Positions 1-64,000 of a stretch of 64,000 nucleotides of DNA are shown piece after piece; positions within the stretch are counted from its first letter, which is position 1, and every line of letters starts with the position of its first letter. The DNA lies in NCBI RefSeq assembly GCF_016924755.1, contig NZ_JAFFJX010000004.1, forward strand, positions 1-64,000, written 5' to 3'. The position numbers and the translations under genes are program-made. The stretch is from Longitalea arenae (GTDB taxonomy: Bacteria > Bacteroidota > Bacteroidia > Chitinophagales > Chitinophagaceae). The notes beneath the pieces were generated by a model that was given only the letters and a program-made list of their open reading frames with translations, made no database searches and was not told where the DNA came from.

Positions 1-127
1 GAGATTTACCGCCGGCTTCCTTTAGATTCCCCCTCACGAAGGACACCCTTGCCTTTGGTTAACGCTTCCCACTATCAAGGTGCGTTCGGGACTTCCACCC
101 TAGAGTTTGCGCCCGTGCCGGGCGCAC
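1..127 (-). mobile_element. Group IIC intron, 5' end (domain I), runs off the window
   Basis: Read on the minus strand, the segment begins at 127 with GTGCGCCCGGCACGGGC. It continues through the conserved stretches AGGGTGGAAGTCCCGAAC and GGCAAGGGTGTCC to AATCTAAAGGAAGCCGGCGG. From memory this is the same order of motifs as the 5' domain I of the Oceanobacillus iheyensis group IIC intron. The 5' splice site would lie between 128 and 127. It sits 13 nt beyond the stem of the parC terminator, which fits the known habit of class C introns of inserting just after intrinsic terminators. The rest of the ribozyme and any maturase lie outside the window. Confidence 0.85.
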
Positions 128-135
128 TACTATAG

Positions 136-168
136 AAAAATGCCTTCCGGCGAACGGAAGGCATTTTT
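136..168 (-). terminator. Intrinsic terminator of parC
   Basis: A 9-bp stem, TGCCTTCCG (141-149) with CGGAAGGCA (155-163), has a 5-nt loop and is flanked by A5 and T5 runs. On the minus strand it is followed by TTTTTC. It lies 27 nt past the parC stop and is the apparent target of the adjoining group IIC intron. Confidence 0.9.
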
Positions 169-194
169 TATTTACGTTAAGACGGCTTTAATAT

Positions 195-2720
195 TTAAAA
201 CAACTCCGGTTGCTCCGGATCTTCTTTCTGCTCTTTCATTACCCATTCAAATTCGGTGCTCTTGCTGAAGTCGGCCAGTTTGGTACCAACCGCTTTCCAG
301 CCCATGACCTCTACCATGTCAGCGATCTTGATCTTCTGGGTGCGAACCTGTGCTCCCCTGCCCGTTTTAATTTGAACGATCGGTTCAGGATGCGTGGTCA
401 CCGCTTCCAGGTAATTGCCTTCCCCTTCTTTAATGAGCATAAACTTATTGCGCAAGGTTGTGGTCTCGATCTTGAACCGTTTTGCATTGAACTGCTGTTT
501 GTCATTATCCAGGTAAATGGCGGTCAGGATCTTCTCCGGATCGAATTTTTCGATCTCGATCACCTTCTCGATATCAAATTTCTGGGTCAGTTCCTGGTCG
601 GTGATCTCGTAGTTGCCATCGCTGTAAACCACCAGGATCTTATCTTCTGGCTGGAAGCTGCCCAGGTACTCCCCTTTCGATTCGGTATTCAAGCGGCCGA
701 ACTGATCGTCGAACCACAGCTTTTTACCCCCCAGCGTTGATTTACCGGCTTCTTTGAATTTAACCGATTTAACCCTGAACTTGGTTACCTGGTTACCCAG
801 GCTTTGACGGCTCTTGATCTCCAGCTCTTCAAAATAGAAATCAAATTCCTTCTTACGGGCCGTACTGTTCGGGTCTAATATAACCCTTACCACTTCCGCC
901 TCGCCATTCGGGTTGGCGCTGAAGTAATGTACTTTTGATTTCTCAGCACCTTTATTGGTAAGATCATATTCTTTATCGCGCGTAATACCCGTTACATTAA
1001 AGCGTTTGGCGTAGGTGATGCCCGTCTTGGAATCAACATACATCATATTATAGGTAGTGCGCTCATCGTTCTTCTGGAAAACAGCCACATGAATGATATC
1101 CTTGCCGATAAAGGCTTTTTCAGATACTTTCACGATCTTCATTTTGCCCGACTTGGTAAAGGCAATGATATCATCTAGTGAAGAACAATCCACTACAAAT
1201 TCATCTTTTTTCAAACCGCTACCTACGAATCCATCGGCCCGGTTCACATAGAGTTTCGTATTGGCAATAGCTACCTGCTTGGCCTGAATGGCTTCAAACA
1301 GTTTGATCTCGGTCTTGCGCTCCCGGCCTTTACCATACTTCTGGAGTAATCCCTCATAATAAGCAACGGCAAAATCAACCAGGTTGTTCAGGTCGTGTTT
1401 TACCTGTTTAATGTCTTTATCGAGCCCTTTGATCTGCTCGTTCAGCTCATCAATGTCGAGCTTGTAAATGCGGCGTACCGGCTTCTCCGTAAGCTTAACA
1501 ATATCTTCGCGGGTGATATCGCGGCGAAGCTGTTTGCGATAGGGCTTGAAGGCTTCGGTAATACCATCCAATACTTTTTCCCAGGTTGAATAGCGTTTTT
1601 CAAGCTCTTTATAGATCTTCTCTTCGAAGAATATTTTTTCCAGTGAGGTGTAATGCCATTTTTCCTGCAGCTCGGCCAGTTTGATCTCCAACTCGCGCTT
1701 CAGCAGGTCCTTGGTCTTGTCGGTTGAAATGCGCAGCAACTCATGTACACTGATGAAGGTTGGCTTTTGATCAACGATCACGCAGGCATTGGGAGAAATG
1801 CTCACTTCACAATCGGTGAACGCATACAGCGCATCGATCGTAATATCCGGTGAAATGCCCGGCGCCAGATCGATCAGCACTTCTACTTCGGCGGCCGTGT
1901 TATCGGTTACTTTTTTGATCTTGATCTTGCCCTGCTCATTGGCTTTTACAATGGAATCCATCAGCTGCGTTGTGGTAACGCCATAAGGAACGTCGCGGAT
2001 CGCCAGTGTTTTTTTATCAACTTCTTCAATATGCGCCCGTACGCGTACTTTACCACCACGTTTACCTTCATTGTAGTTGGTAATGTCTATCATGCCGGCC
2101 GTCTGGAAATCGGGATAGAGCTCAAATTTCTTTCCACGCAGGTATTTGATAGCCGCTTCAATAAGCTCACAAAAGTTGTGTGGCAATATTTTGGTAGCCA
2201 AACCCACGGCAATACCTTCCGCGCCATGTGCGAGCAGCAAGGGGAATTTCATCGGCAGCGTTACCGGTTCGTTCTTACGGCCGTCGTAACTTACCGCCCA
2301 TTCGGTGGTTTTGGCATTAAAAGCAACCTCCAGCGCAAAACGGCTCAGGCGGGCCTCTATGTAACGGGGGGCTGCTGCTTCATCGCCGGTACGTACATCA
2401 CCCCAGTTACCCTGGGTCTCGATCAGCAGGTCTTTTTGTCCCATGTTCACCAGGGCATCCCCAATACTGGCGTCGCCATGCGGGTGGTATTGCATGCTCT
2501 GCCCGATGATGTTGGCCACCTTGTTAAAACGGCCATCATCCATTTCTTTCATAGCATAGAGGATCCGGCGTTGCACGGGTTTCAATCCGTCTTCAACAGC
2601 CGGCACGGCTCTTTCGAGGATCACATACGAAGCATAATCAAGGAACCAGTTCTTATACTGGCCGGTTACCCCTGAATCGTTGTGTTGCTGTAAAAAACTA
2701 TTGTCTTTGCTTTTTGCCAT
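195..2720 (-). CDS. parC: DNA topoisomerase IV subunit A
   Basis: The 841-residue product is a type IIA topoisomerase breakage-reunion subunit, which cuts and passes DNA to decatenate chromosomes together with ParE. The winged-helix region carries HPHGD (79-83) and the active-site tyrosine in AAPRY (Y120). The C-terminal half forms the beta-pinwheel. I see no GyrA box (QRRGGKG-like), which favours ParC over GyrA. The residue aligned with the quinolone-contact serine (E. coli GyrA S83) is Ala84, next to Ser85. The gene is last in a minus-strand block after parE and a DUF1835 gene. A strong terminator follows, and the 106-bp gap to DUF1835 holds a heptamer array and a perfect 10-bp hairpin. Confidence 0.95.
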   Translation of the reverse strand: MAKSKDNSFLQQHNDSGVTGQYKNWFLDYASYVILERAVPAVEDGLKPVQRRILYAMKEMDDGRFNKVANIIGQSMQYHPHGDASIGDALVNMGQKDLLIETQGNWGDVRTGDEAAAPRYIEARLSRFALEVAFNAKTTEWAVSYDGRKNEPVTLPMKFPLLLAHGAEGIAVGLATKILPHNFCELIEAAIKYLRGKKFELYPDFQTAGMIDITNYNEGKRGGKVRVRAHIEEVDKKTLAIRDVPYGVTTTQLMDSIVKANEQGKIKIKKVTDNTAAEVEVLIDLAPGISPDITIDALYAFTDCEVSISPNACVIVDQKPTFISVHELLRISTDKTKDLLKRELEIKLAELQEKWHYTSLEKIFFEEKIYKELEKRYSTWEKVLDGITEAFKPYRKQLRRDITREDIVKLTEKPVRRIYKLDIDELNEQIKGLDKDIKQVKHDLNNLVDFAVAYYEGLLQKYGKGRERKTEIKLFEAIQAKQVAIANTKLYVNRADGFVGSGLKKDEFVVDCSSLDDIIAFTKSGKMKIVKVSEKAFIGKDIIHVAVFQKNDERTTYNMMYVDSKTGITYAKRFNVTGITRDKEYDLTNKGAEKSKVHYFSANPNGEAEVVRVILDPNSTARKKEFDFYFEELEIKSRQSLGNQVTKFRVKSVKFKEAGKSTLGGKKLWFDDQFGRLNTESKGEYLGSFQPEDKILVVYSDGNYEITDQELTQKFDIEKVIEIEKFDPEKILTAIYLDNDKQQFNAKRFKIETTTLRNKFMLIKEGEGNYLEAVTTHPEPIVQIKTGRGAQVRTQKIKIADMVEVMGWKAVGTKLADFSKSTEFEWVMKEQKEDPEQPELF

Positions 2721-2725
2721 TATAA

Positions 2726-2776
2726 GTTTATAGTTTCTGGTTTGTAGTCTATGGTTATCGTTCCGGAACCATAGAC
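2726..2776. repeat. GTT-type heptamer array and perfect hairpin upstream of parC
   Basis: Five in-register 7-mers run from 2726 to 2760: GTTTATA, GTTTCTG, GTTTGTA, GTCTATG, GTTATCG. The last two overlap a perfect 10-bp inverted repeat, GTCTATGGTT (2747-2756) with AACCATAGAC (2767-2776), loop 10 nt. There is no T-tract, so it does not look like a simple terminator. It lies in the leader of parC. Confidence 0.7.
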
Positions 2777-2835
2777 ATTAACTTACTTCATTGATCGTCA
2801 TTCAAGGCTCATTCTTCATTCCTTGTTCCTGATTA

Positions 2836-3681
2836 CTACTGCGGTACTTCTTCCGTTACTGCAGCAGCCTGAGCCGATTTACCTTTCACCTCAAAATCCT
2901 TCATTCCCTTCAATTCTCCCTGTACATCGTAATTGCCGCCAGCCAGCAATTGCTTTAAACGCCAGAGCATATAGGCGTCGCCGGTCGTTTGCTTGCTTTT
3001 GTTCAGGAAATTATGAATGATCTTGCTGGCTTTCTGCCAGTCGGTGGTAATGTATTTCTTCAGTTCCTCGTCGTAATAATCATAGTCCTTCTGGGCCAGT
3101 TTCTTGCCGCCTTCCAGCAACCGCACGCCTTTGTCTTCGTTTTGCAAACGCGTCCATTCATCGGGGTCTACTTCAAATTCACTGAGCGTGATGGGACGGG
3201 CCAGTTTTTTGGCCTTCAGGAATTCTCTGGGTGGGATCTGGCTCAGCCATTCGGGATAGAAGATCAATCCCTTTTCATTGATAAAGGGCAGGTTGTTCAA
3301 ATAAAGTATGAACAATCTTCCCTGAAAGTCCTTTAGCTGGCTCATGAGCCAGTAGTAACCGCTTACATCGTGTTTGTTCTGGGCGGCCCAGATATATACT
3401 TTCTCGTCGGGATTACGCGCTAACTGAACAATAAGGTCAACGACGGTTTTCATATCATCTACCTCGCCGGTATCTACTTTACCGTCGTAATCACCGCCGG
3501 CCAGCACTTCGCGCCACCATTGCTTACGGGCCTCAATGCCTTCCTCGGAGTATATGTCTTTTATGGGACCAACCGCATAATCGTCTTTTATCTGGATCAC
3601 ATCGCCCTGTAATGTTTCATCGAGCTCGATGGCTTTTTTCAAAACCTCTACATCAGCTTCGTTAAAAACTATATGGATCAT
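2836..3681 (-). CDS. DUF1835 domain-containing protein
   Basis: The 281-residue protein opens with MIHIVFNEADVEVL, followed by GDVIQIKDDYAVGPI, which I recognise as the start of DUF1835. The C-terminal part resembles the helical domain that usually accompanies it. There is no signal peptide or membrane segment, so it is probably cytoplasmic. Biochemical function is unknown to me. It lies between parE and parC on the same strand, in gaps of 190 and 115 bp filled largely with repeat arrays and hairpins, so it may be co-transcribed or processed from a common message. A role linked to topoisomerase IV would be inference from position only. Confidence 0.8.
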   Translation of the reverse strand: MIHIVFNEADVEVLKKAIELDETLQGDVIQIKDDYAVGPIKDIYSEEGIEARKQWWREVLAGGDYDGKVDTGEVDDMKTVVDLIVQLARNPDEKVYIWAAQNKHDVSGYYWLMSQLKDFQGRLFILYLNNLPFINEKGLIFYPEWLSQIPPREFLKAKKLARPITLSEFEVDPDEWTRLQNEDKGVRLLEGGKKLAQKDYDYYDEELKKYITTDWQKASKIIHNFLNKSKQTTGDAYMLWRLKQLLAGGNYDVQGELKGMKDFEVKGKSAQAAAVTEEVPQ

Positions 3682-3734
3682 TTACATATAACTTTATTCT
3701 TTCTATAAAAAGATGGCCTGGTTAACTGTTTTGT

Positions 3735-3869
3735 GTTGCAGGTTGCCGGTTGCCAGTTGCCGGTTACCAGTTACCGGTTACCAGTTGCAGCGCCTTGAAT
3801 GTCGATCAATATACCTGTGATCAGGCGCTCCGAATTTTTACCGGTAACCGGGACCCGGCAACCGGTAAC
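3735..3869. repeat. Facing heptamer arrays between parE and the DUF1835 gene
   Basis: Eight perfectly phased 7-mers occupy 3735-3790: GTTGCAG, GTTGCCG, GTTGCCA, GTTGCCG, GTTACCA, GTTACCG, GTTACCA, GTTGCAG. The opposite orientation occupies 3842-3869: CGGTAAC, CGGGACC, CGGCAAC, CGGTAAC, ending 2 nt from the parE stop codon. A 6-bp GCGCCT/AGGCGC stem lies between them. The two arrays are complementary enough to fold into one long imperfect hairpin in the parE 3' region. Confidence 0.85.
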
Positions 3870-3871
3870 TC

Positions 3872-5776
3872 TTATTTCTTCTCCTCCTCTTCTTCCACCA
3901 GATCCAGCTCTACCCGCAGGTTGTCAATGATAAACTCCTGTCTTTCCTGGGTATTCTTACCCATATAGTATTCCAGCAACTGCTGCACGTGCTCGCCCTG
4001 CTCGATGATCACCGGTTGCTTACGCATTTCCGGACCAATAAAACGGGCAAACTCTTCGGGTGAGATCTCACCCAATCCTTTAAAGCGGGTGATCTCGGGT
4101 TTGCCACCCAGCTTTTTTATAGCCGCCTGTTTTTCGGCTTCATCATAACAATAGAATGTTTGCTTTTTATCGCGCACGCGGAAGAGCGGTGTTTCCAGGA
4201 TGTACACGTGACCATTCTTTACCAGGTCGGGGAAGAACTGCAGGAAGAAGGTCATCATCAACAGGCGGATGTGCATACCATCCACATCGGCATCGGTAGC
4301 AATGATGATATTGTTATAGCGTAAACCCTCATAACCTTCTTCAATATTCAACGCGTGTTGCAGCAGGTTGAACTCTTCATTTTCATACACCACTTTTTTG
4401 GTCAGTGAAAAACAGTTCAACGGTTTACCACGCAAGCTGAAGACTGCCTGGGTTTCCACATTCCGTGATTTGGTAATAGATCCGCTGGCCGAATCACCTT
4501 CTGTAATGAAGATGGTACTTTCTTTTGCCTTCTCAATGATCATTTCCTTATCGCGGCCGGTTGGCTCATCGTTCAGGTGGTAGCGGCAATCGCGCAATTT
4601 GCGGTTGTGCAGGTTGGCCTTTTTAGCACGTTCGTTGGCCAGCTTCTTGATACCGGCCAGTTCCTTGCGCTCCCGTTCGCTTTGCTCGATGCGTTTTTTC
4701 ATGGCATCAGCTACGGAAGGGTTGCGGTGCAGGTAATTGTCCAACTCCTTCGACATGAAATCGCCCACGAAATTGCGCATGGAGGGACCGCCTTCATACA
4801 CTACCTGTGAGCCCAATTTGGTCTTTGTCTGCGACTCAAATACCGGCTCCTGCACGCGCACCGATACAGCGGCGCAAATGCTGGCCCTGATATCGGCCGC
4901 ATCATAATCCTTTTTATAAAAGTCACGCAGGGTTTTTACAACCGCCTCGCGGAAGGCCGCCAGGTGGGTTCCGCCCTGGGTCGTATACTGTCCGTTTACG
5001 AATGAATAGTATTCTTCGCCGTACTGATTCTCATGGGTAAGAGCTACTTCAATATCTTCTCCCTTGAGGTGAATAATGGGATAGCGCAGCTCGTCTTCAT
5101 TTGTTTTGCGTTGCAACAGGTCGAGCAGACCGTTCTTACTAACGTATTTCTTACCATTGAAATTAATGACCAGACCGGCATTGAGGTAACAATAGTTCCA
5201 CAACTGGCTGTCGAGGTACTCATGAATGTAATGGAAGTTCTTGAATACCGTTTCATCGGGAATGAAAGTAACGAGGGTTCCGTTGCTTTCCGTTGTTTTA
5301 TTTTCTTTGTGGTCTTTTGTAAGCACGCCGCGTTCAAACTCAGCCGTTTTTTCCCGGCCTTCGCGGTAAGCGGTCACTTTAAAATAGGTACTCAGGGCGT
5401 TCACCGCTTTGGTACCTACCCCGTTCAAACCCACGCTTTTCTGAAAGGCCTTGCTATCGTATTTGGCGCCGGTATTGATCTTGCTCACTACTTCCACCAC
5501 TTTACCCAGGGGAATTCCGCGGCCATAGTCCCGTACAGTAACCGATTTTTCGTTAATGGTAATATCTATCTGTTTACCATAACCCATGGTATATTCATCG
5601 ATACAGTTATCGATCACCTCCTTGATCAATACGTAAATACCGTCATCGGGGCTTGAACCATCGCCCAGCTTACCGATGTACATACCCGGGCGCAGCCGGA
5701 TGTGTTCCCGCCAATCAAGCGATCGTATCGAGTCTTCGGTATAATCAAACAAGTCGTTTTTTTCTGTTTTTGCCAT
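3872..5776 (-). CDS. parE: DNA topoisomerase IV subunit B
   Basis: The 634-residue GyrB/ParE-type ATPase subunit starts with a GHKL domain. Visible motifs are LRPGMYIG, the ATP-binding EVIDNCIDE, and RDYGRGIP in the first 110 residues, then a transducer domain. The TOPRIM part carries ITEGDSASG and the metal-binding DADVDG. Length and the lack of a GyrB-type insert fit ParE. The end is an acidic EEEEEKK tail. It is the first gene of the minus-strand block with DUF1835 and parC. Its upstream region is shared with the divergent ModF-like gene and includes a TATATTTG box on the minus strand (6056-6049). Confidence 0.93.
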
Positions 5777-6231
5777 GTTTATACGGATATTCTTCTATGT
5801 TCTGAGTTTTGAGTATTGCTGCTTTTTACCGCTCAAATGTCATTTTTCCATTATATGGCCAGCATCGGTGCTGCTTTGGGCTACAGTTGTGTCACTCACT
5901 TGTACGTCCGGTTCGTTATTCATCTATTTATCATATCTGCCCCAACCTATTATGTAATTCATTATCAATCTATAACTGCCATATGCAGGCAAAAAAAGGC
6001 GCAGCCGCACCCTGTGTGCAAATCGTACACCAAAAACGCCTGAACGGGCAAATATAGCCAAATGACGGCAACCGTTTTTTTATCGAGTTATTAACTTAGT
6101 GTGGAAAATTAAAGTTGATTGGCTATGTGGCCGAAGATTTGATTGGGCCGGCCCCTGGCTTTAATTGGTTTATAAGGTGCAAAGATCATTTCTCTTTGTA
6201 AGTTGCAGCCTGATCCACAAATAGTTAATTC
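5777..6231. other. Divergent intergenic region, parE / ModF-like ATPase
   Basis: No gene is supported in these 455 bp; the short overlapping plus-strand ORFs have no recognisable features. Three GTT-type 7-mers (GTTCTGA, GTTTTGA, GTATTGC) lie at 5799-5819, just before the parE start. The minus-strand sequence TATATTTG at 6056-6049 matches the Bacteroidota -7 box TAnnTTTG, but I see no TTG at the expected 19-21 nt spacing, so a parE promoter here is only tentative. Confidence 0.4.
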
Positions 6232-7680
6232 ATGAGTACAGCACTGGCCCAATTGAACGATGTTTCGGTTACTGCCAATGGCATCAATATATTAAAAAAT
6301 ATCAATCTAACCATTCAACCCGGAGAACAATGGGCCATTGTGGGCAGGTCGGGCAGCGGTAAAACCACCCTGGCCCATGTTATGGCCGGTACCATTTTTC
6401 ACAGCGGCGCCATTTCGTACCATTTGCCCAACCATACCCATGCAAACCGCATTTTACTCATTGAACAACAGCACCATTTCAAAAACCGGTCAAATACCAG
6501 CGATTTCTATTACCAGCAGCGCTATAATTCGGCCGATTCGGAAGACACCCTCACCGTGCAGGAAGCCCTCGCACCCTTTCTCAGCGCATCACCAGCGAGC
6601 AACTGGATCGAGCAACTTCACCTTGGGCATGTGCTGGACGAACCGCTGATCCAGCTCTCAAACGGCGAAAATAAACGGCTACAGCTGGCCAAAGCCCTTT
6701 TCCTCGATCCGGCCGTACTTATTATGGATAATCCATTTGTGGGGCTGGACGTGGAAGGCCGGCAGACCCTGCACCGGATCATCGATAACATCGCTGCCAG
6801 CGGCATCACCATCATTCTGGTGACGCCGCCGCAGGAACTGCCCGATTGCATTACCCATGTGGCCCTGCTCGAAAAAGGCGAACTGGTTAAAGCAGGAAAA
6901 CGATCGGTTATGCCTGTGCAGTCCATTATAACTGCGCCTGCCCTGCCTGCCGAGATCATTAAAACATTAAAAGCCACGGGTGATGCCAATCACTTCAATA
7001 CGGCAGTTAAAATGGTGAACGTAAACATCCGCTACGGCGAAAAAACAATTCTGCAAAACGTTCACTGGGAAGTGAAGAAAGGTGAATGCTGGAGTATTTC
7101 CGGACCAAATGGCGCCGGTAAAAGCACATTGTTAAGCCTGGTAACAGCCGATAATCCGCAAGCCTATGCCAATGAGTTATACCTCTTCGACCAGCGGCGG
7201 GGAAGCGGCGAAAGCATCTGGGACATCAAACGCCGCATCGGTTTTGTTTCTCCTGAACTGCACCTGTACTTTGACCGCGGCACTTCCTGTTTCGATGTAA
7301 TTGCCTCGGGTCTGTTCGACACCATCGGCCTCTTCAGGCAAATAAATGCGGCTCAGCAGGAGCAGGTACGGCATTGGATCGCTTTACTGAAATTGGAGAC
7401 CGTACAACGGCGGCCGCTGTTTCAACTTTCGCTGGGGCAGCAACGCATGGTATTGCTGGCCCGGGCGCTGGTAAAGAATCCGCCCCTGCTGATCCTGGAT
7501 GAACCCTGCCAGGGGCTGGATGAGGAACAGACCGGTTATTTTAAAACACTCATCAATCAATTGTGTGAAACCTTTCACACCACGCTGCTGTATGTAAGTC
7601 ATTACAGCAAGGATCTGCCTTCCTGTATAACCCATGCGGCTGTATTGGAAGATGGACGCTTGGAGAGTAGAAAATTATAG
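6232..7680 (+). CDS. ModF-like protein with two ABC ATPase cassettes
   Basis: The 482-residue protein has two ABC cassettes and no membrane domain. Cassette 1 has Walker A GRSGSGKTT (about residue 38), signature LSNGE and Walker B LIMDNPF. Cassette 2 has Walker A GPNGAGKST (about 289), signature LSLGQ and Walker B LILDEPC. The architecture matches ModF/PhrA-type ATPases. The usual catalytic glutamate after Walker B is Asn in cassette 1, so that site may bind ATP without efficient hydrolysis. No molybdate permease or binding protein lies nearby, so a molybdate role is not supported here. The gene appears monocistronic. Confidence 0.75.
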   Translation: MSTALAQLNDVSVTANGINILKNINLTIQPGEQWAIVGRSGSGKTTLAHVMAGTIFHSGAISYHLPNHTHANRILLIEQQHHFKNRSNTSDFYYQQRYNSADSEDTLTVQEALAPFLSASPASNWIEQLHLGHVLDEPLIQLSNGENKRLQLAKALFLDPAVLIMDNPFVGLDVEGRQTLHRIIDNIAASGITIILVTPPQELPDCITHVALLEKGELVKAGKRSVMPVQSIITAPALPAEIIKTLKATGDANHFNTAVKMVNVNIRYGEKTILQNVHWEVKKGECWSISGPNGAGKSTLLSLVTADNPQAYANELYLFDQRRGSGESIWDIKRRIGFVSPELHLYFDRGTSCFDVIASGLFDTIGLFRQINAAQQEQVRHWIALLKLETVQRRPLFQLSLGQQRMVLLARALVKNPPLLILDEPCQGLDEEQTGYFKTLINQLCETFHTTLLYVSHYSKDLPSCITHAAVLEDGRLESRKL

Positions 7681-7776
7681 TCGTGCGGCTTACATGCACC
7701 ATTGTATCGGAAATTGAGCTCCCAATGGTTCTCTGGTTTTACAGGTGGCAGGTGTCCCGTGCACAGTTTTCCTTTG

Positions 7777-7953
7777 AGGGGCTTAACAAAAACGCCGGCA
7801 TTCTCCCTGGCAACCTAAAACTTGTAATCTGTAACCTGATCAATGGTAGCCGGCAACTGTATTCCCTGCAACCTGAAACTTGTAACCTGCAACCTGATTA
7901 ATGGTAGCCGGCAACGGTATTCCCTGCAACCTGAAACTTGTAACCTGCAACCT
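7777..7953. repeat. 58-bp tandem repeat built of heptamers
   Basis: Two nearly identical 58-bp units (7835-7892 and 7893-7950) share CAATGGTAGCCGGCAAC-like and CTGCAACCTGAAACTTGTAA segments. A decayed copy covers about 7777-7834. Inside each unit 7-mers are in phase, for example GCAACCT, GAAACTT, GTAACCT, GCAACCT at 7868-7895. The last 7-mers end 7 nt from the stop codon of the M43 protease gene. On that gene's sense strand the units read as GTT-anchored repeats. Confidence 0.8.
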
Positions 7954-7960
7954 GCATACC

Positions 7961-10099
7961 CTAGCGCTTAATCACCTTCTGTGTGATCACTTTATCGCCC
8001 AGCACTACCTGTAAAATATAAACGCCGCTGGCAAACATACTCAGATCGAAACTGTAGCCGCTGCTGCCGGTGCTGTTCAACCGTTGCGATGCCAGCTTTT
8101 GACCGGTGCTGCTGAAGATATTTATGCCTTTAATAAATGCCGGATAGGGATAGAACTGCACGGTGATCCTGCCTGTGGTAGGATTCGGCGTTATCAAAAA
8201 GCCTTTTGTTTTAAGCACCGGGCTTATGCTGAGGCTGTATACATTGATATCATCGAGGTAAATATTATTTTCATGTTGATTGGTATTGGCAAAAGCCAGA
8301 AGTATTTCTCCGTTATTGATGAAAGGTGTCAGATTCACCGAATCTTTACGCCATTCATTGAATGTGGGCACGAAGGATGTGGTGGTAGCAGCCGCCCGGG
8401 TTATTAAATTACTACCTCCTTTTTTATACAAGGAGGTATAGGTAGCGCCGCAATCCCTACTCGCCAGTACCTCCAGCGTATCGAAGGCATTAAGGGAGTC
8501 TTTCGGGTCTGTTATTACAGCCGCCGCCACCTGGAAGGTCATGAATGCAGAATCGCCACTGGGAATATTGATCAGCGGCAGCCGGAGATAATCTTTCTGG
8601 CCATTGAATGCATAATCGAAATTACGGATCACCACACTTGAAGTACCGGTTCTGGCTGCAGCCGTCGTTCTTGACCAGCCGATATTTTGGTCGGGATTTA
8701 GAATATCCCAGCCTGTGGGCGGGAAAGCGCTGCCTTCAAAACTTTCCGTTAAAGGGGGCGATACCGGCAATTGATACAGGAAATTAAGAGTGATCGTATT
8801 GTTGCCCGCATTTTCATCGGTACTGCCGTTGGGCGATGCGATGACGACCGTGAGTACATGGGCGCCTGGCTCGGCCACCGTTAGCCCATTCAGGGTAACC
8901 GGCGTTTCTGATAATGCCGGCAGTGAGCCGGTCCAGCTGGTAGTGGAAGCTGCCGCTCCACCATCGAGGGTGGCAATAATCGTAGCGCTGGTTAAAGTCA
9001 TTGCCCCGTTGTTCCGCAAAGTGATTACCGGGGCGAAAGCCGGGCTGCAGATACGCTGTAACGGCGTGGTAATGCTTTTGGCCGAAGCATCGAGATTGTA
9101 TGCAATTACCGGGTCGGCGCCATTCGAAGTGAGCAGGGAAGCCCGGTACATACTTACCGTGGTTTCCATCCGGATCTTCTGATCCTCGGTAAACATCACC
9201 ATACAGGCATCATTGGTATAATCCATGTAATTCTGGTACATGATGCCGGGCGAAGCTTTGGCGCAAGTATCCAGTTTCACCCCATTCCAGCAACCGGATG
9301 TATAGGTTCCCTGCCTGGGGGTATCGTCAATACCGTCGTCGGCGTTGCAGAAATTCTCATCTGCCCAGATATGGTTCAGGCCAAAATAATGGCCGGATTC
9401 ATGCACCAGGGTGCGGCCTACATCGTATGGATCGATACCACCCGGTAAGGCGGTGTATTTGATCACCACTCCTTCCTCACTGGCAATGGCGCCGCCAGGC
9501 ATCGTGGCATATCCCAGGTAGCCGCCCGAAAGATTGGTGATCCATACGTTAAAGAAGCGGGTGTTGTCCCAGGCATCGGCGCCGCCCGTTGAATTGTATT
9601 TCACCCGGGAGTCGTTTATATCGAAATCCTGCTGAAAAGTGGTTACCCGCTCAATACCGGTCGACGGCTCATTACCGGGGGTTCGCTGGGCCAGTTTGAA
9701 CTGGATATTTGTTTTCGCAAATAGCGGTTTGAAGGCCGCCGGAATGCGGGTAGAATCGGGGTTAAGGCCGGCAAAATCGCGGTTCAACTGATCAAGCTGG
9801 CTCTGGATCTGGGCGTCTGTAACCCATGCCTGGTTGGTTAATACGACATGGAATACAACCGGTATATACATGGTGGCACCTGTTATGCGAAGCGCCTGCT
9901 GACGGGCCTTTCTTTCCCTTGCAGCCTGTTGGATATTACGGGTTTGCACCTCAAAACGCGATCTGAGGGTGGGATTCTTTTTAAAAGTATGTTCCAACGC
10001 GGGCATGGTTCCGCACCTGTCCTGCGCTTTACCGGTAACCAGGCATCCCAATATAAACGCAAAGCAGGTGATCAGGCTTTGTAGATTTTTATTCATCAT
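7961..10099 (-). CDS. Secreted pappalysin-like M43 zinc metalloprotease with T9SS sorting domain
   Basis: The 712-residue product begins with a signal peptide (about 1-25). The metzincin motif HESGHYFGLNH lies at 233-243 and a Met-turn candidate sits in MYQNYMDYTND. This combination is typical of the M43 (cytophagalysin/pappalysin) family. A CARDB-like beta domain and a jelly-roll-like region follow. The last about 80 residues form a T9SS type A sorting domain (ITPNPTTGRITVQF, GVYILQVVLGD, final KR), so the enzyme should cross the outer membrane and be released or anchored. It likely degrades environmental protein. A start at 10096 (second Met) is equally possible. Confidence 0.87.
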   Translation of the reverse strand: MMNKNLQSLITCFAFILGCLVTGKAQDRCGTMPALEHTFKKNPTLRSRFEVQTRNIQQAARERKARQQALRITGATMYIPVVFHVVLTNQAWVTDAQIQSQLDQLNRDFAGLNPDSTRIPAAFKPLFAKTNIQFKLAQRTPGNEPSTGIERVTTFQQDFDINDSRVKYNSTGGADAWDNTRFFNVWITNLSGGYLGYATMPGGAIASEEGVVIKYTALPGGIDPYDVGRTLVHESGHYFGLNHIWADENFCNADDGIDDTPRQGTYTSGCWNGVKLDTCAKASPGIMYQNYMDYTNDACMVMFTEDQKIRMETTVSMYRASLLTSNGADPVIAYNLDASAKSITTPLQRICSPAFAPVITLRNNGAMTLTSATIIATLDGGAAASTTSWTGSLPALSETPVTLNGLTVAEPGAHVLTVVIASPNGSTDENAGNNTITLNFLYQLPVSPPLTESFEGSAFPPTGWDILNPDQNIGWSRTTAAARTGTSSVVIRNFDYAFNGQKDYLRLPLINIPSGDSAFMTFQVAAAVITDPKDSLNAFDTLEVLASRDCGATYTSLYKKGGSNLITRAAATTTSFVPTFNEWRKDSVNLTPFINNGEILLAFANTNQHENNIYLDDINVYSLSISPVLKTKGFLITPNPTTGRITVQFYPYPAFIKGINIFSSTGQKLASQRLNSTGSSGYSFDLSMFASGVYILQVVLGDKVITQKVIKR

Positions 10100-10596
10100 A
10101 TTGGTTGATCGTACGTATTAGGTACGTAATATCCTTAAAAAATGTTGGTTTTCATTAAAAATAGCTATATGGCCATGTTTTACGGTAAAAGACCCGAAAA
10201 CGGTTTCAGCCGCCTGTAAGGTCCCGGCACCCAATAAGATCATTCACATGTAAGCCGTTCAGCACCTTTGTTGCCTTCACTACCTGCATCACTTCGTTAT
10301 TACATTGTATTATAAAAAGATGAACACACTAACTATGGTACACAAACGAAGATACAAGTTGTGTTGAAAAAATTCCACACGGGCTTTAAACATTTTATTA
10401 TGCCACAGGCCGGTTAAAAAATGTTAAAATATTTTCATATTCAACTCGCGTTTTCTGGCATAGTACTTGTCTTTCCCATTGACGATTATCTGATGAACGT
10501 CGATGATCTTATATAATTCCACCCTTGTTATCGCCGCGAATTTTGTAGCAGAAGATTAGGCAATCATTATTTATTAAACCTATAATTTGTTGAGTT
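10100..10596. other. Divergent intergenic region without a recognised gene
   Basis: These 497 bp separate the minus-strand protease from the small plus-strand secreted protein. The sequence is AT-rich with no ORF of note. A direct repeat of GTACGTA lies just upstream of the protease start. I found no convincing spaced TTG/TAnnTTTG promoter. Confidence 0.35.
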
Positions 10597-10914
10597 ATGA
10601 AAAATGCCAAGATGAGTTTGGTAGCGTTCGCATTTGCTGCTGCCGGTTTGTTTGCTTTCAATGCTGTTAGAACTGGTTCCATCAAAGGAACAGTGAATCC
10701 GGCAGATGCTGCAGTTAGAGCATGGGCACTGTCTTCCACTGACACATTAAGAGCTGATATCAATAAGGGAGCTTTTGAAATTACAGATGCTAAACCAGGC
10801 ACTTACCGCGTGATCATTGAGGCCAAGCCTCCTTATAAAAATGCCGCAAAAGACGGCGTTACTATAACTGATGGTCAGGCAACTGATATCGGCGAGATTA
10901 AACTGGAGCAATAA
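10597..10914 (+). CDS. Small secreted carboxypeptidase-regulatory-like domain protein
   Basis: The product is 105 residues: a signal peptide (MKNAKMSLVAFAFAAAGLFA, cleavage near residue 25) and one beta-sandwich domain. The pattern GSIKGTVNPADAAVRAW, GAFEITDAKPGTYRVII and GVTITDGQATDIGEI resembles the carboxypeptidase D regulatory-like domain found at the N-termini of SusC-type receptors, but here it stands alone. It should be periplasmic or extracellular. No partner is evident. A shared bidirectional terminator separates it from the converging GH20 gene. Function unknown. Confidence 0.75.
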   Translation: MKNAKMSLVAFAFAAAGLFAFNAVRTGSIKGTVNPADAAVRAWALSSTDTLRADINKGAFEITDAKPGTYRVIIEAKPPYKNAAKDGVTITDGQATDIGEIKLEQ

Positions 10915-10955
10915 AGCGTTTCCGATTTAGTTTAGATATTAGCATTCAGAAAAAT

Positions 10956-10976
10956 GGTCCCGGTTGAGCCGGGACC
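10956..10976. terminator. Bidirectional intrinsic terminator
   Basis: The 8-bp stem GGTCCCGG (10956-10963) with CCGGGACC (10969-10976) has a 5-nt loop, with AAAA on the left and GTTTT on the right. It can serve the small secreted protein gene (plus) and the GH20 gene (minus). Confidence 0.85.
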
Positions 10977-10982
10977 GTTTTA

Positions 10983-13280
10983 TTAGTGTTTAAAGAAGCT
11001 GTCGGGAACATTCATTACCGGACCGTTGCCTTTACTGTACTTCAGCTGCAAGGTAAACCCGCCACCGCCTTCAATAAAGTGCAGGGCAAACGGATGCAAT
11101 CCTTTCCGCAATGCAATTTGTCCGCTTTTCTCCTGTGGCGCATGCTGGCCATCATTATTCACCACTTCTTTATTTGCAATGGTCAATGTGCCTCCATCAT
11201 CGCAAAGCAGGTAAAAACTGTAAATGCCGGTCTCAGGAATATCGATATAACCCTGGTATTGCAAACCAAAAGAAGGTGCATTAACAGTTGCCGGCACTAC
11301 AATATTTTGCGCAACAAAGTGGCTATCGGGCTGAAGCGATCTCATACCACCGGTATTCAGAAAATATTTTTTAAAATAATTGCATTTCAATCCCGGCCTG
11401 CTAACCAGGGTAGCGACCGGCTCGCGGTACTTTTCTTTTTTATACTCGAGGGTATAGATATCTCCCCGCAAACCACCGGGTGTAAAAGCAGCCACTTTAA
11501 TTGTTGCCGGTTGTTTAATGACCAGCGACTTACCCAGTACGGGTGATTTGGTAAGCGGCAAGCTGCCATCGGTGGTATAACGTAACACCAGGTTGGGCAG
11601 GGGTTTTTTGATGGCTAATATAGCCTGGTCGACAAACACATTTTGTCCGGCAAAACCACCCAGGTCGGGCAAGCGGTAGTGAACGCCCAGTGCTTCCAAC
11701 CGGTTATAATGGGCCGGCAGGCGATGTTCAAAGGCAGTAAAGTCGAGCCGCTGGCTCCAAACTCTTTCCGCCAATGCCAGCATCCGGGGAAAATATAAGT
11801 AATCGGCGCGGTTCTCGGAAGGAACCCGTTCTGTCCACAGGTTGGCCTGGGCCCCAATGATGTACTTCGCTTCTGCAGCCGTAAGCTTTTCGGGCACTAC
11901 CTTAAAGTTGTAAATATTTGCCAGGGAATGTGCATCGGGCAGGTTATCAAAATACAGGGGATTGCCGGGGCTCATAATAACCTGGTTACCATTACGGGCA
12001 GCCGAAATAGGTGCTTCAGGCACCCAGCTTCTCCAGTACATAACATGTGCCGTAGGGCTGATGCCCCCTTCGAGGATCTCATCCCAACCGATCAGCTTTC
12101 TGCCTTTCGATTGAAAGAACTTTTCCATTCTTCTTACAAAATAACTTTGCAGTTCTGCCGAGTTCTTTAATCCTTCTTTTTCCATCAACTGTTTGCAAAG
12201 GGAACTTTGTTCCCAGCTTTTGCGATCCACTTCATCGGCGCCAAGGTGAATATATTCAGAAGGAAAAATGTTCATGATCTCGCTAAAAACGTTCTGTGCA
12301 AATTCAAAAGTGCTTTCCTTGCACGGACAAACAGGCGTAGAGAACAGTTCACCCCACTGGCTTCCGCCTTCGCACGACAGGTCAGGAAAAGCATGAATGG
12401 CAGCCATCATATGCCCGGGCATATCAACCTCGGGAATAATGTCGATAAAGCGGTCAGCAGCATACTGCACCAGGTCTTTCAATTGCTGCTGCGTATAAAA
12501 ACCACCGTACATGGTTTTGCCATTGCGTTGAACGATATGTTTCGGTTCAATGGCCATATCGGGATTGTCTTTTTGCTGGCGCATGCAGAAAGAATCGTTT
12601 TTATCGAATGTTCGCCAGGCGCCCTGTTCGGTGAGGGCAGGGTATTTTTTGATCTCTACACGCCAGCCCTGGTCGTCGGTGAGGTGCAAATGCAGTTTAT
12701 TGAGCTTGTACAGGGCCATTCTATCTATGAGCTTCTGCAGGTATTCGATACTAAAGAAGTGACGGGCCACATCGAGGTGAATGCCGCGCCAGGCGTAAGC
12801 AGGCGCATCGGTAATGGAAAGCGCCGGAAGCGTCAAGTTTTCGGTGCTGCTTGTCTTTTTCTCTGCAGCCGGCGGCAGCAATTGCCGGATGGTTTGTACG
12901 GCACGGAACATTCCGGCCGTTGTAGCCGCTTTCAGCAGCACCTTCTGCTCAGTGATAACAATATTATATCCCTCGGCCGATGCAATAGCAGCATCTTTCT
13001 GCAATTCGATCACTTTGGTTGAGGGCCGTGGTAATGATCTGCCCGATGGAATGAGCCGTGACAATTCGGCCAACGGCTTATCAAACCCATCTTTAGGCTC
13101 ATAGACGATAGCAGTACCGGGTGTAATAATAAATTCTCCTTTGCCGGTTGTGAGTGAAGCCGGGTAAGGGATGAGGGAGGGTATGGTTGTTGTTTGCGCC
13201 TTTGTATTTACCATTAACAACGTAATAAAACCGGTAATTACCAGGCGGGTAAAATTTCCCATACGCTTTATTGTATTCAT
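10983..13280 (-). CDS. GH20 beta-N-acetylhexosaminidase with PA14-like domain
   Basis: Translation from the ATG at 13280 gives about 765 residues with a signal peptide ending in NTKAQ. A GH20b N-terminal domain leads into the TIM barrel with HLHLTDDQGWR and HLGADEVD, where the Asp-Glu pair gives substrate-assisted catalysis. After the barrel come a chitobiase-type beta domain and a C-terminal PA14-like module (GYIDIPETGIYSFYLLCDDG). It should trim GlcNAc ends from chitin or glycans, complementing the GH18 chitinase at 57.6 kb. No T9SS tail is present, so it is probably periplasmic or lipid-independent secreted. The open frame extends 32 codons upstream, but those residues do not look like a leader. 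Confidence 0.9.
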   Translation of the reverse strand: MNTIKRMGNFTRLVITGFITLLMVNTKAQTTTIPSLIPYPASLTTGKGEFIITPGTAIVYEPKDGFDKPLAELSRLIPSGRSLPRPSTKVIELQKDAAIASAEGYNIVITEQKVLLKAATTAGMFRAVQTIRQLLPPAAEKKTSSTENLTLPALSITDAPAYAWRGIHLDVARHFFSIEYLQKLIDRMALYKLNKLHLHLTDDQGWRVEIKKYPALTEQGAWRTFDKNDSFCMRQQKDNPDMAIEPKHIVQRNGKTMYGGFYTQQQLKDLVQYAADRFIDIIPEVDMPGHMMAAIHAFPDLSCEGGSQWGELFSTPVCPCKESTFEFAQNVFSEIMNIFPSEYIHLGADEVDRKSWEQSSLCKQLMEKEGLKNSAELQSYFVRRMEKFFQSKGRKLIGWDEILEGGISPTAHVMYWRSWVPEAPISAARNGNQVIMSPGNPLYFDNLPDAHSLANIYNFKVVPEKLTAAEAKYIIGAQANLWTERVPSENRADYLYFPRMLALAERVWSQRLDFTAFEHRLPAHYNRLEALGVHYRLPDLGGFAGQNVFVDQAILAIKKPLPNLVLRYTTDGSLPLTKSPVLGKSLVIKQPATIKVAAFTPGGLRGDIYTLEYKKEKYREPVATLVSRPGLKCNYFKKYFLNTGGMRSLQPDSHFVAQNIVVPATVNAPSFGLQYQGYIDIPETGIYSFYLLCDDGGTLTIANKEVVNNDGQHAPQEKSGQIALRKGLHPFALHFIEGGGGFTLQLKYSKGNGPVMNVPDSFFKH

Positions 13281-13782
13281 GATCATAATGTTAAACGTTT
13301 GGCAGCCGGTTCCAATTAAAAGGAACGGCTTATTCGCCATTTCAATAGCTGTAATAGATTTTTCAAATATAATCATATAGCATTCAATGCGCTGATCAAA
13401 TCACTGAATAGTATAGAAAATCATTAATGGCATAATGATTGTGCATAAAAGGCCTGTTGATTTGCCTTACTCCTCGTTATAGATCCAAGAAAAGATCCGG
13501 TTACACTAGCAGAAGAACAATTACAAACACATTAGCGCGGCGTGTTTTTTTCCGATCCATTTACTGCAATCTCTTCCTTCCATTATCATTTGTAAAGGCG
13601 CTGATGCATGCCTTATTACAGTGCCATTACAAGTGTATATGGCATGACTGATCGTGCTGTTACCAGCCTGTGCACCAACTGGGGTGATAGCAGATATATC
13701 TGGATAGACTATGATTTATTTCCGGTTGCCGCCTCTTATTATACCTACGTAATGTCGTTATAGGCCGCTTTACTGTATAAAA
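13281..13782. other. Intergenic region without a recognised gene
   Basis: About 500 bp between two minus-strand genes. The only supported element is the terminator at the right end. Short ORFs on both strands lack homology I recognise. Confidence 0.35.
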
Positions 13783-13816
13783 AACCAGGGCTGCCTTTGA
13801 TGAAGCAGCCCTGGTT
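13783..13816 (-). terminator. Intrinsic terminator of the T9SS-exported protein gene
   Basis: A perfect 12-bp stem, AACCAGGGCTGC (13783-13794) with GCAGCCCTGGTT (13805-13816), is followed on the minus strand by a T-run. It lies 26 nt beyond the stop codon. Confidence 0.9.
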
Positions 13817-13841
13817 CATTTTAAAAAATCCCAGGGAACGT

Positions 13842-16226
13842 TTACCTCTTCAGTTCCAATACGGTGCCTCTTACCGTTTTATCTCCTACCTTAAGTTTAT
13901 AAATTAGTGCCTGGTTATTTAAACGCGTACTGTATTGTACAGTTTTAACAGCACCGGCATCTACTCTTCCATCAAACGCTATAGCCACGCGTTGTCCCTG
14001 TGTGTTGTATACTTCCAGTACAGCCCGGCCGCTTACAGGTGAAGTAAAGCGAAAGTTAACTGTATTACTGAAAGGATTGGGGAAAGCCTGGATCTGCAGA
14101 TCTTTATTAGCTGTGTTCAGGGTAGTGGTCTTAGGACTCATTGCTGGTGTCTTCCCGGCCGAGCTCTTAATTTGACCGGAACCACCAGCTTTTACAGTGC
14201 CTTGTGTTGCAGGCGCCGTATTGCTGCTCGTGATCATCCTTGCCGAACCGTTCGGGATCGTATTGGTGGTTATACAGGAATCCACCCTGATGATTTGTGT
14301 GCAGGTATCCCTGTTTCCGCAAGCGTCTACGGAGATCCAGGTCCTGGTGATCACATCGGTGTAATAAACCTTAATACCGCAACCATTATCCTGTACTGCT
14401 GGCGTTCCGGTACTGGTTTCAGGATCTGTAGATGCACCACATGCCAGCGTTGTATCTCCCGGGCACACCTGCACGAGGTGGGCATTCACGTTTACATTTA
14501 CTGTCTTGAAGCAGCTATCCCTTAACAATCCTGATGTGGAAACAAGCAAGATCTTCAACCTGTAGCTGGTCTCACAATCTGCACCGGCAGTTACCGACAC
14601 GGTTGTATCATTTAACGGTCCATTGAAGGTGGCATTGTTGCTGTTGCCGGAGAAGCTCCAGGTTAAGGTGAAATTAGCCGGAATTGTGTCGGCGACACCA
14701 TTGTTATCCGGATCATACTTGTAGGTATTCGTCGTGTTCGGACAAACCGGATCTGGTCCGCTGATACCGCATGGAGCAGGCGGATTTATTACAATGATGT
14801 CTACTGTATCTTTCGCCACGCAATTCGGCGCTGCGATCTGGGTGGCTGTAACGATGAAGCGGTAAGTATCCTGCGCGGTTGCCGTGAATACCGGATTAGA
14901 GATATTCGTAGCACTTAGTGAACCACCTGTAGCCGGACTTTGTGTCCATGAGAAAGTGTACAAGGTATTCGGTGACGGCGTAGCCGTTGCCGTTAGCTGC
15001 GAGGTATTGCCTGAAGCCAGATTAATAGTGGTTGGGCTGGCCGAAGCTGTTACCTGTACATTCTGAATGGTAGCCGCCGGTGATCGTGTACACGAATCGG
15101 ATATACCATTCCTGGTTACTTTCAGTTTCAGGTCAAATGTACCTCCTGCTACAAAGTCGGTTCCTGTTGGAACGATCTTTACAACGCTATCGGTGCCACC
15201 AACTGCTATCTGTGCTCCTGCTGTATTGGTACCTGTGATCGACCACTGGAAAGTAATGCCGGTAGTTGCGCCGTTTTGATACCTGAATGTGAGCGTATCT
15301 GTTTCGGGGCAAGCTAACTGGGCCGCACTGATACCGCAGGTTGGCGGGGCTATTACCGCTTTGGCAGATAATGACCTGTCCTGGTTACCTACACCTGAGA
15401 TGTTTACCAAACCAGGGAAAGTTCGCATGGAAAGCTGCCGCATATGATAGGGCGATCCACTGATACCGGCCGCCGATCGAGGCGTGGTGGGGTTTAAAAA
15501 TCCCCAGTCAAGCTGGCTGGCGATATGCCCGCCCCAGGCCAGTAATACAGAATCGTCATGGGCTGTGAACCTGATCCTTACCGAAGTCTTCGCCTCAGTT
15601 GCAGAAGTGGTAAGGGGTTCTTCTCTAACGTATTGGATACTGGTGATAACTCCATTGTAAATTGTAAATAATCTTTCATTGGCTGTTAATGCGTTGAAAC
15701 TTGTTTGGGGTTGCCCAGTTACCGGAGTACTGTCCTGTTGTGGCGCCGGAATAGGGAATGTATTGGAATCAACCAAACGCAATAAAAACTCATTGCTGCC
15801 ACTTTCCAGGATCCTTGGATTGATCACTTCGGCCGCATGGCCAAACTGCTGGTGTGGCAGCAGGCGTTGAAATTGCGTGAGATAATCAATTGCCATTCTT
15901 CCGCTGTGTTTGGTGTCATATTCTATGGTGTATTCATATTGCTGATTGACGGTAACACCTGTTATAAGGCTTCTGTAAGAGATAGAATGCCCTTCTACAT
16001 AGTGTGCATTCGATTCGCCGGCATTACCGTTTACATGCATTGGATTAGCAAAGCTGTCCCAGAAATTTTTGCTCGGGGCACTCGCGGGCCCGTTTCGTAT
16101 CTGGTCAATATTACCCGATTGACTGAATATTTTTGTTGGGATAAGAAATAGACTTAACAGAAAAAAGGATAGTATTTTCAAATAACTACCCCTTCCACGC
16201 TGATATGGCAGGGTTACTATTCTCAT
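13842..16226 (-). CDS. Large T9SS-exported protein with PKD/HYR-like repeats
   Basis: From the ATG at 16226 the product is about 794 residues, starting with a signal peptide (YLKILSFFLLSLFLIPTKIF then SQ). An N-terminal region of unknown fold is followed by immunoglobulin-like PKD repeats, recognisable from paired cysteines (CGISAAQLACPETDTLTF, CGISGPDPVCPNTTNTYKY), and an HYR-like segment (VCPGDTTLACGAS). The end is a T9SS type A sorting domain (IQAFPNPFSNTVNFRF, GTVLELKR). It is probably a cell-surface or secreted adhesin or structural protein; I see no catalytic motif. The open frame runs 45 codons further upstream with no leader-like sequence. Confidence 0.75.
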   Translation of the reverse strand: MRIVTLPYQRGRGSYLKILSFFLLSLFLIPTKIFSQSGNIDQIRNGPASAPSKNFWDSFANPMHVNGNAGESNAHYVEGHSISYRSLITGVTVNQQYEYTIEYDTKHSGRMAIDYLTQFQRLLPHQQFGHAAEVINPRILESGSNEFLLRLVDSNTFPIPAPQQDSTPVTGQPQTSFNALTANERLFTIYNGVITSIQYVREEPLTTSATEAKTSVRIRFTAHDDSVLLAWGGHIASQLDWGFLNPTTPRSAAGISGSPYHMRQLSMRTFPGLVNISGVGNQDRSLSAKAVIAPPTCGISAAQLACPETDTLTFRYQNGATTGITFQWSITGTNTAGAQIAVGGTDSVVKIVPTGTDFVAGGTFDLKLKVTRNGISDSCTRSPAATIQNVQVTASASPTTINLASGNTSQLTATATPSPNTLYTFSWTQSPATGGSLSATNISNPVFTATAQDTYRFIVTATQIAAPNCVAKDTVDIIVINPPAPCGISGPDPVCPNTTNTYKYDPDNNGVADTIPANFTLTWSFSGNSNNATFNGPLNDTTVSVTAGADCETSYRLKILLVSTSGLLRDSCFKTVNVNVNAHLVQVCPGDTTLACGASTDPETSTGTPAVQDNGCGIKVYYTDVITRTWISVDACGNRDTCTQIIRVDSCITTNTIPNGSARMITSSNTAPATQGTVKAGGSGQIKSSAGKTPAMSPKTTTLNTANKDLQIQAFPNPFSNTVNFRFTSPVSGRAVLEVYNTQGQRVAIAFDGRVDAGAVKTVQYSTRLNNQALIYKLKVGDKTVRGTVLELKR

Positions 16227-17360
16227 AAAAAATAATTGAGGATTAAGAAAATGCTTTAAAATAATGGCATGGGTTACCCGGTTGCTGCTTCGGGGAAACA
16301 GCAAAGCATGGTCATGAAGAATCCCGTTATACGAGGAATGTAGCGCATGGCGCCCGGGCACAGTGGATCTTCAACATATGCAATTGCAGGCTGCAATGGC
16401 ACTTATTGAACGATTTATAAAAACGAGGTATTATAGTGAATAAGACATTGGGAAAAGCAGATCCAAAATGATCATTGCATCGTTCTAATTCATATGTATA
16501 GTTTATCATGATCTCAAGTTTTACAGACAAGCCGATACCGTTTAGCCCTTCATGCTTTTTTGTACACGAATAGCTATTGCGAACCGGAGAAAAAGTTGAG
16601 ACAACCTTAAATAAGCGTGCGGCTTGATAAAGCCTACATCGAGCTGGAGATTGGAATAATTAGTGTAGTGCACTTACATAAAAGATAGCCATTAAATTCT
16701 GGCACGGACTGTGAAAGAATGGTTTGCCGGATACAACTAAGAAGTAAACGGAGGATTAACGAGGGGGCGAATTATGCAGTGAAGAATTAAACTGCCTGAT
16801 AAAGATGAATGCTGATTCGATCCCGAAGGTAAATTAGAAAATGATCAGAACAACGCATTGTTAAAATAAATAATATCATTTTTCTGTTTTTTTGATAGAT
16901 ATCAAACAAACATTTTATAACGCAAGCTGCCCCCGACGGAAACGCCGGGGCAGCTATCACTAACATATCAACACTTATCTGCTTATTCAGCGTGTTAAAA
17001 TCCGTTTCTTTCAAGGGCAGCTTAATAACTTTCTATTAACTTATAATTCGACGTTACCTACTTACCCTTAATATATATCTATTAGAAAAGGTATCGTGAA
17101 AAGATAAGTTCAAAGCTTCTGCCTTCACCTTAAAAACAGAGTTATCTTGCTTGCATAATAACGCAGCCTTCGCCGCCTCTCTTGCTGCCGGCCTCCATCG
17201 CAGGTGCATATCCCTGGCAGGAATGAATGGAATTACATTCTGCAAACCAGCGTGTTGCAGTTGCAATATTTCATATTTTAAGACCGCGAATCTTGGCAGG
17301 AATGAATTAACCCCTTATTTTTGCACTCCTGTATGCGACAATAAGGCATAAAGGTTTTTC
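16227..17360. other. Gene-poor 1.1-kb region upstream of tRNA-Lys
   Basis: No convincing gene is seen. An 8-bp inverted repeat (GCTGCCCC/GGGGCAGC) lies at about 16927-16955 without a T-tract. A 75-codon minus-strand ORF (16787-17014) runs straight through it and looks like chance. A good tRNA promoter candidate sits at the right end. Confidence 0.4.
17293..17323 (+). promoter_or_regulatory. Bacteroidota-type promoter of tRNA-Lys
   Basis: TTG at 17293-17295 and TATTTTTG at 17316-17323 match the -33 TTG and -7 TAnnTTTG boxes with a 20-nt spacer. The predicted start of transcription is about 30 nt before the tRNA. Confidence 0.6.
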
Positions 17361-17433
17361 GTCTCCGTAGCTCAGTTGGTAGAGCAATTGACTCTTAATC
17401 AATGGGTCCAGAGTTCGAGTCTCTGCGGGGACA
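17361..17433 (+). tRNA. tRNA-Lys (anticodon CTT)
   Basis: The sequence folds as a full cloverleaf. The acceptor is GTCTCCG with CGGGGAC, the D-arm contains GCTCAGTTGGTAGAGC, the anticodon stem ATTGA/TCAAT frames loop CTCTTAA with anticodon CTT, and the T-arm has GTTCGAG. CCA is not encoded. It is followed by a strong terminator and then the first gene of the RiPP region. Confidence 0.96.
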
Positions 17434-17444
17434 CCCAGGTCAGC

Positions 17445-17470
17445 AAGGGCTTCAAGTGATTGAAGCCCTT
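17445..17470 (+). terminator. Intrinsic terminator after tRNA-Lys
   Basis: An 11-bp stem, AAGGGCTTCAA (17445-17455) with TTGAAGCCCTT (17460-17470), has a GTGA loop and is followed by TTT. Confidence 0.88.
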
Positions 17471-17549
17471 TTTCATTCAGCAGACTGAAAGACGAAGGCA
17501 GGCATGTACCAGACAGTAGTAAAAAAAATTTACCTTACATTCATTCACT

Positions 17550-18317
17550 ATGCTGCCTGAAAACGATTGGTTGGCTTTTTCCTTCTTCTCCCCACAGCAA
17601 GAATGGCCACGTTTCCTCGACGTGCTGGATGGCTTTTTGAATTCAGGCGCCATCAAGCCGTTAATGGCCATGCGCATAATTAAATTTAGTCAGTTGTATG
17701 GCAGCAATATCCGGCTTTTTGTACAGGCAACTGCCGGCCAAAGCCCTCTGCTCCTAGCAGAATTGCAAGCTTTTTTTGCAAACAACTTTCCGCTGCAGAT
17801 CATCCCGGGCAGGCATGGCCAAACACCTGCCGGTAACAGGGAGATGCTGATGATCCGGGTATTGTTATCAGATTTGATGATAAAAGCCTTCTGCACCGAA
17901 CCTGTGAATGATGAAACATTATTAACCGTGGCCCTTTACCTGCAGTTCGCGCTCCTGAAAGACAAAAAGGCTGCCAAGACCATTTTATCGTCCTTTGCAG
18001 GTACAGCCATCTTTATAGATGACCGCTTCCTATGTGCAAGCCAGTTGGAAGAAGAATATATTGCCAACTGCGAATTTTTGCATGAGATAAAAAGCCACCT
18101 GGAAGGCAATCAATTTGCCGTGCTGCCTTCTTGGTTACCGCCATGGTTAGCCGGCTATGAAATGATCTTGCGAAGCATTCCGGAACATCGATTGCCGGCC
18201 TTCTGCCGCAGCACTTTATATTCGGTCATAAAACAGCTTGGCTTAAGCGTTTCGCTGGTCACCAGGCTGGAATATTACATTAAAAAAAGCGCGCAAGCTG
18301 AAACTGTAAAAAACTGA
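17550..18317 (+). CDS. Stand-alone SpaB C-terminal-like (thiopeptide-type) protein, tentative
   Basis: The 255-residue soluble protein has an opening WLAFSFFSPQQEWPRFL, a strand IIKFSQLYGSNIRLFVQ, and an ending with IKQLGLSVSLVTRLEYYI. This layout resembles the C-terminal domain of LanB dehydratases and 'thiopeptide-type bacteriocin biosynthesis' proteins, which perform glutamate elimination or act as relatives such as pyridine synthases. The resemblance is by pattern only. No large dehydratase domain accompanies it in the window. It is 36 nt upstream of a DUF3405-like gene, probably one transcript, and 6.0 kb from the precursor array. If the match is right, it may act on the same peptides. 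Otherwise it is a hypothetical protein. Confidence 0.45.
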   Translation: MLPENDWLAFSFFSPQQEWPRFLDVLDGFLNSGAIKPLMAMRIIKFSQLYGSNIRLFVQATAGQSPLLLAELQAFFANNFPLQIIPGRHGQTPAGNREMLMIRVLLSDLMIKAFCTEPVNDETLLTVALYLQFALLKDKKAAKTILSSFAGTAIFIDDRFLCASQLEEEYIANCEFLHEIKSHLEGNQFAVLPSWLPPWLAGYEMILRSIPEHRLPAFCRSTLYSVIKQLGLSVSLVTRLEYYIKKSAQAETVKN

Positions 18318-18353
18318 ATGATCAGCTATGCTCATCGATAAACCTTTTCCAAA

Positions 18354-19130
18354 ATGAAACAAGCATTCCTGTTACTTAGCAACAAATGCTCATCTCCAAT
18401 TACCACACTTTATCAACAGCTAAAACAGGCTACAAAGGCGCTGGGTGACCTGTTCCTGTTATATCATCAAACAACAGCTGTTCTTCCGGAAGCGCTCAAC
18501 GGTATCAACACCAGCTGTTTTTCTGACAATCTTCTCACCGATCTGCATTATATCCCTATATCCCATAAACTGATACCAGGTAATAATCATTTTCCGCTGC
18601 TGGATTTTTATCGGAAAAACCCGGTATATGATTTTTACTGGTTTATCGAGGACGATGTTCGTTTCAATGGTCCCTGGCAAGACCTTTTTAATTATTTCAC
18701 CTTGCAACCTGAACCGCCTGATTTTATCAGTTCACACCTAAGGACCTTCAAGGAAGAGCCATCCTGGTACTGGTGGGATACCTTGTTTCACTTCAATACC
18801 AGGATACCGCATAACCTGCGTATCAGGTCATTCAATCCTCTTTACCGCATCTCATATGCTGCATTAAGTTGTATTGATTTTATTTTAAGCGTCGATAAAT
18901 GGCGCGGACATCATGAGGTACTGTTGCCGACCATCCTTTCACTGGAAGGATACCAGATAGCAGATTTCGGCGGTACAGGGCAATTTGTACCGCAAGGTCA
19001 GCAGAATAAATTTTACCTGGATGATGATCCGGACCAGAGTGGTTCTATAAACACCGGCACCATGCGATACAGGCCTTTCATAAACCGGCTTGAATATGCC
19101 GGTAAATTATATCATCCTGTAAAAGACTAA
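18354..19130 (+). CDS. DUF3405/glycosyltransferase-like protein
   Basis: The 258-residue protein contains FYWFIEDDVRFNGPW at about residues 96-110, an acidic motif of the kind used by nucleotide-sugar transferases and typical of DUF3405. There is no signal peptide or membrane helix. It follows the SpaB-like gene by 36 nt and converges on the GT14-like gene, with 7 nt between the ends. Together with the GT14-like and two-domain transferases it gives three sugar-transfer candidates around the RiPP precursors. Its substrate cannot be told from sequence. Confidence 0.55.
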   Translation: MKQAFLLLSNKCSSPITTLYQQLKQATKALGDLFLLYHQTTAVLPEALNGINTSCFSDNLLTDLHYIPISHKLIPGNNHFPLLDFYRKNPVYDFYWFIEDDVRFNGPWQDLFNYFTLQPEPPDFISSHLRTFKEEPSWYWWDTLFHFNTRIPHNLRIRSFNPLYRISYAALSCIDFILSVDKWRGHHEVLLPTILSLEGYQIADFGGTGQFVPQGQQNKFYLDDDPDQSGSINTGTMRYRPFINRLEYAGKLYHPVKD

Positions 19131-19137
19131 TGGTATA

Positions 19138-20028
19138 CTATTTTGCATGGCCGTTCGCAGCAGTACTTACCTGTTTGATATGTGCTTCCAGCCGGTCTAG
19201 CACCGGTGAATTGCCTTCGTCCACGAATTTTCTGGCCCATAACCTGTCAGATTGCACCAGGTCATCCCACTCATTCATGGTGAAGGTACGCGGATGCGCA
19301 CCTCCCCCCACCCACTCGATATGCTTCAGGTTGTTATTTATTGTGTGCTCTTTGAAGGGCGAATTCAGTATGATCGTATTGAAAAAAGTTTCATCCGGAA
19401 TAAAGCAATATTGAAAATACGCTTCATACACCGGATTGTTTCGCAAAAACCGCAACACATAGTCAGCACATTCAGTAGTAATACACCACCATTGTGAACC
19501 GCCGTAGGGTGGCACTTCGCGAAAATAAAGCCTTTGCATTCCATTATACTTCTGCATCTCGTAGAGTTTGTAACAGCTTTCGATGTCGATGGTATCAACA
19601 AACCATAGATATTGGATCCTGTCGAGACCATTATTCAATCCCCAGTTATCGTTGGGCAGGGCAAAATACTCCAGGTATTCGCGTCCGTTGTTCTCCTTCA
19701 GAAAGTCATAAATGTATGCTGGTGACTTGATCGGAAAATCCTGGCCACTTAGTAAAATAAGATAACCGGCTTCCTTTTTCCTGCAGGCGGCGCGTATCAG
19801 CCCAAGGGTTGCCCGTACCATATTATAGCCACCCCAGTTAATCTTGTGACGGTTTCGCATGACAGTTATTCCGGGTGTATTGAAAAAGGGATATCTCCGG
19901 ATCTCTTCCAGGGGTATGCGTGCATCAAAATGGATAAAAAATTCAGCCTGCTCATGCCTTAAAGCATTGATCATCCGGTTTACCTGCGGCAGATTTTTAT
20001 GGGCAAGTATTAAATAGAAAAGTTTCAT
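19138..20028 (-). CDS. Core-2/I-branching type (GT14) glycosyltransferase
   Basis: The 296-residue protein begins FYLILAHKNLPQVNRMI, followed by FFIHFDARIP, INWGGYNMVRATLGLI and LLSGQDFPIKS. These are hallmarks of the beta-1,6-N-acetylglucosaminyltransferase (Core-2/I-branching, xylosyltransferase-like) family. Later motifs GGSQWWCIT and FIPDETFFNT fit the family's catalytic region. It is cytoplasmic, with no leader. A 16-nt gap separates it from the upstream response regulator gene, so the two form an operon. The acceptor could be surface glycan or, given the context, a RiPP. Confidence 0.82.
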   Translation of the reverse strand: MKLFYLILAHKNLPQVNRMINALRHEQAEFFIHFDARIPLEEIRRYPFFNTPGITVMRNRHKINWGGYNMVRATLGLIRAACRKKEAGYLILLSGQDFPIKSPAYIYDFLKENNGREYLEYFALPNDNWGLNNGLDRIQYLWFVDTIDIESCYKLYEMQKYNGMQRLYFREVPPYGGSQWWCITTECADYVLRFLRNNPVYEAYFQYCFIPDETFFNTIILNSPFKEHTINNNLKHIEWVGGGAHPRTFTMNEWDDLVQSDRLWARKFVDEGNSPVLDRLEAHIKQVSTAANGHAK

Positions 20029-20044
20029 ATGGCTATTTTATTCC

Positions 20045-20701
20045 TTACTGTATCAAATCATTTCTGATGGCAAAATCTATCAGGCTGGCGGTGTTTGTCA
20101 CATTGGCGCGTTCTTTCATTTTATGCCTGATCTGTTCAATAGAACGTACACTGAGAAATACGATCCTGGAGATCTCCATATTAGTATACCCATCAGCGAT
20201 CAGCTTCAGGATCAATTTTTCCCTTTGAGAAAACAAAGCATCCTCAGATCCCTGTTTCGGTTTTCTATCACTATCGTCAATGTCTTTGCCCGAACGGCAT
20301 TCCAGAGACGTAATAGCTCTCGAAGCCATCAAGATCTGATCAATAAGCAGCTCAAACTCATCACCCTTATGGATAAATGCAAATACACCGACGGCCAATA
20401 ACTCTCTTTTAATGCGATCGTCATTGTGCATGGTCAATATGAGTATTTTTGAATCAGGTATGAGCTGTTGAATTTGACGAATTGCCTCTACAGTGCTGTT
20501 CAGATCGGGCAGGACCAGATCCATTATAATGATCTTTACTTTAGAAACAGCAAGCTTTTGAAGTAATTCGGAATAGCTGGAGGCTTCAACCACTATCTTG
20601 ATCTTTCCCTGGTAAAGAAAAGCGCATTTTAAAGCCTGTCGAACCATGGCATGGTCATCGGAAATAGCAACGGGAATTAAATACTTTTTGGCAAGCATCA
20701 T
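20045..20701 (-). CDS. NarL/FixJ (LuxR-type) response regulator
   Basis: The 218-residue protein has a receiver domain with an acidic pair (D15, D16), phospho-acceptor D61 in IIIMDLVLPD, the conserved Thr in ILTMHND and Lys in FIHKGDE. A LuxR-type helix-turn-helix follows (SQREKLILKLIADGYTNMEI then IRHKMKERANV). It lies upstream of the GT14-like gene and diverges from the receptor that heads the RiPP operon. That makes it the best candidate local regulator. No sensor kinase lies in the window. An 8-bp inverted repeat sits just upstream. The second Met (20698) could also start. Confidence 0.88.
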   Translation of the reverse strand: MMLAKKYLIPVAISDDHAMVRQALKCAFLYQGKIKIVVEASSYSELLQKLAVSKVKIIIMDLVLPDLNSTVEAIRQIQQLIPDSKILILTMHNDDRIKRELLAVGVFAFIHKGDEFELLIDQILMASRAITSLECRSGKDIDDSDRKPKQGSEDALFSQREKLILKLIADGYTNMEISRIVFLSVRSIEQIRHKMKERANVTNTASLIDFAIRNDLIQ

Positions 20702-20717
20702 TCAAATAAGGTTTAAT

Positions 20718-20737
20718 TATTGTGGTTTCCCACAATA
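20718..20737. promoter_or_regulatory. Inverted repeat upstream of the response regulator
   Basis: TATTGTGG (20718-20725) and CCACAATA (20730-20737) form a perfect 8-bp inverted repeat, 17 bp from the regulator start in the divergent region. It could be an operator or a 5'-UTR hairpin; there is no T-tract on either side. Confidence 0.35.
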
Positions 20738-20867
20738 TAAAAATAAAGATTTTACCATAATTTACAGATAGGATAATTAAGTGAACAGACTCTCTTTTGC
20801 CACATAAGCGTACAGATAACAAATATTCTGTTTTGCTAATGTGTTTCCCCGGACTTTAGTTATCTTC

Positions 20868-20940
20868 CATATAGGGCCAGAAAGGAAAGTGATAACCGAT
20901 ACCCAAACACCGGGTAAGTCGACTGCCCGTCACTGTAAAT
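20868..20940 (+). promoter_or_regulatory. Possible degenerate cobalamin-riboswitch-like leader
   Basis: Upstream of the receptor gene the plus strand reads AGAAAGGAAAGTGATAACC, then a CACCGGGT segment, then GACTGCCCGTCACTGTAAAT. Order and spacing recall the GGGAA / GGTG / CCCGCCACTGTAA core of cobalamin riboswitches. The GGGAA box is imperfect, and there is little room before the ATG for the usual downstream kissing-loop part. Treat as a weak match. Confidence 0.25.
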
Positions 20941-20961
20941 ATTCAATTAATTAATGTTGCT

Positions 20962-23352
20962 ATGAGAATTGCGATCCTCCTTATTTCTACACTTTTTTTT
21001 ACGGAAGTGTATACACAAACAATAAAGGGGAAAATAATAGATAAAAACAGTGAAAAGGCCTTACCCTATGCCACCATTGTTATTAAAAAAGATACCGTTG
21101 TTTACAGAACAGCTATAACAGACAGCCTGGGCATTTACTCAATAACCGATCTGGCCGGCGGTAACTATAGCATCGAGTTTTCGTTCATCAATTATCAAAA
21201 AGCAACTATGTCTGTCTTTCTTACACATGACACCCTGCTTAAGACCATTGCCCTGACTCCTTTACCAGGCCAGTTAAAGGAGGTAACACTCACTGCCCGA
21301 AAACCGCTGATAGAAAGAAAAGCCGACCGCCTGATCTTTAACGTGGCAAACAATGTAAATGTCGTTGGTACCGATGCGTTGGAACTGCTGGGCAAAACAC
21401 CGCAGATAAGAGTAGACAAAGACGCCATCTCCATGATCGGCAAAGGATCGGTACGGGTAATGATAAACGATAAGATCTTACAAATGCCGTCTGAATCGCT
21501 GGCCGCCTATCTAAAATCGATACCCGCCGAATCTGTTGAGAGCATTGAAGTGATCTCGAACCCGCCAGCGATGTATAGCGCAGAGGGGAGTAGCGGCCTG
21601 GTGAATATAGTACTTAAAAAGAAAAGGGAGCCGGGATACACAGGAACAGTGAATCTCAACCTCACCACACCACCATCGCCAAGAGTCAATCCCAACCTCA
21701 ATATAAATTACAATAAAAAAAATATCAGGTATTATGGCAGTATAAATGCTGCGAGGGGTTATCAAAATCCGGCATTTACCACCACTATCCTGTATCCCGA
21801 TCGAACACAGGATGCAAAAATGAAAGAGAAAGAAGAATCGCAGTTTGCGGGCGGCCAGCTCGGTTTTGATGCAGACCTCACAAAGACGGCCTCACTGGGC
21901 ATTTCATTTAATATCTTTTATTCCTTCCCTTACCAAACCAATAATATCCGTACGGTCTTTACCAATAACAAAACAAAGAAAACTGATTCCATTTCAGAAC
22001 AACAGAACAAAAACAAGATCGCCTACCGTTCCAAATCTTCCAATATTCATTATGTAAAATACTTCGACACAGTTCGCAAAAAGAAACTGGTAGTTGATGC
22101 CGACTGGTTCTCCAATGGATTTGATTTTCCCAATAAAATAAAGAGCACAATGACAGGAGCCGATGGTGTTGCTATGCCCGACAGAACATCGGAAACCTTT
22201 TCCAATAATACCCTGGCGTCCACTATCTACTCCTTAAATGCGGTTGCCACGCTGCCGACCAAAAAATACGAAGTAAATATTGGCGGAAAAATAAACTTTA
22301 TAAAAAGCAGCAACGATGTAAGCCTGATCATTAATAATATTGGCAGGAACGTTGAAGAGCTGAACACGTCCAATGCTTTCTCCTTTACGGAGAATACGCA
22401 GGCGCTATTCATAAATTACAAAAGGGATCTTGGTAAAAAATGGTCTTTCCAGACCGGTTTAAGAGCAGAGAATACGCAAACCCGCGGTGAAGCCTCTTAT
22501 CTGGGGCATGACAGTATCAATAAAAATACCTATTTCGAGCTGTTTCCAACGGCTTATTTGTCGCACCGGGTAAGTGATAAATATTCCATATCTGCCAACT
22601 ATGGCCGAAGAATAAACCGGCCGGGTTTTAACAGTTTTAATCCTTACCCCCAATATTCTTCCCAATACATGTATTCTGAGGGGAATCCCTATTTGCTGCC
22701 TTCCATCTCCAACAATTTTGAGCTGAATCAAACCATTGGAGATCTTGACTTATCTGCCCAATACAGCTTTAGCAATGAACAGGTGGGCAGGATCGGAGAA
22801 GTAGATTCCGCAACCAATATTACGATCACCAGACCATCAAACTTTTTATCGACCAGGTCTTTTGTCGTTAGCACCTATTACACGTTTAATAAGATAAAGT
22901 GGCTGCAGAGCATGAATGAGGTGGATGTGTACTGGAATAAATCTATTTCCAGATCCAGCTTAACCCCTACCATTGCCGGATGGGCAGGCAGCATTCGAAG
23001 TGACAATAGCATTTTTTTCAATAAAGCAAGAACGATCATCGGCGGCCTCAATTTCTATTATCAGTTTCCGGAGATCATTGGTATCAACAAATTCAAAAGC
23101 TGGTATTATCTCGATGTGTCTGGCAAATACTTACTGCTGAACAATAAATTGCAGCTAAGCTTCCGGATATCGGATATATTCAAAACATTGAACCTGCCGT
23201 TCAGCAGCACGGTAAACAACATAGTGACCACGAATATGGTGAACAATGACAGCAGGAGGTTTTACATTTCGGCCCGGTATACATTTGGCAATTCAAAACT
23301 AAAAAAAGGCGAGGCGCATTCGGGCGACTCAAACAATAACAGAGCATTTTAA
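20962..23352 (+). CDS. TonB-dependent receptor-like outer-membrane beta-barrel protein
   Basis: The 796-residue protein has a signal peptide (about 1-18) and a carboxypeptidase-regulatory-like domain (TIKGKIIDKNSEKALPYATI). The plug domain shows VGTDALELLGKTPQIRV and SIEVISNPPAMYSAEGSSG. A C-terminal barrel of the outer-membrane beta-barrel family type completes it. It is the first gene of the plus-strand run leading into the precursors, 5 nt ahead of the next gene. In this setting it may export, re-import or sense the modified peptide, or serve immunity, but it lacks any visible ligand-specific feature. Confidence 0.82.
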   Translation: MRIAILLISTLFFTEVYTQTIKGKIIDKNSEKALPYATIVIKKDTVVYRTAITDSLGIYSITDLAGGNYSIEFSFINYQKATMSVFLTHDTLLKTIALTPLPGQLKEVTLTARKPLIERKADRLIFNVANNVNVVGTDALELLGKTPQIRVDKDAISMIGKGSVRVMINDKILQMPSESLAAYLKSIPAESVESIEVISNPPAMYSAEGSSGLVNIVLKKKREPGYTGTVNLNLTTPPSPRVNPNLNINYNKKNIRYYGSINAARGYQNPAFTTTILYPDRTQDAKMKEKEESQFAGGQLGFDADLTKTASLGISFNIFYSFPYQTNNIRTVFTNNKTKKTDSISEQQNKNKIAYRSKSSNIHYVKYFDTVRKKKLVVDADWFSNGFDFPNKIKSTMTGADGVAMPDRTSETFSNNTLASTIYSLNAVATLPTKKYEVNIGGKINFIKSSNDVSLIINNIGRNVEELNTSNAFSFTENTQALFINYKRDLGKKWSFQTGLRAENTQTRGEASYLGHDSINKNTYFELFPTAYLSHRVSDKYSISANYGRRINRPGFNSFNPYPQYSSQYMYSEGNPYLLPSISNNFELNQTIGDLDLSAQYSFSNEQVGRIGEVDSATNITITRPSNFLSTRSFVVSTYYTFNKIKWLQSMNEVDVYWNKSISRSSLTPTIAGWAGSIRSDNSIFFNKARTIIGGLNFYYQFPEIIGINKFKSWYYLDVSGKYLLLNNKLQLSFRISDIFKTLNLPFSSTVNNIVTTNMVNNDSRRFYISARYTFGNSKLKKGEAHSGDSNNNRAF

Positions 23353-23357
23353 TAAAT

Positions 23358-24242
23358 GTGTTCAACATGCAACTGGCTAGCAGCGGAACAAGCTTTAACT
23401 ACCGGCAAGATCCTGGCGGTTTTTATATAACGGCAATGGTAAATGCGCTTTTTCAAAAAGAAGAACAGGCGCAATATGTGGAGGCTGTTACAGCATTTGA
23501 TCACTGCTTTCAGCTGGCCAAACAAAATAGACTGGAGGAAGCTGTTTTTGCATACTCAGCATGCAACAGCATCAGCAGCACACTCGCCCCTTCATTACTC
23601 GACTGGGTAATGGCATTTTATGGCCAGCGGCTCTGTTACTACCATTATAAAAGTAAAAATTACGAAGCAGGAGCCAGCTTAACAAAGCAGATAAGCAAAT
23701 CAGTTAATAGGCTTTATGAAAATGGCCATCAAATCATGTTCTTTGTCGACATCCAACAAAGGCTTAATCTCAGCAGGATCTACTTTGCGCAGCATAAAGT
23801 AGAAAAGGCCATTTCATTATGTACAGAAAGTGTAATCGATATGTATCATAAATCGGGCGCTTTCCATAGCCAACAGTTCATCAATGACGTTCCGGAAAAT
23901 GAGCTGCTCGAGATCACACAATATGGAATGATGGTGGAAGTGCTGACCGATGCCTGCAACAGGATCCTGTCAAGCTCAAAAGAAGATGCCGGCCAGGTTG
24001 AGAAAGCAACTATAACGCTTATAACACCGCTGATTGACCTGGATTTCAGCAGCATTTCTAACGATTTAAAATATACGGGCATCAATAAGTTCCTTTCATT
24101 GCTTGGTGGATTGACGGGCTACCGTGAGCTCCAGGATAGCGATATTCTTTACTTTATGAATAGCCCGTATGCCGATAAAAAAATGCTGATGGTTTTAAAC
24201 AATTACATAGCCATGGCAAATGTATTAGACGGCAGCCCTTAA
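23358..24242 (+). CDS. Hypothetical protein of the RiPP operon
   Basis: I do not recognise this 294-residue protein. It is soluble, rich in helices and aromatic residues, with segments such as FDHCFQLAKQNRLEEAVFAY and RIYFAQHKVEKAISLC that look like TPR-style helix pairs. It starts with GTG at 23358, or ATG at 23367, 5-14 nt after the receptor gene, and ends 58 nt before the first precursor. The tight spacing suggests a job in the same pathway, for example peptide binding or scaffolding. That is inference from position only. Confidence 0.6.
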   Translation: MFNMQLASSGTSFNYRQDPGGFYITAMVNALFQKEEQAQYVEAVTAFDHCFQLAKQNRLEEAVFAYSACNSISSTLAPSLLDWVMAFYGQRLCYYHYKSKNYEAGASLTKQISKSVNRLYENGHQIMFFVDIQQRLNLSRIYFAQHKVEKAISLCTESVIDMYHKSGAFHSQQFINDVPENELLEITQYGMMVEVLTDACNRILSSSKEDAGQVEKATITLITPLIDLDFSSISNDLKYTGINKFLSLLGGLTGYRELQDSDILYFMNSPYADKKMLMVLNNYIAMANVLDGSP

Positions 24243-24300
24243 CATCGAATGTAAAAAATGTGCTATGATTCCTTATTCAATAACCATAAACATTTAAAAA

Positions 24301-24507
24301 ATGAAAAAAACGATCAAGATCCTTCTCGAAAAGATGGACAAGCTGCAGGAAAGTAAAGATGGAACGCTTCAGGGCGGGTTTTCCTCCATCAGGGGCGGCC
24401 TTAACTTTAATGACAGCACCAACCAAAGTTGTACAAACGTAAAAGACTGCTCAAAATCTACCAATACCGGTACACCTACCTGTACCAATGTACAGTGTTT
24501 TATGTAA
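24301..24507 (+). CDS. RiPP precursor peptide 1
   Basis: 68 residues. The leader MKKTIKILLEKMDKLQE is shared by the family, followed by LQGGFSSIRGG, and a 35-residue core starting LNFND. The core has four Cys: CTNVKDC and CTNVQC, the second one residue shorter than in its siblings, with STNTGTPT between. It ends CFM. It resembles the Bacteroidota double-glycine natural product precursors that are paired with radical SAM maturases (TIGR04149-like). It is first of six tandem copies. Confidence 0.88.
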   Translation: MKKTIKILLEKMDKLQESKDGTLQGGFSSIRGGLNFNDSTNQSCTNVKDCSKSTNTGTPTCTNVQCFM

Positions 24508-24537
24508 TCAGCCTTTCACAAACCTTCATCCAGCAAT

Positions 24538-24738
24538 ATGAAAAAGACAATCAAGATCCTGACAGTAAAAATGAACAAACTGCAGGAGAAAAAAGACGGT
24601 CATCTAGAGGGTGGATTTGCCTCTATTAAAGGTGGGTACAATTATTCAAATACCGTAAACGAGTACTGCTCCAACACAGGTAATTGTACACAGTACACTA
24701 ATTTCTGCCCCGGTAACCCCGGTGTGTGCGTTATATAG
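24538..24738 (+). CDS. RiPP precursor peptide 2 (most divergent core)
   Basis: 66 residues. The leader is slightly changed (MKKTIKILTVKMNKLQE), then LEGGFASIKGG. The 33-residue core begins YNYSN and has CSNTGNC and CPGNPGVC, so the second Cys pair has six residues between instead of five. It lacks the STNTGTPT linker and ends CVI instead of C-[FLY]-[MF]. It lies 30 nt after precursor 1. The differences suggest an older or functionally distinct copy. Confidence 0.87.
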   Translation: MKKTIKILTVKMNKLQEKKDGHLEGGFASIKGGYNYSNTVNEYCSNTGNCTQYTNFCPGNPGVCVI

Positions 24739-24781
24739 CTCTCCTGCGCACTCATTACATCCTGCTTTATGTAACCTCGCG

Positions 24782-24798
24782 CTGGCATCGCATGCCAG
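24782..24798 (+). other. Hairpin between precursors 2 and 3
   Basis: A perfect 7-bp stem CTGGCAT/ATGCCAG with a CGC loop lies in the longest gap of the array (105 bp). A T6 run starts 9 nt after it. It may stabilise or partly terminate the upstream message; it is too far from the T-run for a classic terminator. Confidence 0.4.
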
Positions 24799-24843
24799 GT
24801 CTGTACTTTTTTGCCCGATACTTTCACTAATAAAAATTAAAAA

Positions 24844-25053
24844 ATGAAAAAAACAATTAAGATCCTGGCAGCTGAAATGGAAAAGCTGCAGGAAAAGAAT
24901 GATGGCACATTACAGGGCGGTTTTGCCTCCATAAGAGGTGGGTTCAGCTTTTCAGATAGTACCAATCAAAGCTGTTCCAATACAAAAGACTGCACCAAAT
25001 CGACCAATACCGGTACGCCTACGTGCACGAACTACAATACCTGTTTAATGTAG
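24844..25053 (+). CDS. RiPP precursor peptide 3
   Basis: 69 residues. Leader MKKTIKILAAEMEKLQE, then LQGGFASIRGG, and a 36-residue core beginning FSFSD. Cys units are CSNTKDC and CTNYNTC, joined by TKSTNTGTPT; the end is CLM. The core is closest to precursor 1, differing mainly in the last unit, which has the standard five-residue spacing. Confidence 0.88.
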   Translation: MKKTIKILAAEMEKLQEKNDGTLQGGFASIRGGFSFSDSTNQSCSNTKDCTKSTNTGTPTCTNYNTCLM

Positions 25054-25126
25054 TAGCTATATCATCCCCACCTTTTACCGGGCTAACCAATACCGTTTTT
25101 CTTTCATTAACCATAAATTTCAAAAA

Positions 25127-25342
25127 ATGAAAAAAACAATCAAGATCCTGTTGGAGAAAATGGACAAACTACAGGAAAAAAGCGATGGCTCGTTACAGGG
25201 CGGTTTTGCATCTGTTAAAGGTGGTTTTAGCGCAACCAGTTTTGGGGTAAATGATACGCCAGCCGGTTGCTCAAACACCTTTGACTGCTCAAAATCAACC
25301 AACGTATACTCCTGTAGCAACAGTATGATCTGTTTAATGTAG
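25127..25342 (+). CDS. RiPP precursor peptide 4
   Basis: 71 residues. Leader MKKTIKILLEKMDKLQE, then LQGGFASVKGG, and a 38-residue core beginning FSATS. Cys units are CSNTFDC and CSNSMIC with SKSTNVYS between; the end is CLM. The gap to precursor 3 is 73 nt. Confidence 0.88.
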   Translation: MKKTIKILLEKMDKLQEKSDGSLQGGFASVKGGFSATSFGVNDTPAGCSNTFDCSKSTNVYSCSNSMICLM

Positions 25343-25371
25343 CAATTATTTATTAACTAAAAATGTAAATC

Positions 25372-25587
25372 ATGAAAAAGACAATCAAGATCCTGCTGGA
25401 GAAAATGGACAAACTGCAGGAACAAAAAGATGGCACCCTGCAGGGCGGTTTTGGATCCATCAAAGGTGGTTTTCATGCAGCAGTTAGCAGTACTAATGAT
25501 ACAATGCACTGCACTAACACAGGTAACTGCAGAAAAGAAACCAATACAGGCCTCGGCTGTACCAATTCAGGATTCTGTTACATGTAA
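25372..25587 (+). CDS. RiPP precursor peptide 5
   Basis: 71 residues. Leader MKKTIKILLEKMDKLQE, then LQGGFGSIKGG, and a 38-residue core beginning FHAAV. Cys units are CTNTGNC and CTNSGFC with RKETNTGLG between; the end is CYM. The gap to precursor 4 is 29 nt, with an AT-rich leader. Confidence 0.88.
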   Translation: MKKTIKILLEKMDKLQEQKDGTLQGGFGSIKGGFHAAVSSTNDTMHCTNTGNCRKETNTGLGCTNSGFCYM

Positions 25588-25615
25588 AAAAAGCTAAAAT
25601 TTAAACTTTTAAAAA

Positions 25616-25828
25616 ATGAAAAAGACAATCAAGATCCTGCTGGAGAAAATGGACAAGTTGCAAGAAAAGGATGGCACGCTACAGGGTGGTTTTGCTTCCA
25701 TTAAAGGAGGATTCAATGTAACTTATGATAGTGAGAACAAGTCCAATTGCACGAACTCGGGCGATTGTACCAGAACCACTAATACGGGCACCCCAACTTG
25801 CGTCAACTCAGGGACCTGCTTCTTTTAA
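25616..25828 (+). CDS. RiPP precursor peptide 6
   Basis: 70 residues. Leader MKKTIKILLEKMDKLQE, then LQGGFASIKGG, and a 38-residue core beginning FNVTY. Cys units are CTNSGDC and CVNSGTC with TRTTNTGTPT between; the end is CFF. It is the last copy, 28 nt after precursor 5. A 191-nt gap with a weak GCAGGG/CCCTGC hairpin separates it from the maturase gene. Confidence 0.88.
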   Translation: MKKTIKILLEKMDKLQEKDGTLQGGFASIKGGFNVTYDSENKSNCTNSGDCTRTTNTGTPTCVNSGTCFF

Positions 25829-26019
25829 AGATTGCCAGGTAAATGAATGAATGGATGATAGTTCCACGGTTGATTGCATTATCCATCGCTGGCAGGAAAA
25901 ACAGGGCGTTGCATAACCAGGTACATGATCTGCTTGTGCAGGGTTGTGTTCGCCCCCTGCCCTCATTTATATCAACTGCTCAACCAGTTTTAGTTTGCTC
26001 ACCAGTTTAATTAATAACA

Positions 26020-27312
26020 ATGAAAGCGAGTAAATTCAATATATTCTTCCCGCACGAGGATAAAATAGTAGGGTTCAACAGCTATACGTCTGAATATATC
26101 GTACTTGAACCAATGCTGTACGAAATGTACGATGCCTGTTTTAAACAGAATAGTTTCGATGACCTGGGCGAAGTGCATCCGGCATTTTATTCTTTTCTCT
26201 GTGAAAAAGAGTTTTTGGTAGATGAAACATTAGATGAAATTCAACGGGTAAAAGAGTATTCGTATAAAATTGATAATGACGAAACCCGGTATGAACTGCA
26301 TATCAACCCTACCATGAACTGTAACTTCAAATGCTGGTACTGTTATGAAACGCATATAAAAGATTCGAAAATGGACCAGCAGACGATCGATCATACCCTC
26401 AAATACGTAAACAATGTATTTGAACAAAAGAAGCAACTGCAGCAGTTCTCGATCGGCTGGTTTGGTGGAGAGCCTTTGTTATACTATAAAAAGGTGGTTT
26501 TACCCATACTCGAAGCGGTGTCTGCGCTTGCCAGCGAGCGGGGAATTACCTTCTTTTCGTCCATGACGACCAATGGGTTGCTCATTAACGATGAAACCAT
26601 CGAAACCGCCAAAAAATATGGGCTTAATTTTTTCCAGATCACCCTGGATGGCAACCGCGAAAAGCACAATAAAGTACGTTTTATTTCAGAAGGAAGAGGC
26701 TCATATGACCAGATCACCGCAAACATCGTTTCACTCGCCCGTGCAGGTTTAACAGTCGTTGTGAGGATCAACTGCTCGGCAGACACGCTTAACGGTATAA
26801 ACGACATAGCTGCCGATTTTTCTCATGTAGAAGAAGAAGCAAGGCGATTTATGACCTTCGACTTCCACGCTGTATGGCAGGAAAACGAGGATCTCTTCGA
26901 TCAATTGTACGAAACCAGGGTTTACTTCAGGCAACAGGGTTTTGCCGTGGAAAGCGGCTCCCTGAATTCCGTTTTGAATTCCTGCTACGGTGATCACAGA
27001 AATCATGCGACCATCAATTACAATGGAGAGGTATTCAAGTGCACCGCCCGCGACTTCACTACCCAAAACAGTGAAGGCCTCCTGGCTGACAACGGTACCA
27101 TTAACTGGAATGAAAAACTGGAAAAAAGACTCAACAGCAAGTTTAAAAACAAACCCTGTCTTGAATGCGCGATACTGCCTATCTGTGGCGGGGGCTGCAC
27201 CCAGCAGGCGGTTGAACACGAAGGTGTGGATTATTGCGTGAATGACTTCGATGAAACCAAAAAGCGCAAGATCGTTATCAATAAATTTCTGGAAACTTTA
27301 GCAGCATACTGA
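26020..27312 (+). CDS. Radical SAM/SPASM peptide maturase
   Basis: The 430-residue enzyme carries the radical SAM cluster motif C101-x3-C105-x2-C108 (CNFKCWYC), GGEP-type SAM contact WFGGEPLLYY and a TIM-barrel core. The C-terminal SPASM domain has C at SCYGD, FKCTARD, CLECAILPICGGGC and DYC, enough for two auxiliary iron-sulfur clusters. The first about 80 residues may form a peptide-recognition domain. SPASM maturases usually install thioether or C-C crosslinks in RiPP cores, and the Cys-rich precursors just upstream are the obvious substrates. Its stop codon overlaps the next start (TGATG at 27310), so the C39 gene is translationally coupled. Confidence 0.92.
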   Translation: MKASKFNIFFPHEDKIVGFNSYTSEYIVLEPMLYEMYDACFKQNSFDDLGEVHPAFYSFLCEKEFLVDETLDEIQRVKEYSYKIDNDETRYELHINPTMNCNFKCWYCYETHIKDSKMDQQTIDHTLKYVNNVFEQKKQLQQFSIGWFGGEPLLYYKKVVLPILEAVSALASERGITFFSSMTTNGLLINDETIETAKKYGLNFFQITLDGNREKHNKVRFISEGRGSYDQITANIVSLARAGLTVVVRINCSADTLNGINDIAADFSHVEEEARRFMTFDFHAVWQENEDLFDQLYETRVYFRQQGFAVESGSLNSVLNSCYGDHRNHATINYNGEVFKCTARDFTTQNSEGLLADNGTINWNEKLEKRLNSKFKNKPCLECAILPICGGGCTQQAVEHEGVDYCVNDFDETKKRKIVINKFLETLAAY

Positions 27313-27644
27313 TGAGGACATTCCCTTTTTATGCCCAGCATGATATCATTGATTGTGGCCCTACCTGCCTGAAGATGATCGCCAAATATTATGGCAAGGA
27401 TTATTCACTGCAATACCTGCGCGAGCTTTGTTTCCTGACCCGCGAAGGTGTAAGCCTTTTAAGCATCAACGATGCAGCCGAAAACCTTGGCTTCAGGACC
27501 ATGATGGCGTATTTATCTTTCGACCGGCTGGTAAATGATAGTCCATTACCCTGTATTTTGCATTGGAACCAGGACCATTTTATCGTTTTGCATAAAGTAA
27601 AAAAAAAAGCTTTGTCATTGCCGATCCCGCCCACGGGATCGTAA
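27312..27644 (+). CDS. C39 peptidase half of exporter, ended by a frame change at A10
   Basis: The 110-residue ORF begins as a bacteriocin-processing C39 peptidase, with the QHDIIDCGPTCLKMI motif (catalytic C15) and HWNQDHFIVLH (H89). After VKKK at residues 96-99, encoded by a run of ten A (27599-27608), it continues for 11 unrelated residues and stops. The expected continuation SFVIADPAHG, with the third catalytic residue Asp, lies in the -1 frame. The short product would therefore lack the Asp. It starts inside the stop codon of the maturase gene. Confidence 0.85.
   Translation: MRTFPFYAQHDIIDCGPTCLKMIAKYYGKDYSLQYLRELCFLTREGVSLLSINDAAENLGFRTMMAYLSFDRLVNDSPLPCILHWNQDHFIVLHKVKKKALSLPIPPTGS
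27599..27608 (+). other. A10 slippery run at the C39/ABC frame junction
   Basis: Ten consecutive A follow GT at 27597-27598. One extra A in the transcript, or a -1 ribosomal shift, joins the peptidase frame to the ABC frame without any stop, giving VKKKSFVIADPAHG. Runs of this length are known sites of transcriptional slippage. A read or assembly error is the alternative. Confidence 0.75.
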
Positions 27645-27703
27645 AAGTTGATAAGGAAACTTTTTTAAAGGCCTGGATCTCCACTGCAGACGGCAAGGGC
27701 ACC

Positions 27704-29491
27704 GTGTTATTATTGGAACCTGCACCGGATTTTTATATAAGGGACACAGTTAAAGAAAACACCACCGGCGCCTGGTTCCTGTTCCGGTATCTTTTGCCAT
27801 TTAAAAAATATATTGTGCAGTTGCTGACCGGCATGATGATCACCACACTCATTTCGCTGGCCTTTCCCTTTTTAATGCAAATGATGATCGATGAGGGAGT
27901 GAACAACAAAAGCAAATCGGTTGTCTTTCTCGTTCTTCTCTCACAGCTCTTTTTGTTCATCGGAAAAACAGTAATTGACATCATCAGAAGCTGGCTGATA
28001 TTACATATGAATACGCGGATCAGTTTCAACATTATTTCAGATTTTCTAATAAAACTGCTCAGGTTACCCATCAAATTCTTTGATAGCAAAACCGTGGGCG
28101 ATATCTCGCAGCGTATTAATGATCATCACCGCATTGAAAATTTTCTGACCGGTTCGGTGCTCAATTCCGTATTCTCGATCATAAACATTGTCTTTTTTAC
28201 ATTCGTCATTGCTTTTTACAGTGTAACCATCTTTTCGATCTTCATTGTATTAAGCACTGTTGGTGTTATGTGGATCCTGCTTTTTCAAAAAAGGAGAAAA
28301 CAACTGGATTATAAACGTTTCGCCAGGAACCGGGAAAACCAGGACAAGTTATATGAAATGATCACTGGCATGCAGGAAATAAAACTCTATGGCAGTGAAA
28401 CGCCCAAACGCTGGGAATGGGAGCAATTGCAATTAAAGTACTTCAGGCTCAATATTAAAAGCCTCGCGCTCGAGCAATACCAGCAAACAGGCTTTACTTT
28501 TTTCACCACTTTGAAAAATATCGTCATTTCATTTATTGCCGCCAATGAAGCTATAAACGGGCATATAACCCTGGGTGTGCTGTTAAGCATCTCTTATATC
28601 GTTGGACAAACGAACGGGCCCATAGAACAATTGGTATCGTTTGTAAAATCGGCACAGGATGCCCGGCTGAGCATGAGCCGGCTGCAGGAGATCCATAACA
28701 AAAAAGAGGAAGAGAAAAACGAAAACATTGAACCGAATCAAACGATCAGCCACGAAGATATCCACCTGAAAAACGTTTCCTTTCAGTATGAAGGCCCTAA
28801 ATCGCCCCTTGTACTGAATAATGTATCGTTGACCATCCCAAGAGGTAAGGTGACTGCCATCGTAGGGGCCAGCGGTAGCGGAAAAACCACACTAATGAAA
28901 TTGCTGCTGGGCTTTTACAACCCGGTTGCCGGTGAAATACTTATCGGCGACAGGGAACTGCGCACCATTTCACCCCGATTATGGCGCAGGGAAACCGGTT
29001 CGGTCATGCAGGATGGATATATCTTTTCCGACACCATTGCCAGAAATATTGCAATGGACGGAAAAGAGATCGATCCTCAGAAAATGGATAATGCAGTGGT
29101 CACTGCCAATATAAAGGAATTTATAGAAAAGCTGCCACTGGGCTATACGACCAAGATCGGCCCATCAGGAATTGGATTAAGCGGCGGGCAAAAGCAACGG
29201 ATCCTGATTGCGCGCGCCATTTACAAAAACCCAAACTATCTTTTTTTCGACGAAGCTACCAGCAGCCTGGATGCTAACAATGAGCGCATCATCATCGATA
29301 ACCTGAATGACTTTTTCAAAGGACGAACCGTTTTGATCATTGCACACAGGCTGAGCACCGTAAAAAATGCAGACCAGATCATTGTGCTGAAAAACGGGAA
29401 AATAGCAGAGCAGGGCAATCATGAATCGCTCACACGATTAAAAGGAAGATATTTTGAACTGGTAAAAAACCAACTTGAATTGGGAGGATAA
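27704..29491 (+). CDS. ABC exporter half (membrane and ATPase domains) of C39-type transporter
   Basis: The annotated start is a GTG at 27704, but the frame is open back to the A10 run at 27608, and the missing residues (FVIADPAHGIVKVDKETFLK) are typical C39-domain sequence. The protein has a six-helix exporter domain and an ATPase with Walker A GASGSGKTT, signature LSGGQKQRILIA, Walker B YLFFDEATSSLD and His-switch IIAHRLST. Joined to the upstream part it would be about 726 residues, the usual size of a peptidase-containing bacteriocin exporter. It should cut the precursors after Gly-Gly and export the cores. Confidence 0.88.
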   Translation: MLLLEPAPDFYIRDTVKENTTGAWFLFRYLLPFKKYIVQLLTGMMITTLISLAFPFLMQMMIDEGVNNKSKSVVFLVLLSQLFLFIGKTVIDIIRSWLILHMNTRISFNIISDFLIKLLRLPIKFFDSKTVGDISQRINDHHRIENFLTGSVLNSVFSIINIVFFTFVIAFYSVTIFSIFIVLSTVGVMWILLFQKRRKQLDYKRFARNRENQDKLYEMITGMQEIKLYGSETPKRWEWEQLQLKYFRLNIKSLALEQYQQTGFTFFTTLKNIVISFIAANEAINGHITLGVLLSISYIVGQTNGPIEQLVSFVKSAQDARLSMSRLQEIHNKKEEEKNENIEPNQTISHEDIHLKNVSFQYEGPKSPLVLNNVSLTIPRGKVTAIVGASGSGKTTLMKLLLGFYNPVAGEILIGDRELRTISPRLWRRETGSVMQDGYIFSDTIARNIAMDGKEIDPQKMDNAVVTANIKEFIEKLPLGYTTKIGPSGIGLSGGQKQRILIARAIYKNPNYLFFDEATSSLDANNERIIIDNLNDFFKGRTVLIIAHRLSTVKNADQIIVLKNGKIAEQGNHESLTRLKGRYFELVKNQLELGG

Positions 29492-29497
29492 AAGAAC

Positions 29498-29983
29498 ATG
29501 CCAGACAATAAATACGAGATCAGGAATAATGAGGTGCAGGAAATAATGTGTAAACCACCGCATTCATTTATTGCATACGGCAACAGGGTAATGCTTTTCA
29601 TCCTGCTTGTAGCATTTTACCTGCTTAACAGGTTTCCGCTGTATATGCGGGAAACAACCCATTTCCAAATTGCCGGCATCGAAACAGCCGGCCATGAAAA
29701 TGATTCTGTTGTGCTGGTGCTTGCATTGAACAACAGCATTTCAAAAGAAGTAAAACCCGATCAGGCAGCAAAGATAGCTGTAAACAACCTGAAGTTTAAT
29801 GATAAAGAACACATGAATGGTAAGATCTGCCGTATTGACCATACCCAATACAATGCACCGGTACTGTATGTTAAATGTGATCGCACAGCTATAAACACCA
29901 AAAAAGGAATGATCGGGAACCTCGAAATCATTATTAAAGAAAGAACCTTTCTATCCATGCTGGTAGACCGGTTTCAACTGTAA
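29498..29983 (+). CDS. Short HlyD-like membrane fusion protein
   Basis: The 161-residue protein has one N-terminal membrane helix (about 29-45, VMLFILLVAFYLLNRFPLYM). Its C-terminal end, KKGMIGNLEIIIKERTFLSM, matches the closing segment of HlyD-family adaptors. The long coiled-coil hairpin and lipoyl halves are absent, so it is less than half the usual size. It is 6 nt after the exporter gene and probably serves as its periplasmic partner. How it would reach an outer-membrane channel without the hairpin is unclear; the beta-barrel receptor of the operon could replace that link. Confidence 0.6.
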   Translation: MPDNKYEIRNNEVQEIMCKPPHSFIAYGNRVMLFILLVAFYLLNRFPLYMRETTHFQIAGIETAGHENDSVVLVLALNNSISKEVKPDQAAKIAVNNLKFNDKEHMNGKICRIDHTQYNAPVLYVKCDRTAINTKKGMIGNLEIIIKERTFLSMLVDRFQL

Positions 29984-30001
29984 AAATTCAAAATAGGTAT
30001 T

Positions 30002-31750
30002 ATGATCTTTCTTTCAGCTCAACCAGATGATTATTATTTTACCTGGCAACTGGAATTACAATTGTATAATTTTAACCAGTTAGGCATACCTGCGGAAAAT
30101 ATTCATGTGCTGATCGGCTACGATCCTAAAAAAGGGCTGCAACATTATTTTCAGGACCTGATAGCACAGAACAGCGATAAAGCCTGCTTTTTTACTTACG
30201 CCGATACAAGAAAACAAAACAACTACCTGTCTTCTATCCGGCCACATATTATTCAAAAACACCTGCAGGCAAATCCACACATTGAACAGGAAGCTATATT
30301 CTATCACGATGCGGATATCATATTCCGCGAGTTGCCCGATTTTGAAGAAATGGTAAGGGATGAAGTATGGTACCTCTCCGACACCAGGGCTTATACCGGC
30401 AGTGAGTTTATTATTCAGAATGGCGGAGAAGTGACCTTTAAAGCGATGTGTGCCGTTGTGGGCATCGACCCGGAAGTGGTTGTGCAAAATGATGTCAACT
30501 GCGGCGGCGCCCAGTATCTTTTAAAGAGAACAACAGTGGCCTTCTGGAACAAGGTAGAACGCGATTGTGAAGCCCTGTATACCTTGATGGAAGACCACAA
30601 TCACCGGCAGGCGGAACTTTTTTACAGAAAGTTTGGAAAACCCCAGGCGACCTTTATAGGCGTTCAAAGCTGGTGCGCCGACATGTGGGTTGTATTCTGG
30701 AACGCTTTGTTACAGGGAGTGCAATGCCGTATTCACCCCGACCTGAATTTCCTGATTGCGAAAAGCCCCGTTGAAGAATGGGCCACAACTAAAATATTAC
30801 ACTATTCAGGGGAAGCGGTAAACAGTCCCGGCCCCTTGTTCAGGAAGATCAATTACCGGCATTTCGTTCCTTATTATGACCAGGAGCTGGAAACGATAGA
30901 TTATTCAAAAACAGCCAGTTTCCACCTCGTAAAACTTATTAAAGAATACAGACAAAAATTAGACGAAGACCGGATCGACCTGCGCGATGTCACCTTCCTG
31001 ATACCGGTTCGCATTGACGGTGAAAGCAGGCTAAAGAACCTTTATATTGTAACGGCCTGCCTCAATAAATACTTTAAAACGAATATCCTTATAGGAGAAT
31101 CAGATACCGGTTCAAAAATTGATGTTTCACAGTTGCCGGCATGCTGTAAATGTATATTTATTGAAGACAGCGATGTATTTCTTCACAGAACCAAGGTGAA
31201 TAATATTCTTATTAAAAATGCCAGCACGGAGATAATCGCCATCTACGATACCGACGTGGTATTCCCGATCGATCAGATCGTGCAGAGTGTTCAATTGATC
31301 AGGCAGGGATCAGCCGCCATGGTCTCTCCTTATGATGGAGATTTTGTGGGCATTACCAATATATTCAAGAGTATGATGGAGAAAATACTCGATCCGGAAT
31401 TGCTTAGTTTGAATCTTAAAAAATTTCATCTTGTATCCCGGCGGTCTTATGGCGGTGCTGCATTTCTCAATCGTACAGCATATATCGCAGCGGGAATGGA
31501 GAATGAACATTTTACCAGTTGGGGGCCCGAAGATATTGAACGGCCTAAACGAATGAAAAATCTTGGTTACAAGGTGAAACGGATACAAGGACCTTTATTT
31601 CATTTGCCGCATGCGCGCAACATTAACTCCGGTTATCCCAACAGTGACTATTATGTGCATTTTATGGAAGAGTATTTCAGGATCAGCGATATGAACAAAC
31701 AACAGCTGGAAACTTATATTGATACCTGGGAATGGTGTAACTTAAAATAA
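30002..31750 (+). CDS. Two-domain glycosyltransferase
   Basis: The 582-residue protein seems to be a fusion of two sugar-transfer domains. The N-terminal half has FYHDADIIF (D103-x-D105), a DxD-type metal and nucleotide-sugar motif. The C-terminal half has the GT2 opening FLIPVRIDGESRLKNL, IYDTDVVF and SWGPEDIERPKRMKNLGYKV. The last resembles the GWGGEDDDL motif of galactosyltransferase-type GT2 enzymes. It lies between the export genes and the LanC-like gene, so peptide glycosylation is a reasonable guess. Ser, Thr and Asn are abundant in the cores. Confidence 0.75.
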   Translation: MIFLSAQPDDYYFTWQLELQLYNFNQLGIPAENIHVLIGYDPKKGLQHYFQDLIAQNSDKACFFTYADTRKQNNYLSSIRPHIIQKHLQANPHIEQEAIFYHDADIIFRELPDFEEMVRDEVWYLSDTRAYTGSEFIIQNGGEVTFKAMCAVVGIDPEVVVQNDVNCGGAQYLLKRTTVAFWNKVERDCEALYTLMEDHNHRQAELFYRKFGKPQATFIGVQSWCADMWVVFWNALLQGVQCRIHPDLNFLIAKSPVEEWATTKILHYSGEAVNSPGPLFRKINYRHFVPYYDQELETIDYSKTASFHLVKLIKEYRQKLDEDRIDLRDVTFLIPVRIDGESRLKNLYIVTACLNKYFKTNILIGESDTGSKIDVSQLPACCKCIFIEDSDVFLHRTKVNNILIKNASTEIIAIYDTDVVFPIDQIVQSVQLIRQGSAAMVSPYDGDFVGITNIFKSMMEKILDPELLSLNLKKFHLVSRRSYGGAAFLNRTAYIAAGMENEHFTSWGPEDIERPKRMKNLGYKVKRIQGPLFHLPHARNINSGYPNSDYYVHFMEEYFRISDMNKQQLETYIDTWEWCNLK

Positions 31751-31757
31751 TACAACG

Positions 31758-32876
31758 ATGCTCACAACAATCGAATTATTAAAAAACACAGAGAACTTTA
31801 TAAGAGAAGCCAACAAAGAGCCGGATGGTATTACCGATACTGGTTTATGGAATGGCCATACAGGCATGGCTATTGTTTACTATTTATTGGCCAGGCACAG
31901 CGCTGATGCCTCATTTGCCGAAAAAGGATTGCAACTATTAGACTCGGTAAGTGAGACCGGCGTACCGGGCGGTGACCTCAGTTTTGCCAATGGCCTCACC
32001 GGGGTAGGCTGGGCCATAGAATGGCTGGCACAAAATGAATTGATGGAAGATATCAATACAGATGAAGTGCTGGAGCCTATTGACAGCATGCTTTATAATG
32101 CAGTTTGTTACAGCCGGGACGAGAACCCATCCTTATCGCATGGAACCCTGGGAAAGATCGCTTATTTTATACAAAGAGCACAAAGCAGGAACGCCGCGAC
32201 CAACCGGTATAAAACCATCGGCCACCTGGAATGCCTGATCTTGTCACTCGACGATCTGGCGGAAAAAACCGCGGATGCGCTGACGATTCCAGACCAGCAG
32301 GATTCAAACGCCAACAACAGGCGCATGCACCTTTGTAATCTTGCTGAAATACTTTATATCATTTCAGGAATTAAAGTGCAGGTAAATTCCCCCGTCACCG
32401 GAAAACTCATGTATGACGCTATAAATTACGCGGAATATATTTTATCGGGATCAGTGATGAATGATGAAAGAGCTGCCCGGCAACCGGATGAATGGCTTGA
32501 CCTGCTTTATGTGGCCACCAGCTATTTGATCGCGGCCCGGTTGAATAACAATAAATTCTGGGAATCGCAGGCTGCAGATTACATAGCACGTATCATTCCA
32601 TTTGCTGATGATAACTCAGGCCTCACCACTGAACAACAATTCCAGAAACTGGTCTTGTTCAGCCTGCTCAATTTTTATCATCCGGCACAGCAATACCGCA
32701 TTGTGATTGAAGATCTGCTCACCCATCTTTCTTTTCTGGAGCTGCCTCCGGCCCTGTTAAATGGTTATGGAACACTGGCGATAGTGGAATTATGTTTGCT
32801 GAATCCGGGGCTAATCGACAACTGGTATGAAGTGATGTTTTTTTCAAGGCAGCCGTATAAAAGGGATCCTCAATAA
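31758..32876 (+). CDS. LanC-like protein lacking zinc ligands
   Basis: The 372-residue protein has the repeated alpha/alpha-barrel motifs of lanthionine cyclases: GLWNGHTGMAIVYY, LSFANGLTGVGWAIEWL, SLSHGTLGKIAYFI and LLNGYGTLAIVELCLL. In active LanC proteins zinc is held by WCxG and CHG motifs near the C-terminus. Neither is present, and the four cysteines here lie elsewhere. It is therefore either a non-catalytic scaffold or an enzyme with altered chemistry. It begins 7 nt after the glycosyltransferase gene and its last 7 nt overlap the end of the methyltransferase gene on the other strand. Confidence 0.72.
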   Translation: MLTTIELLKNTENFIREANKEPDGITDTGLWNGHTGMAIVYYLLARHSADASFAEKGLQLLDSVSETGVPGGDLSFANGLTGVGWAIEWLAQNELMEDINTDEVLEPIDSMLYNAVCYSRDENPSLSHGTLGKIAYFIQRAQSRNAATNRYKTIGHLECLILSLDDLAEKTADALTIPDQQDSNANNRRMHLCNLAEILYIISGIKVQVNSPVTGKLMYDAINYAEYILSGSVMNDERAARQPDEWLDLLYVATSYLIAARLNNNKFWESQAADYIARIIPFADDNSGLTTEQQFQKLVLFSLLNFYHPAQQYRIVIEDLLTHLSFLELPPALLNGYGTLAIVELCLLNPGLIDNWYEVMFFSRQPYKRDPQ

Positions 32877-33613
32877 TGGCTTCTTATGGGCGCCGTATGA
32901 AATGCCTGACCAAGCGTACACCAGGCGAGGCTTGAACCGGCAATATTGAACGCCAGCCCGAATTCCTTTTTCCAGCGTTCAATGATATCCTGTTCTCCCT
33001 TGCGGTTCACATCATCCAGATATACCGATGATCTGGATTGTAATCTATCGATCAAATAAGGGAGAGCGGGGTATCTCGCCCTTTCTTTTGATGGCTCCCA
33101 GGCGGGAGGTCCGTCAATGATCGCCATATCGAATTGCCGGTCTTTCAGTGCAAGGTTCAAAAGATCAACAGCATACCATAAACTTCCGTCCAAAGCGAGA
33201 TCGCAGGGTCTTAATGGTATGGAAATAACGGTGGCAACCTCGCACAATTGCTCATTTTTAAGTTGTTCGTTTATCAGTTTCGCCCAGGCGTCTTCGTGGT
33301 CAACAGAAATGACGGTCGTATTCAGGCCATTCTTTTTAATAAGCCGCGAGATCAATATAGTAGATATACCTGCACCGAACTCTATGATACATTGCCGGCC
33401 ATTAATAATAATATCGTTTATTATATGGTTAATACAATAAGGCCGCATGGAAAAACCTGTAAACCCCAAATATGGATATCCTTGCATAAGCGGCTGCAGT
33501 AAGCCCAGACTGTATACGTCTTCCGTTCTGCGTTCGTTTTGGTTAATACCATTAGCCATATATTCCAGCAATGATATCAACTTCTCCACATCATTTGATT
33601 CTTTCCGCGGCAT
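32870..33613 (-). CDS. Class I SAM-dependent methyltransferase-like protein
   Basis: The 247-residue protein has a Rossmann SAM site, CIIEFGAGISTILISRLIK, then TTVISVDHEDAWAKL and the motif IV equivalent FDMAIIDGPPAWEPSKE, as in Methyltransf_24-type enzymes. The end is YLDDVNRKGEQDII followed by a beta segment. It is transcribed toward the RiPP operon and overlaps the LanC-like gene by 7 nt, tail to tail. It could modify the peptide or belong to an unrelated unit; its opposite strand argues for separate control. Confidence 0.7.
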   Translation of the reverse strand: MPRKESNDVEKLISLLEYMANGINQNERRTEDVYSLGLLQPLMQGYPYLGFTGFSMRPYCINHIINDIIINGRQCIIEFGAGISTILISRLIKKNGLNTTVISVDHEDAWAKLINEQLKNEQLCEVATVISIPLRPCDLALDGSLWYAVDLLNLALKDRQFDMAIIDGPPAWEPSKERARYPALPYLIDRLQSRSSVYLDDVNRKGEQDIIERWKKEFGLAFNIAGSSLAWCTLGQAFHTAPIRSHY

Positions 33614-33749
33614 AGTATTGAATTTTTATTTAATAAATTCAGTTAAGCTGTCAAAAAAGGAATGATATTATAGAAGGCGGGCCTGTAACCGAATTTAAGT
33701 AGAAAATAAATACCACCAATAAGCGTTGTGCTGGATTTTACATAAAAAA

Positions 33750-33771
33750 ACCCCGGCGGTATCGCCGGGGT
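33750..33771 (-). terminator. Intrinsic terminator of the MBL-like gene
   Basis: A 9-bp stem ACCCCGGCG (33750-33758) with CGCCGGGGT (33763-33771) is followed on the minus strand by seven T. It lies 44 nt past the stop codon and marks the right border of the RiPP region. Confidence 0.9.
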
Positions 33772-33814
33772 ATCTTGTATATGCAGACTTTATGTTTATT
33801 AATATTGTTAGTGC

Positions 33815-34642
33815 TTACCGCACTCTGATGACGCCTTCCGTGATCACAGGAAATTTGGAAAAACTCGCAGAATCATAGCCCGGCAAAATGAATTTCTCGT
33901 CGGCAACCAGCATCTGCATTTTTTGCATCGACTTTACATAGCCGTTGGCATCGAAACTGCTGAAGGTAGGCGCAGGCGTTACAAAACTTGAATTGTAATA
34001 TATCCAGACATTGTCCGATGCGAGCGCCATATTGCCCAGGTCGGTCTTCACCAATGCACACTGCGGTAACACGGGCTGCCTTGCGCCTGGAAACATTTTT
34101 ACACCCGGTATAATTTCCTTGTTATAACCTTCTATCAGCGTTACCCGCCCATTGGTATGGAGCTCTATCAGCTTACGCACTTCCCTGCGGTTGAACTCGC
34201 TGTTCACACCGCCTTTCTGCCAGGCGGTAGTGGTAAAGTAATTGTAATCATCTTTCTGAACCCATACCTGCGCGTTGGGGAATTGATCGGCATTGTTCAC
34301 GTTAGCGAGGTGCTGATAACTTAAAATGATGTCGGTAATATCTTCGTTACGAACGGTCAGCTTTTGTAAAGTAGAATCGGGCCTGAAATCATCGATCATG
34401 TCAAAATCCCTGGCGGAAACAAAACTGTATAAATAACCGGCATCCATCAGAATGCTTTTTCCGTTGCCTCTGACCAGCCACACCATAAAGTCGATACTTA
34501 CACTGTCATTTTCTTTTTTAACGGCCAGTGAGTCGTGGACGAGCGATCCATATTTAATGGCATACACTTCATATGGTGTGGTTTGGGAAAATGCCAGGCA
34601 GGAGAAGAAGAGCCAGGCCAGCATCATGGAAATCTTTTTCAT
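33815..34642 (-). CDS. Metallo-beta-lactamase-fold protein with lost metal ligands
   Basis: The 275-residue secreted protein has a signal peptide (about 1-19, ending AFSQ). The fold is that of AHL-lactonase-like MBL hydrolases: VWLVRGNGKSILMDAG, DITDIILSYQHLANVNNA, GVKMFPGARQPVLPQ, NMALASDNVWIYYN and FILPGYDS. In active enzymes the second motif is THxHxDH, the third ends in PGHTPGH and the last has GHD. Here those histidines are Y, N, R, Q and Y, with only one His left. It is probably a non-metallohydrolase or binding protein. It is monocistronic. Confidence 0.75.
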   Translation of the reverse strand: MKKISMMLAWLFFSCLAFSQTTPYEVYAIKYGSLVHDSLAVKKENDSVSIDFMVWLVRGNGKSILMDAGYLYSFVSARDFDMIDDFRPDSTLQKLTVRNEDITDIILSYQHLANVNNADQFPNAQVWVQKDDYNYFTTTAWQKGGVNSEFNRREVRKLIELHTNGRVTLIEGYNKEIIPGVKMFPGARQPVLPQCALVKTDLGNMALASDNVWIYYNSSFVTPAPTFSSFDANGYVKSMQKMQMLVADEKFILPGYDSASFSKFPVITEGVIRVR

Positions 34643-34735
34643 AGTACTGATTAATTGCTTTTAAAGGGTGGGCACCAATGCCCATTGATGGTTACGGAAA
34701 GCAAATTTAATAAATACACCAATAAGTAAAAAAAG

Positions 34736-34755
34736 AGTCCCGGTATGCCGGGACT
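34736..34755 (-). terminator. Intrinsic terminator of the GH51 gene
   Basis: The 8-bp stem AGTCCCGG/CCGGGACT with a TATG loop is followed on the minus strand by C and a T7 run. Confidence 0.88.
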
Positions 34756-34833
34756 AATGTTACAACTTATATTAAGATAATAAGAGCTCAGGCTTATTTA
34801 TTGTTCTAAGAACGTTTATTTTTTCTCCACATT

Positions 34834-36828
34834 TCATTTTTTACCCATTGACCTGTTTTGAATCCGGATGACAGACAACGAAAATGCAGGCGCCTGGTAT
34901 AAAAACGACTTGCTGATCGTAATATTTGATGTTTTGGGTAGTATATTTTGTGCAGCATCGCACCGGTTTTCTGCCATTGGATCGCCACTTAGGGTAGTAA
35001 CGGTTGCTTTTCCATTCAGCGAACCGAGGCTTCCGAGGTTTATTTTCGCTGGTACAACCACAGAGTCCCTGTTCACTATCTTCAAAATGATATCGCCTGT
35101 TTTACTGTCCTTCACACAAGAAGCTGCAAAAGTTTTAGCGGTATCCGGTACATTGGCGGTAATGATATTTGAATAGTACAGATCCCCTTCATTATTGGCA
35201 AAAAGCTTTTGCACATAGTAATTGATAGTAGGGCATACCTGGGTTCCGGTAAAGTAGATGAGGTTGGGATTCCATTGAGTATGTCCCCGGCGCCCCAGTA
35301 AAGGAGCATAGGAAGAGAACTGTACCACATCTCCGTTCCTTTCGAGTGAGGTCATGTATAAAGCTTCTGCCAATGACGACCGCAGCGTGTTTTTACGGCC
35401 TGCATCATGCGCGGCATACTCGCCTACATATACTTTGGACGCAGCTCGGGAATAGTTATCGTATCGCTTCAGGTTGTTGATAAACCATTCGGGTTTTTCA
35501 TAATAATGTTCATCAACCATATCTACTTTAATTTCATTTGCAAATTGCCAGCCCAGGTCGTAATCTTCGCCCGAATGAAAAGGGCCGGTAGTGCCAATGA
35601 TCGTGATCTCCGGATGTTTGGCATGCACCACATCATAGATCATCCTGAACCGTTCCCTGAAAACCGGGGTGATCTTATCTTCGTTGCCAATGCCTATATA
35701 CTCCAGGTGAAATGGTTCGGGGTGACCCGCAGCGGCGCGTTTAGCCCCCCACGTTGTTGCCGGCGACCCGTTCGCGTATTCTATGAGGTCGAGTATGTCC
35801 TGGATATACGCTTTCATTTCCTCCTGCGTAAATCCTTTTTGTCCGGTGCCGCCAATGCGCCAGGTGCCGCCTGAATTCTGACAACTTACACCGGCGGCTA
35901 CTACCGGCAGCGGTTTAGCGCCGATATCTTCACAAAACTGGAAATACTCAAAATAGCCCAATCCCACTGACTGGTGATAATTCCAGATATTACGCTGGCC
36001 AATGCGTTGTTCAACCGGCCCGATCGTATGCTTCCAATGATAAATATTACCCAATCCATCGCCATGCACCAGGCAGCCACCGGGAAAACGCATGAACTTC
36101 GGTTGCAGGTCGGCAATGGCTTGCGCCAGATCGGCCCTTAAGCCGTTCGGCCTGTTCTTAAATGTCTTTTGCGGAAAAAGGGAGATCATATCCAGCGCCA
36201 GTTTGCCTTTCGTTTTCGCCACGATCACCAGCATGGCGCTGTCATTCGTTTCCGTGGCCGTTATAGTTGCGGTATATTTTTTCCAGTCCTTTGACTGCGT
36301 ACTAAAAGCAGCTTCGTTGGAAAGTTTTCCCTTTCTGCTTTTCAGATAAACAGTGACAGGAATGGCATTATCACTAAGCTGTTTCAGGAAAACGGAAAGA
36401 TCATATTGTTCACCGGCTTTTATAGCAATACCATCAAATCCCGTATTGGTGAGCCCCACGCCTTCCCTACCCTCGTCTTCTACATTAAGCACTGCATAAT
36501 GCGGGTTGTTGGCGTGTATGGGGGCATTTGTTTCAACGGAAATCGTTCCATAACCAAAACCTTCTGTAGTATAGCGCCAGGCGGTTAATGGATGCCATTC
36601 GCGGTTATCACTGGCGGTATATTCAAAGGAACGGTTTTGAATTAATTCGGCATAGAGGCCGCCATCTGCGGCATAGTTGATGTCTTCAAAGAAAATTCCA
36701 AACAGATGGGGGCTGATGGCTTTACTGCCGGCGGGCAGTTTGGGTTTCACTTTCCGGGCTGTTTGGGCCTCTGCATGCATTCCCATACAAACAAAAACAT
36801 ATACAAAAAAGCAGGCAAGTTTTTTCAT
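34834..36828 (-). CDS. GH51 alpha-L-arabinofuranosidase
   Basis: About 664 residues from the ATG at 36828; the longer reading would need a TTG start. A signal peptide ends at HAEAQ. The N-terminal motif SPHLFGIFFEDINYAADGGL and a carbohydrate-binding-like beta domain lead to the (beta/alpha)8 barrel with YIGIGNED (acid/base Glu) and VDEHYYEKPEW (nucleophile Glu). A C-terminal beta-sandwich follows. The enzyme removes arabinofuranose from plant polysaccharides such as arabinan or arabinoxylan, in the periplasm or outside. It has no T9SS tail. It is preceded by a heptamer array. Confidence 0.92.
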   Translation of the reverse strand: MKKLACFFVYVFVCMGMHAEAQTARKVKPKLPAGSKAISPHLFGIFFEDINYAADGGLYAELIQNRSFEYTASDNREWHPLTAWRYTTEGFGYGTISVETNAPIHANNPHYAVLNVEDEGREGVGLTNTGFDGIAIKAGEQYDLSVFLKQLSDNAIPVTVYLKSRKGKLSNEAAFSTQSKDWKKYTATITATETNDSAMLVIVAKTKGKLALDMISLFPQKTFKNRPNGLRADLAQAIADLQPKFMRFPGGCLVHGDGLGNIYHWKHTIGPVEQRIGQRNIWNYHQSVGLGYFEYFQFCEDIGAKPLPVVAAGVSCQNSGGTWRIGGTGQKGFTQEEMKAYIQDILDLIEYANGSPATTWGAKRAAAGHPEPFHLEYIGIGNEDKITPVFRERFRMIYDVVHAKHPEITIIGTTGPFHSGEDYDLGWQFANEIKVDMVDEHYYEKPEWFINNLKRYDNYSRAASKVYVGEYAAHDAGRKNTLRSSLAEALYMTSLERNGDVVQFSSYAPLLGRRGHTQWNPNLIYFTGTQVCPTINYYVQKLFANNEGDLYYSNIITANVPDTAKTFAASCVKDSKTGDIILKIVNRDSVVVPAKINLGSLGSLNGKATVTTLSGDPMAENRCDAAQNILPKTSNITISKSFLYQAPAFSLSVIRIQNRSMGKK

Positions 36829-36905
36829 ACGCAGCAATGTTGGTTATAAACGTAAATTAGACACTAAATGTACGAAATATTCACAGTTCCAAACTCACAG
36901 TCTAA

Positions 36906-37034
36906 GTTCACAGTTCAAAGTTCACAGTTCCTAGTTCTTAGTGACGCTGCACGAATAACATATGGCATAAGCAAAAAGGTGAGCTCCCCTGAAGGAACCC
37001 ACCTTTATACTCTATAAACTTGTGAACCGTGAAC
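36906..37034. repeat. Heptamer arrays flanking the M16 gene terminator
   Basis: Five phased 7-mers, GTTCACA, GTTCAAA, GTTCACA, GTTCCTA, GTTCTTA, fill 36906-36940. Opposite-oriented TGTGAAC and CGTGAAC fill 37021-37034 and touch the stop codon of the M16 protease gene. The terminator hairpin lies between them. Confidence 0.8.
36975..37006 (-). terminator. Intrinsic terminator of the M16 protease gene
   Basis: A 13-bp stem (36975-36987 with 36994-37006, two G-T pairs) is followed on the minus strand by a T-run. It is embedded between the two heptamer arrays. Confidence 0.85.
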
Positions 37035-39974
37035 TTAATATCCAAAAAGCTCCTCTAAGGTCAGGGTCTTTACTTCTCCAATTGCTTTCAAATCATCAAC
37101 CTTGATCTTCTTATCAGATGCCACTACACAATAGGTATAAGGCTTGCCACTGATCTGCTCTTTATGCATTTTCTGCACATCCTGAATAGTCAGCGAAGAC
37201 AGGGATGCATATTCTTCTTTCCGGAAATCGCCTTTCCAGCCTTTTTGCTGGGCCGACAAATACGAAGCAATAATGCCCTCCTTGGTGATGCGTTGGGTTT
37301 CCAGGTCTTTTTTAAATCCTGTTCTGGCCAGCTCAAAACGCTGTTCCGAAACAGGCAGCTCCGTCAATAATTCATTCATGCCTTTGATCGCTTCATTCAT
37401 TTTATCGGCCTGGCAACCTACATAGGCCACCATATAGAAGGGATATTCCTTGCGGGCAGGTGTATTATAAAAAGCATATGTTGAATAGGCCAGTGCTTTG
37501 GATTCCCTGATCGTTTGAAAGACCACAGAGCCCATGCCGCCGCCGAAATAATTATTGAATACGTTCACCACCGCTTCTTTAGTGGCATCATAAGCCACAT
37601 CGTTTCTAACCCAGGCAATTTCACTTTGCACCATGTCGTAGTTCGTAAACAATAATTGATTGGCAGTTTGAACGGCCGGCGCAAAATTTACCCGTTCAGG
37701 ATAATTGGTAAAGGCAGCCGGTACCGCATGCAGTTTTGCAATGGATGTTTTGAAAGCCGCATCTGTTTGCGGACCATAATACATAATGCGGTGTTTATAC
37801 TGCATCAGGCTGTGTAAGACCTGTACGAGGTCAGCCGCTTTCAACTGTTGGATCTCGGCATCCGTAAGCCCTGTATTGAATGGGTTCTTTGCACCATACC
37901 GTGCATAGGAAACCAGCCCCTGCATAATGCTTTGTTTGTCGGCCTTGGCATTCGCGCGGGCTTTCATCAGCCTCGATTTCAATGCTGTCAATGCGGCTTC
38001 ATCGGCTTTGCAATTGGCAAGGATCTCTTCAAACAAACCAACCGCTTTATCGAAATTCTCCTGCAGACCATTAATGGTCACCGTAGTCATTTCATTGGTG
38101 GTATTGATATTGAAGTTACAGGCGATATTGTAAAACAATTTGCTGATCTGTTCAGCTGAATATTTATCCGTGCTTAAGAACTGGAGGTATTGGGCAGCCA
38201 GTGGCAGCAGTTTATTATTCCAGGTGCCCATGTCGAACTGATAGTACAGGGAGAACAGCTCGTTGCTTTTATTCTGTACATATAATACATCGGCAATACC
38301 GGATTTGGAAAGTGTGATATCTTTATCATAGTCGAGCCACAGGGGTTGAATATCCGATACCGCGATCGCTTCCATCTTTTTCAGAAAGCCAGAAGATTTG
38401 CCAGCATTGGTCTCTATGGGCGTAATGGCCGGCTTTTCGACCTTTACGATATTTTTGTCCTCCCCTTTTCTTTTATAGATCAGCACATAATTATTATCGT
38501 TCAGGTATTTATTTGCCGTAGTGACCAGTTCGGCCTTTGTAACCTTTGCCATATCATCGAGGTAGCTTACATCTTTATCCCACAATGTGCAACGGTTCTT
38601 GATAAAGGCATCCATCAGTTGTTGTGCGCAATGGGTACTGTTGTCAAGCCTTTGCAGAAGGGATAATTTGGTATTGGCCACAATGGCTTTGATCATCCCT
38701 TCCTCAAACTCTCCTTTCTTCAATAATGCCAGTTGTTCCATCAGCAGGCCTTTTACTTCTTCCAGTTGCTGGCCTTGTTTAGGGGTGCCTATCAACATGA
38801 ATATGCCATAATCTTTATACTGTTGCAAACCGGCCTGTGTCATTTGCGCCTTTTGCTGTTTGTTCAGGTTCAGGTCGAACAAACCGGCTTTTCCATTTGA
38901 CAGGATAGACGAAGCCAGGTCAAGCACCATCGCTTCGTGGGCGCTGGCAGCGGGTGTACGAAAACAAATGCGCATGTTCTCGGCAGAGGGTCCGAAGATC
39001 TCTTTCACGATCGGTGCTGTAATCGGTTTCTCAGGCGCAGATTTATACTCCTGCACCGGTTTTGGTTGCATATAGGAAAATGCCTGATCCACTTTTTTGA
39101 TCATCAGATCCGGATCAAAATCGCCCGACAGGATAATACCCATGTTGTTGGGTACATAATATTTATTGTAGTAGTTCCTGATAGCAATCAGGGAAGGATT
39201 CTTTAAATGTTCAACGGTACCGATGGTTGTTTGCTGTCCATAGTTATGCGTGGGAAACAATCCGGCCATCATGGCTTCCTGTACTTTGGCAGCATCATTA
39301 TCGAGCCAGCGGTTCTTTTCTTCATATACCGCTTCCAGCTCGGTATGGAACAATCGTAACACCGGTTGCCGGAAACGTTCGGCCTGAATAGTCAGGAATT
39401 TATCAACGGCATTGGCGGGAATGTCTTCCTCATACACCGTTTCTTCCACCCAGGTATGCGCATTGGTCTTTTGGGAACCGATATTATTCATCATTTTATC
39501 GTACTCATTGGCGATGGCAAAACGGGAAGCGATACCGGAAATGCTGTCTATTTGTTTATAGATCGCTTTACGGGCAGCGGCGTCTTTGGTAGCGCCATAT
39601 TGCTCGTACAAAGCATCGATCTTATCTAAATAGGGCTTTTCTTTTGCCCAGTCGAGCGTACCATATTTATTGGTGCCCTTGAATAACAGGTGTTCGAGAT
39701 AATGGGCCAGGCCGGTATGGTCTTTGGGATCGTTATTGCTGCCGGCGCGTACCGCCATGCGGTATACAATGCGCGGTTCTTTGTGATTAACAGTCAGAAT
39801 AACAGTCATCCCGTTCTTAAGGGTATAGAACCTGGTCTGAATAGGATCGTTGGTTACATATTTATACGTGTAACCGCCAGCGGATGCCTGTTTCCACTGA
39901 TATTTGTTTTGGGCAATACTTTGGCAGGCTGCCGAAAGGAGCAGTAATAGTGCAAAAACCTTGTTGAATTGCAT
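37035..39974 (-). CDS. M16 family zinc protease (insulinase/pitrilysin type)
   Basis: About 979 residues from the ATG at 39974, which gives a clean signal peptide (MQFNKVFALLLLLSAACQSI). The N-terminal lobe has the inverted zinc motif H91-YLE-H95 (HYLEHLLFKGTNKYG), with AVYEEKNRWLD as the likely distal Glu region. Two M16 halves follow, the second without the motif, forming the usual clam-shell. It degrades peptides in the periplasm or at the outer membrane. It is monocistronic with a terminator set between repeat arrays. Confidence 0.92.
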   Translation of the reverse strand: MQFNKVFALLLLLSAACQSIAQNKYQWKQASAGGYTYKYVTNDPIQTRFYTLKNGMTVILTVNHKEPRIVYRMAVRAGSNNDPKDHTGLAHYLEHLLFKGTNKYGTLDWAKEKPYLDKIDALYEQYGATKDAAARKAIYKQIDSISGIASRFAIANEYDKMMNNIGSQKTNAHTWVEETVYEEDIPANAVDKFLTIQAERFRQPVLRLFHTELEAVYEEKNRWLDNDAAKVQEAMMAGLFPTHNYGQQTTIGTVEHLKNPSLIAIRNYYNKYYVPNNMGIILSGDFDPDLMIKKVDQAFSYMQPKPVQEYKSAPEKPITAPIVKEIFGPSAENMRICFRTPAASAHEAMVLDLASSILSNGKAGLFDLNLNKQQKAQMTQAGLQQYKDYGIFMLIGTPKQGQQLEEVKGLLMEQLALLKKGEFEEGMIKAIVANTKLSLLQRLDNSTHCAQQLMDAFIKNRCTLWDKDVSYLDDMAKVTKAELVTTANKYLNDNNYVLIYKRKGEDKNIVKVEKPAITPIETNAGKSSGFLKKMEAIAVSDIQPLWLDYDKDITLSKSGIADVLYVQNKSNELFSLYYQFDMGTWNNKLLPLAAQYLQFLSTDKYSAEQISKLFYNIACNFNINTTNEMTTVTINGLQENFDKAVGLFEEILANCKADEAALTALKSRLMKARANAKADKQSIMQGLVSYARYGAKNPFNTGLTDAEIQQLKAADLVQVLHSLMQYKHRIMYYGPQTDAAFKTSIAKLHAVPAAFTNYPERVNFAPAVQTANQLLFTNYDMVQSEIAWVRNDVAYDATKEAVVNVFNNYFGGGMGSVVFQTIRESKALAYSTYAFYNTPARKEYPFYMVAYVGCQADKMNEAIKGMNELLTELPVSEQRFELARTGFKKDLETQRITKEGIIASYLSAQQKGWKGDFRKEEYASLSSLTIQDVQKMHKEQISGKPYTYCVVASDKKIKVDDLKAIGEVKTLTLEELFGY

Positions 39975-40238
39975 AATGATACGTTGGTTTACTTCTTGAG
40001 TTATACTGAAAAGGGGCATGATCATGTAGTAAAACAGGCCTCAGGTCAGCAGAATAAACAATAATATTAAATACCTTTTATAAAGACGCACCAGCGGCGG
40101 CAAAGTATCCCCCGCGGGGAAAACTTTTTTGTATGAATCTGTATAACTGGTTAATATCAGAGACGAACGGTCACTGCCAGGAACAAAAGCCAAAAACAGA
40201 GATCAATCAGCCGGTCTGAAGCAAGTTTTTGATCCTGG

Positions 40239-40586
40239 TCATTTTTTTACAATAAAGAGCAGCAGGATCAGGATAGCTTCTACAATCGCATCGCCGAGAT
40301 AAACGGGTAATATAACATCCTGGTAAACGTAATACACATCAATTATGCCGAAGCTGAAAGCGGATAAGATAGCCAGTAGCCTGGCAGGTGATTCTCTCAG
40401 ACTGTAGATCAGATAAATGCCGATAGTGGCGGCCAGGCAACCTACCATTTTCACCAGCCAGATATCTGTTTTATCACCTGTAACGGCCAGGAATGAGGGC
40501 AGATGCAGCAAAGGCCACAAGCCGGTAAGAATGTAGTACACGCCTTGAAACAGAAGGATCCTTTTCATCCAGGTGAATGGCTTCAT
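40239..40586 (-). CDS. Small four-helix membrane protein
   Basis: The 115-residue protein has about four membrane segments (ILLFQGVYYILTGLWPLL, MVGCLAATIGIYLIYSL, LLAILSAFSFGIIDVYYVY, AIVEAILILLLFIV). I do not recognise a named family. It lies 14 nt after the DUF488 gene on the same strand, so they are probably co-transcribed. Confidence 0.75.
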   Translation of the reverse strand: MKPFTWMKRILLFQGVYYILTGLWPLLHLPSFLAVTGDKTDIWLVKMVGCLAATIGIYLIYSLRESPARLLAILSAFSFGIIDVYYVYQDVILPVYLGDAIVEAILILLLFIVKK

Positions 40587-40600
40587 GATGGGATAGTTTA

Positions 40601-41119
40601 TTACTTACTGAATAGATCATCCGGCGGGAACCCCTTGTAAAGTTCACTCATCACCGTTGCCTGATCTTTTATGCTGCCGCTTTCGTCTATATGATGTACG
40701 TTAATAAGATCGTTAGCCAAATAGCGGCCGATCAGTCGCGCCCGGTGGCATTCACCGGGTTTACTTTCGCTACACATGATGGCCAGCCTGATATTTTTAT
40801 TGTAAGCTGTTTTCAGGCGGTTTATACCCTTTTTAAAGAAGTCTTTTTCTTTCACTTTTTCGTAATCAATTTTTCCGTGACTGTAACAGCTTGCATCTTT
40901 TGGCCGGCCCCCCAATTCATCGCCCATAAAAACATAGGTGATGGCATGCTCCTCTAAAAAGCGCTTCAATGCATTCTGGTTGTACTGCGGATTGAACCTC
41001 GAAAAGGGTTGAGAACGAACATCCACCAGATATTCAATGCCATACTCTTTCAGCAGGGCAAGAAAATCATCCGATTTCCGCCTGCCATGGCCAATAGTAT
41101 ATAGCGGCATCTTCTCCAT
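40601..41119 (-). CDS. DUF488 domain-containing protein
   Basis: The 172-residue cytoplasmic protein begins LYTIGHGRRKSDDFLALL, followed by YLVDVRSQPFSRFNPQYNQ and LAIMCSESKPGECHRARLIG, the signature segments of DUF488. The CSE-x-CHR motif is the conserved core of the family. Function is not established. A set of three hairpins ending in a T7 run lies directly upstream on the same strand. Confidence 0.88.
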   Translation of the reverse strand: MEKMPLYTIGHGRRKSDDFLALLKEYGIEYLVDVRSQPFSRFNPQYNQNALKRFLEEHAITYVFMGDELGGRPKDASCYSHGKIDYEKVKEKDFFKKGINRLKTAYNKNIRLAIMCSESKPGECHRARLIGRYLANDLINVHHIDESGSIKDQATVMSELYKGFPPDDLFSK

Positions 41120-41135
41120 GTTACTTAATGACCAT

Positions 41136-41254
41136 AAAAAAACGTGCCCTGCACGTAACGATATTTCTGGCAGAATGGAATACCCGACCTCTAAACGGGT
41201 GCGTCTTTCTGCTTAACTTCCTACCGCAGCCGGAACTATTGGCCCCGGCTCTGC
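41136..41254 (-). ncRNA. Candidate structured RNA or leader upstream of DUF488
   Basis: On the minus strand three hairpins follow each other. The first is AGCCGG/CCGGCT (41250-41245 with 41233-41228). The second is GCAGAA/TTCTGC (41212-41207 with 41175-41170) enclosing ACCCG/CGGGT. The last is ACGTGC/GCACGT (41156-41151 with 41147-41142), followed at once by seven T (41142-41136). The end looks like an intrinsic terminator placed before the DUF488 gene, so this could be an attenuating leader or a separate small RNA. No known riboswitch class is recognised. Confidence 0.4.
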
Positions 41255-41377
41255 ATAAACAGGAAAGGCATCGGTTAAAATGTAAAAAAATCACCCTCAT
41301 AAACAGCATGAATCGTTGAAGAAGTTATCTTAGTGCCTGCAGAAATCAAATAAGCTTCATTCATACAAATTTCAATC

Positions 41378-42610
41378 ATGAAGATCTATTGCGTACTGGC
41401 ATTGCTTCTTGCTCTGATGGTAAGATCTGAACCGGGAGCTTTCCAGAATGAGCCACCCGCTTCCGGTTCACCTGTGACCACTTCACCCATTATCCCGGGC
41501 GCCGATCAAACTGAAAAATACATTCACCTGCTCACGAACAAAAGAGTTGGGATCCTGGCCAATCCTACCAGTATCATTGGGAACAAACACGTAGTAGACA
41601 GCCTCATAAACCGGGGTGTCAAATTTGTAAAAGCCTTCGGCCCCGAACATGGCTTCAGGGGTAAGGCCAGTGCCGGCGTAAAAGTAACCGATGAAACCGA
41701 TGCTGCAACCGGCATTCCCATTATTTCCTTATATGGCAAAAAAAGAAAACCTACGGCAGAGGACCTGGCTGATGTTGATATCATGATCTATGATATTCAG
41801 GACGTAGGTTGCCGGTTCTATACCTACATAAATATCCTGCGCGATGTGATGGAAGCCTGTGCCGAGAACAATAAAGAATTATTGATCCTCGACCGGCCCA
41901 ATCCCAATGGCTACCTTGTAGATGGCCCTATTCTCGATATGAATTACAAATCGGGGATCGGACAATTTCCTATTCCGATCGCCCATGGGATGACCGTAGG
42001 CGAATTCGCCAAAATGATCAATGGCGAAGGGTGGTTGCCCAATAAAATGACCTGTAAGATCACCGTTATCCCGGTTCAGAATTACAACCATGACATGGAA
42101 TATGTATTACCGGTAAAACCTTCGCCCAATTTAAATACGCAGCAAAGCATCATGCTGTATCCTTCCACCTGCCTCTTTGAGGGCATTGCCCTTAACCATG
42201 GCCGCGGTACCCAGTTCCCGTTCACCGTACTGGGCGCCCCGGCATTAAAAGGCAAATACAGCTTCTCTTATACGCCGGTAAGCATTCCGGGCATGGCCGA
42301 AACACCGCTGTATATGAATGAAGTTTGTTACGGGTTAGACCTGCGCAATTATGATGTATCGAAGCTGCGCAAAAGCAGAAGGATCAATATCGAATGGGTG
42401 ATTGAATTATATAAAGCCTACCCCGACAAACAACGCTTTTTTGACCGCAGCATCAGCAAACAGATCGGGAATATCGACTTCCTGGCCGGCACGCCGGAAT
42501 TCAAAAAACAGATCATAGCTGGCAAAACCGTAAAACAGATCCAGGCTTCCTGGGAACCCGGCCTTTCTCAATATAAAAAAATGCGCAAGAAGTACCTGTT
42601 GTACCCATAA
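41378..42610 (+). CDS. NamZ-like (DUF1343) exo-beta-N-acetylmuramidase
   Basis: The 410-residue protein has a signal peptide (about 1-18) and the DUF1343 core: RVGILANPTSIIG, KAFGPEHGFRGKASAGVKV, DIMIYDIQDVGCRFYTYIN and LLILDRPNPNG. These match the NamZ/GH171 family, which releases terminal MurNAc from peptidoglycan fragments. It probably acts in the periplasm in wall recycling or in digesting other bacteria. It stands alone, with no muropeptide genes beside it. Confidence 0.85.
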   Translation: MKIYCVLALLLALMVRSEPGAFQNEPPASGSPVTTSPIIPGADQTEKYIHLLTNKRVGILANPTSIIGNKHVVDSLINRGVKFVKAFGPEHGFRGKASAGVKVTDETDAATGIPIISLYGKKRKPTAEDLADVDIMIYDIQDVGCRFYTYINILRDVMEACAENNKELLILDRPNPNGYLVDGPILDMNYKSGIGQFPIPIAHGMTVGEFAKMINGEGWLPNKMTCKITVIPVQNYNHDMEYVLPVKPSPNLNTQQSIMLYPSTCLFEGIALNHGRGTQFPFTVLGAPALKGKYSFSYTPVSIPGMAETPLYMNEVCYGLDLRNYDVSKLRKSRRINIEWVIELYKAYPDKQRFFDRSISKQIGNIDFLAGTPEFKKQIIAGKTVKQIQASWEPGLSQYKKMRKKYLLYP

Positions 42611-42661
42611 AAGCAGGTATTCTTGAAAATGGAGTTTTGGGAATGTAAAAAGCTGAAATAA

Positions 42662-42682
42662 GAAGTAGGAACTCACTACTTC
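42662..42682 (-). terminator. Possible terminator of the RibD-type reductase gene
   Basis: GAAGTAG (42662-42668) with CTACTTC (42676-42682) is a 7-bp stem overlapping the stop codon. On the minus strand TTATTTC follows, a weak T-tract. Confidence 0.4.
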
Positions 42683-43254
42683 CCACTCCCTTCTTTTTGG
42701 TACTGTAAGCAAATTACCCCACTCGCAAAGGCTTTGTTGGTGACCAGCTTCAGGTTGGTTATTTCCTGTATATTCTTAAATAAAGGAATGCCCTGGCCAA
42801 GGAGAACAGGATTCAAAAATAACCAGAACTCATCTATCAATCCGTAATGCATAAGCGCATGTGAAGCGCGAGGACTGCCAAAGATGATGATCTCTTTCCC
42901 CGCCTGCTGTTTCAATGCTTTCACGCGGTGCTCAATATCATCACTGATCACCATGGTATTGGGCCGTTGCTGCCCCTTCATTGTTTTCGACAAAACCACC
43001 TTATCTACTTTCTTATACCAGGCAGCATGTTCAATATCATGTTTGGAGGCATTCGGTTGATCGGCTGCTGTTGGCCAGTATCCTTCCATCATCTCATAAG
43101 TCACCCGGCCGTATAAAGCCGTATCACTTCCATCGATGCGTTTGCCCACATAGTCGAAAATTTCGTCATCTACCTTTATCCAATCCATTTCTCCATTGGG
43201 ACCAGCTACAAAACCATCCAATGAAACGTGCATAAATGATACGAGTCGGCGCAT
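42676..43254 (-). CDS. Dihydrofolate reductase / RibD C-terminal family protein
   Basis: The 192-residue protein starts MRRLVSFMHVSLDGFVAGPN, then ALYGRVTYEMMEGYWP, KEIIIFGSPRASHALMHYGL and IDEFWLFLNPVLLGQGIPLF. These are typical of the small RibD-C/DHFR-like NADPH-dependent reductases. The physiological substrate is unknown. It diverges from the AraC gene at 43448, which may regulate it. Confidence 0.88.
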   Translation of the reverse strand: MRRLVSFMHVSLDGFVAGPNGEMDWIKVDDEIFDYVGKRIDGSDTALYGRVTYEMMEGYWPTAADQPNASKHDIEHAAWYKKVDKVVLSKTMKGQQRPNTMVISDDIEHRVKALKQQAGKEIIIFGSPRASHALMHYGLIDEFWLFLNPVLLGQGIPLFKNIQEITNLKLVTNKAFASGVICLQYQKEGSGK

Positions 43255-43447
43255 ACTTCTGAATTATAAGTTAAGTAATTGATTGATGCAACAAACCTAC
43301 TACCGTATGGTGAATTTCAAAAGGGTGAAATGCGACAATCTGAAGGGGTGATCCCGTCAATCGCGGATCATCATCTTTCACTATTTTGCAGGAAGATCGA
43401 TTTTTACCGTCAAAAAGATTTATTATTGAAGTCTGTTAATAAGAACC

Positions 43448-44320
43448 ATGTCCATCACTAATCCATTACTGGAACTGAGCAAATCGGTGGTAAATGTACC
43501 TTTCGAGATACATACCATGGAGTGGATTGCGCAGAACCGGTTCCAGCAGAATGCCGTTCCCCACCGTCATAATTACTTTGTGATCATCTGGGTTAAAAAA
43601 GGAAGGGGCACCCACCTCATCGACCTGGAAAGATATGAACTGGAAGATAATGCTGTGTATTGCATCACGCCCGGACAGGTACATCAACTCAATACCACAG
43701 GTCCTGTAGAAGGTTATGTGATCTCGTTCATGGCTGAATTCCTGGGCGGCGCCGAAGAGAATTATGATCTGTTATTCAATACCGGCCTCTTTTATACCTT
43801 TTCCAATTCACCGGTTATTAAGGTGAATGAAGAAATGAGTATTGAAATGCAGGACGCCGTCACGAAAATGCAGAAGGAGTTCAATAATTTTTTTATCCTG
43901 CGGGCAGAGATCCTGCGTGGTTTTTTGAAGATTTTTCTCATCTACCTTACCCGCCAGTACGACAGGCCAAGGGAAAGCGAAGCACAATCAAAAAGCATTG
44001 ACCTGGTAAAACAATTCTTTGCCCTGGTAGAAAAACATTTCACCACCAAAAAAATGGTCACCGATTATGCCGAAGAACTGGCCGTTACCCCCAACCACCT
44101 GAACGAAGTAGTAAAAAAAATAACCGGTTCCCCGGCCAGTCATCACATTCAGCAACGCATTATCCTGGAAGCAAAACGCCAGGCTGTATATTCCCGGGTT
44201 ACCATGAAGGAGATCGCCTACCAGCTGGGTTTCGATGATACAGCCCATTTCAGTAAATTTTTCAAAAATGCATCCGGCGAAAGCTTTTCCGATTTCAGGG
44301 CTAAAAACCAGGGTTTATAG
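43448..44320 (+). CDS. AraC family transcriptional regulator
   Basis: The 290-residue protein has an N-terminal cupin sensor domain (HRHNYFVIIWVKKGRGTHLI, YCITPGQVHQL) and a C-terminal AraC double helix-turn-helix. The latter shows EELAVTPNHLNEVVKKITG and MKEIAYQLGFDDTAHFSKFF. It is divergent from the RibD-type gene and 76 nt ahead of the serine hydrolase gene. Either could be its target. Confidence 0.92.
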   Translation: MSITNPLLELSKSVVNVPFEIHTMEWIAQNRFQQNAVPHRHNYFVIIWVKKGRGTHLIDLERYELEDNAVYCITPGQVHQLNTTGPVEGYVISFMAEFLGGAEENYDLLFNTGLFYTFSNSPVIKVNEEMSIEMQDAVTKMQKEFNNFFILRAEILRGFLKIFLIYLTRQYDRPRESEAQSKSIDLVKQFFALVEKHFTTKKMVTDYAEELAVTPNHLNEVVKKITGSPASHHIQQRIILEAKRQAVYSRVTMKEIAYQLGFDDTAHFSKFFKNASGESFSDFRAKNQGL

Positions 44321-44396
44321 CGAAAGTTCTACAAGCTCAGTTATTATTTCAGAAACCGCTGACCGGCAGGCAGCTACATCTATTAATACAAATACC

Positions 44397-45497
44397 ATGT
44401 TCCGTTTAACTACCCTATTTATCAGTTTATTCATCTTTAGTATTTCCTTCGCCCAATTTGTTCCGCAGCCTTTAAAAAATTTTTCGCCCGATTCTGCCGG
44501 TTTTAAACCCGGCTTTTTCGACGCCTTTACAAAAGAGCTGGAAGACAGCAGCAAAGCATTGGGCGCATTTATCGTATGGCGTAAAAAAGGCATAGTTTAT
44601 GAACATTATTTTCATGGGGCCACAGCAGAATCGTGGTTCAATATTAAATCTATTACCAAAAGCACGGTATCAGCCATGACAGGTATTGCGCTGGAAAAAA
44701 AATTCATAGCCGATATCAATACGCCGGTAGTGAACATTCTTCCCGAATATGGTAAGCCCCGTAGTGTTTCAAACAAAGGACCTGTCTTGTTTGCCGGATG
44801 GCTGGCGTACAATGACTCAGTGAGAAGGACGCTAACGCTCAGACACCTGCTTACTATGCAACATGGGTTTGAATGGAATGATTTTGGGACAATGGCGGGC
44901 GTCTTCCTCAATTCATCCGATCCGATCAAGTTCAGTCTGGACCTGCCCTTTTCCGATACACCGGGCAGAAAGTTCGTGTATTGCACCCCTGCAACGTCGA
45001 TAGTTGGCGCGGCTGTGGCTAAAGCCGTGGGTACGGATCTGCGGTCCTTTGCAAAAAAGAACCTGTTTGATCCGGCAGGCATCACCATAAGGCGCTGGGA
45101 TGTTGACCCCGTCGGCCGTGAGATGGGAGGCTCCGAAATGTATATGACCGCCATCGACATGATGCGTTTTGGATTGCTGTACCTGAATAAAGGCAAAGCA
45201 GGCAGCAAACAGGTCATTGCCCGGTCATGGGTAGAAGCGTCAACCGAAGCACAGGCCCGGCTCGACTATTGGGACATACTTCCGAATGCCAACGGATATG
45301 GCTATTTTTGGTGGCGAAGAAAGACCAATGGTCATCAGACCTTTTTTGCCAGCGGCGCCTGCGGCCAGTTGATTGTGGTGGTGCCCGACCTCGAAATGGT
45401 GATCGTAGCCGCTACCAGACTGGATAGACCCCACCGTAACCGCGAAGAACTTAAAATGCTTCATGTAATGATAGACAAATTGACCAAAGAACTTTAA
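44397..45497 (+). CDS. Secreted serine hydrolase of the beta-lactamase/PBP family
   Basis: About 366 residues from the ATG at 44397, where a signal peptide begins (MFRLTTLFISLFIFSISF then AQ). A longer frame overlaps the AraC gene and lacks a leader. The S-x-x-K motif is SITK in WFNIKSITKSTVSAM, the Tyr motif is YCTPATSIVG, and ASGACGQ stands for the third motif. This is the class C-like esterase/peptidase family. Substrate not predictable. Confidence 0.85.
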   Translation: MFRLTTLFISLFIFSISFAQFVPQPLKNFSPDSAGFKPGFFDAFTKELEDSSKALGAFIVWRKKGIVYEHYFHGATAESWFNIKSITKSTVSAMTGIALEKKFIADINTPVVNILPEYGKPRSVSNKGPVLFAGWLAYNDSVRRTLTLRHLLTMQHGFEWNDFGTMAGVFLNSSDPIKFSLDLPFSDTPGRKFVYCTPATSIVGAAVAKAVGTDLRSFAKKNLFDPAGITIRRWDVDPVGREMGGSEMYMTAIDMMRFGLLYLNKGKAGSKQVIARSWVEASTEAQARLDYWDILPNANGYGYFWWRRKTNGHQTFFASGACGQLIVVVPDLEMVIVAATRLDRPHRNREELKMLHVMIDKLTKEL

Positions 45498-45622
45498 ACC
45501 AAAGCACCCAGGCGTCAGCCACCCATTTCACTTCCGCTTTATCCATGAATTGTACATCAACATCCTTCTAAGGTCAATTGCGGGGCAATTTGATTTTCAC
45601 TTATTTTGTTAATTGAATAAGT

Positions 45623-46165
45623 ATGAACACAACTGTAAAACAAGCCACCTGGGCCATCGACCCCACCCACTCGACCATCCGGTTCGATGCCAAATACCTG
45701 TTGATCTCGTCTGTATCAGGCTGGTTCAGGGAATTTGAAGGCACGGTAGTGAGCGGACAGGACGGGTTTTGTAACAGTGAAATAAACCTCACTATATATA
45801 CCCATTCGTTAAATACCGGCAACAACGAGCGGGACAACCATTTACGGTCACCCGATTTCTTCGATTCGAAAAATTTCCCCACCATTCAATTCCGTTCAAC
45901 GGAAGTGACCATGCAGGAAAAGAATATCCGGGTAACCGGCAGATTAACGGTAAAGGGCATTGAACATCCATTCAGCTTTACCGCCACTTTTCTGGGCATG
46001 TGCGCCGATCCTATGGGTAATACAAAAGCTGGTTTTGAAATGAATACCGTCTTAAATCGCAAAGATCTCAATATCACCTGGAACCAGTTGTTCGACCGGA
46101 ACGGCCTCTTACTTAGCGACGAGGTAAGGGTGCATTGCGACCTGCAATTGTTAAAGCTTTCTTAA
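45623..46165 (+). CDS. YceI family protein, copy 1
   Basis: The 180-residue lipocalin-like protein has WAIDPTHSTIRFDAKYLLIS, NERDNHLRSPDFFDSKNFP and GRLTVKGIEHPFSF, the YceI family signature. The family binds isoprenoid-like lipids in a beta-barrel. There is no signal peptide, so this copy is likely cytoplasmic. The paralogue at 46434 shares the layout but little exact sequence. A terminator follows. Confidence 0.88.
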   Translation: MNTTVKQATWAIDPTHSTIRFDAKYLLISSVSGWFREFEGTVVSGQDGFCNSEINLTIYTHSLNTGNNERDNHLRSPDFFDSKNFPTIQFRSTEVTMQEKNIRVTGRLTVKGIEHPFSFTATFLGMCADPMGNTKAGFEMNTVLNRKDLNITWNQLFDRNGLLLSDEVRVHCDLQLLKLS

Positions 46166-46223
46166 AGGCTCAGGCAGCAGGCGAACGCTAAAGGCAGAAA
46201 TTTAGTCAGGTAAGACAATTATA

Positions 46224-46254
46224 AAAGGTCAGTAGACGTGTTCTACTGACCTTT
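46224..46254 (+). terminator. Intrinsic terminator after YceI copy 1
   Basis: A perfect 13-bp stem (46224-46236 with 46242-46254) has a CGTGT loop and runs into TTTTT. Confidence 0.92.
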
Positions 46255-46433
46255 TTGCTTTATCGCACTTTCTAACTGCCTTCCAATTAACATATTAGCA
46301 CCTCAGCCGATCAACAGATTGGCCTTACCCGTAAAATGTACAACAGATTCCATTATATCACTATTCCCCGGCCCCGGTTTCTGAGCGACATTTGTGATGT
46401 CAATAATTAGTAACAAAACAAAAAAATAAAACA

Positions 46434-46970
46434 ATGGCACAAGTTAAATGGACACTCGACCCAATGCACAGCGAAATAACTTTCAAAGTAAAACACCTGA
46501 TGATCAGCACGGTTACAGGACAGTTCCGCAAATTCAATGTAGTAGCAGAAACCGCAGGTGACGATTTCAGCCAGCCCGGCCATGTGGAAGCAACTATCGA
46601 TGTATCATCTATCGATACCAACAATGAGCAAAGAGATGGTCACCTGAAAAGTGATGATTTCTTCGGCGCCAGCAATCATAATCAGATCGTCTTTAAAGGT
46701 AACAAGCTTGACGTTAATGGTGATGAAGGCAAATTACATGGCGAACTTACCATTAAGGGCGTTACCAAACCCGTAGTACTGAATGTAGAAGTTGGTGGTG
46801 TGGTAGTTGATCCATACGGACAAACAAAAGCGGGTTTTACCGTAACCGGTAAGGTAAGCAGAAAAGAGTTTGGCTTAACCTGGAACGCCGTGACCGAAGC
46901 TGGTAATGTAGTTGTAGGCGATGATATAAAATTCACTGCAGAAATACAGCTCATTAAACAAGCCGCTTAA
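46434..46970 (+). CDS. YceI family protein, copy 2
   Basis: The 178-residue protein has WTLDPMHSEITFKVKHLMIS, EQRDGHLKSDDFFGASNH and GELTIKGVTKPVVLNVEVGG, the YceI signature, with no leader peptide. Upstream terminator and separate spacing suggest its own promoter. It precedes the dioxygenase-hydrolase pair by 107 nt. Confidence 0.9.
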   Translation: MAQVKWTLDPMHSEITFKVKHLMISTVTGQFRKFNVVAETAGDDFSQPGHVEATIDVSSIDTNNEQRDGHLKSDDFFGASNHNQIVFKGNKLDVNGDEGKLHGELTIKGVTKPVVLNVEVGGVVVDPYGQTKAGFTVTGKVSRKEFGLTWNAVTEAGNVVVGDDIKFTAEIQLIKQAA

Positions 46971-47077
46971 GGTAAGCCCCGGCACGGTTTGCATGCGAAG
47001 AGCCGGACATGGTATAATACCCTGACCGGCTCACATAACCAAAACCTTATCTCAGCTTCACATTAGAATTTACAATT

Positions 47078-48016
47078 ATGGAAGATAAAATTTTGGGCAT
47101 CCATCACATTACGGCGATAGCCGGTGAAGCCCAGCGCAATTATGACTTTTATACCAAAGTGCTTGGATTAAGATTAGTAAAGAAAACCGTGAACTTCGAT
47201 GATCCGGGTACCTATCACTTCTATTTTGGCAATGAGACCGGCACCCCCGGCACCATTCTCACCTTCTTTCCCTGGACACATGTAAAACCAGGCCGCGTAG
47301 GCACCGGCATGGCTACCGACATAGGTTATGCGGTACCCGCAGGCAGCCTCGATTTCTGGAGCAACCATTTTGAAAAACACCAGGTACGGTTCGGACAAAT
47401 AGACGAACAGTTCGGCGAACAGATCCTTCGTTTTGAAGACCCCGATGGCTTGCGTATTCAACTGGTGGTTCCAGCCAAAGCAGATAACCGCGCACCCTGG
47501 GTAACCAGTGATATTAATAAAGATGTCGCCATCAAAGGATTTCACAATGTAGTACTGGCCTTGCGGAATATTAAACCTACAGCCAGCATCCTTACCGATA
47601 TCTTCGGTTATAAATTATTGCAGCAGGAAGGCAATCGTTACCGTTTTGTAACCGATGCCATTGAAAATGCCGCGATCGTTGACCTGGTAGAAGAACCTGA
47701 AGTAACGCACGGACTGGTAGCTGGCGGTACCAATCACCACGTAGCCTTCCGCGTGAAGAACGAGGAACAGCTTATGCATTTCCGCGAAATTATTGAAAGC
47801 AAAGGTTATAATATAACACCGAAAATAGACCGAAATTATTTCTACTCATTATACTTCCGCGAACCGGGCGGTGTATTGTTTGAACTGGCGACCGATAATC
47901 CGGGTTTTGCCATCGATGAACCGGTCAATGAATTGGGTACCCATTTGAAACTGCCGGTACAATACGAACCGGAACGTGCTACGATAGAAAGAGTATTACC
48001 CAAACTGATACAATAA
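47078..48016 (+). CDS. Ring-cleaving dioxygenase (VOC fold, MhqO-like)
   Basis: The 312-residue protein has two VOC domains. Metal-binding positions are visible in ILGIHHITAIAGEAQRNYDF, KGFHNVVLALRN, NHHVAFRVKNEEQ and YFREPGGVLFELATD. This matches MhqO/MhqA-like ring-cleaving dioxygenases, which respond to hydroquinone or quinone stress. It is 4 nt from the hydrolase gene below, the same pairing as mhqO-mhqD in Bacillus. Confidence 0.85.
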   Translation: MEDKILGIHHITAIAGEAQRNYDFYTKVLGLRLVKKTVNFDDPGTYHFYFGNETGTPGTILTFFPWTHVKPGRVGTGMATDIGYAVPAGSLDFWSNHFEKHQVRFGQIDEQFGEQILRFEDPDGLRIQLVVPAKADNRAPWVTSDINKDVAIKGFHNVVLALRNIKPTASILTDIFGYKLLQQEGNRYRFVTDAIENAAIVDLVEEPEVTHGLVAGGTNHHVAFRVKNEEQLMHFREIIESKGYNITPKIDRNYFYSLYFREPGGVLFELATDNPGFAIDEPVNELGTHLKLPVQYEPERATIERVLPKLIQ

Positions 48017-48020
48017 GATC

Positions 48021-48644
48021 ATGCATACAAAACAAGTTATACGGACTGGAAAGCAAACAGGCGAAGCGACGAAAGCATTAATTATGATCCATGGACGAGG
48101 CGGCAGTGCAGAAGATATTCTGGGGCTTGCGGAGTATTTGCCGGTGAACGACTTCGCGCTGTTTGCGCCCCAGGCCACTAACAATACCTGGTATCCCTAC
48201 TCCTTCCTGGCAGTGCCCAAAGACAATGAGCCCTGGTTATCCAGCGCCCTCGACCTGTTGAAAGAAGTAGTAGCAGATGTAGAGGCCACAGGCATAAAAA
48301 AAGAAAATATTTATTTTCTGGGATTTTCACAAGGCGCCTGTTTAACGCTGGAATTTGTAAGCCGCAACGCCAGCCGTTATGGCGGGGCGGTTGCCTTTAC
48401 CGGTGGATTGATCGGCGATAAAATATATGAGCAGAATTATTCAGGCGATTTTGCCGGAACACCCATCTTCATTGGCACCAGCGATCCCGATCCGCACGTG
48501 CCGGTAGAAAGGGTACACGCTTCTGCTGAAATATTGTCTGGATTACATGCTCAGGTAACAAAAAAGATCTATAAAAACATGGGTCATACCATTAACCAGG
48601 ACGAGATCAACCTGGTGCGTGAACTGATCTTTAATAAATCATAG
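48021..48644 (+). CDS. Alpha/beta hydrolase (MhqD-like carboxylesterase)
   Basis: The 207-residue hydrolase has the oxyanion segment MIHGRGGSAEDIL, nucleophile Ser in FLGFSQGACL, and Asp and His in GTSDPDPHVP and NMGHTINQDE. It belongs to the phospholipase/carboxylesterase family and is the expected partner of the ring-cleaving dioxygenase. The two genes overlap functionally in quinone detoxification in related systems. A terminator follows after short GTTAAA repeats. Confidence 0.87.
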   Translation: MHTKQVIRTGKQTGEATKALIMIHGRGGSAEDILGLAEYLPVNDFALFAPQATNNTWYPYSFLAVPKDNEPWLSSALDLLKEVVADVEATGIKKENIYFLGFSQGACLTLEFVSRNASRYGGAVAFTGGLIGDKIYEQNYSGDFAGTPIFIGTSDPDPHVPVERVHASAEILSGLHAQVTKKIYKNMGHTINQDEINLVRELIFNKS

Positions 48645-48682
48645 TTAAATAGTTAAAAGCTTTATACTGTTGATAAATGTTA

Positions 48683-48708
48683 AAAGCCGCGCTTCACAGC
48701 ACGGCTTT
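48683..48708 (+). terminator. Intrinsic terminator after the MhqD-like gene
   Basis: An 11-bp stem with one mismatch (48683-48693 with 48698-48708), TCAC loop, followed by CTGCTTTTTT. Confidence 0.8.
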
Positions 48709-48725
48709 CTGCTTTTTTCTATGCT

Positions 48726-48774
48726 AACTGTAAACTACAAACTTTGAACTATAAGTATTAACTGTGCACTGTGA
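48726..48774. repeat. Heptamer array next to the RND adaptor stop codon
   Basis: Seven consecutive 7-mers: AACTGTA, AACTACA, AACTTTG, AACTATA, AGTATTA, ACTGTGC, ACTGTGA. They end 1 nt from the adaptor stop codon. On that gene's sense strand they read as GTT-anchored units. Confidence 0.75.
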
Positions 48775-48775
48775 G

Positions 48776-49945
48776 TTATTGTTTTACATTAACAGCAGAA
48801 CCATCCCTCAGCTCCTCACTCCCCTGCTTTACGATCAGGTCACCGGCATTCAATGCACCAAACACTTCCACTTTGCCATCGTTTTCACGGCCTTTCTTTA
48901 CGTCTACCCATTCCGCCTTATTATTCACTACCTTTATTACAAACACCCGCTCCTGTGAGCTCACCACGGCCGTTTTGGGCAGAATGAAGGAACTGTCTTT
49001 CGTTGACAAAGGGATCATCACATTGGCGATCATGCCTGGCAACAATCGCTTGTTCGCATTGGTTACATCCATTTCAATCCGCTGCGAGCGCAGCCTGCTG
49101 TCCAGGGCGCCCGCCAGCCTTTTTACCTGTGCCGAGAACTTTTCATTTGGAAATGCATTTACGGCAAAATGCACTTTGTCCTGCTGGTTCAGGAAACCGG
49201 TATAGGCTTCAGGCACATAGATCACAAGACGCAATTTCTTTTGCTCCTGCAGGGTGAATAAGGGAAACTCGGAACCTTTTCCTGATGGTCCCACGTAAGC
49301 ACCAGGATTCACGTTGCGGGCGGTGATCACACCATTGAAAGGCGCCCTGATCTCCAGGTATCCGCGCCTGTTAGCAATTTCGCGGGACTGCGCTTTGGCC
49401 GCATCCCATTGTGCATAGTCTGAATTCTTTTTGGCCAGGGCCTGGTCGAGGTCGTTTTGCGAAATGGTGCCGGGCGTTTTACTGGTCTCCAGCAGGCGTT
49501 CATAATTTGATTTGCTGGCAATGTAGAGGGCTTCCTGCGATTTCAGGCGCGATTGTGCTGCTGCTTCCAATGAGCTCAGCTCAGGCGCTTCCATAGTTAC
49601 CAGTAACTGGCCCGTTTTTACTTCAGAACCCACATCTACATACAACTTGCGTACAAAGCTGTTTTCCTTGGCATACAGGTCAACCTGCTGAAAAGCCACC
49701 AGTTCACCCGGTATCTGCAAAGAAGTAGATAACATGCCTTTTTGCAGGGGCACAACTTCGGTAGATACAACCACCGGAGCAGCTTTGGTTTTATTGGTTG
49801 GTTCTTCTCCGTTGGTTGATTTACAGCTTTGCATTAAGACCAGCAGGCCAAGCCCCCCCAGCACAAATCCGGTGCTCGCTTTTATCAGCCGGTTGAAAAC
49901 CGGTTGTTGTGCAGGATCCCGGTGTATTAGATTTTTCAGTTGCAT
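48776..49945 (-). CDS. RND efflux periplasmic adaptor (membrane fusion protein)
   Basis: The 389-residue lipoprotein-like adaptor has a hydrophobic leader with LMQSC as a possible lipidation site. Then come a barrel strand and lipoyl half YAKENSFVRKLYVDVGSEVK, an alpha-hairpin, the second lipoyl half YLEIRAPFNGVITARNVNPG, and a beta-barrel ending with VFGALNAGDLIVKQGS. It links the inner-membrane pump to TolC. It is the last gene of the tolC-RND-adaptor operon, 99 nt after the pump gene. Confidence 0.92.
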   Translation of the reverse strand: MQLKNLIHRDPAQQPVFNRLIKASTGFVLGGLGLLVLMQSCKSTNGEEPTNKTKAAPVVVSTEVVPLQKGMLSTSLQIPGELVAFQQVDLYAKENSFVRKLYVDVGSEVKTGQLLVTMEAPELSSLEAAAQSRLKSQEALYIASKSNYERLLETSKTPGTISQNDLDQALAKKNSDYAQWDAAKAQSREIANRRGYLEIRAPFNGVITARNVNPGAYVGPSGKGSEFPLFTLQEQKKLRLVIYVPEAYTGFLNQQDKVHFAVNAFPNEKFSAQVKRLAGALDSRLRSQRIEMDVTNANKRLLPGMIANVMIPLSTKDSSFILPKTAVVSSQERVFVIKVVNNKAEWVDVKKGRENDGKVEVFGALNAGDLIVKQGSEELRDGSAVNVKQ

Positions 49946-50044
49946 ATGCGCTTTTTCTATATGTTCTTTACAAAATTATTATTGTCTTGTGAGGTATGCC
50001 ACATTTGCTTTTGACGCTGCGGAAAATGCGGCACACCATGATTT

Positions 50045-53000
50045 CTATTCGCCTTGATAATATTTGCTTTCTTTATCCTCCGGATCAAGCGATACAGATT
50101 GGGTAGACGCTTTGCCCTGCACCCAGGCAAATACCAGGGGCAGAATGAATAAAGCCGCAACGGTAGAAGCGATCAAACCGCCAATCACGGCACGGCCCAA
50201 AGGGGATGCCTGGTCGCCGCCTTCGCCAAAACCCGAAGCCATGGGTATCATCCCTGCCACCATCGCAATAGTGGTCATCAGGATAGGCCGCAAGCGCAGC
50301 GCTGCTGCTTCCCGGGCCGATTCCCAGGCATTGCCATTATGTAAGCGCAATTGCTCCGCATTGGTAACGAGCAGCACCGAGTTGGCGATAGACACACCCA
50401 CCGACATAATGATACCCATATACGATTGCAGGTTCAGGGTAGAACCAGTCAGCTTCAACATCACCAGCGACCCGAATACCACCGCAGGTATTGTCGCAAG
50501 GATAACCGCCGACACTTTGAATGACTGGAAATTTGCCGCCAGCATCAAAAAGATCACCACAATAGCCACCAGCAAACCACCCTGCAGGCTATCGAGCGTT
50601 TCGGTCAACACCTCACTCAAACCTTTTGGTTCAACGGTGAGTCCGCGAGGCAATTCCCCCATCGATTGCAGGGCTTTTTTAATATCCGCCGTAGCGGTAC
50701 CCAGGTCTTTATTATTTAGATTGGCTGTAACACTCAACATCGGCATGGCACCTACGTTGTCATTCTCGCCATAAGTGGTATCGGGTGTAATGGATGCTAC
50801 ATCGCTCAGTACCGGCCGTGGTGAATTGCTTAAGATCGGAATTTCGCCGATGTTCTCCAGGCTGGTCATTTTGTTTTCCGGCACATATACCATGACGCTG
50901 TACGAGAGGTTCGACTTTTCATCCACCCACACATTCTTCTCGGTATAACGCGATGAAGAAGTAGAAGTGATCAGTGAACGGGAAATATCATTGATATCGA
51001 CCCCCAACTGCGCAGCCCGGGTTCTATCGATATTGATATTGATAGCCGGGTATTTGGTCGACTGGCCCAATTGCACATCCCGCAGGTAAGGGATCGTTTT
51101 CAATTTATCGATCACCTTGTTGGCATACTCCTCATTCAGCTTTTTATTTCTGCCCGAAATGCGGATCTCCACCGGCGTGGGCGATCCCTGGCTCAGGATC
51201 TTATCGGTCAGTTGAATAGGTTCAAAAGACAATTTTACTTCGGGCATGGCAGCAGCCAGTTTCGCCCTGATCTTTTCCTTCAGTTCATCCAGGTCTTCTT
51301 CAAACTCTTCGCTTAACTGAACCTGCACCACCGCCTCATTAGGTCCTGGCATGAAGAGGTAGATCGGGCTGGTGCTGAATAAAGCCGGGTGCTGGCCGAC
51401 GTAAGCAGAGGTTACAGAGATATTCTCTTTACCGATCAGCTCGTCCAATGCCCCCAGTGTTTTGAGCATAAACCCTTCGGTACGCTCAATACGGGTTCCC
51501 TCAGGCGCTTTTATCCGCAATTGGAATTGGCCGGAACTGGTACGTGGCAATACGTCGCGCCCAATGTTCGACAATAACAGAACGGCAGCGCCACTCACCA
51601 ATACCAGGTAGGCCACTACTATAGGTTTGCGGTAGGGCAATACCCGTTGCAGGAAGCGCAGGAAGCGGGCACGTACTTTTTCAAAGCGGGTAGCATTTTT
51701 ACCGGTTTTTTCCAGGAGTACCTTTTTTTGATCCCAGGTATCCTTGTCATGTGCTACCGTGGCGTTTACCTGTTGCAGGGTATTATGATTGGCAGGATGC
51801 GCCTTCATGATCCAGTTGGCCATGATCGGTACAAAGGTTTGCGCCAGGAAATAAGAAGTGATCATGGAGAATGCGATCGCCAATGCCAGGGGCAGGAACA
51901 ATGAGCCGGGTATACCCCCCATGGTGAAGGCCGGCGCAAAAACCGCCAAAATACACAAGAGAATAAGCAGCTTGGGAAAAGCGATCTCCTTACATGCATC
52001 CCAGATGGCCAGCGCCTTCGGTTTTCCCATCGCAAAGTGCTGGTGGATATTCTCAATGGTTACCGTGGATTCATCGACCAGGATGCCAATGGCCAATGAA
52101 AGACCGCTTAAGGTCATGATATTAATCGTTTGCCCGAACAGCGACAGGAACAAAACACCTGAAATGATGGAGGTAGGAATAGTTAATATTACGATCAAAG
52201 CGCCCCTGGCATCACCCAGGAACAACAACACCATCAACCCCGTGAGAATAGCGCCAATAGCGCCTTCCGAGATCAGGCTCTTTACTGCATTGATCACATA
52301 TACCGACTGGTCGAACTCATACGACAGCTTTACATCATCGGGTAACTGGGCCTGGAATTTTGGAATGGCTTTTTTGAGGTTCTGCACCACTTCCCAGGTA
52401 CTGGCATCGGCCGATTTGGTGATCGGCAGGTATACCGACCGTTTGCCATTCACCAAGGCATAACCTGAAGTAATATCGGCGCCATCTTCAACTGTCGCTA
52501 CATCCCGCAGGTAAAGGTTCTGCACACCGCCTTTGAACAAAGGAATATTCTCGAAGTCTTTTATGGTCTTGATGGTCGTATTGGTAGGTGTTATATAGTT
52601 CTTATCGTTGATGCGCACATTACCGGAAGGAGAGGTTTGGTTGTTGATGCGTATGGCCGCTACCAGCTGATCGGGTGTCATATTGTGTGCACGCAGCAAT
52701 TCAGGGTCGGCTTTGATCACCACTGTACGCACGTTACCACCAAAAGGTGCAGGTGAAACCAGGCCGGGAATGGAAGTAAAGGAAGAACGCACATACACAT
52801 TGGCCAGGTCCATCAGTTCGTTATTGCTGCGAACCGCACTGCTCAATACCAGCTGCCCCACCGGCAGCGTAGAGGCATCAAAGCGTAGAATAAATGGCGG
52901 CTGCGAGCCCTGGGGGAATATTGCCTGGGCCCGATTACAATAGGCGCTGACCTCCGCTGCTGCCTGGGCCATATTGGTGCCTGGATAAAAAGACAGCTTC

Positions 53001-53272
53001 ATTAACGTTAGCCCCTGGATATTCTTGGTTTCAATGCTCTTTACACCGGATACATACAATAAGAGGTTCACATACTGTTTCCCAAAAAAGGCTTCCATTT
53101 GAGTAGGTGTATAACCACCAAAGGGATGGGAAATATAAATGACCGGCAGGTCGAGCTTGGGGAAGATGTCTATTTTAATGCTGCGCACTGCGCTTACCCC
53201 AAAAAAACACAAACCGGCTACCAGCACCAGTATCGTTATGGGTTTCCGTAATGCTAATCGAATCAGATTCAT
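50045..53272 (-). CDS. RND efflux transporter permease
   Basis: The 1075-residue inner-membrane pump has the 12-helix RND plan with two large periplasmic loops. It begins MNLIRLALRKPITILVLVAG and has GLSLAIGILVDESTVTIENI in TM4, where the usual Asp-Asp relay pair is Asp-Glu. The second half shows GIIMSVGVSIANSVLLVTNA. Sequence is of the HAE (drug/hydrophobe) branch instead of the heavy-metal branch. Substrate unknown. It lies 121 nt after tolC and before the adaptor gene. Confidence 0.93.
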   Translation of the reverse strand: MNLIRLALRKPITILVLVAGLCFFGVSAVRSIKIDIFPKLDLPVIYISHPFGGYTPTQMEAFFGKQYVNLLLYVSGVKSIETKNIQGLTLMKLSFYPGTNMAQAAAEVSAYCNRAQAIFPQGSQPPFILRFDASTLPVGQLVLSSAVRSNNELMDLANVYVRSSFTSIPGLVSPAPFGGNVRTVVIKADPELLRAHNMTPDQLVAAIRINNQTSPSGNVRINDKNYITPTNTTIKTIKDFENIPLFKGGVQNLYLRDVATVEDGADITSGYALVNGKRSVYLPITKSADASTWEVVQNLKKAIPKFQAQLPDDVKLSYEFDQSVYVINAVKSLISEGAIGAILTGLMVLLFLGDARGALIVILTIPTSIISGVLFLSLFGQTINIMTLSGLSLAIGILVDESTVTIENIHQHFAMGKPKALAIWDACKEIAFPKLLILLCILAVFAPAFTMGGIPGSLFLPLALAIAFSMITSYFLAQTFVPIMANWIMKAHPANHNTLQQVNATVAHDKDTWDQKKVLLEKTGKNATRFEKVRARFLRFLQRVLPYRKPIVVAYLVLVSGAAVLLLSNIGRDVLPRTSSGQFQLRIKAPEGTRIERTEGFMLKTLGALDELIGKENISVTSAYVGQHPALFSTSPIYLFMPGPNEAVVQVQLSEEFEEDLDELKEKIRAKLAAAMPEVKLSFEPIQLTDKILSQGSPTPVEIRISGRNKKLNEEYANKVIDKLKTIPYLRDVQLGQSTKYPAININIDRTRAAQLGVDINDISRSLITSTSSSRYTEKNVWVDEKSNLSYSVMVYVPENKMTSLENIGEIPILSNSPRPVLSDVASITPDTTYGENDNVGAMPMLSVTANLNNKDLGTATADIKKALQSMGELPRGLTVEPKGLSEVLTETLDSLQGGLLVAIVVIFLMLAANFQSFKVSAVILATIPAVVFGSLVMLKLTGSTLNLQSYMGIIMSVGVSIANSVLLVTNAEQLRLHNGNAWESAREAAALRLRPILMTTIAMVAGMIPMASGFGEGGDQASPLGRAVIGGLIASTVAALFILPLVFAWVQGKASTQSVSLDPEDKESKYYQGE

Positions 53273-53285
53273 AAATTTTATTTAA

Positions 53286-53398
53286 AACGCTAAACGCTGA
53301 ACACTTGATGCTTAAAAGTTTAGCGGAAATGCTTAATTGTCGGCTTAGAGATAAAGAACTAAAAACTATAAACCATAAACCATAAACTATAAACTATT
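53286..53398. repeat. Two heptamer arrays between the RND pump and tolC-like genes
   Basis: AACGCTA, AACGCTG, AACACTT occupy 53286-53306. AACTAAA, AACTATA, AACCATA, AACCATA, AACTATA, AACTATT occupy 53357-53398 and overlap the stop codon of the tolC-like gene. Both run the same way, reading GTT on the gene's sense strand. Confidence 0.8.
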
Positions 53399-54800
53399 TA
53401 ACCTGTCTTAGAAACAGATCAAAATCGCCTGAAGCCGCAGCTTTCAACAACAATGACTGCCACACATTAATATATGCCACACTGCGATCGGTCTCAGCCC
53501 GGTTCAGCGCAAACAGCGCCTGCTGCAGGTCAACAATATTGGTTAACCCATTCTTGTATAAAACACTTTTTTGTAAAAAGGCATCGGCAGCGGCCTGGTA
53601 TTGTTGCGGCACCTCCTGCACACTTTCCAGGCTGTTCTCCATGCGCTGATCGGCCAGGATAAGTTGATCCTGCAATTGCGTGTTCACCTGGTCGTACTCA
53701 TTCCGGTAGGCCTCGGTAATGAACTGTTGTGCCTTTACCTGTTGTTTTATTTTAGCGATACTGGTAATATTCCAGGTAATGGCCAGTCCCGCCACATAAT
53801 TGCTGCGGGTTGGTTTAATACCATCCAGGTAATCTTGTGAATACTTTGGATTGTTGGCCGGTGAATAGGTATGATCGAATCCTGATCCGCGGGTTTGAAA
53901 AACACCAAACAAATTCACGCCCGGCAGAATGCTTCTTTTCAAATAGGCTGTCGTTACATCGCTTTGATTGATGCGCGACTGGAAAAACTTTATTTGCGGA
54001 TTTTGCGTAACCGCCGCATTCGTTTTTGTCTCGGCAGGGATGGCTGCAAAAAAGCTGGTGTCAAGCGCAAAAGCGGCAGGCGCCACATTCAGGAATTGCG
54101 CCAGCTGGTTGCGCACCTGCAATTCGTTGTTCCTTGCATCGATCAGGGCCAGGCGGGCGCGGGAGACTTCGGCATTGGCAATGGCAGAGTCAACCCCGGC
54201 ATTTAATCCGGTGCGGGTTCTTGCGGTCACCACCTGTTTTACCGACAGGGCCCGGTCGAGGTTGGCCTGTGCATTCTGCACCAGCTTCTGCGTAGTGAGT
54301 AAGTTCAGGTAAGCGCTGGCGATCTTTACACTATGAACGAATTGTTCCTGCACCAGGTCAGCGGAATCCCGTTGCACCTGCGCATTGGCCAGGTTGATCT
54401 TCGACCGAAGGCGCCCGAATGTAAAGAACTCCCAGTTGGTATTTATAAAATACAGGGAACCAAAGGACGCATTCCAGTTCTGTGAAGCACTGACCGGACC
54501 ACTGGATGCAAGGCCGGGCACACCTACGGCGCCCAGCGGACCATACTGTCCGTTGATGGTGCCATAATCCTGTTGCACCGAAGCAATCACGTTGGGCAAA
54601 TATTCATTGCGGGTATTTTGCACCAATGCAGCGGAAGCATCGAGGTAGTTCTTCTTCGCCTTTATGCTTTGATAATTTTTTAATCCGGTATTGATCGCTT
54701 CGGATAATAACAGCGGTGAAGAAGACTGGGCCCTTGCAGAATTGTACAATTCAAACAATAACAGCACCATAATGATCACCGGTAGTGTAGTAACACGCAT
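53394..54800 (-). CDS. TolC family outer-membrane efflux protein
   Basis: About 468 residues from the ATG at 54800, with a signal peptide (MRVTTLPVIIMVLLLFELYN then SARAQ). Two outer-membrane efflux repeats show the typical coiled-coil patterns SAALVQNTRNEYLPNVIASV and RARLALIDARNNELQVRNQL, and an ending ALFALNRAETDRSVAYINVW. It forms the exit duct for the RND pump encoded next and is the first gene of the operon. Confidence 0.92.
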   Translation of the reverse strand: MRVTTLPVIIMVLLLFELYNSARAQSSSPLLLSEAINTGLKNYQSIKAKKNYLDASAALVQNTRNEYLPNVIASVQQDYGTINGQYGPLGAVGVPGLASSGPVSASQNWNASFGSLYFINTNWEFFTFGRLRSKINLANAQVQRDSADLVQEQFVHSVKIASAYLNLLTTQKLVQNAQANLDRALSVKQVVTARTRTGLNAGVDSAIANAEVSRARLALIDARNNELQVRNQLAQFLNVAPAAFALDTSFFAAIPAETKTNAAVTQNPQIKFFQSRINQSDVTTAYLKRSILPGVNLFGVFQTRGSGFDHTYSPANNPKYSQDYLDGIKPTRSNYVAGLAITWNITSIAKIKQQVKAQQFITEAYRNEYDQVNTQLQDQLILADQRMENSLESVQEVPQQYQAAADAFLQKSVLYKNGLTNIVDLQQALFALNRAETDRSVAYINVWQSLLLKAAASGDFDLFLRQVK

Positions 54801-55114
54801 AGTACTTTTTGGGGTTCTTGCGGTAATTAGAAAATATAACCCGTAAATTCTTTCGCGTAAGACCATGGTTGTTAATTGAACGTTATCGGTGAAACAGTCC
54901 TTCCCCGCCGGAAGATTTCACCCTTCACCTTTTTAATCTGTTTTTAATGGAAAGCATCGTTGCAGAGACAGTATGTTTGCTCAACGTTCATTTAGCAGGT
55001 AATCAATGATCAGCATTTACCAGACTGCACAAGTTATAATAGGAATGTAAAAATGCAAATTCCAGTTCGATAATCTGTTGTACAATTTTGGGTTTATTCT
55101 GTACTTTTACAGGC

Positions 55115-56005
55115 ATGAACACGGAGAATCTCCATCAGCCTTTTGAGATACTTTATAAAGAAACAGACGAGTGCCTCAAACCAACCCATAAGCACAACTT
55201 CTTTGAACTGGTATATATCATCGATGGCGCCGGCACCCATTGCATTAACAAGAATAAATTCGAATACAGTAACGGCCATCTTTTCCTGCTCACGCCCCAG
55301 GACTCCCATAAGCTGACGGTCAGGACAACTACTAAATTTTTCCTGATCCGTTTTAATGACATTTATTTTAAATCACAGAATGAGCAGGCCAGCAGTCAAC
55401 AGAATGAATGGATCAAAAAGCTGGAGTTCATTTTCCATAATACCACGCATTCACCCGGCTGTATATTAAAAGGGATGAACGACCGGGTGTTAGTCAAGGC
55501 ATTGATAGAAGGTTTAATTAAAGAACATATCAATAAAGACCCCTATCACCAGGAGATCATTCATCAAATGGTGAACACCGTGATCTCTATTGTTGCCCGC
55601 AACCTGTATATAAAGGCGCCCCAAAAAAAGAAGTATGATTCTCACAACGATGAAACCATTTATAAGATCATTCATTATGTACAGGCCAATATTTATAAAC
55701 CTGAACTTTTGAAGGCGGAACAAATTGCCAACACCTTCAAGATATCGGTGAACTACCTCAGCGAGTATTTTAAAAAACATACCGATGAAACCCTGCAACA
55801 ATATATTACCAACTATAAACTGAAACTGGTAGAAACAAGATTGCTGCACAGCGATATGCGCATTAACGAGATTGCCTTTGAATTACATTTTACCGACGAA
55901 AGCCATTTGAACCGCATCTTTAAAAAGTACAAAGGCGTAAGCCCTACCGGCTACCGCAAACAGGTTATGTTCGACCGGAAAATGATAGTAACGGCGACCG
56001 CTTAA
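55115..56005 (+). CDS. AraC family transcriptional regulator
   Basis: About 296 residues from the ATG at 55115; a longer reading would use TTG. The N-terminal cupin has HKHNFFELVYIIDGAGTHCI and LLTPQDSHKLTV. The AraC domain has AEQIANTFKISVNYLSEYFK and INEIAFELHFTDESHLNRIF. It lies head to head with the efflux operon and ahead of the MFS gene, so it may control either transport system. Confidence 0.92.
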   Translation: MNTENLHQPFEILYKETDECLKPTHKHNFFELVYIIDGAGTHCINKNKFEYSNGHLFLLTPQDSHKLTVRTTTKFFLIRFNDIYFKSQNEQASSQQNEWIKKLEFIFHNTTHSPGCILKGMNDRVLVKALIEGLIKEHINKDPYHQEIIHQMVNTVISIVARNLYIKAPQKKKYDSHNDETIYKIIHYVQANIYKPELLKAEQIANTFKISVNYLSEYFKKHTDETLQQYITNYKLKLVETRLLHSDMRINEIAFELHFTDESHLNRIFKKYKGVSPTGYRKQVMFDRKMIVTATA

Positions 56006-56009
56006 AACT

Positions 56010-56079
56010 GTCACCAGTTCCCGGTCAGGTGTTACCGGTTGCCGCGAAAACGGGTAACCGGCATCCGGTAACCGGCAAC
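56010..56079. repeat. Facing heptamer arrays after the AraC gene
   Basis: GTCACCA, GTTCCCG, GTCAGGT, GTTACCG, GTTGCCG run in phase from 56010 to 56044, starting 5 nt after the AraC stop codon. GGGTAAC, CGGCATC, CGGTAAC, CGGCAAC run in the opposite sense from 56052 to 56079. The halves can pair as a long imperfect hairpin. Confidence 0.8.
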
Positions 56080-56117
56080 AGCTAAATTGATTGAATATTA
56101 ATCTCGTTGTTTTATCT

Positions 56118-57272
56118 ATGAGTAGTGCACCGATCAATGTTTCCCCCCGAAAATCCAGAATTGCTACGGCGGTATTCTTTTTCGTGTCGGGTTTTGGGTT
56201 TTCTTCCTGGGCTTCCCGTATTCCAACCATTCAACAAAATTTACATTTAAGTGAAGGTAAACTGGGCGCCGTGTTGTTCGCCCTGCCTGCCGGTCTCATG
56301 TGCACATTACCGGTAACGGGTTATCTGTTGCGCCGCATCAGCAGCAGGTATACGATGTTTACCGGGGCCGTCATTTTCAACATCATGTTATGCCTGGTAG
56401 GTTTTACTACAGAAACCTGGCAGCTCGTGCTGGTCTTGTTCTTCTTCGGCTGTTCCCGCAACCTGTTCAATATCTCGGCGAATGCACAATCCATCGGTGT
56501 ACAGGCCATGTATGAGCGCAGTATCATTACCACCTTTCATGGCATCTGGAGTATTGCCGGTTTTGCCGCAGCGGCCATCGGTTCGCTGCTGGTGAGCTAT
56601 AGCATTCCCCCCTCCTGGCATTTCCTCGGCGTGTGCGTTATATTAACGAGCTTGTGTGTATATTTCTTTAAAGACACTGTACACCAGCAACCGCAACCCC
56701 ATGAGCGCTTACAAAAAACAAAGTTCAGGATGCCCGATAAAGCCCTGCTGAAACTGGGATTCATTTGTTTTGCGGCCATGGCCTGTGAAGGCACCATGTA
56801 TGACTGGAGCGCTATCTACCTGAGAAAAGCGGTGTTTGCTTCCAAGGAAATGGCAACGGCTGGCTATGCTATTTATATGGTTGCTATTACCATCGGCCGT
56901 TTGACCGGTGATAAACTGTCTAATACCATCGGCGTAAAAAATATGCTCAAATACAGTGGTCTGTTAATACTGACCGGCCTGTTGCTGGCGGCTGTTTTTC
57001 CTTATACCATTACAACCGCATTGGGTTTTATGATGACTGGCTTTGGACTCTCATGTGTAGTGCCCATGGTCTTCAGCATGGCGGGTAAGATCAAACACAT
57101 GAGCGGCGGGCCCGCCATTGCAGGTGTTTCTACCATTGGTTATTTTGGCTTTTTGATTGTTCCGCCAGCCGTTGGTTTTATTGCCGAAGCGTTCAACCTG
57201 CGCTGGTCCATTGCATTGATCGCTTTATTCGGCGCCCTTATCACCTGGCTGGTGAGTGAAATGAAGGAGTAG
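56118..57272 (+). CDS. MFS transporter
   Basis: About 384 residues from the ATG at 56118; the frame opens at a TTG 27 nt earlier. Twelve membrane segments are expected. Visible parts include FFVSGFGFSSWASRIPTIQQ, LGAVLFALPAGLMCTLPVTG and YAIYMVAITIGRLTGDKLSN. This resembles the YbjJ/fucose-permease-like group. Substrate unknown. It follows the AraC gene, separated by a repeat-rich 112-bp gap. Confidence 0.88.
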   Translation: MSSAPINVSPRKSRIATAVFFFVSGFGFSSWASRIPTIQQNLHLSEGKLGAVLFALPAGLMCTLPVTGYLLRRISSRYTMFTGAVIFNIMLCLVGFTTETWQLVLVLFFFGCSRNLFNISANAQSIGVQAMYERSIITTFHGIWSIAGFAAAAIGSLLVSYSIPPSWHFLGVCVILTSLCVYFFKDTVHQQPQPHERLQKTKFRMPDKALLKLGFICFAAMACEGTMYDWSAIYLRKAVFASKEMATAGYAIYMVAITIGRLTGDKLSNTIGVKNMLKYSGLLILTGLLLAAVFPYTITTALGFMMTGFGLSCVVPMVFSMAGKIKHMSGGPAIAGVSTIGYFGFLIVPPAVGFIAEAFNLRWSIALIALFGALITWLVSEMKE

Positions 57273-57587
57273 AAGATCAATGTGATAATGTGATAATGAA
57301 TACACCTCCACGCGGCAGCAATGAGCAAAAGCCCAATAGCAAATTCGACAATGTGCAAATGGGATAATGAATAGAACTCCACGCGGCGGCATGTAGAACC
57401 AACAGCAATACAATTAAAAAGTAAAGGCCCGGGGTGCAGGACCCGGGCCAAGCATTCAGCTTGAACCTGAGATCCCGACCCCTGGACCTTCTACTTTGGT
57501 TTTCCAATAACCTGTGTTATGGCGTGAAACCAGGAATCACTCCAATACTTCACTACACATCGCTTTGGCCACACACAGTTCGGGATC
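57273..57587. repeat. Intergenic repeats between MFS and chitinase genes
   Basis: A 29-bp direct repeat with GATAATGAATA and CTCCACGCGGC occurs at 57292-57320 and 57363-57391. Short AATGTGAT/AATGTGC units precede each copy. The remainder, up to the terminator and the chitinase stop, has no gene. Confidence 0.6.
57426..57449 (-). terminator. Possible terminator of the chitinase gene
   Basis: GGCCCGGG (57426-57433) with CCCGGGCC (57442-57449) forms an 8-bp GC stem. On the minus strand TTTACTTTTT follows. It lies about 140 nt beyond the stop codon. Confidence 0.65.
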
Positions 57588-60500
57588 CTATAGTTTCACC
57601 AACCGCGTTGTACTCACATTGCCTGTGTTCTTATTGGTAATGCGAACGATCCAGATGCCTTTAGCCAATCCACCGGTTTGAATTGATATGGCATTTACAC
57701 CGGTTACAGCAGCAGTATAAGAACGGCTGCTCACCACATACCCACGCGCGCTTTGCACTTCTATGATCAGTTGGTCGCCGGCGGTTGCATATTTTAATAC
57801 CTGGGCCTGGCTGCCGTTGATGGGGTTGGGCACGACAGAAGCGCCGCCAACAGTTGTTGCCATGTTGGTAGCAGCACTGGCCAACGAAGCAGCACTGCAG
57901 GCGCCTAATGGTTTCCACCACCAGTCCGCTGTGCCGGGTGTTACATTGTACAGGGCATCCGACTGGCTTTCGTACAAATTACCATTGTAGGTAACCTTGT
58001 CGCCCTTGCTGTAAATTTTTGGATAGGGCTGGTATTCAGCCACCCCGGCGCAATTGCCGCCTGTGCTTCCACCAACCGTAATAGTTACCGCAGCTGAGGT
58101 GGTAACCGCCCCGCTATTATCCGTAGCTCTTGCAGTAATGGTATAAGAACCAGCAGCTACATTGGTCCAGGTATAGCTGTATGGCGCAGCAGTTACTTCC
58201 CCCAATAAGGTACCGCCGTTATAGAACCCTACTTTGCTTATTGAACCATCCGCATCACTGGCAGTAGCAGTTATAGTAACGGTGGCAGAAGCAGGGAAAT
58301 TAGCGCCAGTGGCCGGTGAACTCAGGCTTACTACAGGAACGTTGTTATTACCCCCGCCGTTGCAATCGCTGATGTATTTCCATACTTTACCATCTCCGGT
58401 ATTCAGATCAGGCTGCTCATTCTGCGTCCACCATTTGGCTTCATACACTTTATTATTATATACAACCTGGTTCGGAGCTACATATACCCTGGCAGCGCTC
58501 CAGGCTTCGATGCCATTGCAACCGGTGCCGCCACCTGTGCCTACCGTAATGGTTACAGCAGCCGAAGTGCTTACAGCGCCTTTGTTGTCCGTTGCCTTGG
58601 CAGTTAATATATAAGTGCCATTGGCTACATTGCTCCAGGCATAAACGTAGGGAGCTGCAGTAGCTTCCCCTAATTTGCTTGCACCGTTAAAGAATTCCAC
58701 CTTGCTTACAGATCCGTCTGCATCACTGGCAGAAGCTGTCATAGCAATGGTAGCCGGTGCAGTAAAGCTGGCGTTGTTCGCAGGTGATGTAATGCTTACC
58801 ACGGGCGCATTGTTATTACCACCGGTATTGCCAAAGAAATACTCGTAATAATTATTGGCAAATTCATCGCCGTTGGCTTTATCCCAGTTAACAGACCATG
58901 TCATGATACCTCTCAGTCCGGGATAACCGCCGCTGGCTTTTCTCATTACATAGCCACCGCCAAAAGACTGGCCTTTCATGAGGTAGTTCAACGCATTCTT
59001 AACATTCGCTGGTGTGGTGTAACCAGAGCCCGCTGCTGAGGTCATAGCCGGTAACCCAAAAGCTACCTGGTCTTCACGCAGGGCCGGGAAAGTCTGACTG
59101 GTACCAGCTACCGGGAAACCAGTCAACAACATTTCTGTCATCGCCACAATGAAATCTGCATTGCCTGAAGCGTAATTCTTGTTGTCCATACCTGTCATTG
59201 GACCGGTATTGTACAATTGCGGATGAATGAAGGTCAATTCATTGCGCAAACCATAGATGAGCGGCAGGTAAGCGCCCACCAATGGAGAGTAGGTAGATGC
59301 ATAAGCAGCCTGAACATAATAGGTTTCAGGAGCCATTGTCAACCAGCAATCTTTGCCTGCGGCCTTGCGATAGGCAATGATCTCTTTACAGGCAGCGATC
59401 AGATTGACTACCTTAGGCGTTGTTGGATTCATGAAATTATTATCGCCGTTGTTCAACACCAGGTTCGATCCGCCTTCCAGGTCAATATCAAATCCATCGA
59501 AATTGTATTGATCCATCAGCGACTTCATTGAATTCACAAAGGCAGTTTTGGCCGCAGCCGTAGGCAGCTGCAGCACACCATTCTCACCTCCGAGTGATAA
59601 GAGTACTTTTCTGCCCTGAGATTGCAGGGTAGCGATATCAGCTTTGAAATCAGCTACTGAAGTGCCCTCCGGTGTGAAGCTGACCGTAGCCTGATCGCCA
59701 GCGGTAACCCCAAAGGCTATTTGTATTACATTGTATTTCGGGTTCACATCACGCAAACGGATATAAGGAGGTGTTCCTGTGGTAGTGCCCCAGTTATGCC
59801 AGTAACCTACGATCACCTTATTACCACCATTGCCACCGCCATTGTCAGGGTTTACCGTCAATGCAATAGCCGAAGAAGTGGTAGTAGCGCCGCTGTTGTC
59901 TGTAGCAATCGCTGTAACTGAATAGCTGCCTGCAGTTACATTGTTCCAGTTGACCGTATAAGGAGAAGTAGTAGCAGAACCAATAGGTGTGCTGCCATTG
60001 AAGAATTCTACTTTTGTAATGTTGCCATCAACATCGGCTGCATTCGCCATAAGCGTTATGCTGGCGGGTGCGGTAAATGTGGCGTTATCGGCGGGCGCCG
60101 TAACCGACACCGTTGGCGCCTGGTTACCACCGGTGCTGCCATTGGCGAACACCTGGTTGATCTTATTCACCAGCTTCGATTTGGTATTGGGGCAGAAGAT
60201 CAGTTTGCCTTTTGCCACCGTGCTGCTGGTCATCTCCGTCATGTCGCCATACACCTGCCAGATGATCACCCCCGCCAGTCCCTGGTCCTTGATATATTGC
60301 GCTTTCGCTTCAATGGATCTCTCGTTATCATAGCTCAGGAAATAGTTGCCTTTTGTTTTGTAAGGCACTTTGGCAACATCATCCCAATGGTCGGTCCAGC
60401 CGGAGCCACTGCCGGTTGCCTGCAAAATATAGCTGTAAGGAGGCGTACCGTCCCACAGGTCTCTTTGCCAGTTGGTAAAGTCGGCACAGGTTTGAATAGG

Positions 60501-61685
60501 ACCATCGGGTTGCACGGTCTCCGCCCTTTTGGTAGTAGGCGCATTCAGCGCAGCGGCGCCACTGGTGATCACACCTCTTCCATAAAAAGGAGCGCCGAGG
60601 TTCACCTTGCTCATATTGATGCCCAGGTTACGAATACCCCGCACCGTTCCATCCAGGGAAAAACCCTGGTATTCCATCCCGGGATAATCGTACAATGGGG
60701 CGTTATGACCTGCTTTATTGCTCCATCCGCCATTATAGTCATAGGTCATCATATTCATGTAATTCAGCACGCTGTTCATGCGGGTCCAGTTGAAACCGCT
60801 GAGCTTTGCGGGCGAGGCGGCAAAACAGGAAGTGATCAGTTTGCTGCTGCCGATAGCGGCGCGCAATTCTTCGAGCAGGGTGGCAAAATTATTATAATCA
60901 GCCGTGCTGTAATGCTCGATATTCATACCGGCATCATTGGGATATTCCCAGTCGAAATCAATACCATCAAATCCCATTGCGATCAGCTCCTTACAATTCG
61001 CAATGAATTTGGCCCGCTTGGCTGCATCGGCAGCTACCTCAGGATAATGTTTACACATGCTCCAGCCCCCGATCGACGCCATTACTTTCACCCCTTTTGA
61101 ATGGGCAAGCTCAAGTATACCGGGCGCTCCACCCTGTTTATGGATCGACAAAGGGAAGGCGCCACTTCTGCCGGTATTCACATTGCGCCAGCCGCTGCCT
61201 TCATTGCGATAACCCAGGCTGTAAGCATAGCTGCCATCGGAAACAAAATATAATGTTTCCAACTCGCCATATAACAGGAACAGGTCCCAGCTGCTGTAAA
61301 TATCTTCGTTGACCAGGGGCGCCGGTTCCTGCACCGCACCTACCTGGTAAATATTCTTATTACGAAAATCACCACTGTGTAAGGAACCATCTCTGGCTAC
61401 CCCGAAGAAGGAAAAATTCAGGATGGTGTACTGAGAATAATCGACATTCAAATGATTGAAGCCGCCTTTGGGAACCAGGTTCGACACTTCCTTCCAGGCA
61501 TCCCACTGGGTAATATAACCGATCACCTGTTTCGTGTGTTGTGCGGTGGTAGCCGGAACGGAAGGACTGACCTGCGCATGGGTGGTGGAAAACAAACAAA
61601 ACAAAATAGCCAAATGAACATACTGCAAACATCGCCAGCGGCGCTTTTTGCGGAGGGTAGACAACGCTTTCATACTGTAAGGCAT
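57588..61685 (-). CDS. Multidomain chitinase with two GH18 domains, two CBM5/12 modules and T9SS tail
   Basis: The 1365-residue secreted chitinase has this order: signal peptide (to about 38), GH18 (55-510) with DGIDFDWE and acid Glu E247, Ig-like domain (525-612), second GH18 (624-950) with DGFDIDLE and E737. Then come Ig-like (960-1048), CBM5/12 (about 1055-1108), Ig-like (1115-1203), CBM5/12 (about 1210-1262) and a T9SS type A sorting domain to the end. Two different GH18 units, both with intact catalytic motifs, suggest complementary attack on chitin, as in the F. johnsoniae ChiA. ATG at 61673 is an alternative start. Confidence 0.94.
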   Translation of the reverse strand: MPYSMKALSTLRKKRRWRCLQYVHLAILFCLFSTTHAQVSPSVPATTAQHTKQVIGYITQWDAWKEVSNLVPKGGFNHLNVDYSQYTILNFSFFGVARDGSLHSGDFRNKNIYQVGAVQEPAPLVNEDIYSSWDLFLLYGELETLYFVSDGSYAYSLGYRNEGSGWRNVNTGRSGAFPLSIHKQGGAPGILELAHSKGVKVMASIGGWSMCKHYPEVAADAAKRAKFIANCKELIAMGFDGIDFDWEYPNDAGMNIEHYSTADYNNFATLLEELRAAIGSSKLITSCFAASPAKLSGFNWTRMNSVLNYMNMMTYDYNGGWSNKAGHNAPLYDYPGMEYQGFSLDGTVRGIRNLGINMSKVNLGAPFYGRGVITSGAAALNAPTTKRAETVQPDGPIQTCADFTNWQRDLWDGTPPYSYILQATGSGSGWTDHWDDVAKVPYKTKGNYFLSYDNERSIEAKAQYIKDQGLAGVIIWQVYGDMTEMTSSTVAKGKLIFCPNTKSKLVNKINQVFANGSTGGNQAPTVSVTAPADNATFTAPASITLMANAADVDGNITKVEFFNGSTPIGSATTSPYTVNWNNVTAGSYSVTAIATDNSGATTTSSAIALTVNPDNGGGNGGNKVIVGYWHNWGTTTGTPPYIRLRDVNPKYNVIQIAFGVTAGDQATVSFTPEGTSVADFKADIATLQSQGRKVLLSLGGENGVLQLPTAAAKTAFVNSMKSLMDQYNFDGFDIDLEGGSNLVLNNGDNNFMNPTTPKVVNLIAACKEIIAYRKAAGKDCWLTMAPETYYVQAAYASTYSPLVGAYLPLIYGLRNELTFIHPQLYNTGPMTGMDNKNYASGNADFIVAMTEMLLTGFPVAGTSQTFPALREDQVAFGLPAMTSAAGSGYTTPANVKNALNYLMKGQSFGGGYVMRKASGGYPGLRGIMTWSVNWDKANGDEFANNYYEYFFGNTGGNNNAPVVSITSPANNASFTAPATIAMTASASDADGSVSKVEFFNGASKLGEATAAPYVYAWSNVANGTYILTAKATDNKGAVSTSAAVTITVGTGGGTGCNGIEAWSAARVYVAPNQVVYNNKVYEAKWWTQNEQPDLNTGDGKVWKYISDCNGGGNNNVPVVSLSSPATGANFPASATVTITATASDADGSISKVGFYNGGTLLGEVTAAPYSYTWTNVAAGSYTITARATDNSGAVTTSAAVTITVGGSTGGNCAGVAEYQPYPKIYSKGDKVTYNGNLYESQSDALYNVTPGTADWWWKPLGACSAASLASAATNMATTVGGASVVPNPINGSQAQVLKYATAGDQLIIEVQSARGYVVSSRSYTAAVTGVNAISIQTGGLAKGIWIVRITNKNTGNVSTTRLVKL

Positions 61686-62655
61686 TTTTTAGATTAACAA
61701 TACATAAATAGGATGCGGAACGCGAAACGCTTAACGCGGATCGATTGCTGCGAAGGCTAAGCGTTTAGCTTTAGCAAAGCAAAACGTATAGCAGCATTCG
61801 CCCTTAAACATTTAACGTGTAGCTTTAGCAAACAAAACGTATAGCAGGCATTCGCCCTTAAACGTTTAATGTTAAGCATTAGGTAAAGCTAAAACGCTAG
61901 CAAGCGTTCAGCGTTCAACAATAATTGGTGAAGAAGGTAATTTGTAAATGCAGTAATATAGTTGCAGAAGCAAGTGCAAAGTAAAAGCGCTTTGAAATAT
62001 TCTGTTTAGTAAAACAGTTTTATTTTTTTCCACATTAATGGTATCCGTTACTGTTAAATTGATTCTCAAAGCTGAACACATGTATGGCAACAATTCATCA
62101 AAAAATAAATAAGTTCTTCTTAAGATATCACATTACATCATTGTTATAGGTTCGATAATCAGGACCTGTGCCTGATCGTCTGTTAATGTAATTATCGAGT
62201 AATTTTACTCTTTTTCATCATGATAATCATGTATAGCTTTGACATTACAAACGATTTAGCGATATCAGTAAATGGGAGTGATTTTTGCCTTACCTTCTTC
62301 GCAGCAATCACTTACCTGTAACAGTAATTAAGTTGTAGTTGCATCCCTTAGCACTGAGTGGGCACTGCCCGCTTCCCTGATACTGTTTAGTTATAGCCAT
62401 TTCTTCCCCTTTGATTATCTGATGTTGACCCTGGTCACAAAAGGTTGCGGTTACCCGTTACCCTTACCGGTTACTCTCAGCACCGCTGCGAGCGGCTCTC
62501 TATTGCCAATCGTTTATTGCCGATTGTCGATTGAGCATTGTCTATTGCCGATTGTCAATTATCGATGGTTGTCGATTGCCCATTGCCAATTGCCCATTGG
62601 CCATTGACCATTCATGTTTCTCGATTCACTATTATAAAACACCAAATTGTTACAA
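61686..62655. other. 970-bp divergent regulatory region, chitinase / GH16
   Basis: No gene is supported. The left part holds 7-mers AACGCGA, AACGCTT, AACGCGG (61719-61739) and a 47-bp direct repeat (about 61763-61809 and 61817-61863, containing AAAACGTATAGCAG and CATTCGCCCTTAAAC). The right part holds the ATTGCCG array. The middle is AT-rich and could hold promoters for both genes. Confidence 0.5.
62446..62616. repeat. Long heptamer array upstream of the GH16 gene
   Basis: About 14 units in near-perfect 7-bp phase run from 62516: ATTGCCG, ATTGTCG, ATTGAGC, ATTGTCT, ATTGCCG, ATTGTCA, ATTATCG, one 10-mer, ATTGCCC, ATTGCCA, ATTGCCC, ATTGGCC, ATTGACC, ATTCATG. A shorter GTTACCC-type run lies before it (about 62446-62475). 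It ends 40 nt before the start codon. Confidence 0.85.
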
Positions 62656-64000
62656 ATGAAAAAGTTTCTACTAACATCCTTTTTACTGGGAGCGCTAACC
62701 ACTCTCCAGAAAAATGCCCAGGCACAGAACTGGCAGCTTGTATGGCAAGACGAATTTACCACCAGCATTGGCGCCGACTGGGTCTTTGAGACCGGCAACG
62801 GCAGCAGCGGCTGGGGAAATAATGAACTGGAATATTACCGCCGCGAAAATGCCGCCATCGAAAACGGTCAGCTCGTGATCACTGCAAAACGCGAGTCCTT
62901 TGGCGGTTTTAATTACACGTCTGCCCGCATGAAAACTCAGGGCAAAAAGTCATGGAAATACGGCAAAATAGAAGCCCGTATTAAAATGCCGGCATTCTCA
63001 GGCATCTGGCCTGCGTTCTGGATGCTGGGCGATAATATTACCACCGTAGGCTGGCCCGACTGTGGTGAGATCGATATCATGGAGCACATCAATGCCGAAA
63101 ACAGAACTTACGGCACCCCACACTGGAGAGATCATAACAACAACTATGCTTCCTTCAGTGGCAATACCGCCTGCACAGTGACCGATTATCATATCTACAG
63201 CGTTGAGTGGGACGCCAATTATATCCGCTGGTTCCTCGATGGCGTTAAATTCCATGAAATGTATATTGGCGGCGGTGTGAACGGCACCAGTGAATTTCAC
63301 AACAACCATTTTATTTTATTGAATATGGCGGTGGGCGGCAACTGGCCCGGCTTTAATATCGACCCGAATGGCTTCCCTGCAAAAATGTATGTCGATTATG
63401 TACGCGTGTACCAGGATGCCGGTAGCAACCCGGGCACCGCCATAACGATCCAGGCTGAAAGCTATACGAGCATGTCAGGCGTTCAAACGGAAGCTACAAC
63501 CGATGCTGGCGGTGGCCAGAACGTAGGCTGGATAGATGCCAACGACTGGATGGCTTATGGTGCTGTTAATTTCCCTGCTACCGGCACTTATAAAATTGAA
63601 TACCGCGTAGCCAGCCTGAATGGCGGCGGCCGTCTGTCACTCGACCTGAACGCAGGTTCCATTGTATTGGGCCAGCTCGATGTGCCCGCCACCGGTGGCT
63701 GGCAGAACTGGACCACCATCTCTCACAATGTACAGGTAAACGCCGGCACTTATAACCCCGGGATCTTTGCCGTAGCCGGTGGCTGGAACCTGAACTGGAT
63801 CCGCATTACGCCGCTATCAACGGCAAGGGTTGCACAAAACGGAATGGTGAATGACCTTACCGATCATCCGGTGCAGGCTGGTAAAGGATTTACGATCTAC
63901 CCCAACCCGGTTAAACAACAACTGAACATCCTCAGCAAAGAATCACTGGCAGGCGGCCTCATCCGCATCTTCGATATCAATGGTAAACAGGTATTGACTG
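62656..64000 (+). CDS. GH16 endo-beta-1,3-glucanase with CBM6 and T9SS tail, 3' truncated by window
   Basis: The frame opens at the ATG at 62656 and stays open to the window end (448 codons). A signal peptide (to about 24) precedes the GH16 jelly roll with catalytic E138-I-D-I-M-E143 and upstream WKYGKIEARIKMPAFSGIWP. This motif arrangement is typical of laminarinases. A CBM6-like module follows (TIQAESYTSMSGVQTE to NWIRITPL, about 262-390), then the start of a T9SS sorting domain (FTIYPNPVKQQLNIL). It should degrade beta-1,3-glucans such as fungal wall material, matching the divergent chitinase. Confidence 0.93.
   Translation, partial: MKKFLLTSFLLGALTTLQKNAQAQNWQLVWQDEFTTSIGADWVFETGNGSSGWGNNELEYYRRENAAIENGQLVITAKRESFGGFNYTSARMKTQGKKSWKYGKIEARIKMPAFSGIWPAFWMLGDNITTVGWPDCGEIDIMEHINAENRTYGTPHWRDHNNNYASFSGNTACTVTDYHIYSVEWDANYIRWFLDGVKFHEMYIGGGVNGTSEFHNNHFILLNMAVGGNWPGFNIDPNGFPAKMYVDYVRVYQDAGSNPGTAITIQAESYTSMSGVQTEATTDAGGGQNVGWIDANDWMAYGAVNFPATGTYKIEYRVASLNGGGRLSLDLNAGSIVLGQLDVPATGGWQNWTTISHNVQVNAGTYNPGIFAVAGGWNLNWIRITPLSTARVAQNGMVNDLTDHPVQAGKGFTIYPNPVKQQLNILSKESLAGGLIRIFDINGKQVLT

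Follow-up and report, generated by a model that had tools for sequence, protein, structure and literature searches.

A radical SAM peptide locus in Longitalea arenae with a tandem glycosyltransferase and a LanC-like protein that lacks the zinc triad

Introduction

What does a locus produce when six tandem Cys-rich precursors and a radical SAM/SPASM maturase share an operon with a glycosyltransferase (GT) and a LanC-like protein? Such a locus lies in a stretch of 64,000 nucleotides from Longitalea arenae (Bacteroidota; contig NZ_JAFFJX010000004.1, positions 1 to 64,000), hereafter the window. The first-pass annotation of this DNA assigned the locus to no described RiPP class, saw lanthipeptide-type parts in it, and predicted a family of crosslinked, possibly glycosylated peptides. 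Judged by sequence, the gene content fits a crosslinked, glycosylated peptide family.

Gene content of the locus

The central genes form a single plus-strand run at 20962-32876 with intergenic gaps of -1 to 191 bases. It consists of an outer-membrane barrel, a TPR-like protein, six precursors, the maturase, an exporter, a HlyD-like protein, the GT, and the LanC-like protein; all genes that had been named are present in the DNA. The features are as follows.

17550..20028, mixed strands: possible accessory module, recurring as a trio in G248
17550-18317, plus: family-less protein (DUF6024, 15.6 bits, below cut-off)
18354-19130, plus: DUF3405-like protein (Pfam, 21.4 bits, below the cut-off of 25)
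19138-20028, minus: GT14 Core-2/I-branching enzyme (Pfam)
20962..23352, plus: cluster-specific outer-membrane beta-barrel, PF14905 OMP_b-brl_3 with a CarboxypepD_reg N-terminus (Pfam, 248.9 bits)
23358..24242, plus: TPR-like protein, 294 aa (TPR_2, 18.6 bits, below cut-off)
24301..25828, plus: six tandem GG-leader precursors with four Cys each (ORFs and sequence composition), at 24301-24507, 24538-24738, 24844-25053, 25127-25342, 25372-25587, and 25616-25828
26020..27312, plus: radical SAM/SPASM peptide maturase, 430 aa (Pfam, 68.2 bits; NCBIfam; alignments)
27312..27644, plus: C39 leader-peptidase domain, first exporter ORF, 110 aa (Pfam, 97.1 bits)
27599..27608, plus: ten-A run, site of the exporter frame change
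27704..29491, plus: ABC membrane and ATPase domains, second exporter ORF, 595 aa (Pfam, 110 and 101 bits)
29498..29983, plus: short HlyD-like membrane protein, 161 aa (phmmer matches; no Pfam match)
30002..31750, plus: two-domain tandem-GT-A glycosyltransferase (Pfam, PHROGs, AF2 model, Foldseek)
31758..32876, plus: LanC-like protein without the zinc triad (Pfam, 28.4 bits; AF2; Foldseek)

The Pfam matches to Radical_SAM, Peptidase_C39, OMP_b-brl_3, ABC_tran (110 bits), Glyco_transf_7C (25 bits), and LANC_like all exceed the curated cut-offs. Pfam revealed no LanM, LanKC, or LanL dehydrating synthetase in the scanned run.

Precursors and maturase

The six precursors share 82% mean identity in their leaders and 41% in their cores, and each core has exactly four Cys. 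The C-[TSAV]-N motif, which was picked after the cores had been inspected, was counted 11 times across the six cores, against an expectation of 1.3, and none of 5000 shuffles reached that count. Short, Cys-rich, leader-bearing precursors thus adjoin the maturase, as a radical SAM/SPASM RiPP requires.

The maturase carries both sets of Cys ligands expected for such an enzyme: C101, C105, and C108 of the CxxxCxxC motif and the C-terminal Cys 341, 380, 383, 389, 393, and 406 are invariant over 10 aligned maturases. The nearest solved structure is 5wgg, which we take to be CteB. The protein scores below the curated cut-off of every NCBIfam family that it matches (TIGR04463, 168 bits against 525; CefB, 161 against 600; Clo7bot, 147 against 600; PapB, 119 against 340). 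No relatives of the maturase were found on viral contigs in the viral-contig scan.

Related maturases were compared at 91 loci, a set that leaves out duplicates L013, L015, and L060 (equal to L078, L101, and L136), partial L063, and the weaker matches L005-L012. An ABC homologue is encoded near 77 of these maturases (58 of the 62 with good flanks) and a barrel relative near 64 (52 of the 62). The filter for precursors was coarse, passing over those of L069 and L071, for example; it flagged candidates at 49 loci. In 47 of the 52 well-covered cases the barrel lies at most 2.5 kb upstream of the maturase on the same strand. The barrel, precursors, maturase, and exporter therefore constitute a core that is widespread in Bacteroidota.

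Exporter, HlyD-like protein, and barrel

Both domains of the proposed C39/ABC exporter are present, as are the GG leaders, but the peptidase and ABC domains are read from two ORFs in different frames around the ten-A run, whereas in six close relatives (L052, L053, L067, L068, L069, and L071) they form a single ORF of 726-794 aa. A copy that is decaying or silent, and exports nothing, would have such a broken frame, and exporters are also read as split in L077, L105, L107, and L108. We regard this explanation as quite improbable: the remaining genes of the run are all open, and in Sphingobacterium paludis the same lysine-rich stretch of the exporter contains a nine-A run that is in frame. Homopolymer runs are notoriously difficult to sequence and are known to cause transcriptional slippage; both points also count against a silent copy.

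The adjacent HlyD-like protein had been described as a stub. It is indeed short, but it is not a broken gene, since its nearest relatives (L052, L053, L067, L069, and L071; phmmer) are equally short, at 160-178 aa; longer relatives of 244-245 aa occur in L054-L056 and L059.

The barrel appears to be specific to the cluster. Its best paralogue in its own genome scores 262 bits at 30% identity, compared with 716 bits for the cluster barrel of [Flexibacter] ATCC 35208. It also shows TonB-dependent-receptor and weak plug matches in Pfam. Together with its position near most well-covered maturases and the Cys-rich cores, these matches would suit peptides that act as metal carriers or signals rather than antibacterials, with the barrel re-importing the loaded product. 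This interpretation seems rather unlikely, as PF14905 is a broad family with 28 matches in the L. arenae genome, no metal transporter or reductase was found among the Pfam-scanned operon genes, and the diversity of the six cores is more suggestive of an assortment of weapons or lures.

The TPR-like protein is less conserved, with homologues near 11 of the 91 maturases. It is homologous to a protein of about 285 aa encoded after the maturase in the sister clade, most loci of which hold LanB.

The glycosyltransferase and its association with LanC

The N-terminal domain of the GT belongs to phrog_4417 and the GT7C-like C-terminal domain to phrog_15655 (PHROGs). Its AF2 model (pLDDT 79.9) matches LARGE1, chondroitin polymerase, and beta4GalT in Foldseek, and D103 and D105 are invariant over seven sequences; by sequence, the GT profile gave only chance matches in PDB.

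In several genomes the GT and LanC-like genes occur together with a maturase: in the same order in S. paludis and S. mizutaii, in permuted order on the circular plasmid pB3-10 of Rhizosphaericola mali, and in diverged form in Bacteroides fragilis S82. A further arrangement is a GT2-GT2-LanC fusion adjoining the maturase in 5 of the 91 loci, all from Bacteroidales. All five fusions contain two GT2 stretches and a C-terminus that matches Pfam LANC_like or a custom LanC profile, the LanC fold being cut down to some 220-235 residues. The pair is also found without a maturase in exporter- or peptide-bearing loci (the G247 chromosome, G241, G294, and G439, the last with a GT split over two ORFs).

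A LanC-type gene adjoins the GT in 10 of the 12 loci that have the GT N-domain and enough context (the exceptions are L033 and L168). Each of the ten loci also encodes an exporter, a precursor, or a maturase. This count leaves out L037 (contig end) and L030 (38-aa match). Loci with the C-domain alone (L169-L171 and L036) were tallied apart, and in three of these four there is no LanC nearby.

The pair is thus an optional yet recurrent element of maturase loci. It occurs at only 5 of 92, and a GT of the window type was not seen at 82 of the 92 (58 of these 82 with good flanks), a count that covers this GT type; glycosylation of this type is therefore optional at best. The first-pass annotation had named, as the outcome that would count against it, conservation limited to the maturase and exporter with other genes varying at random. 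Although most maturase loci lack the pair, conservation reaches further than that, because the pair recurs in Sphingobacterium, on the R. mali plasmid, and in the Bacteroidales fusions.

An alternative is that the GT and LanC-like protein have a target other than the precursor, be it the barrel, a carrier, or a surface glycan, and just travel with mobile peptide loci. The rarity of the pair, its occurrence without a maturase, the C-domain GTs without LanC, and the resemblance of the GT model to polysaccharide and proteoglycan enzymes are all compatible with this scenario. We nevertheless consider it unlikely, given the exporter, precursor, or maturase gene at all ten GT-LanC loci and the fusions next to maturases.

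Loss of the zinc triad in GT-associated LanC proteins

The AF2 model of the LanC-like protein (pLDDT 80.8) has the LanC fold: its best nine Foldseek matches are LanCL, LanC, or CuvL (TMq 0.52-0.65), with LanCL2 at 0.62-0.65. The zinc triad (Cys, Cys-His) that is characteristic of class I lanthipeptide cyclases is missing, and zinc-dependent LanC activity was rejected on this ground.

This loss is shared by almost all relatives in the same context. The triad is absent in 15 of 16 LanC-type proteins that adjoin or are fused to GTs whereas 11 of the 12 other proteins examined have it; distant LanC matches, mostly triad-bearing, served as the comparison set. The one GT-adjacent protein that keeps the triad, L035 (counted as GT-adjacent in this tally), has LanB nearby. 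L180 is triad-less and lies beside an OEP/ABC/HlyD set with no GT; it was placed in the triad-less set after its sequence had been seen. The truncated L173 (259 aa) was left out, and in the fused L140 an apparent C,H is a chance C-terminal pair, the first Cys being missing. For 9 of the 12 triad-bearing proteins, LanB was found in the surrounding sequence that was retrieved. In the phylogenetic tree, the 16 triad-less proteins (the 15 plus L180) are separated from the 12 triad-bearing ones with support 95/95. The distances among the GTs correlate with those among the LanCs (r=0.90; n=8, from 10 pairs, with L034, whose GT is split, and L036 left out; 1 of 5000 permutations as high), a correlation that shared descent alone can produce.

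No LanB is encoded in the L. arenae genome, which is 99.98% complete (best PF04738 match 9.2 bits, cut-off 28). Because GT-associated LanC proteins lose the triad and the genome has no LanB, the locus is probably not a lanthipeptide locus, and the LanC-like protein, earlier grouped with lanthipeptide-type parts, is probably not a cyclase. It looks like a pseudo-cyclase that serves the GT.

Triad loss alone is no proof of a pseudo-enzyme, since class III lanthipeptide synthetases have domains that cyclise although the zinc ligands are missing. A LANC_like search of the genome also picks up one kinase+LanC protein (715 aa), which is encoded on contig C22, well away from the locus. The LanC-like protein could be a zinc-free cyclase of residues dehydrated by another enzyme, or a glycan-active alpha/alpha-barrel enzyme; enzymes of the latter kind also match its model, lower in the Foldseek ranking (E of at least 0.1), and triad-less LanCs near CAZymes have been likened to endoglucanases (PMC10352776). 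Another enzymatic role of either kind is improbable in our estimate: the nine best structure matches are all LanC, LanCL, or LanC-bearing synthetases, the operon has no dehydratase and the genome no LanB, and the fused LanCs keep only part of the fold.

Proposed pathway

From the observed gene content, gene order, recurrence, and triad loss we infer each chemical step and function of the following pathway. We give an even chance to the operon making six related crosslinked, glycosylated peptides, with the LanC-like protein serving the GT and the C39/ABC protein exporting the products. The radical SAM/SPASM enzyme would act within the repeated C-[T/S]-N-xxx-C modules of each core, linking the side chains of Cys to residues nearby, presumably through ranthi- or sactipeptide-type thioethers. 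The tandem GT would add one or two sugars to the peptide, and the LanC-like protein, a cyclase fold minus its zinc site, would assist it, most likely by holding the peptide leader or core. The leaders are predicted to be cut by the C39/ABC exporter behind the second Gly-Gly, and the same exporter, together with the short HlyD-like protein, would carry the product across the inner membrane. The dedicated barrel may serve the cluster as a gate, a receptor, or an immunity factor.

Members of the GT N-domain family lie among head or tail genes in the three phage or prophage regions that were read. These neighborhoods suggest protein acceptors for the family. The phrog_4417 phage proteins are homologous to the window domain, but the Enterococcus example, among phage head and tail genes, is a single domain of 291 aa.

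More broadly, a LanC-shaped partner of sugar enzymes appears, from these comparisons, to be a recurring and little-studied design across Bacteroidota. Tentatively, and with somewhat less than even confidence, we propose that the LanC fold has become a non-catalytic, substrate-holding partner of tandem peptide GTs, encoded separately in Chitinophagaceae, Sphingobacterium, and Bacteroides and fused as GT2-GT2-LanC in other Bacteroidales; that this partner is the defining feature of a group of glycosylated, radical-SAM-crosslinked peptides found across the phylum; and that the phrog_4417 family decorates phage virion proteins. If the LanCs that lie in Bacteroidales radical SAM areas without LanB are pseudo-cyclase partners of peptide GTs, many of those areas, gut Bacteroides included, would become predictable sources of glycosylated radical-SAM peptides, and phrog_4417, an unannotated phage protein family, would gain its first function.

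Relation to known systems

Glycocins are S-glycosylated bacteriocins with a C39-type exporter, GG-leader Cys peptides, and a dedicated GT. The window has all three of the latter, but its GT has no GT2 match, Glyco_transf_7C alone exceeding the Pfam cut-off, and it adds the maturase and the LanC-like protein. Ranthipeptide and sactipeptide clusters (SCIFF/CteB, PapB, Clo7bot, TIGR04463) likewise place a SPASM maturase beside short Cys-rich precursors; the window differs in its Asn-rich CxN modules, in the barrel, GT, and LanC-like protein, and in NCBIfam matches far below the cut-offs. With class I lanthipeptides it shares the LanC fold, but not LanB or the zinc triad; true LanB does occur in loci of the maturase's sister clade (L054 and relatives).

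A close precedent is a 2023 survey of Bacteroidales, which tabulated 41 rSAM+LanC+GlyS areas and found LanC-like genes without LanB in hundreds of radical SAM areas, reading them as endoglucanase-like and non-lanthipeptide (PMC10352776). Its three curated LanC clusters carry pseudo-rSAMs (PMC10352776). Like the window, these areas combine a triad-less LanC-like protein with a radical SAM enzyme, sometimes a GT, and no LanB; here, in contrast, the LanC adjoins tandem GTs or is fused to them, in loci beyond Bacteroidales too and in some that lack a radical SAM enzyme. The initial impression that no described class has this mix has to be qualified: because the survey had already counted areas with all three components, the locus is a variant not seen before, not a new class.

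Flanking genes

Three flanking genes, encoding the GT14 enzyme, a response regulator, and a methyltransferase (Methyltransf_24), exceed the Pfam cut-offs, and all lie on the minus strand. The latter two are not conserved neighbors, with homologues near 1 and 0 of the 91 maturases, respectively. The gene at 17550 had been called SpaB-like, for which we found no family support: DUF6024 is below the Pfam cut-off, NCBIfam and PDB gave no match, and comparison with a LanB profile yielded a probability of 0.6%, although the alignment is in register with the point where the C-terminal domain of LanB begins.

GC content is lower across 16-34 kb of the window. Insertion of an island at tRNA-Lys (17361-17435) was considered but is not supported: the tRNA end is not found repeated, and the Pfam-scanned genes at 13842-36837 include no integrase.

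Homologues of the 17550 gene, the DUF3405-like gene, and the GT14-like gene lie near 0, 0, and 1 of the 91 maturases. The three genes possibly form an accessory module of peptide loci, as they recur together in the congener G248 at 42, 69, and 61% identity, respectively, where the neighborhood includes a C39/ABC exporter, six different Cys precursors, and two further GTs.

Precursors, maturase and exporter

The locus most likely encodes a family of glycosylated radical-SAM peptides with a pseudo-cyclase as partner of a glycosyltransferase (GT), and the cluster follows known RiPP logic in a new combination. The first-pass annotation had predicted a family of crosslinked, possibly glycosylated peptides; its observation was right and its interpretation partly so. 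Every gene it named is present, with reservations for the 'SpaB-like' gene, which lacks family support, and for the exporter, which lies in two frames.

The plus-strand run at 20962-32876 starts with the outer-membrane barrel and ends with the LanC-like gene; its intergenic gaps range from -1 to 191 bases. The precursors are six tandem ORFs of 66-71 aa. Their leaders share a mean identity of 82% and end in two Gly-Gly motifs; the cores are 41% identical, and all six contain four Cys residues. The motif C-[TSAV]-N was chosen by eye; the six cores contain 11 instances compared with 1.3 in shuffles (0/5000 as high). The motif was also counted in 80 candidate precursors, which come from 49 of the 91 related maturase loci (the best 80 of 538 relatives plus 11), and was observed 70 times against 16.7 expected (0/1000 shuffles as high). 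Where the CxN Cys is followed by another within eight positions, the most frequent spacing is six. Precursor cores of Sphingobacterium end in near-repeats of the CxN module.

The 430-aa maturase belongs to the SPASM radical SAM enzymes. None of the NCBIfam families that it matched reached its cut-off, and ten aligned relatives matched the same set of families. All ten aligned sequences keep the radical-SAM and SPASM cysteines without exception. Its PDB relatives at E < 1e-5 are 5wgg/5why, 9gm3/9gmc and the 5v1q group. Ruminococcin C reportedly contains Cys-Asn thioethers. PapB reportedly joins Cys to Asp or Glu.

In the exporter, the C39 (110 aa) and ABC (595 aa) parts are in different frames, with a run of ten A at 27599-27608. 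In close relatives the C39/ABC exporter is a single ORF of 726-794 aa, and Sphingobacterium paludis has an in-frame run of nine A at the corresponding stretch. The frame change may reflect an error in sequencing, a site of slippage or a true lesion. Exporters are also read as two or more ORFs at the related loci L105, L107, L108 and L077.

Gene neighborhoods of related maturases

A pattern-based scan of a collection of named genomes yielded 538 relatives among 586 stretches. The best 80 of these loci and 11 further ones were analyzed, excluding the window. A neighbor was counted when a homolog lay at most 6 kb upstream or 10 kb downstream of the maturase.

Genes near related maturases (91 loci: best 80 of 538 relatives plus 11 further)
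ABC exporter: 77/91
outer-membrane barrel: 64/91
LanB (class I lanthipeptide dehydratase): 12/91
TPR-like protein: 11/91
GT2-GT2-LanC fusion: 5/91
two-domain GT: 3/91
GT14: 1/91
response regulator: 1/91
17550-type gene: 0/91
DUF3405-like gene: 0/91
methyltransferase: 0/91

The GT of Rhizosphaericola mali is missing from this count because the contig is cut open beside it. In 62 of these 91 loci the flanks reach at least 4 kb on the upstream and 5 kb on the downstream side. The exporter is found in 58 of these 62 and the barrel in 52; in 47 of the latter the barrel is on the same strand, at most 2.5 kb upstream of the maturase. Since the Pfam family of the barrel has only 28 matches in the window's whole genome, this association is far above background. 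The window barrel scores 716 bits with its counterpart in the [Flexibacter] ATCC 35208 cluster versus 262 bits with its best paralog in its own genome; thus, the barrel travels with the cluster. In a sister clade of maturases (L054, L055, L056, L059, L080, L084-L086, L091), genes for LanB and a histidine kinase follow the radical SAM gene, mostly together with one for the TPR-like protein; judged by gene content, these are putative hybrid radical-SAM/dehydratase peptide loci.

The gene at 17550-18317 was found in two of the 107 family genomes, its own and that of a congener (G248). No family support was obtained for its 'SpaB-like' label: profile comparison with LanB was not significant (0.6%), the alignment falling where the C-terminal domain of LanB begins. 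The G248 relatives of this gene, the DUF3405-like gene and GT14 (42, 69 and 61% identity, respectively) are grouped together near a C39/ABC exporter, GT25-like and GT1-like genes, and six tandem Cys precursors of another type with GG leaders:

G248:C38:193000-212900 (L190): peptide locus with four glycosyltransferase-like genes and CCS..SCC precursor cores

No radical SAM maturase, LanB or LanC was seen in this 20-kb stretch. The position of the trio beside a peptide locus, in one genome, lends some support to the proposed role of these three genes in peptide tailoring.

Distribution of the glycosyltransferase and LanC-like pair

A two-domain GT followed by a LanC-like gene (the pair) occurs at five of 92 maturase loci (best 80 of 538, 11 further and the window). 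One of the five is the window; S. paludis and S. mizutaii share its order of barrel, precursor, maturase, exporter, short HlyD-like gene, GT and LanC. On the R. mali plasmid pB3-10 (NZ_CP044017.1; circular, 30,333 bp, typed mobilizable) the order is GT, LanC, barrel, five precursors, maturase, exporter and HlyD-like gene. This plasmid also bears an AbiEii/AbiGii-type gene, an AAA ATPase and a relaxase, and a second GT and LanC locus (L029) lies on the chromosome of that genome. In the Bacteroides fragilis S82 pair, the second GT domain is degenerate and the LanC-like protein short.

In five further loci, from Bacteroidaceae and Prevotellaceae, the maturase adjoins a single protein of 803-867 aa in which two GT2 stretches are joined to a LanC-like terminus. 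Pfam LANC_like is above its cut-off in the fusions of L133, L140 and L143 and just short of it in L132 (22.8 vs 23.2); in L142 the LanC end was detected solely by a custom LanC profile. Neither the two-domain GT nor the fusion was seen at the other 82 of the 92 loci (best 80 of 538, 11 further and the window), 58 of which have good flanks. The maturase tree (quick method, starred branches) requires at least three changes for the pair and at least three for the fusion, so each has been acquired or lost repeatedly.

The pair also exists without the maturase, in four genomes. On the G247 chromosome and in G439, where the GT is split across two ORFs, it is accompanied by a Cys peptide with a GG leader and by an exporter of C39/ABC type; in G241 by ATP-grasp, HlyD and exporter genes; and in G294 by a thioredoxin and an exporter cut by the contig end. 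In G344, the GT adjoins a full LanC, with LanB within the stretch. Overall, 12 loci have the GT N-domain and sufficient context, and in ten of them a LanC-type gene adjoins the GT (the window, L028, L029, L031, L032, L034, L035, L069, L071 and L127; exceptions, L033 and L168). Among four loci with the C-domain only, a LanC-like gene lies beside L036 and none beside L169, L170 and L171. Counting the window's own genome, the GT was found in 9/394 genomes in the family search and 5/395 in the class search.

Proteins of 798 aa (L029:10456-12852) and 528 aa (L034:10504-12090) adjoin the pair at two loci where no maturase was seen. Neither has a Pfam match at E 0.01, and they are possible candidates for new modifying enzymes.

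The LanC-like protein

The model of the window LanC-like protein (pLDDT 80.8) matches LanCL2, LanCL1, CuvL and NisC (TMq 0.52-0.65). We aligned 28 LanC-type proteins, 16 that adjoin a GT or are fused to one and 12 others. The zinc triad (Cys, Cys-His) is absent from 15 of the 16 GT-associated proteins, the sole exception being L035, with a LanB in its vicinity. It is kept in 11 of the 12 others; the exception here, L180, lies beside an OEP/ABC/HlyD set. In the tree, the 16 triad-less proteins are split from the 12 with the triad with support 95/95. No LanB was found in a search of the window's whole genome (7.28 Mb, 99.98% complete; the window is positions 1-64000 of its contig C34). The LanC-like protein is thus probably not a cyclase.

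Class III cyclase domains are reported to function without zinc ligands, and the same genome encodes a 715-aa protein kinase and LanC-like protein (L064, C22:798663-799685 region); both call for caution with the non-cyclase reading. The C22 protein (Pkinase 81.5 bits, LANC_like 99.9 bits; no lyase match) may be a synthetase of class III/IV type or a regulator. Distances between GTs correlate with those between LanC-like proteins (r=0.90, eight pairs), which could also result from shared descent. An unusual pairing was observed in L173, L176 and L181, where true or truncated LanC genes adjoin Peptidase_S41 genes.

Related observations are available for Bacteroidales. PMC10352776 reports 263 rSAM+LanC and 41 rSAM+LanC+GlyS areas in 1,136 genomes, with the zinc motif missing in three curated clusters and LanB absent, and suggests that these LanCs are endoglucanase-like proteins outside lanthipeptide making. 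The open-access literature, most subscription papers being outside the search, gave no recognizable description of this cluster type outside Bacteroidales.

The glycosyltransferase

The GT model (pLDDT 79.9, pTM 0.72) consists of two GT-A domains, the N-domain having an invariant D103-x-D105. LARGE1 and chondroitin polymerase match the model best; whole-length TM is low (0.26-0.29), probably owing to a different arrangement of the domains. The N-domain (30002-30970) matches phrog_4417 and the C-domain phrog_15655, both without annotated function. The N-domain is present in 74 of 50,697 phage records, including those of Lactobacillus, Enterococcus, Staphylococcus and Lactococcus.

Its context was examined in three phage regions and in a prophage stretch of an Enterococcus plasmid record. 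The N-domain gene lies immediately 3' of the major capsid gene in L185, second after it in L192, and immediately 3' of a major tail gene in L193; no named genes surround it in a Chryseobacterium phage (L191). An open-access literature search for glycosylated phage capsids returned matches on archaeal viruses. The proximity to capsid and tail genes favors protein acceptors, and on this genomic context phrog_4417 is a candidate virion glycosyltransferase.
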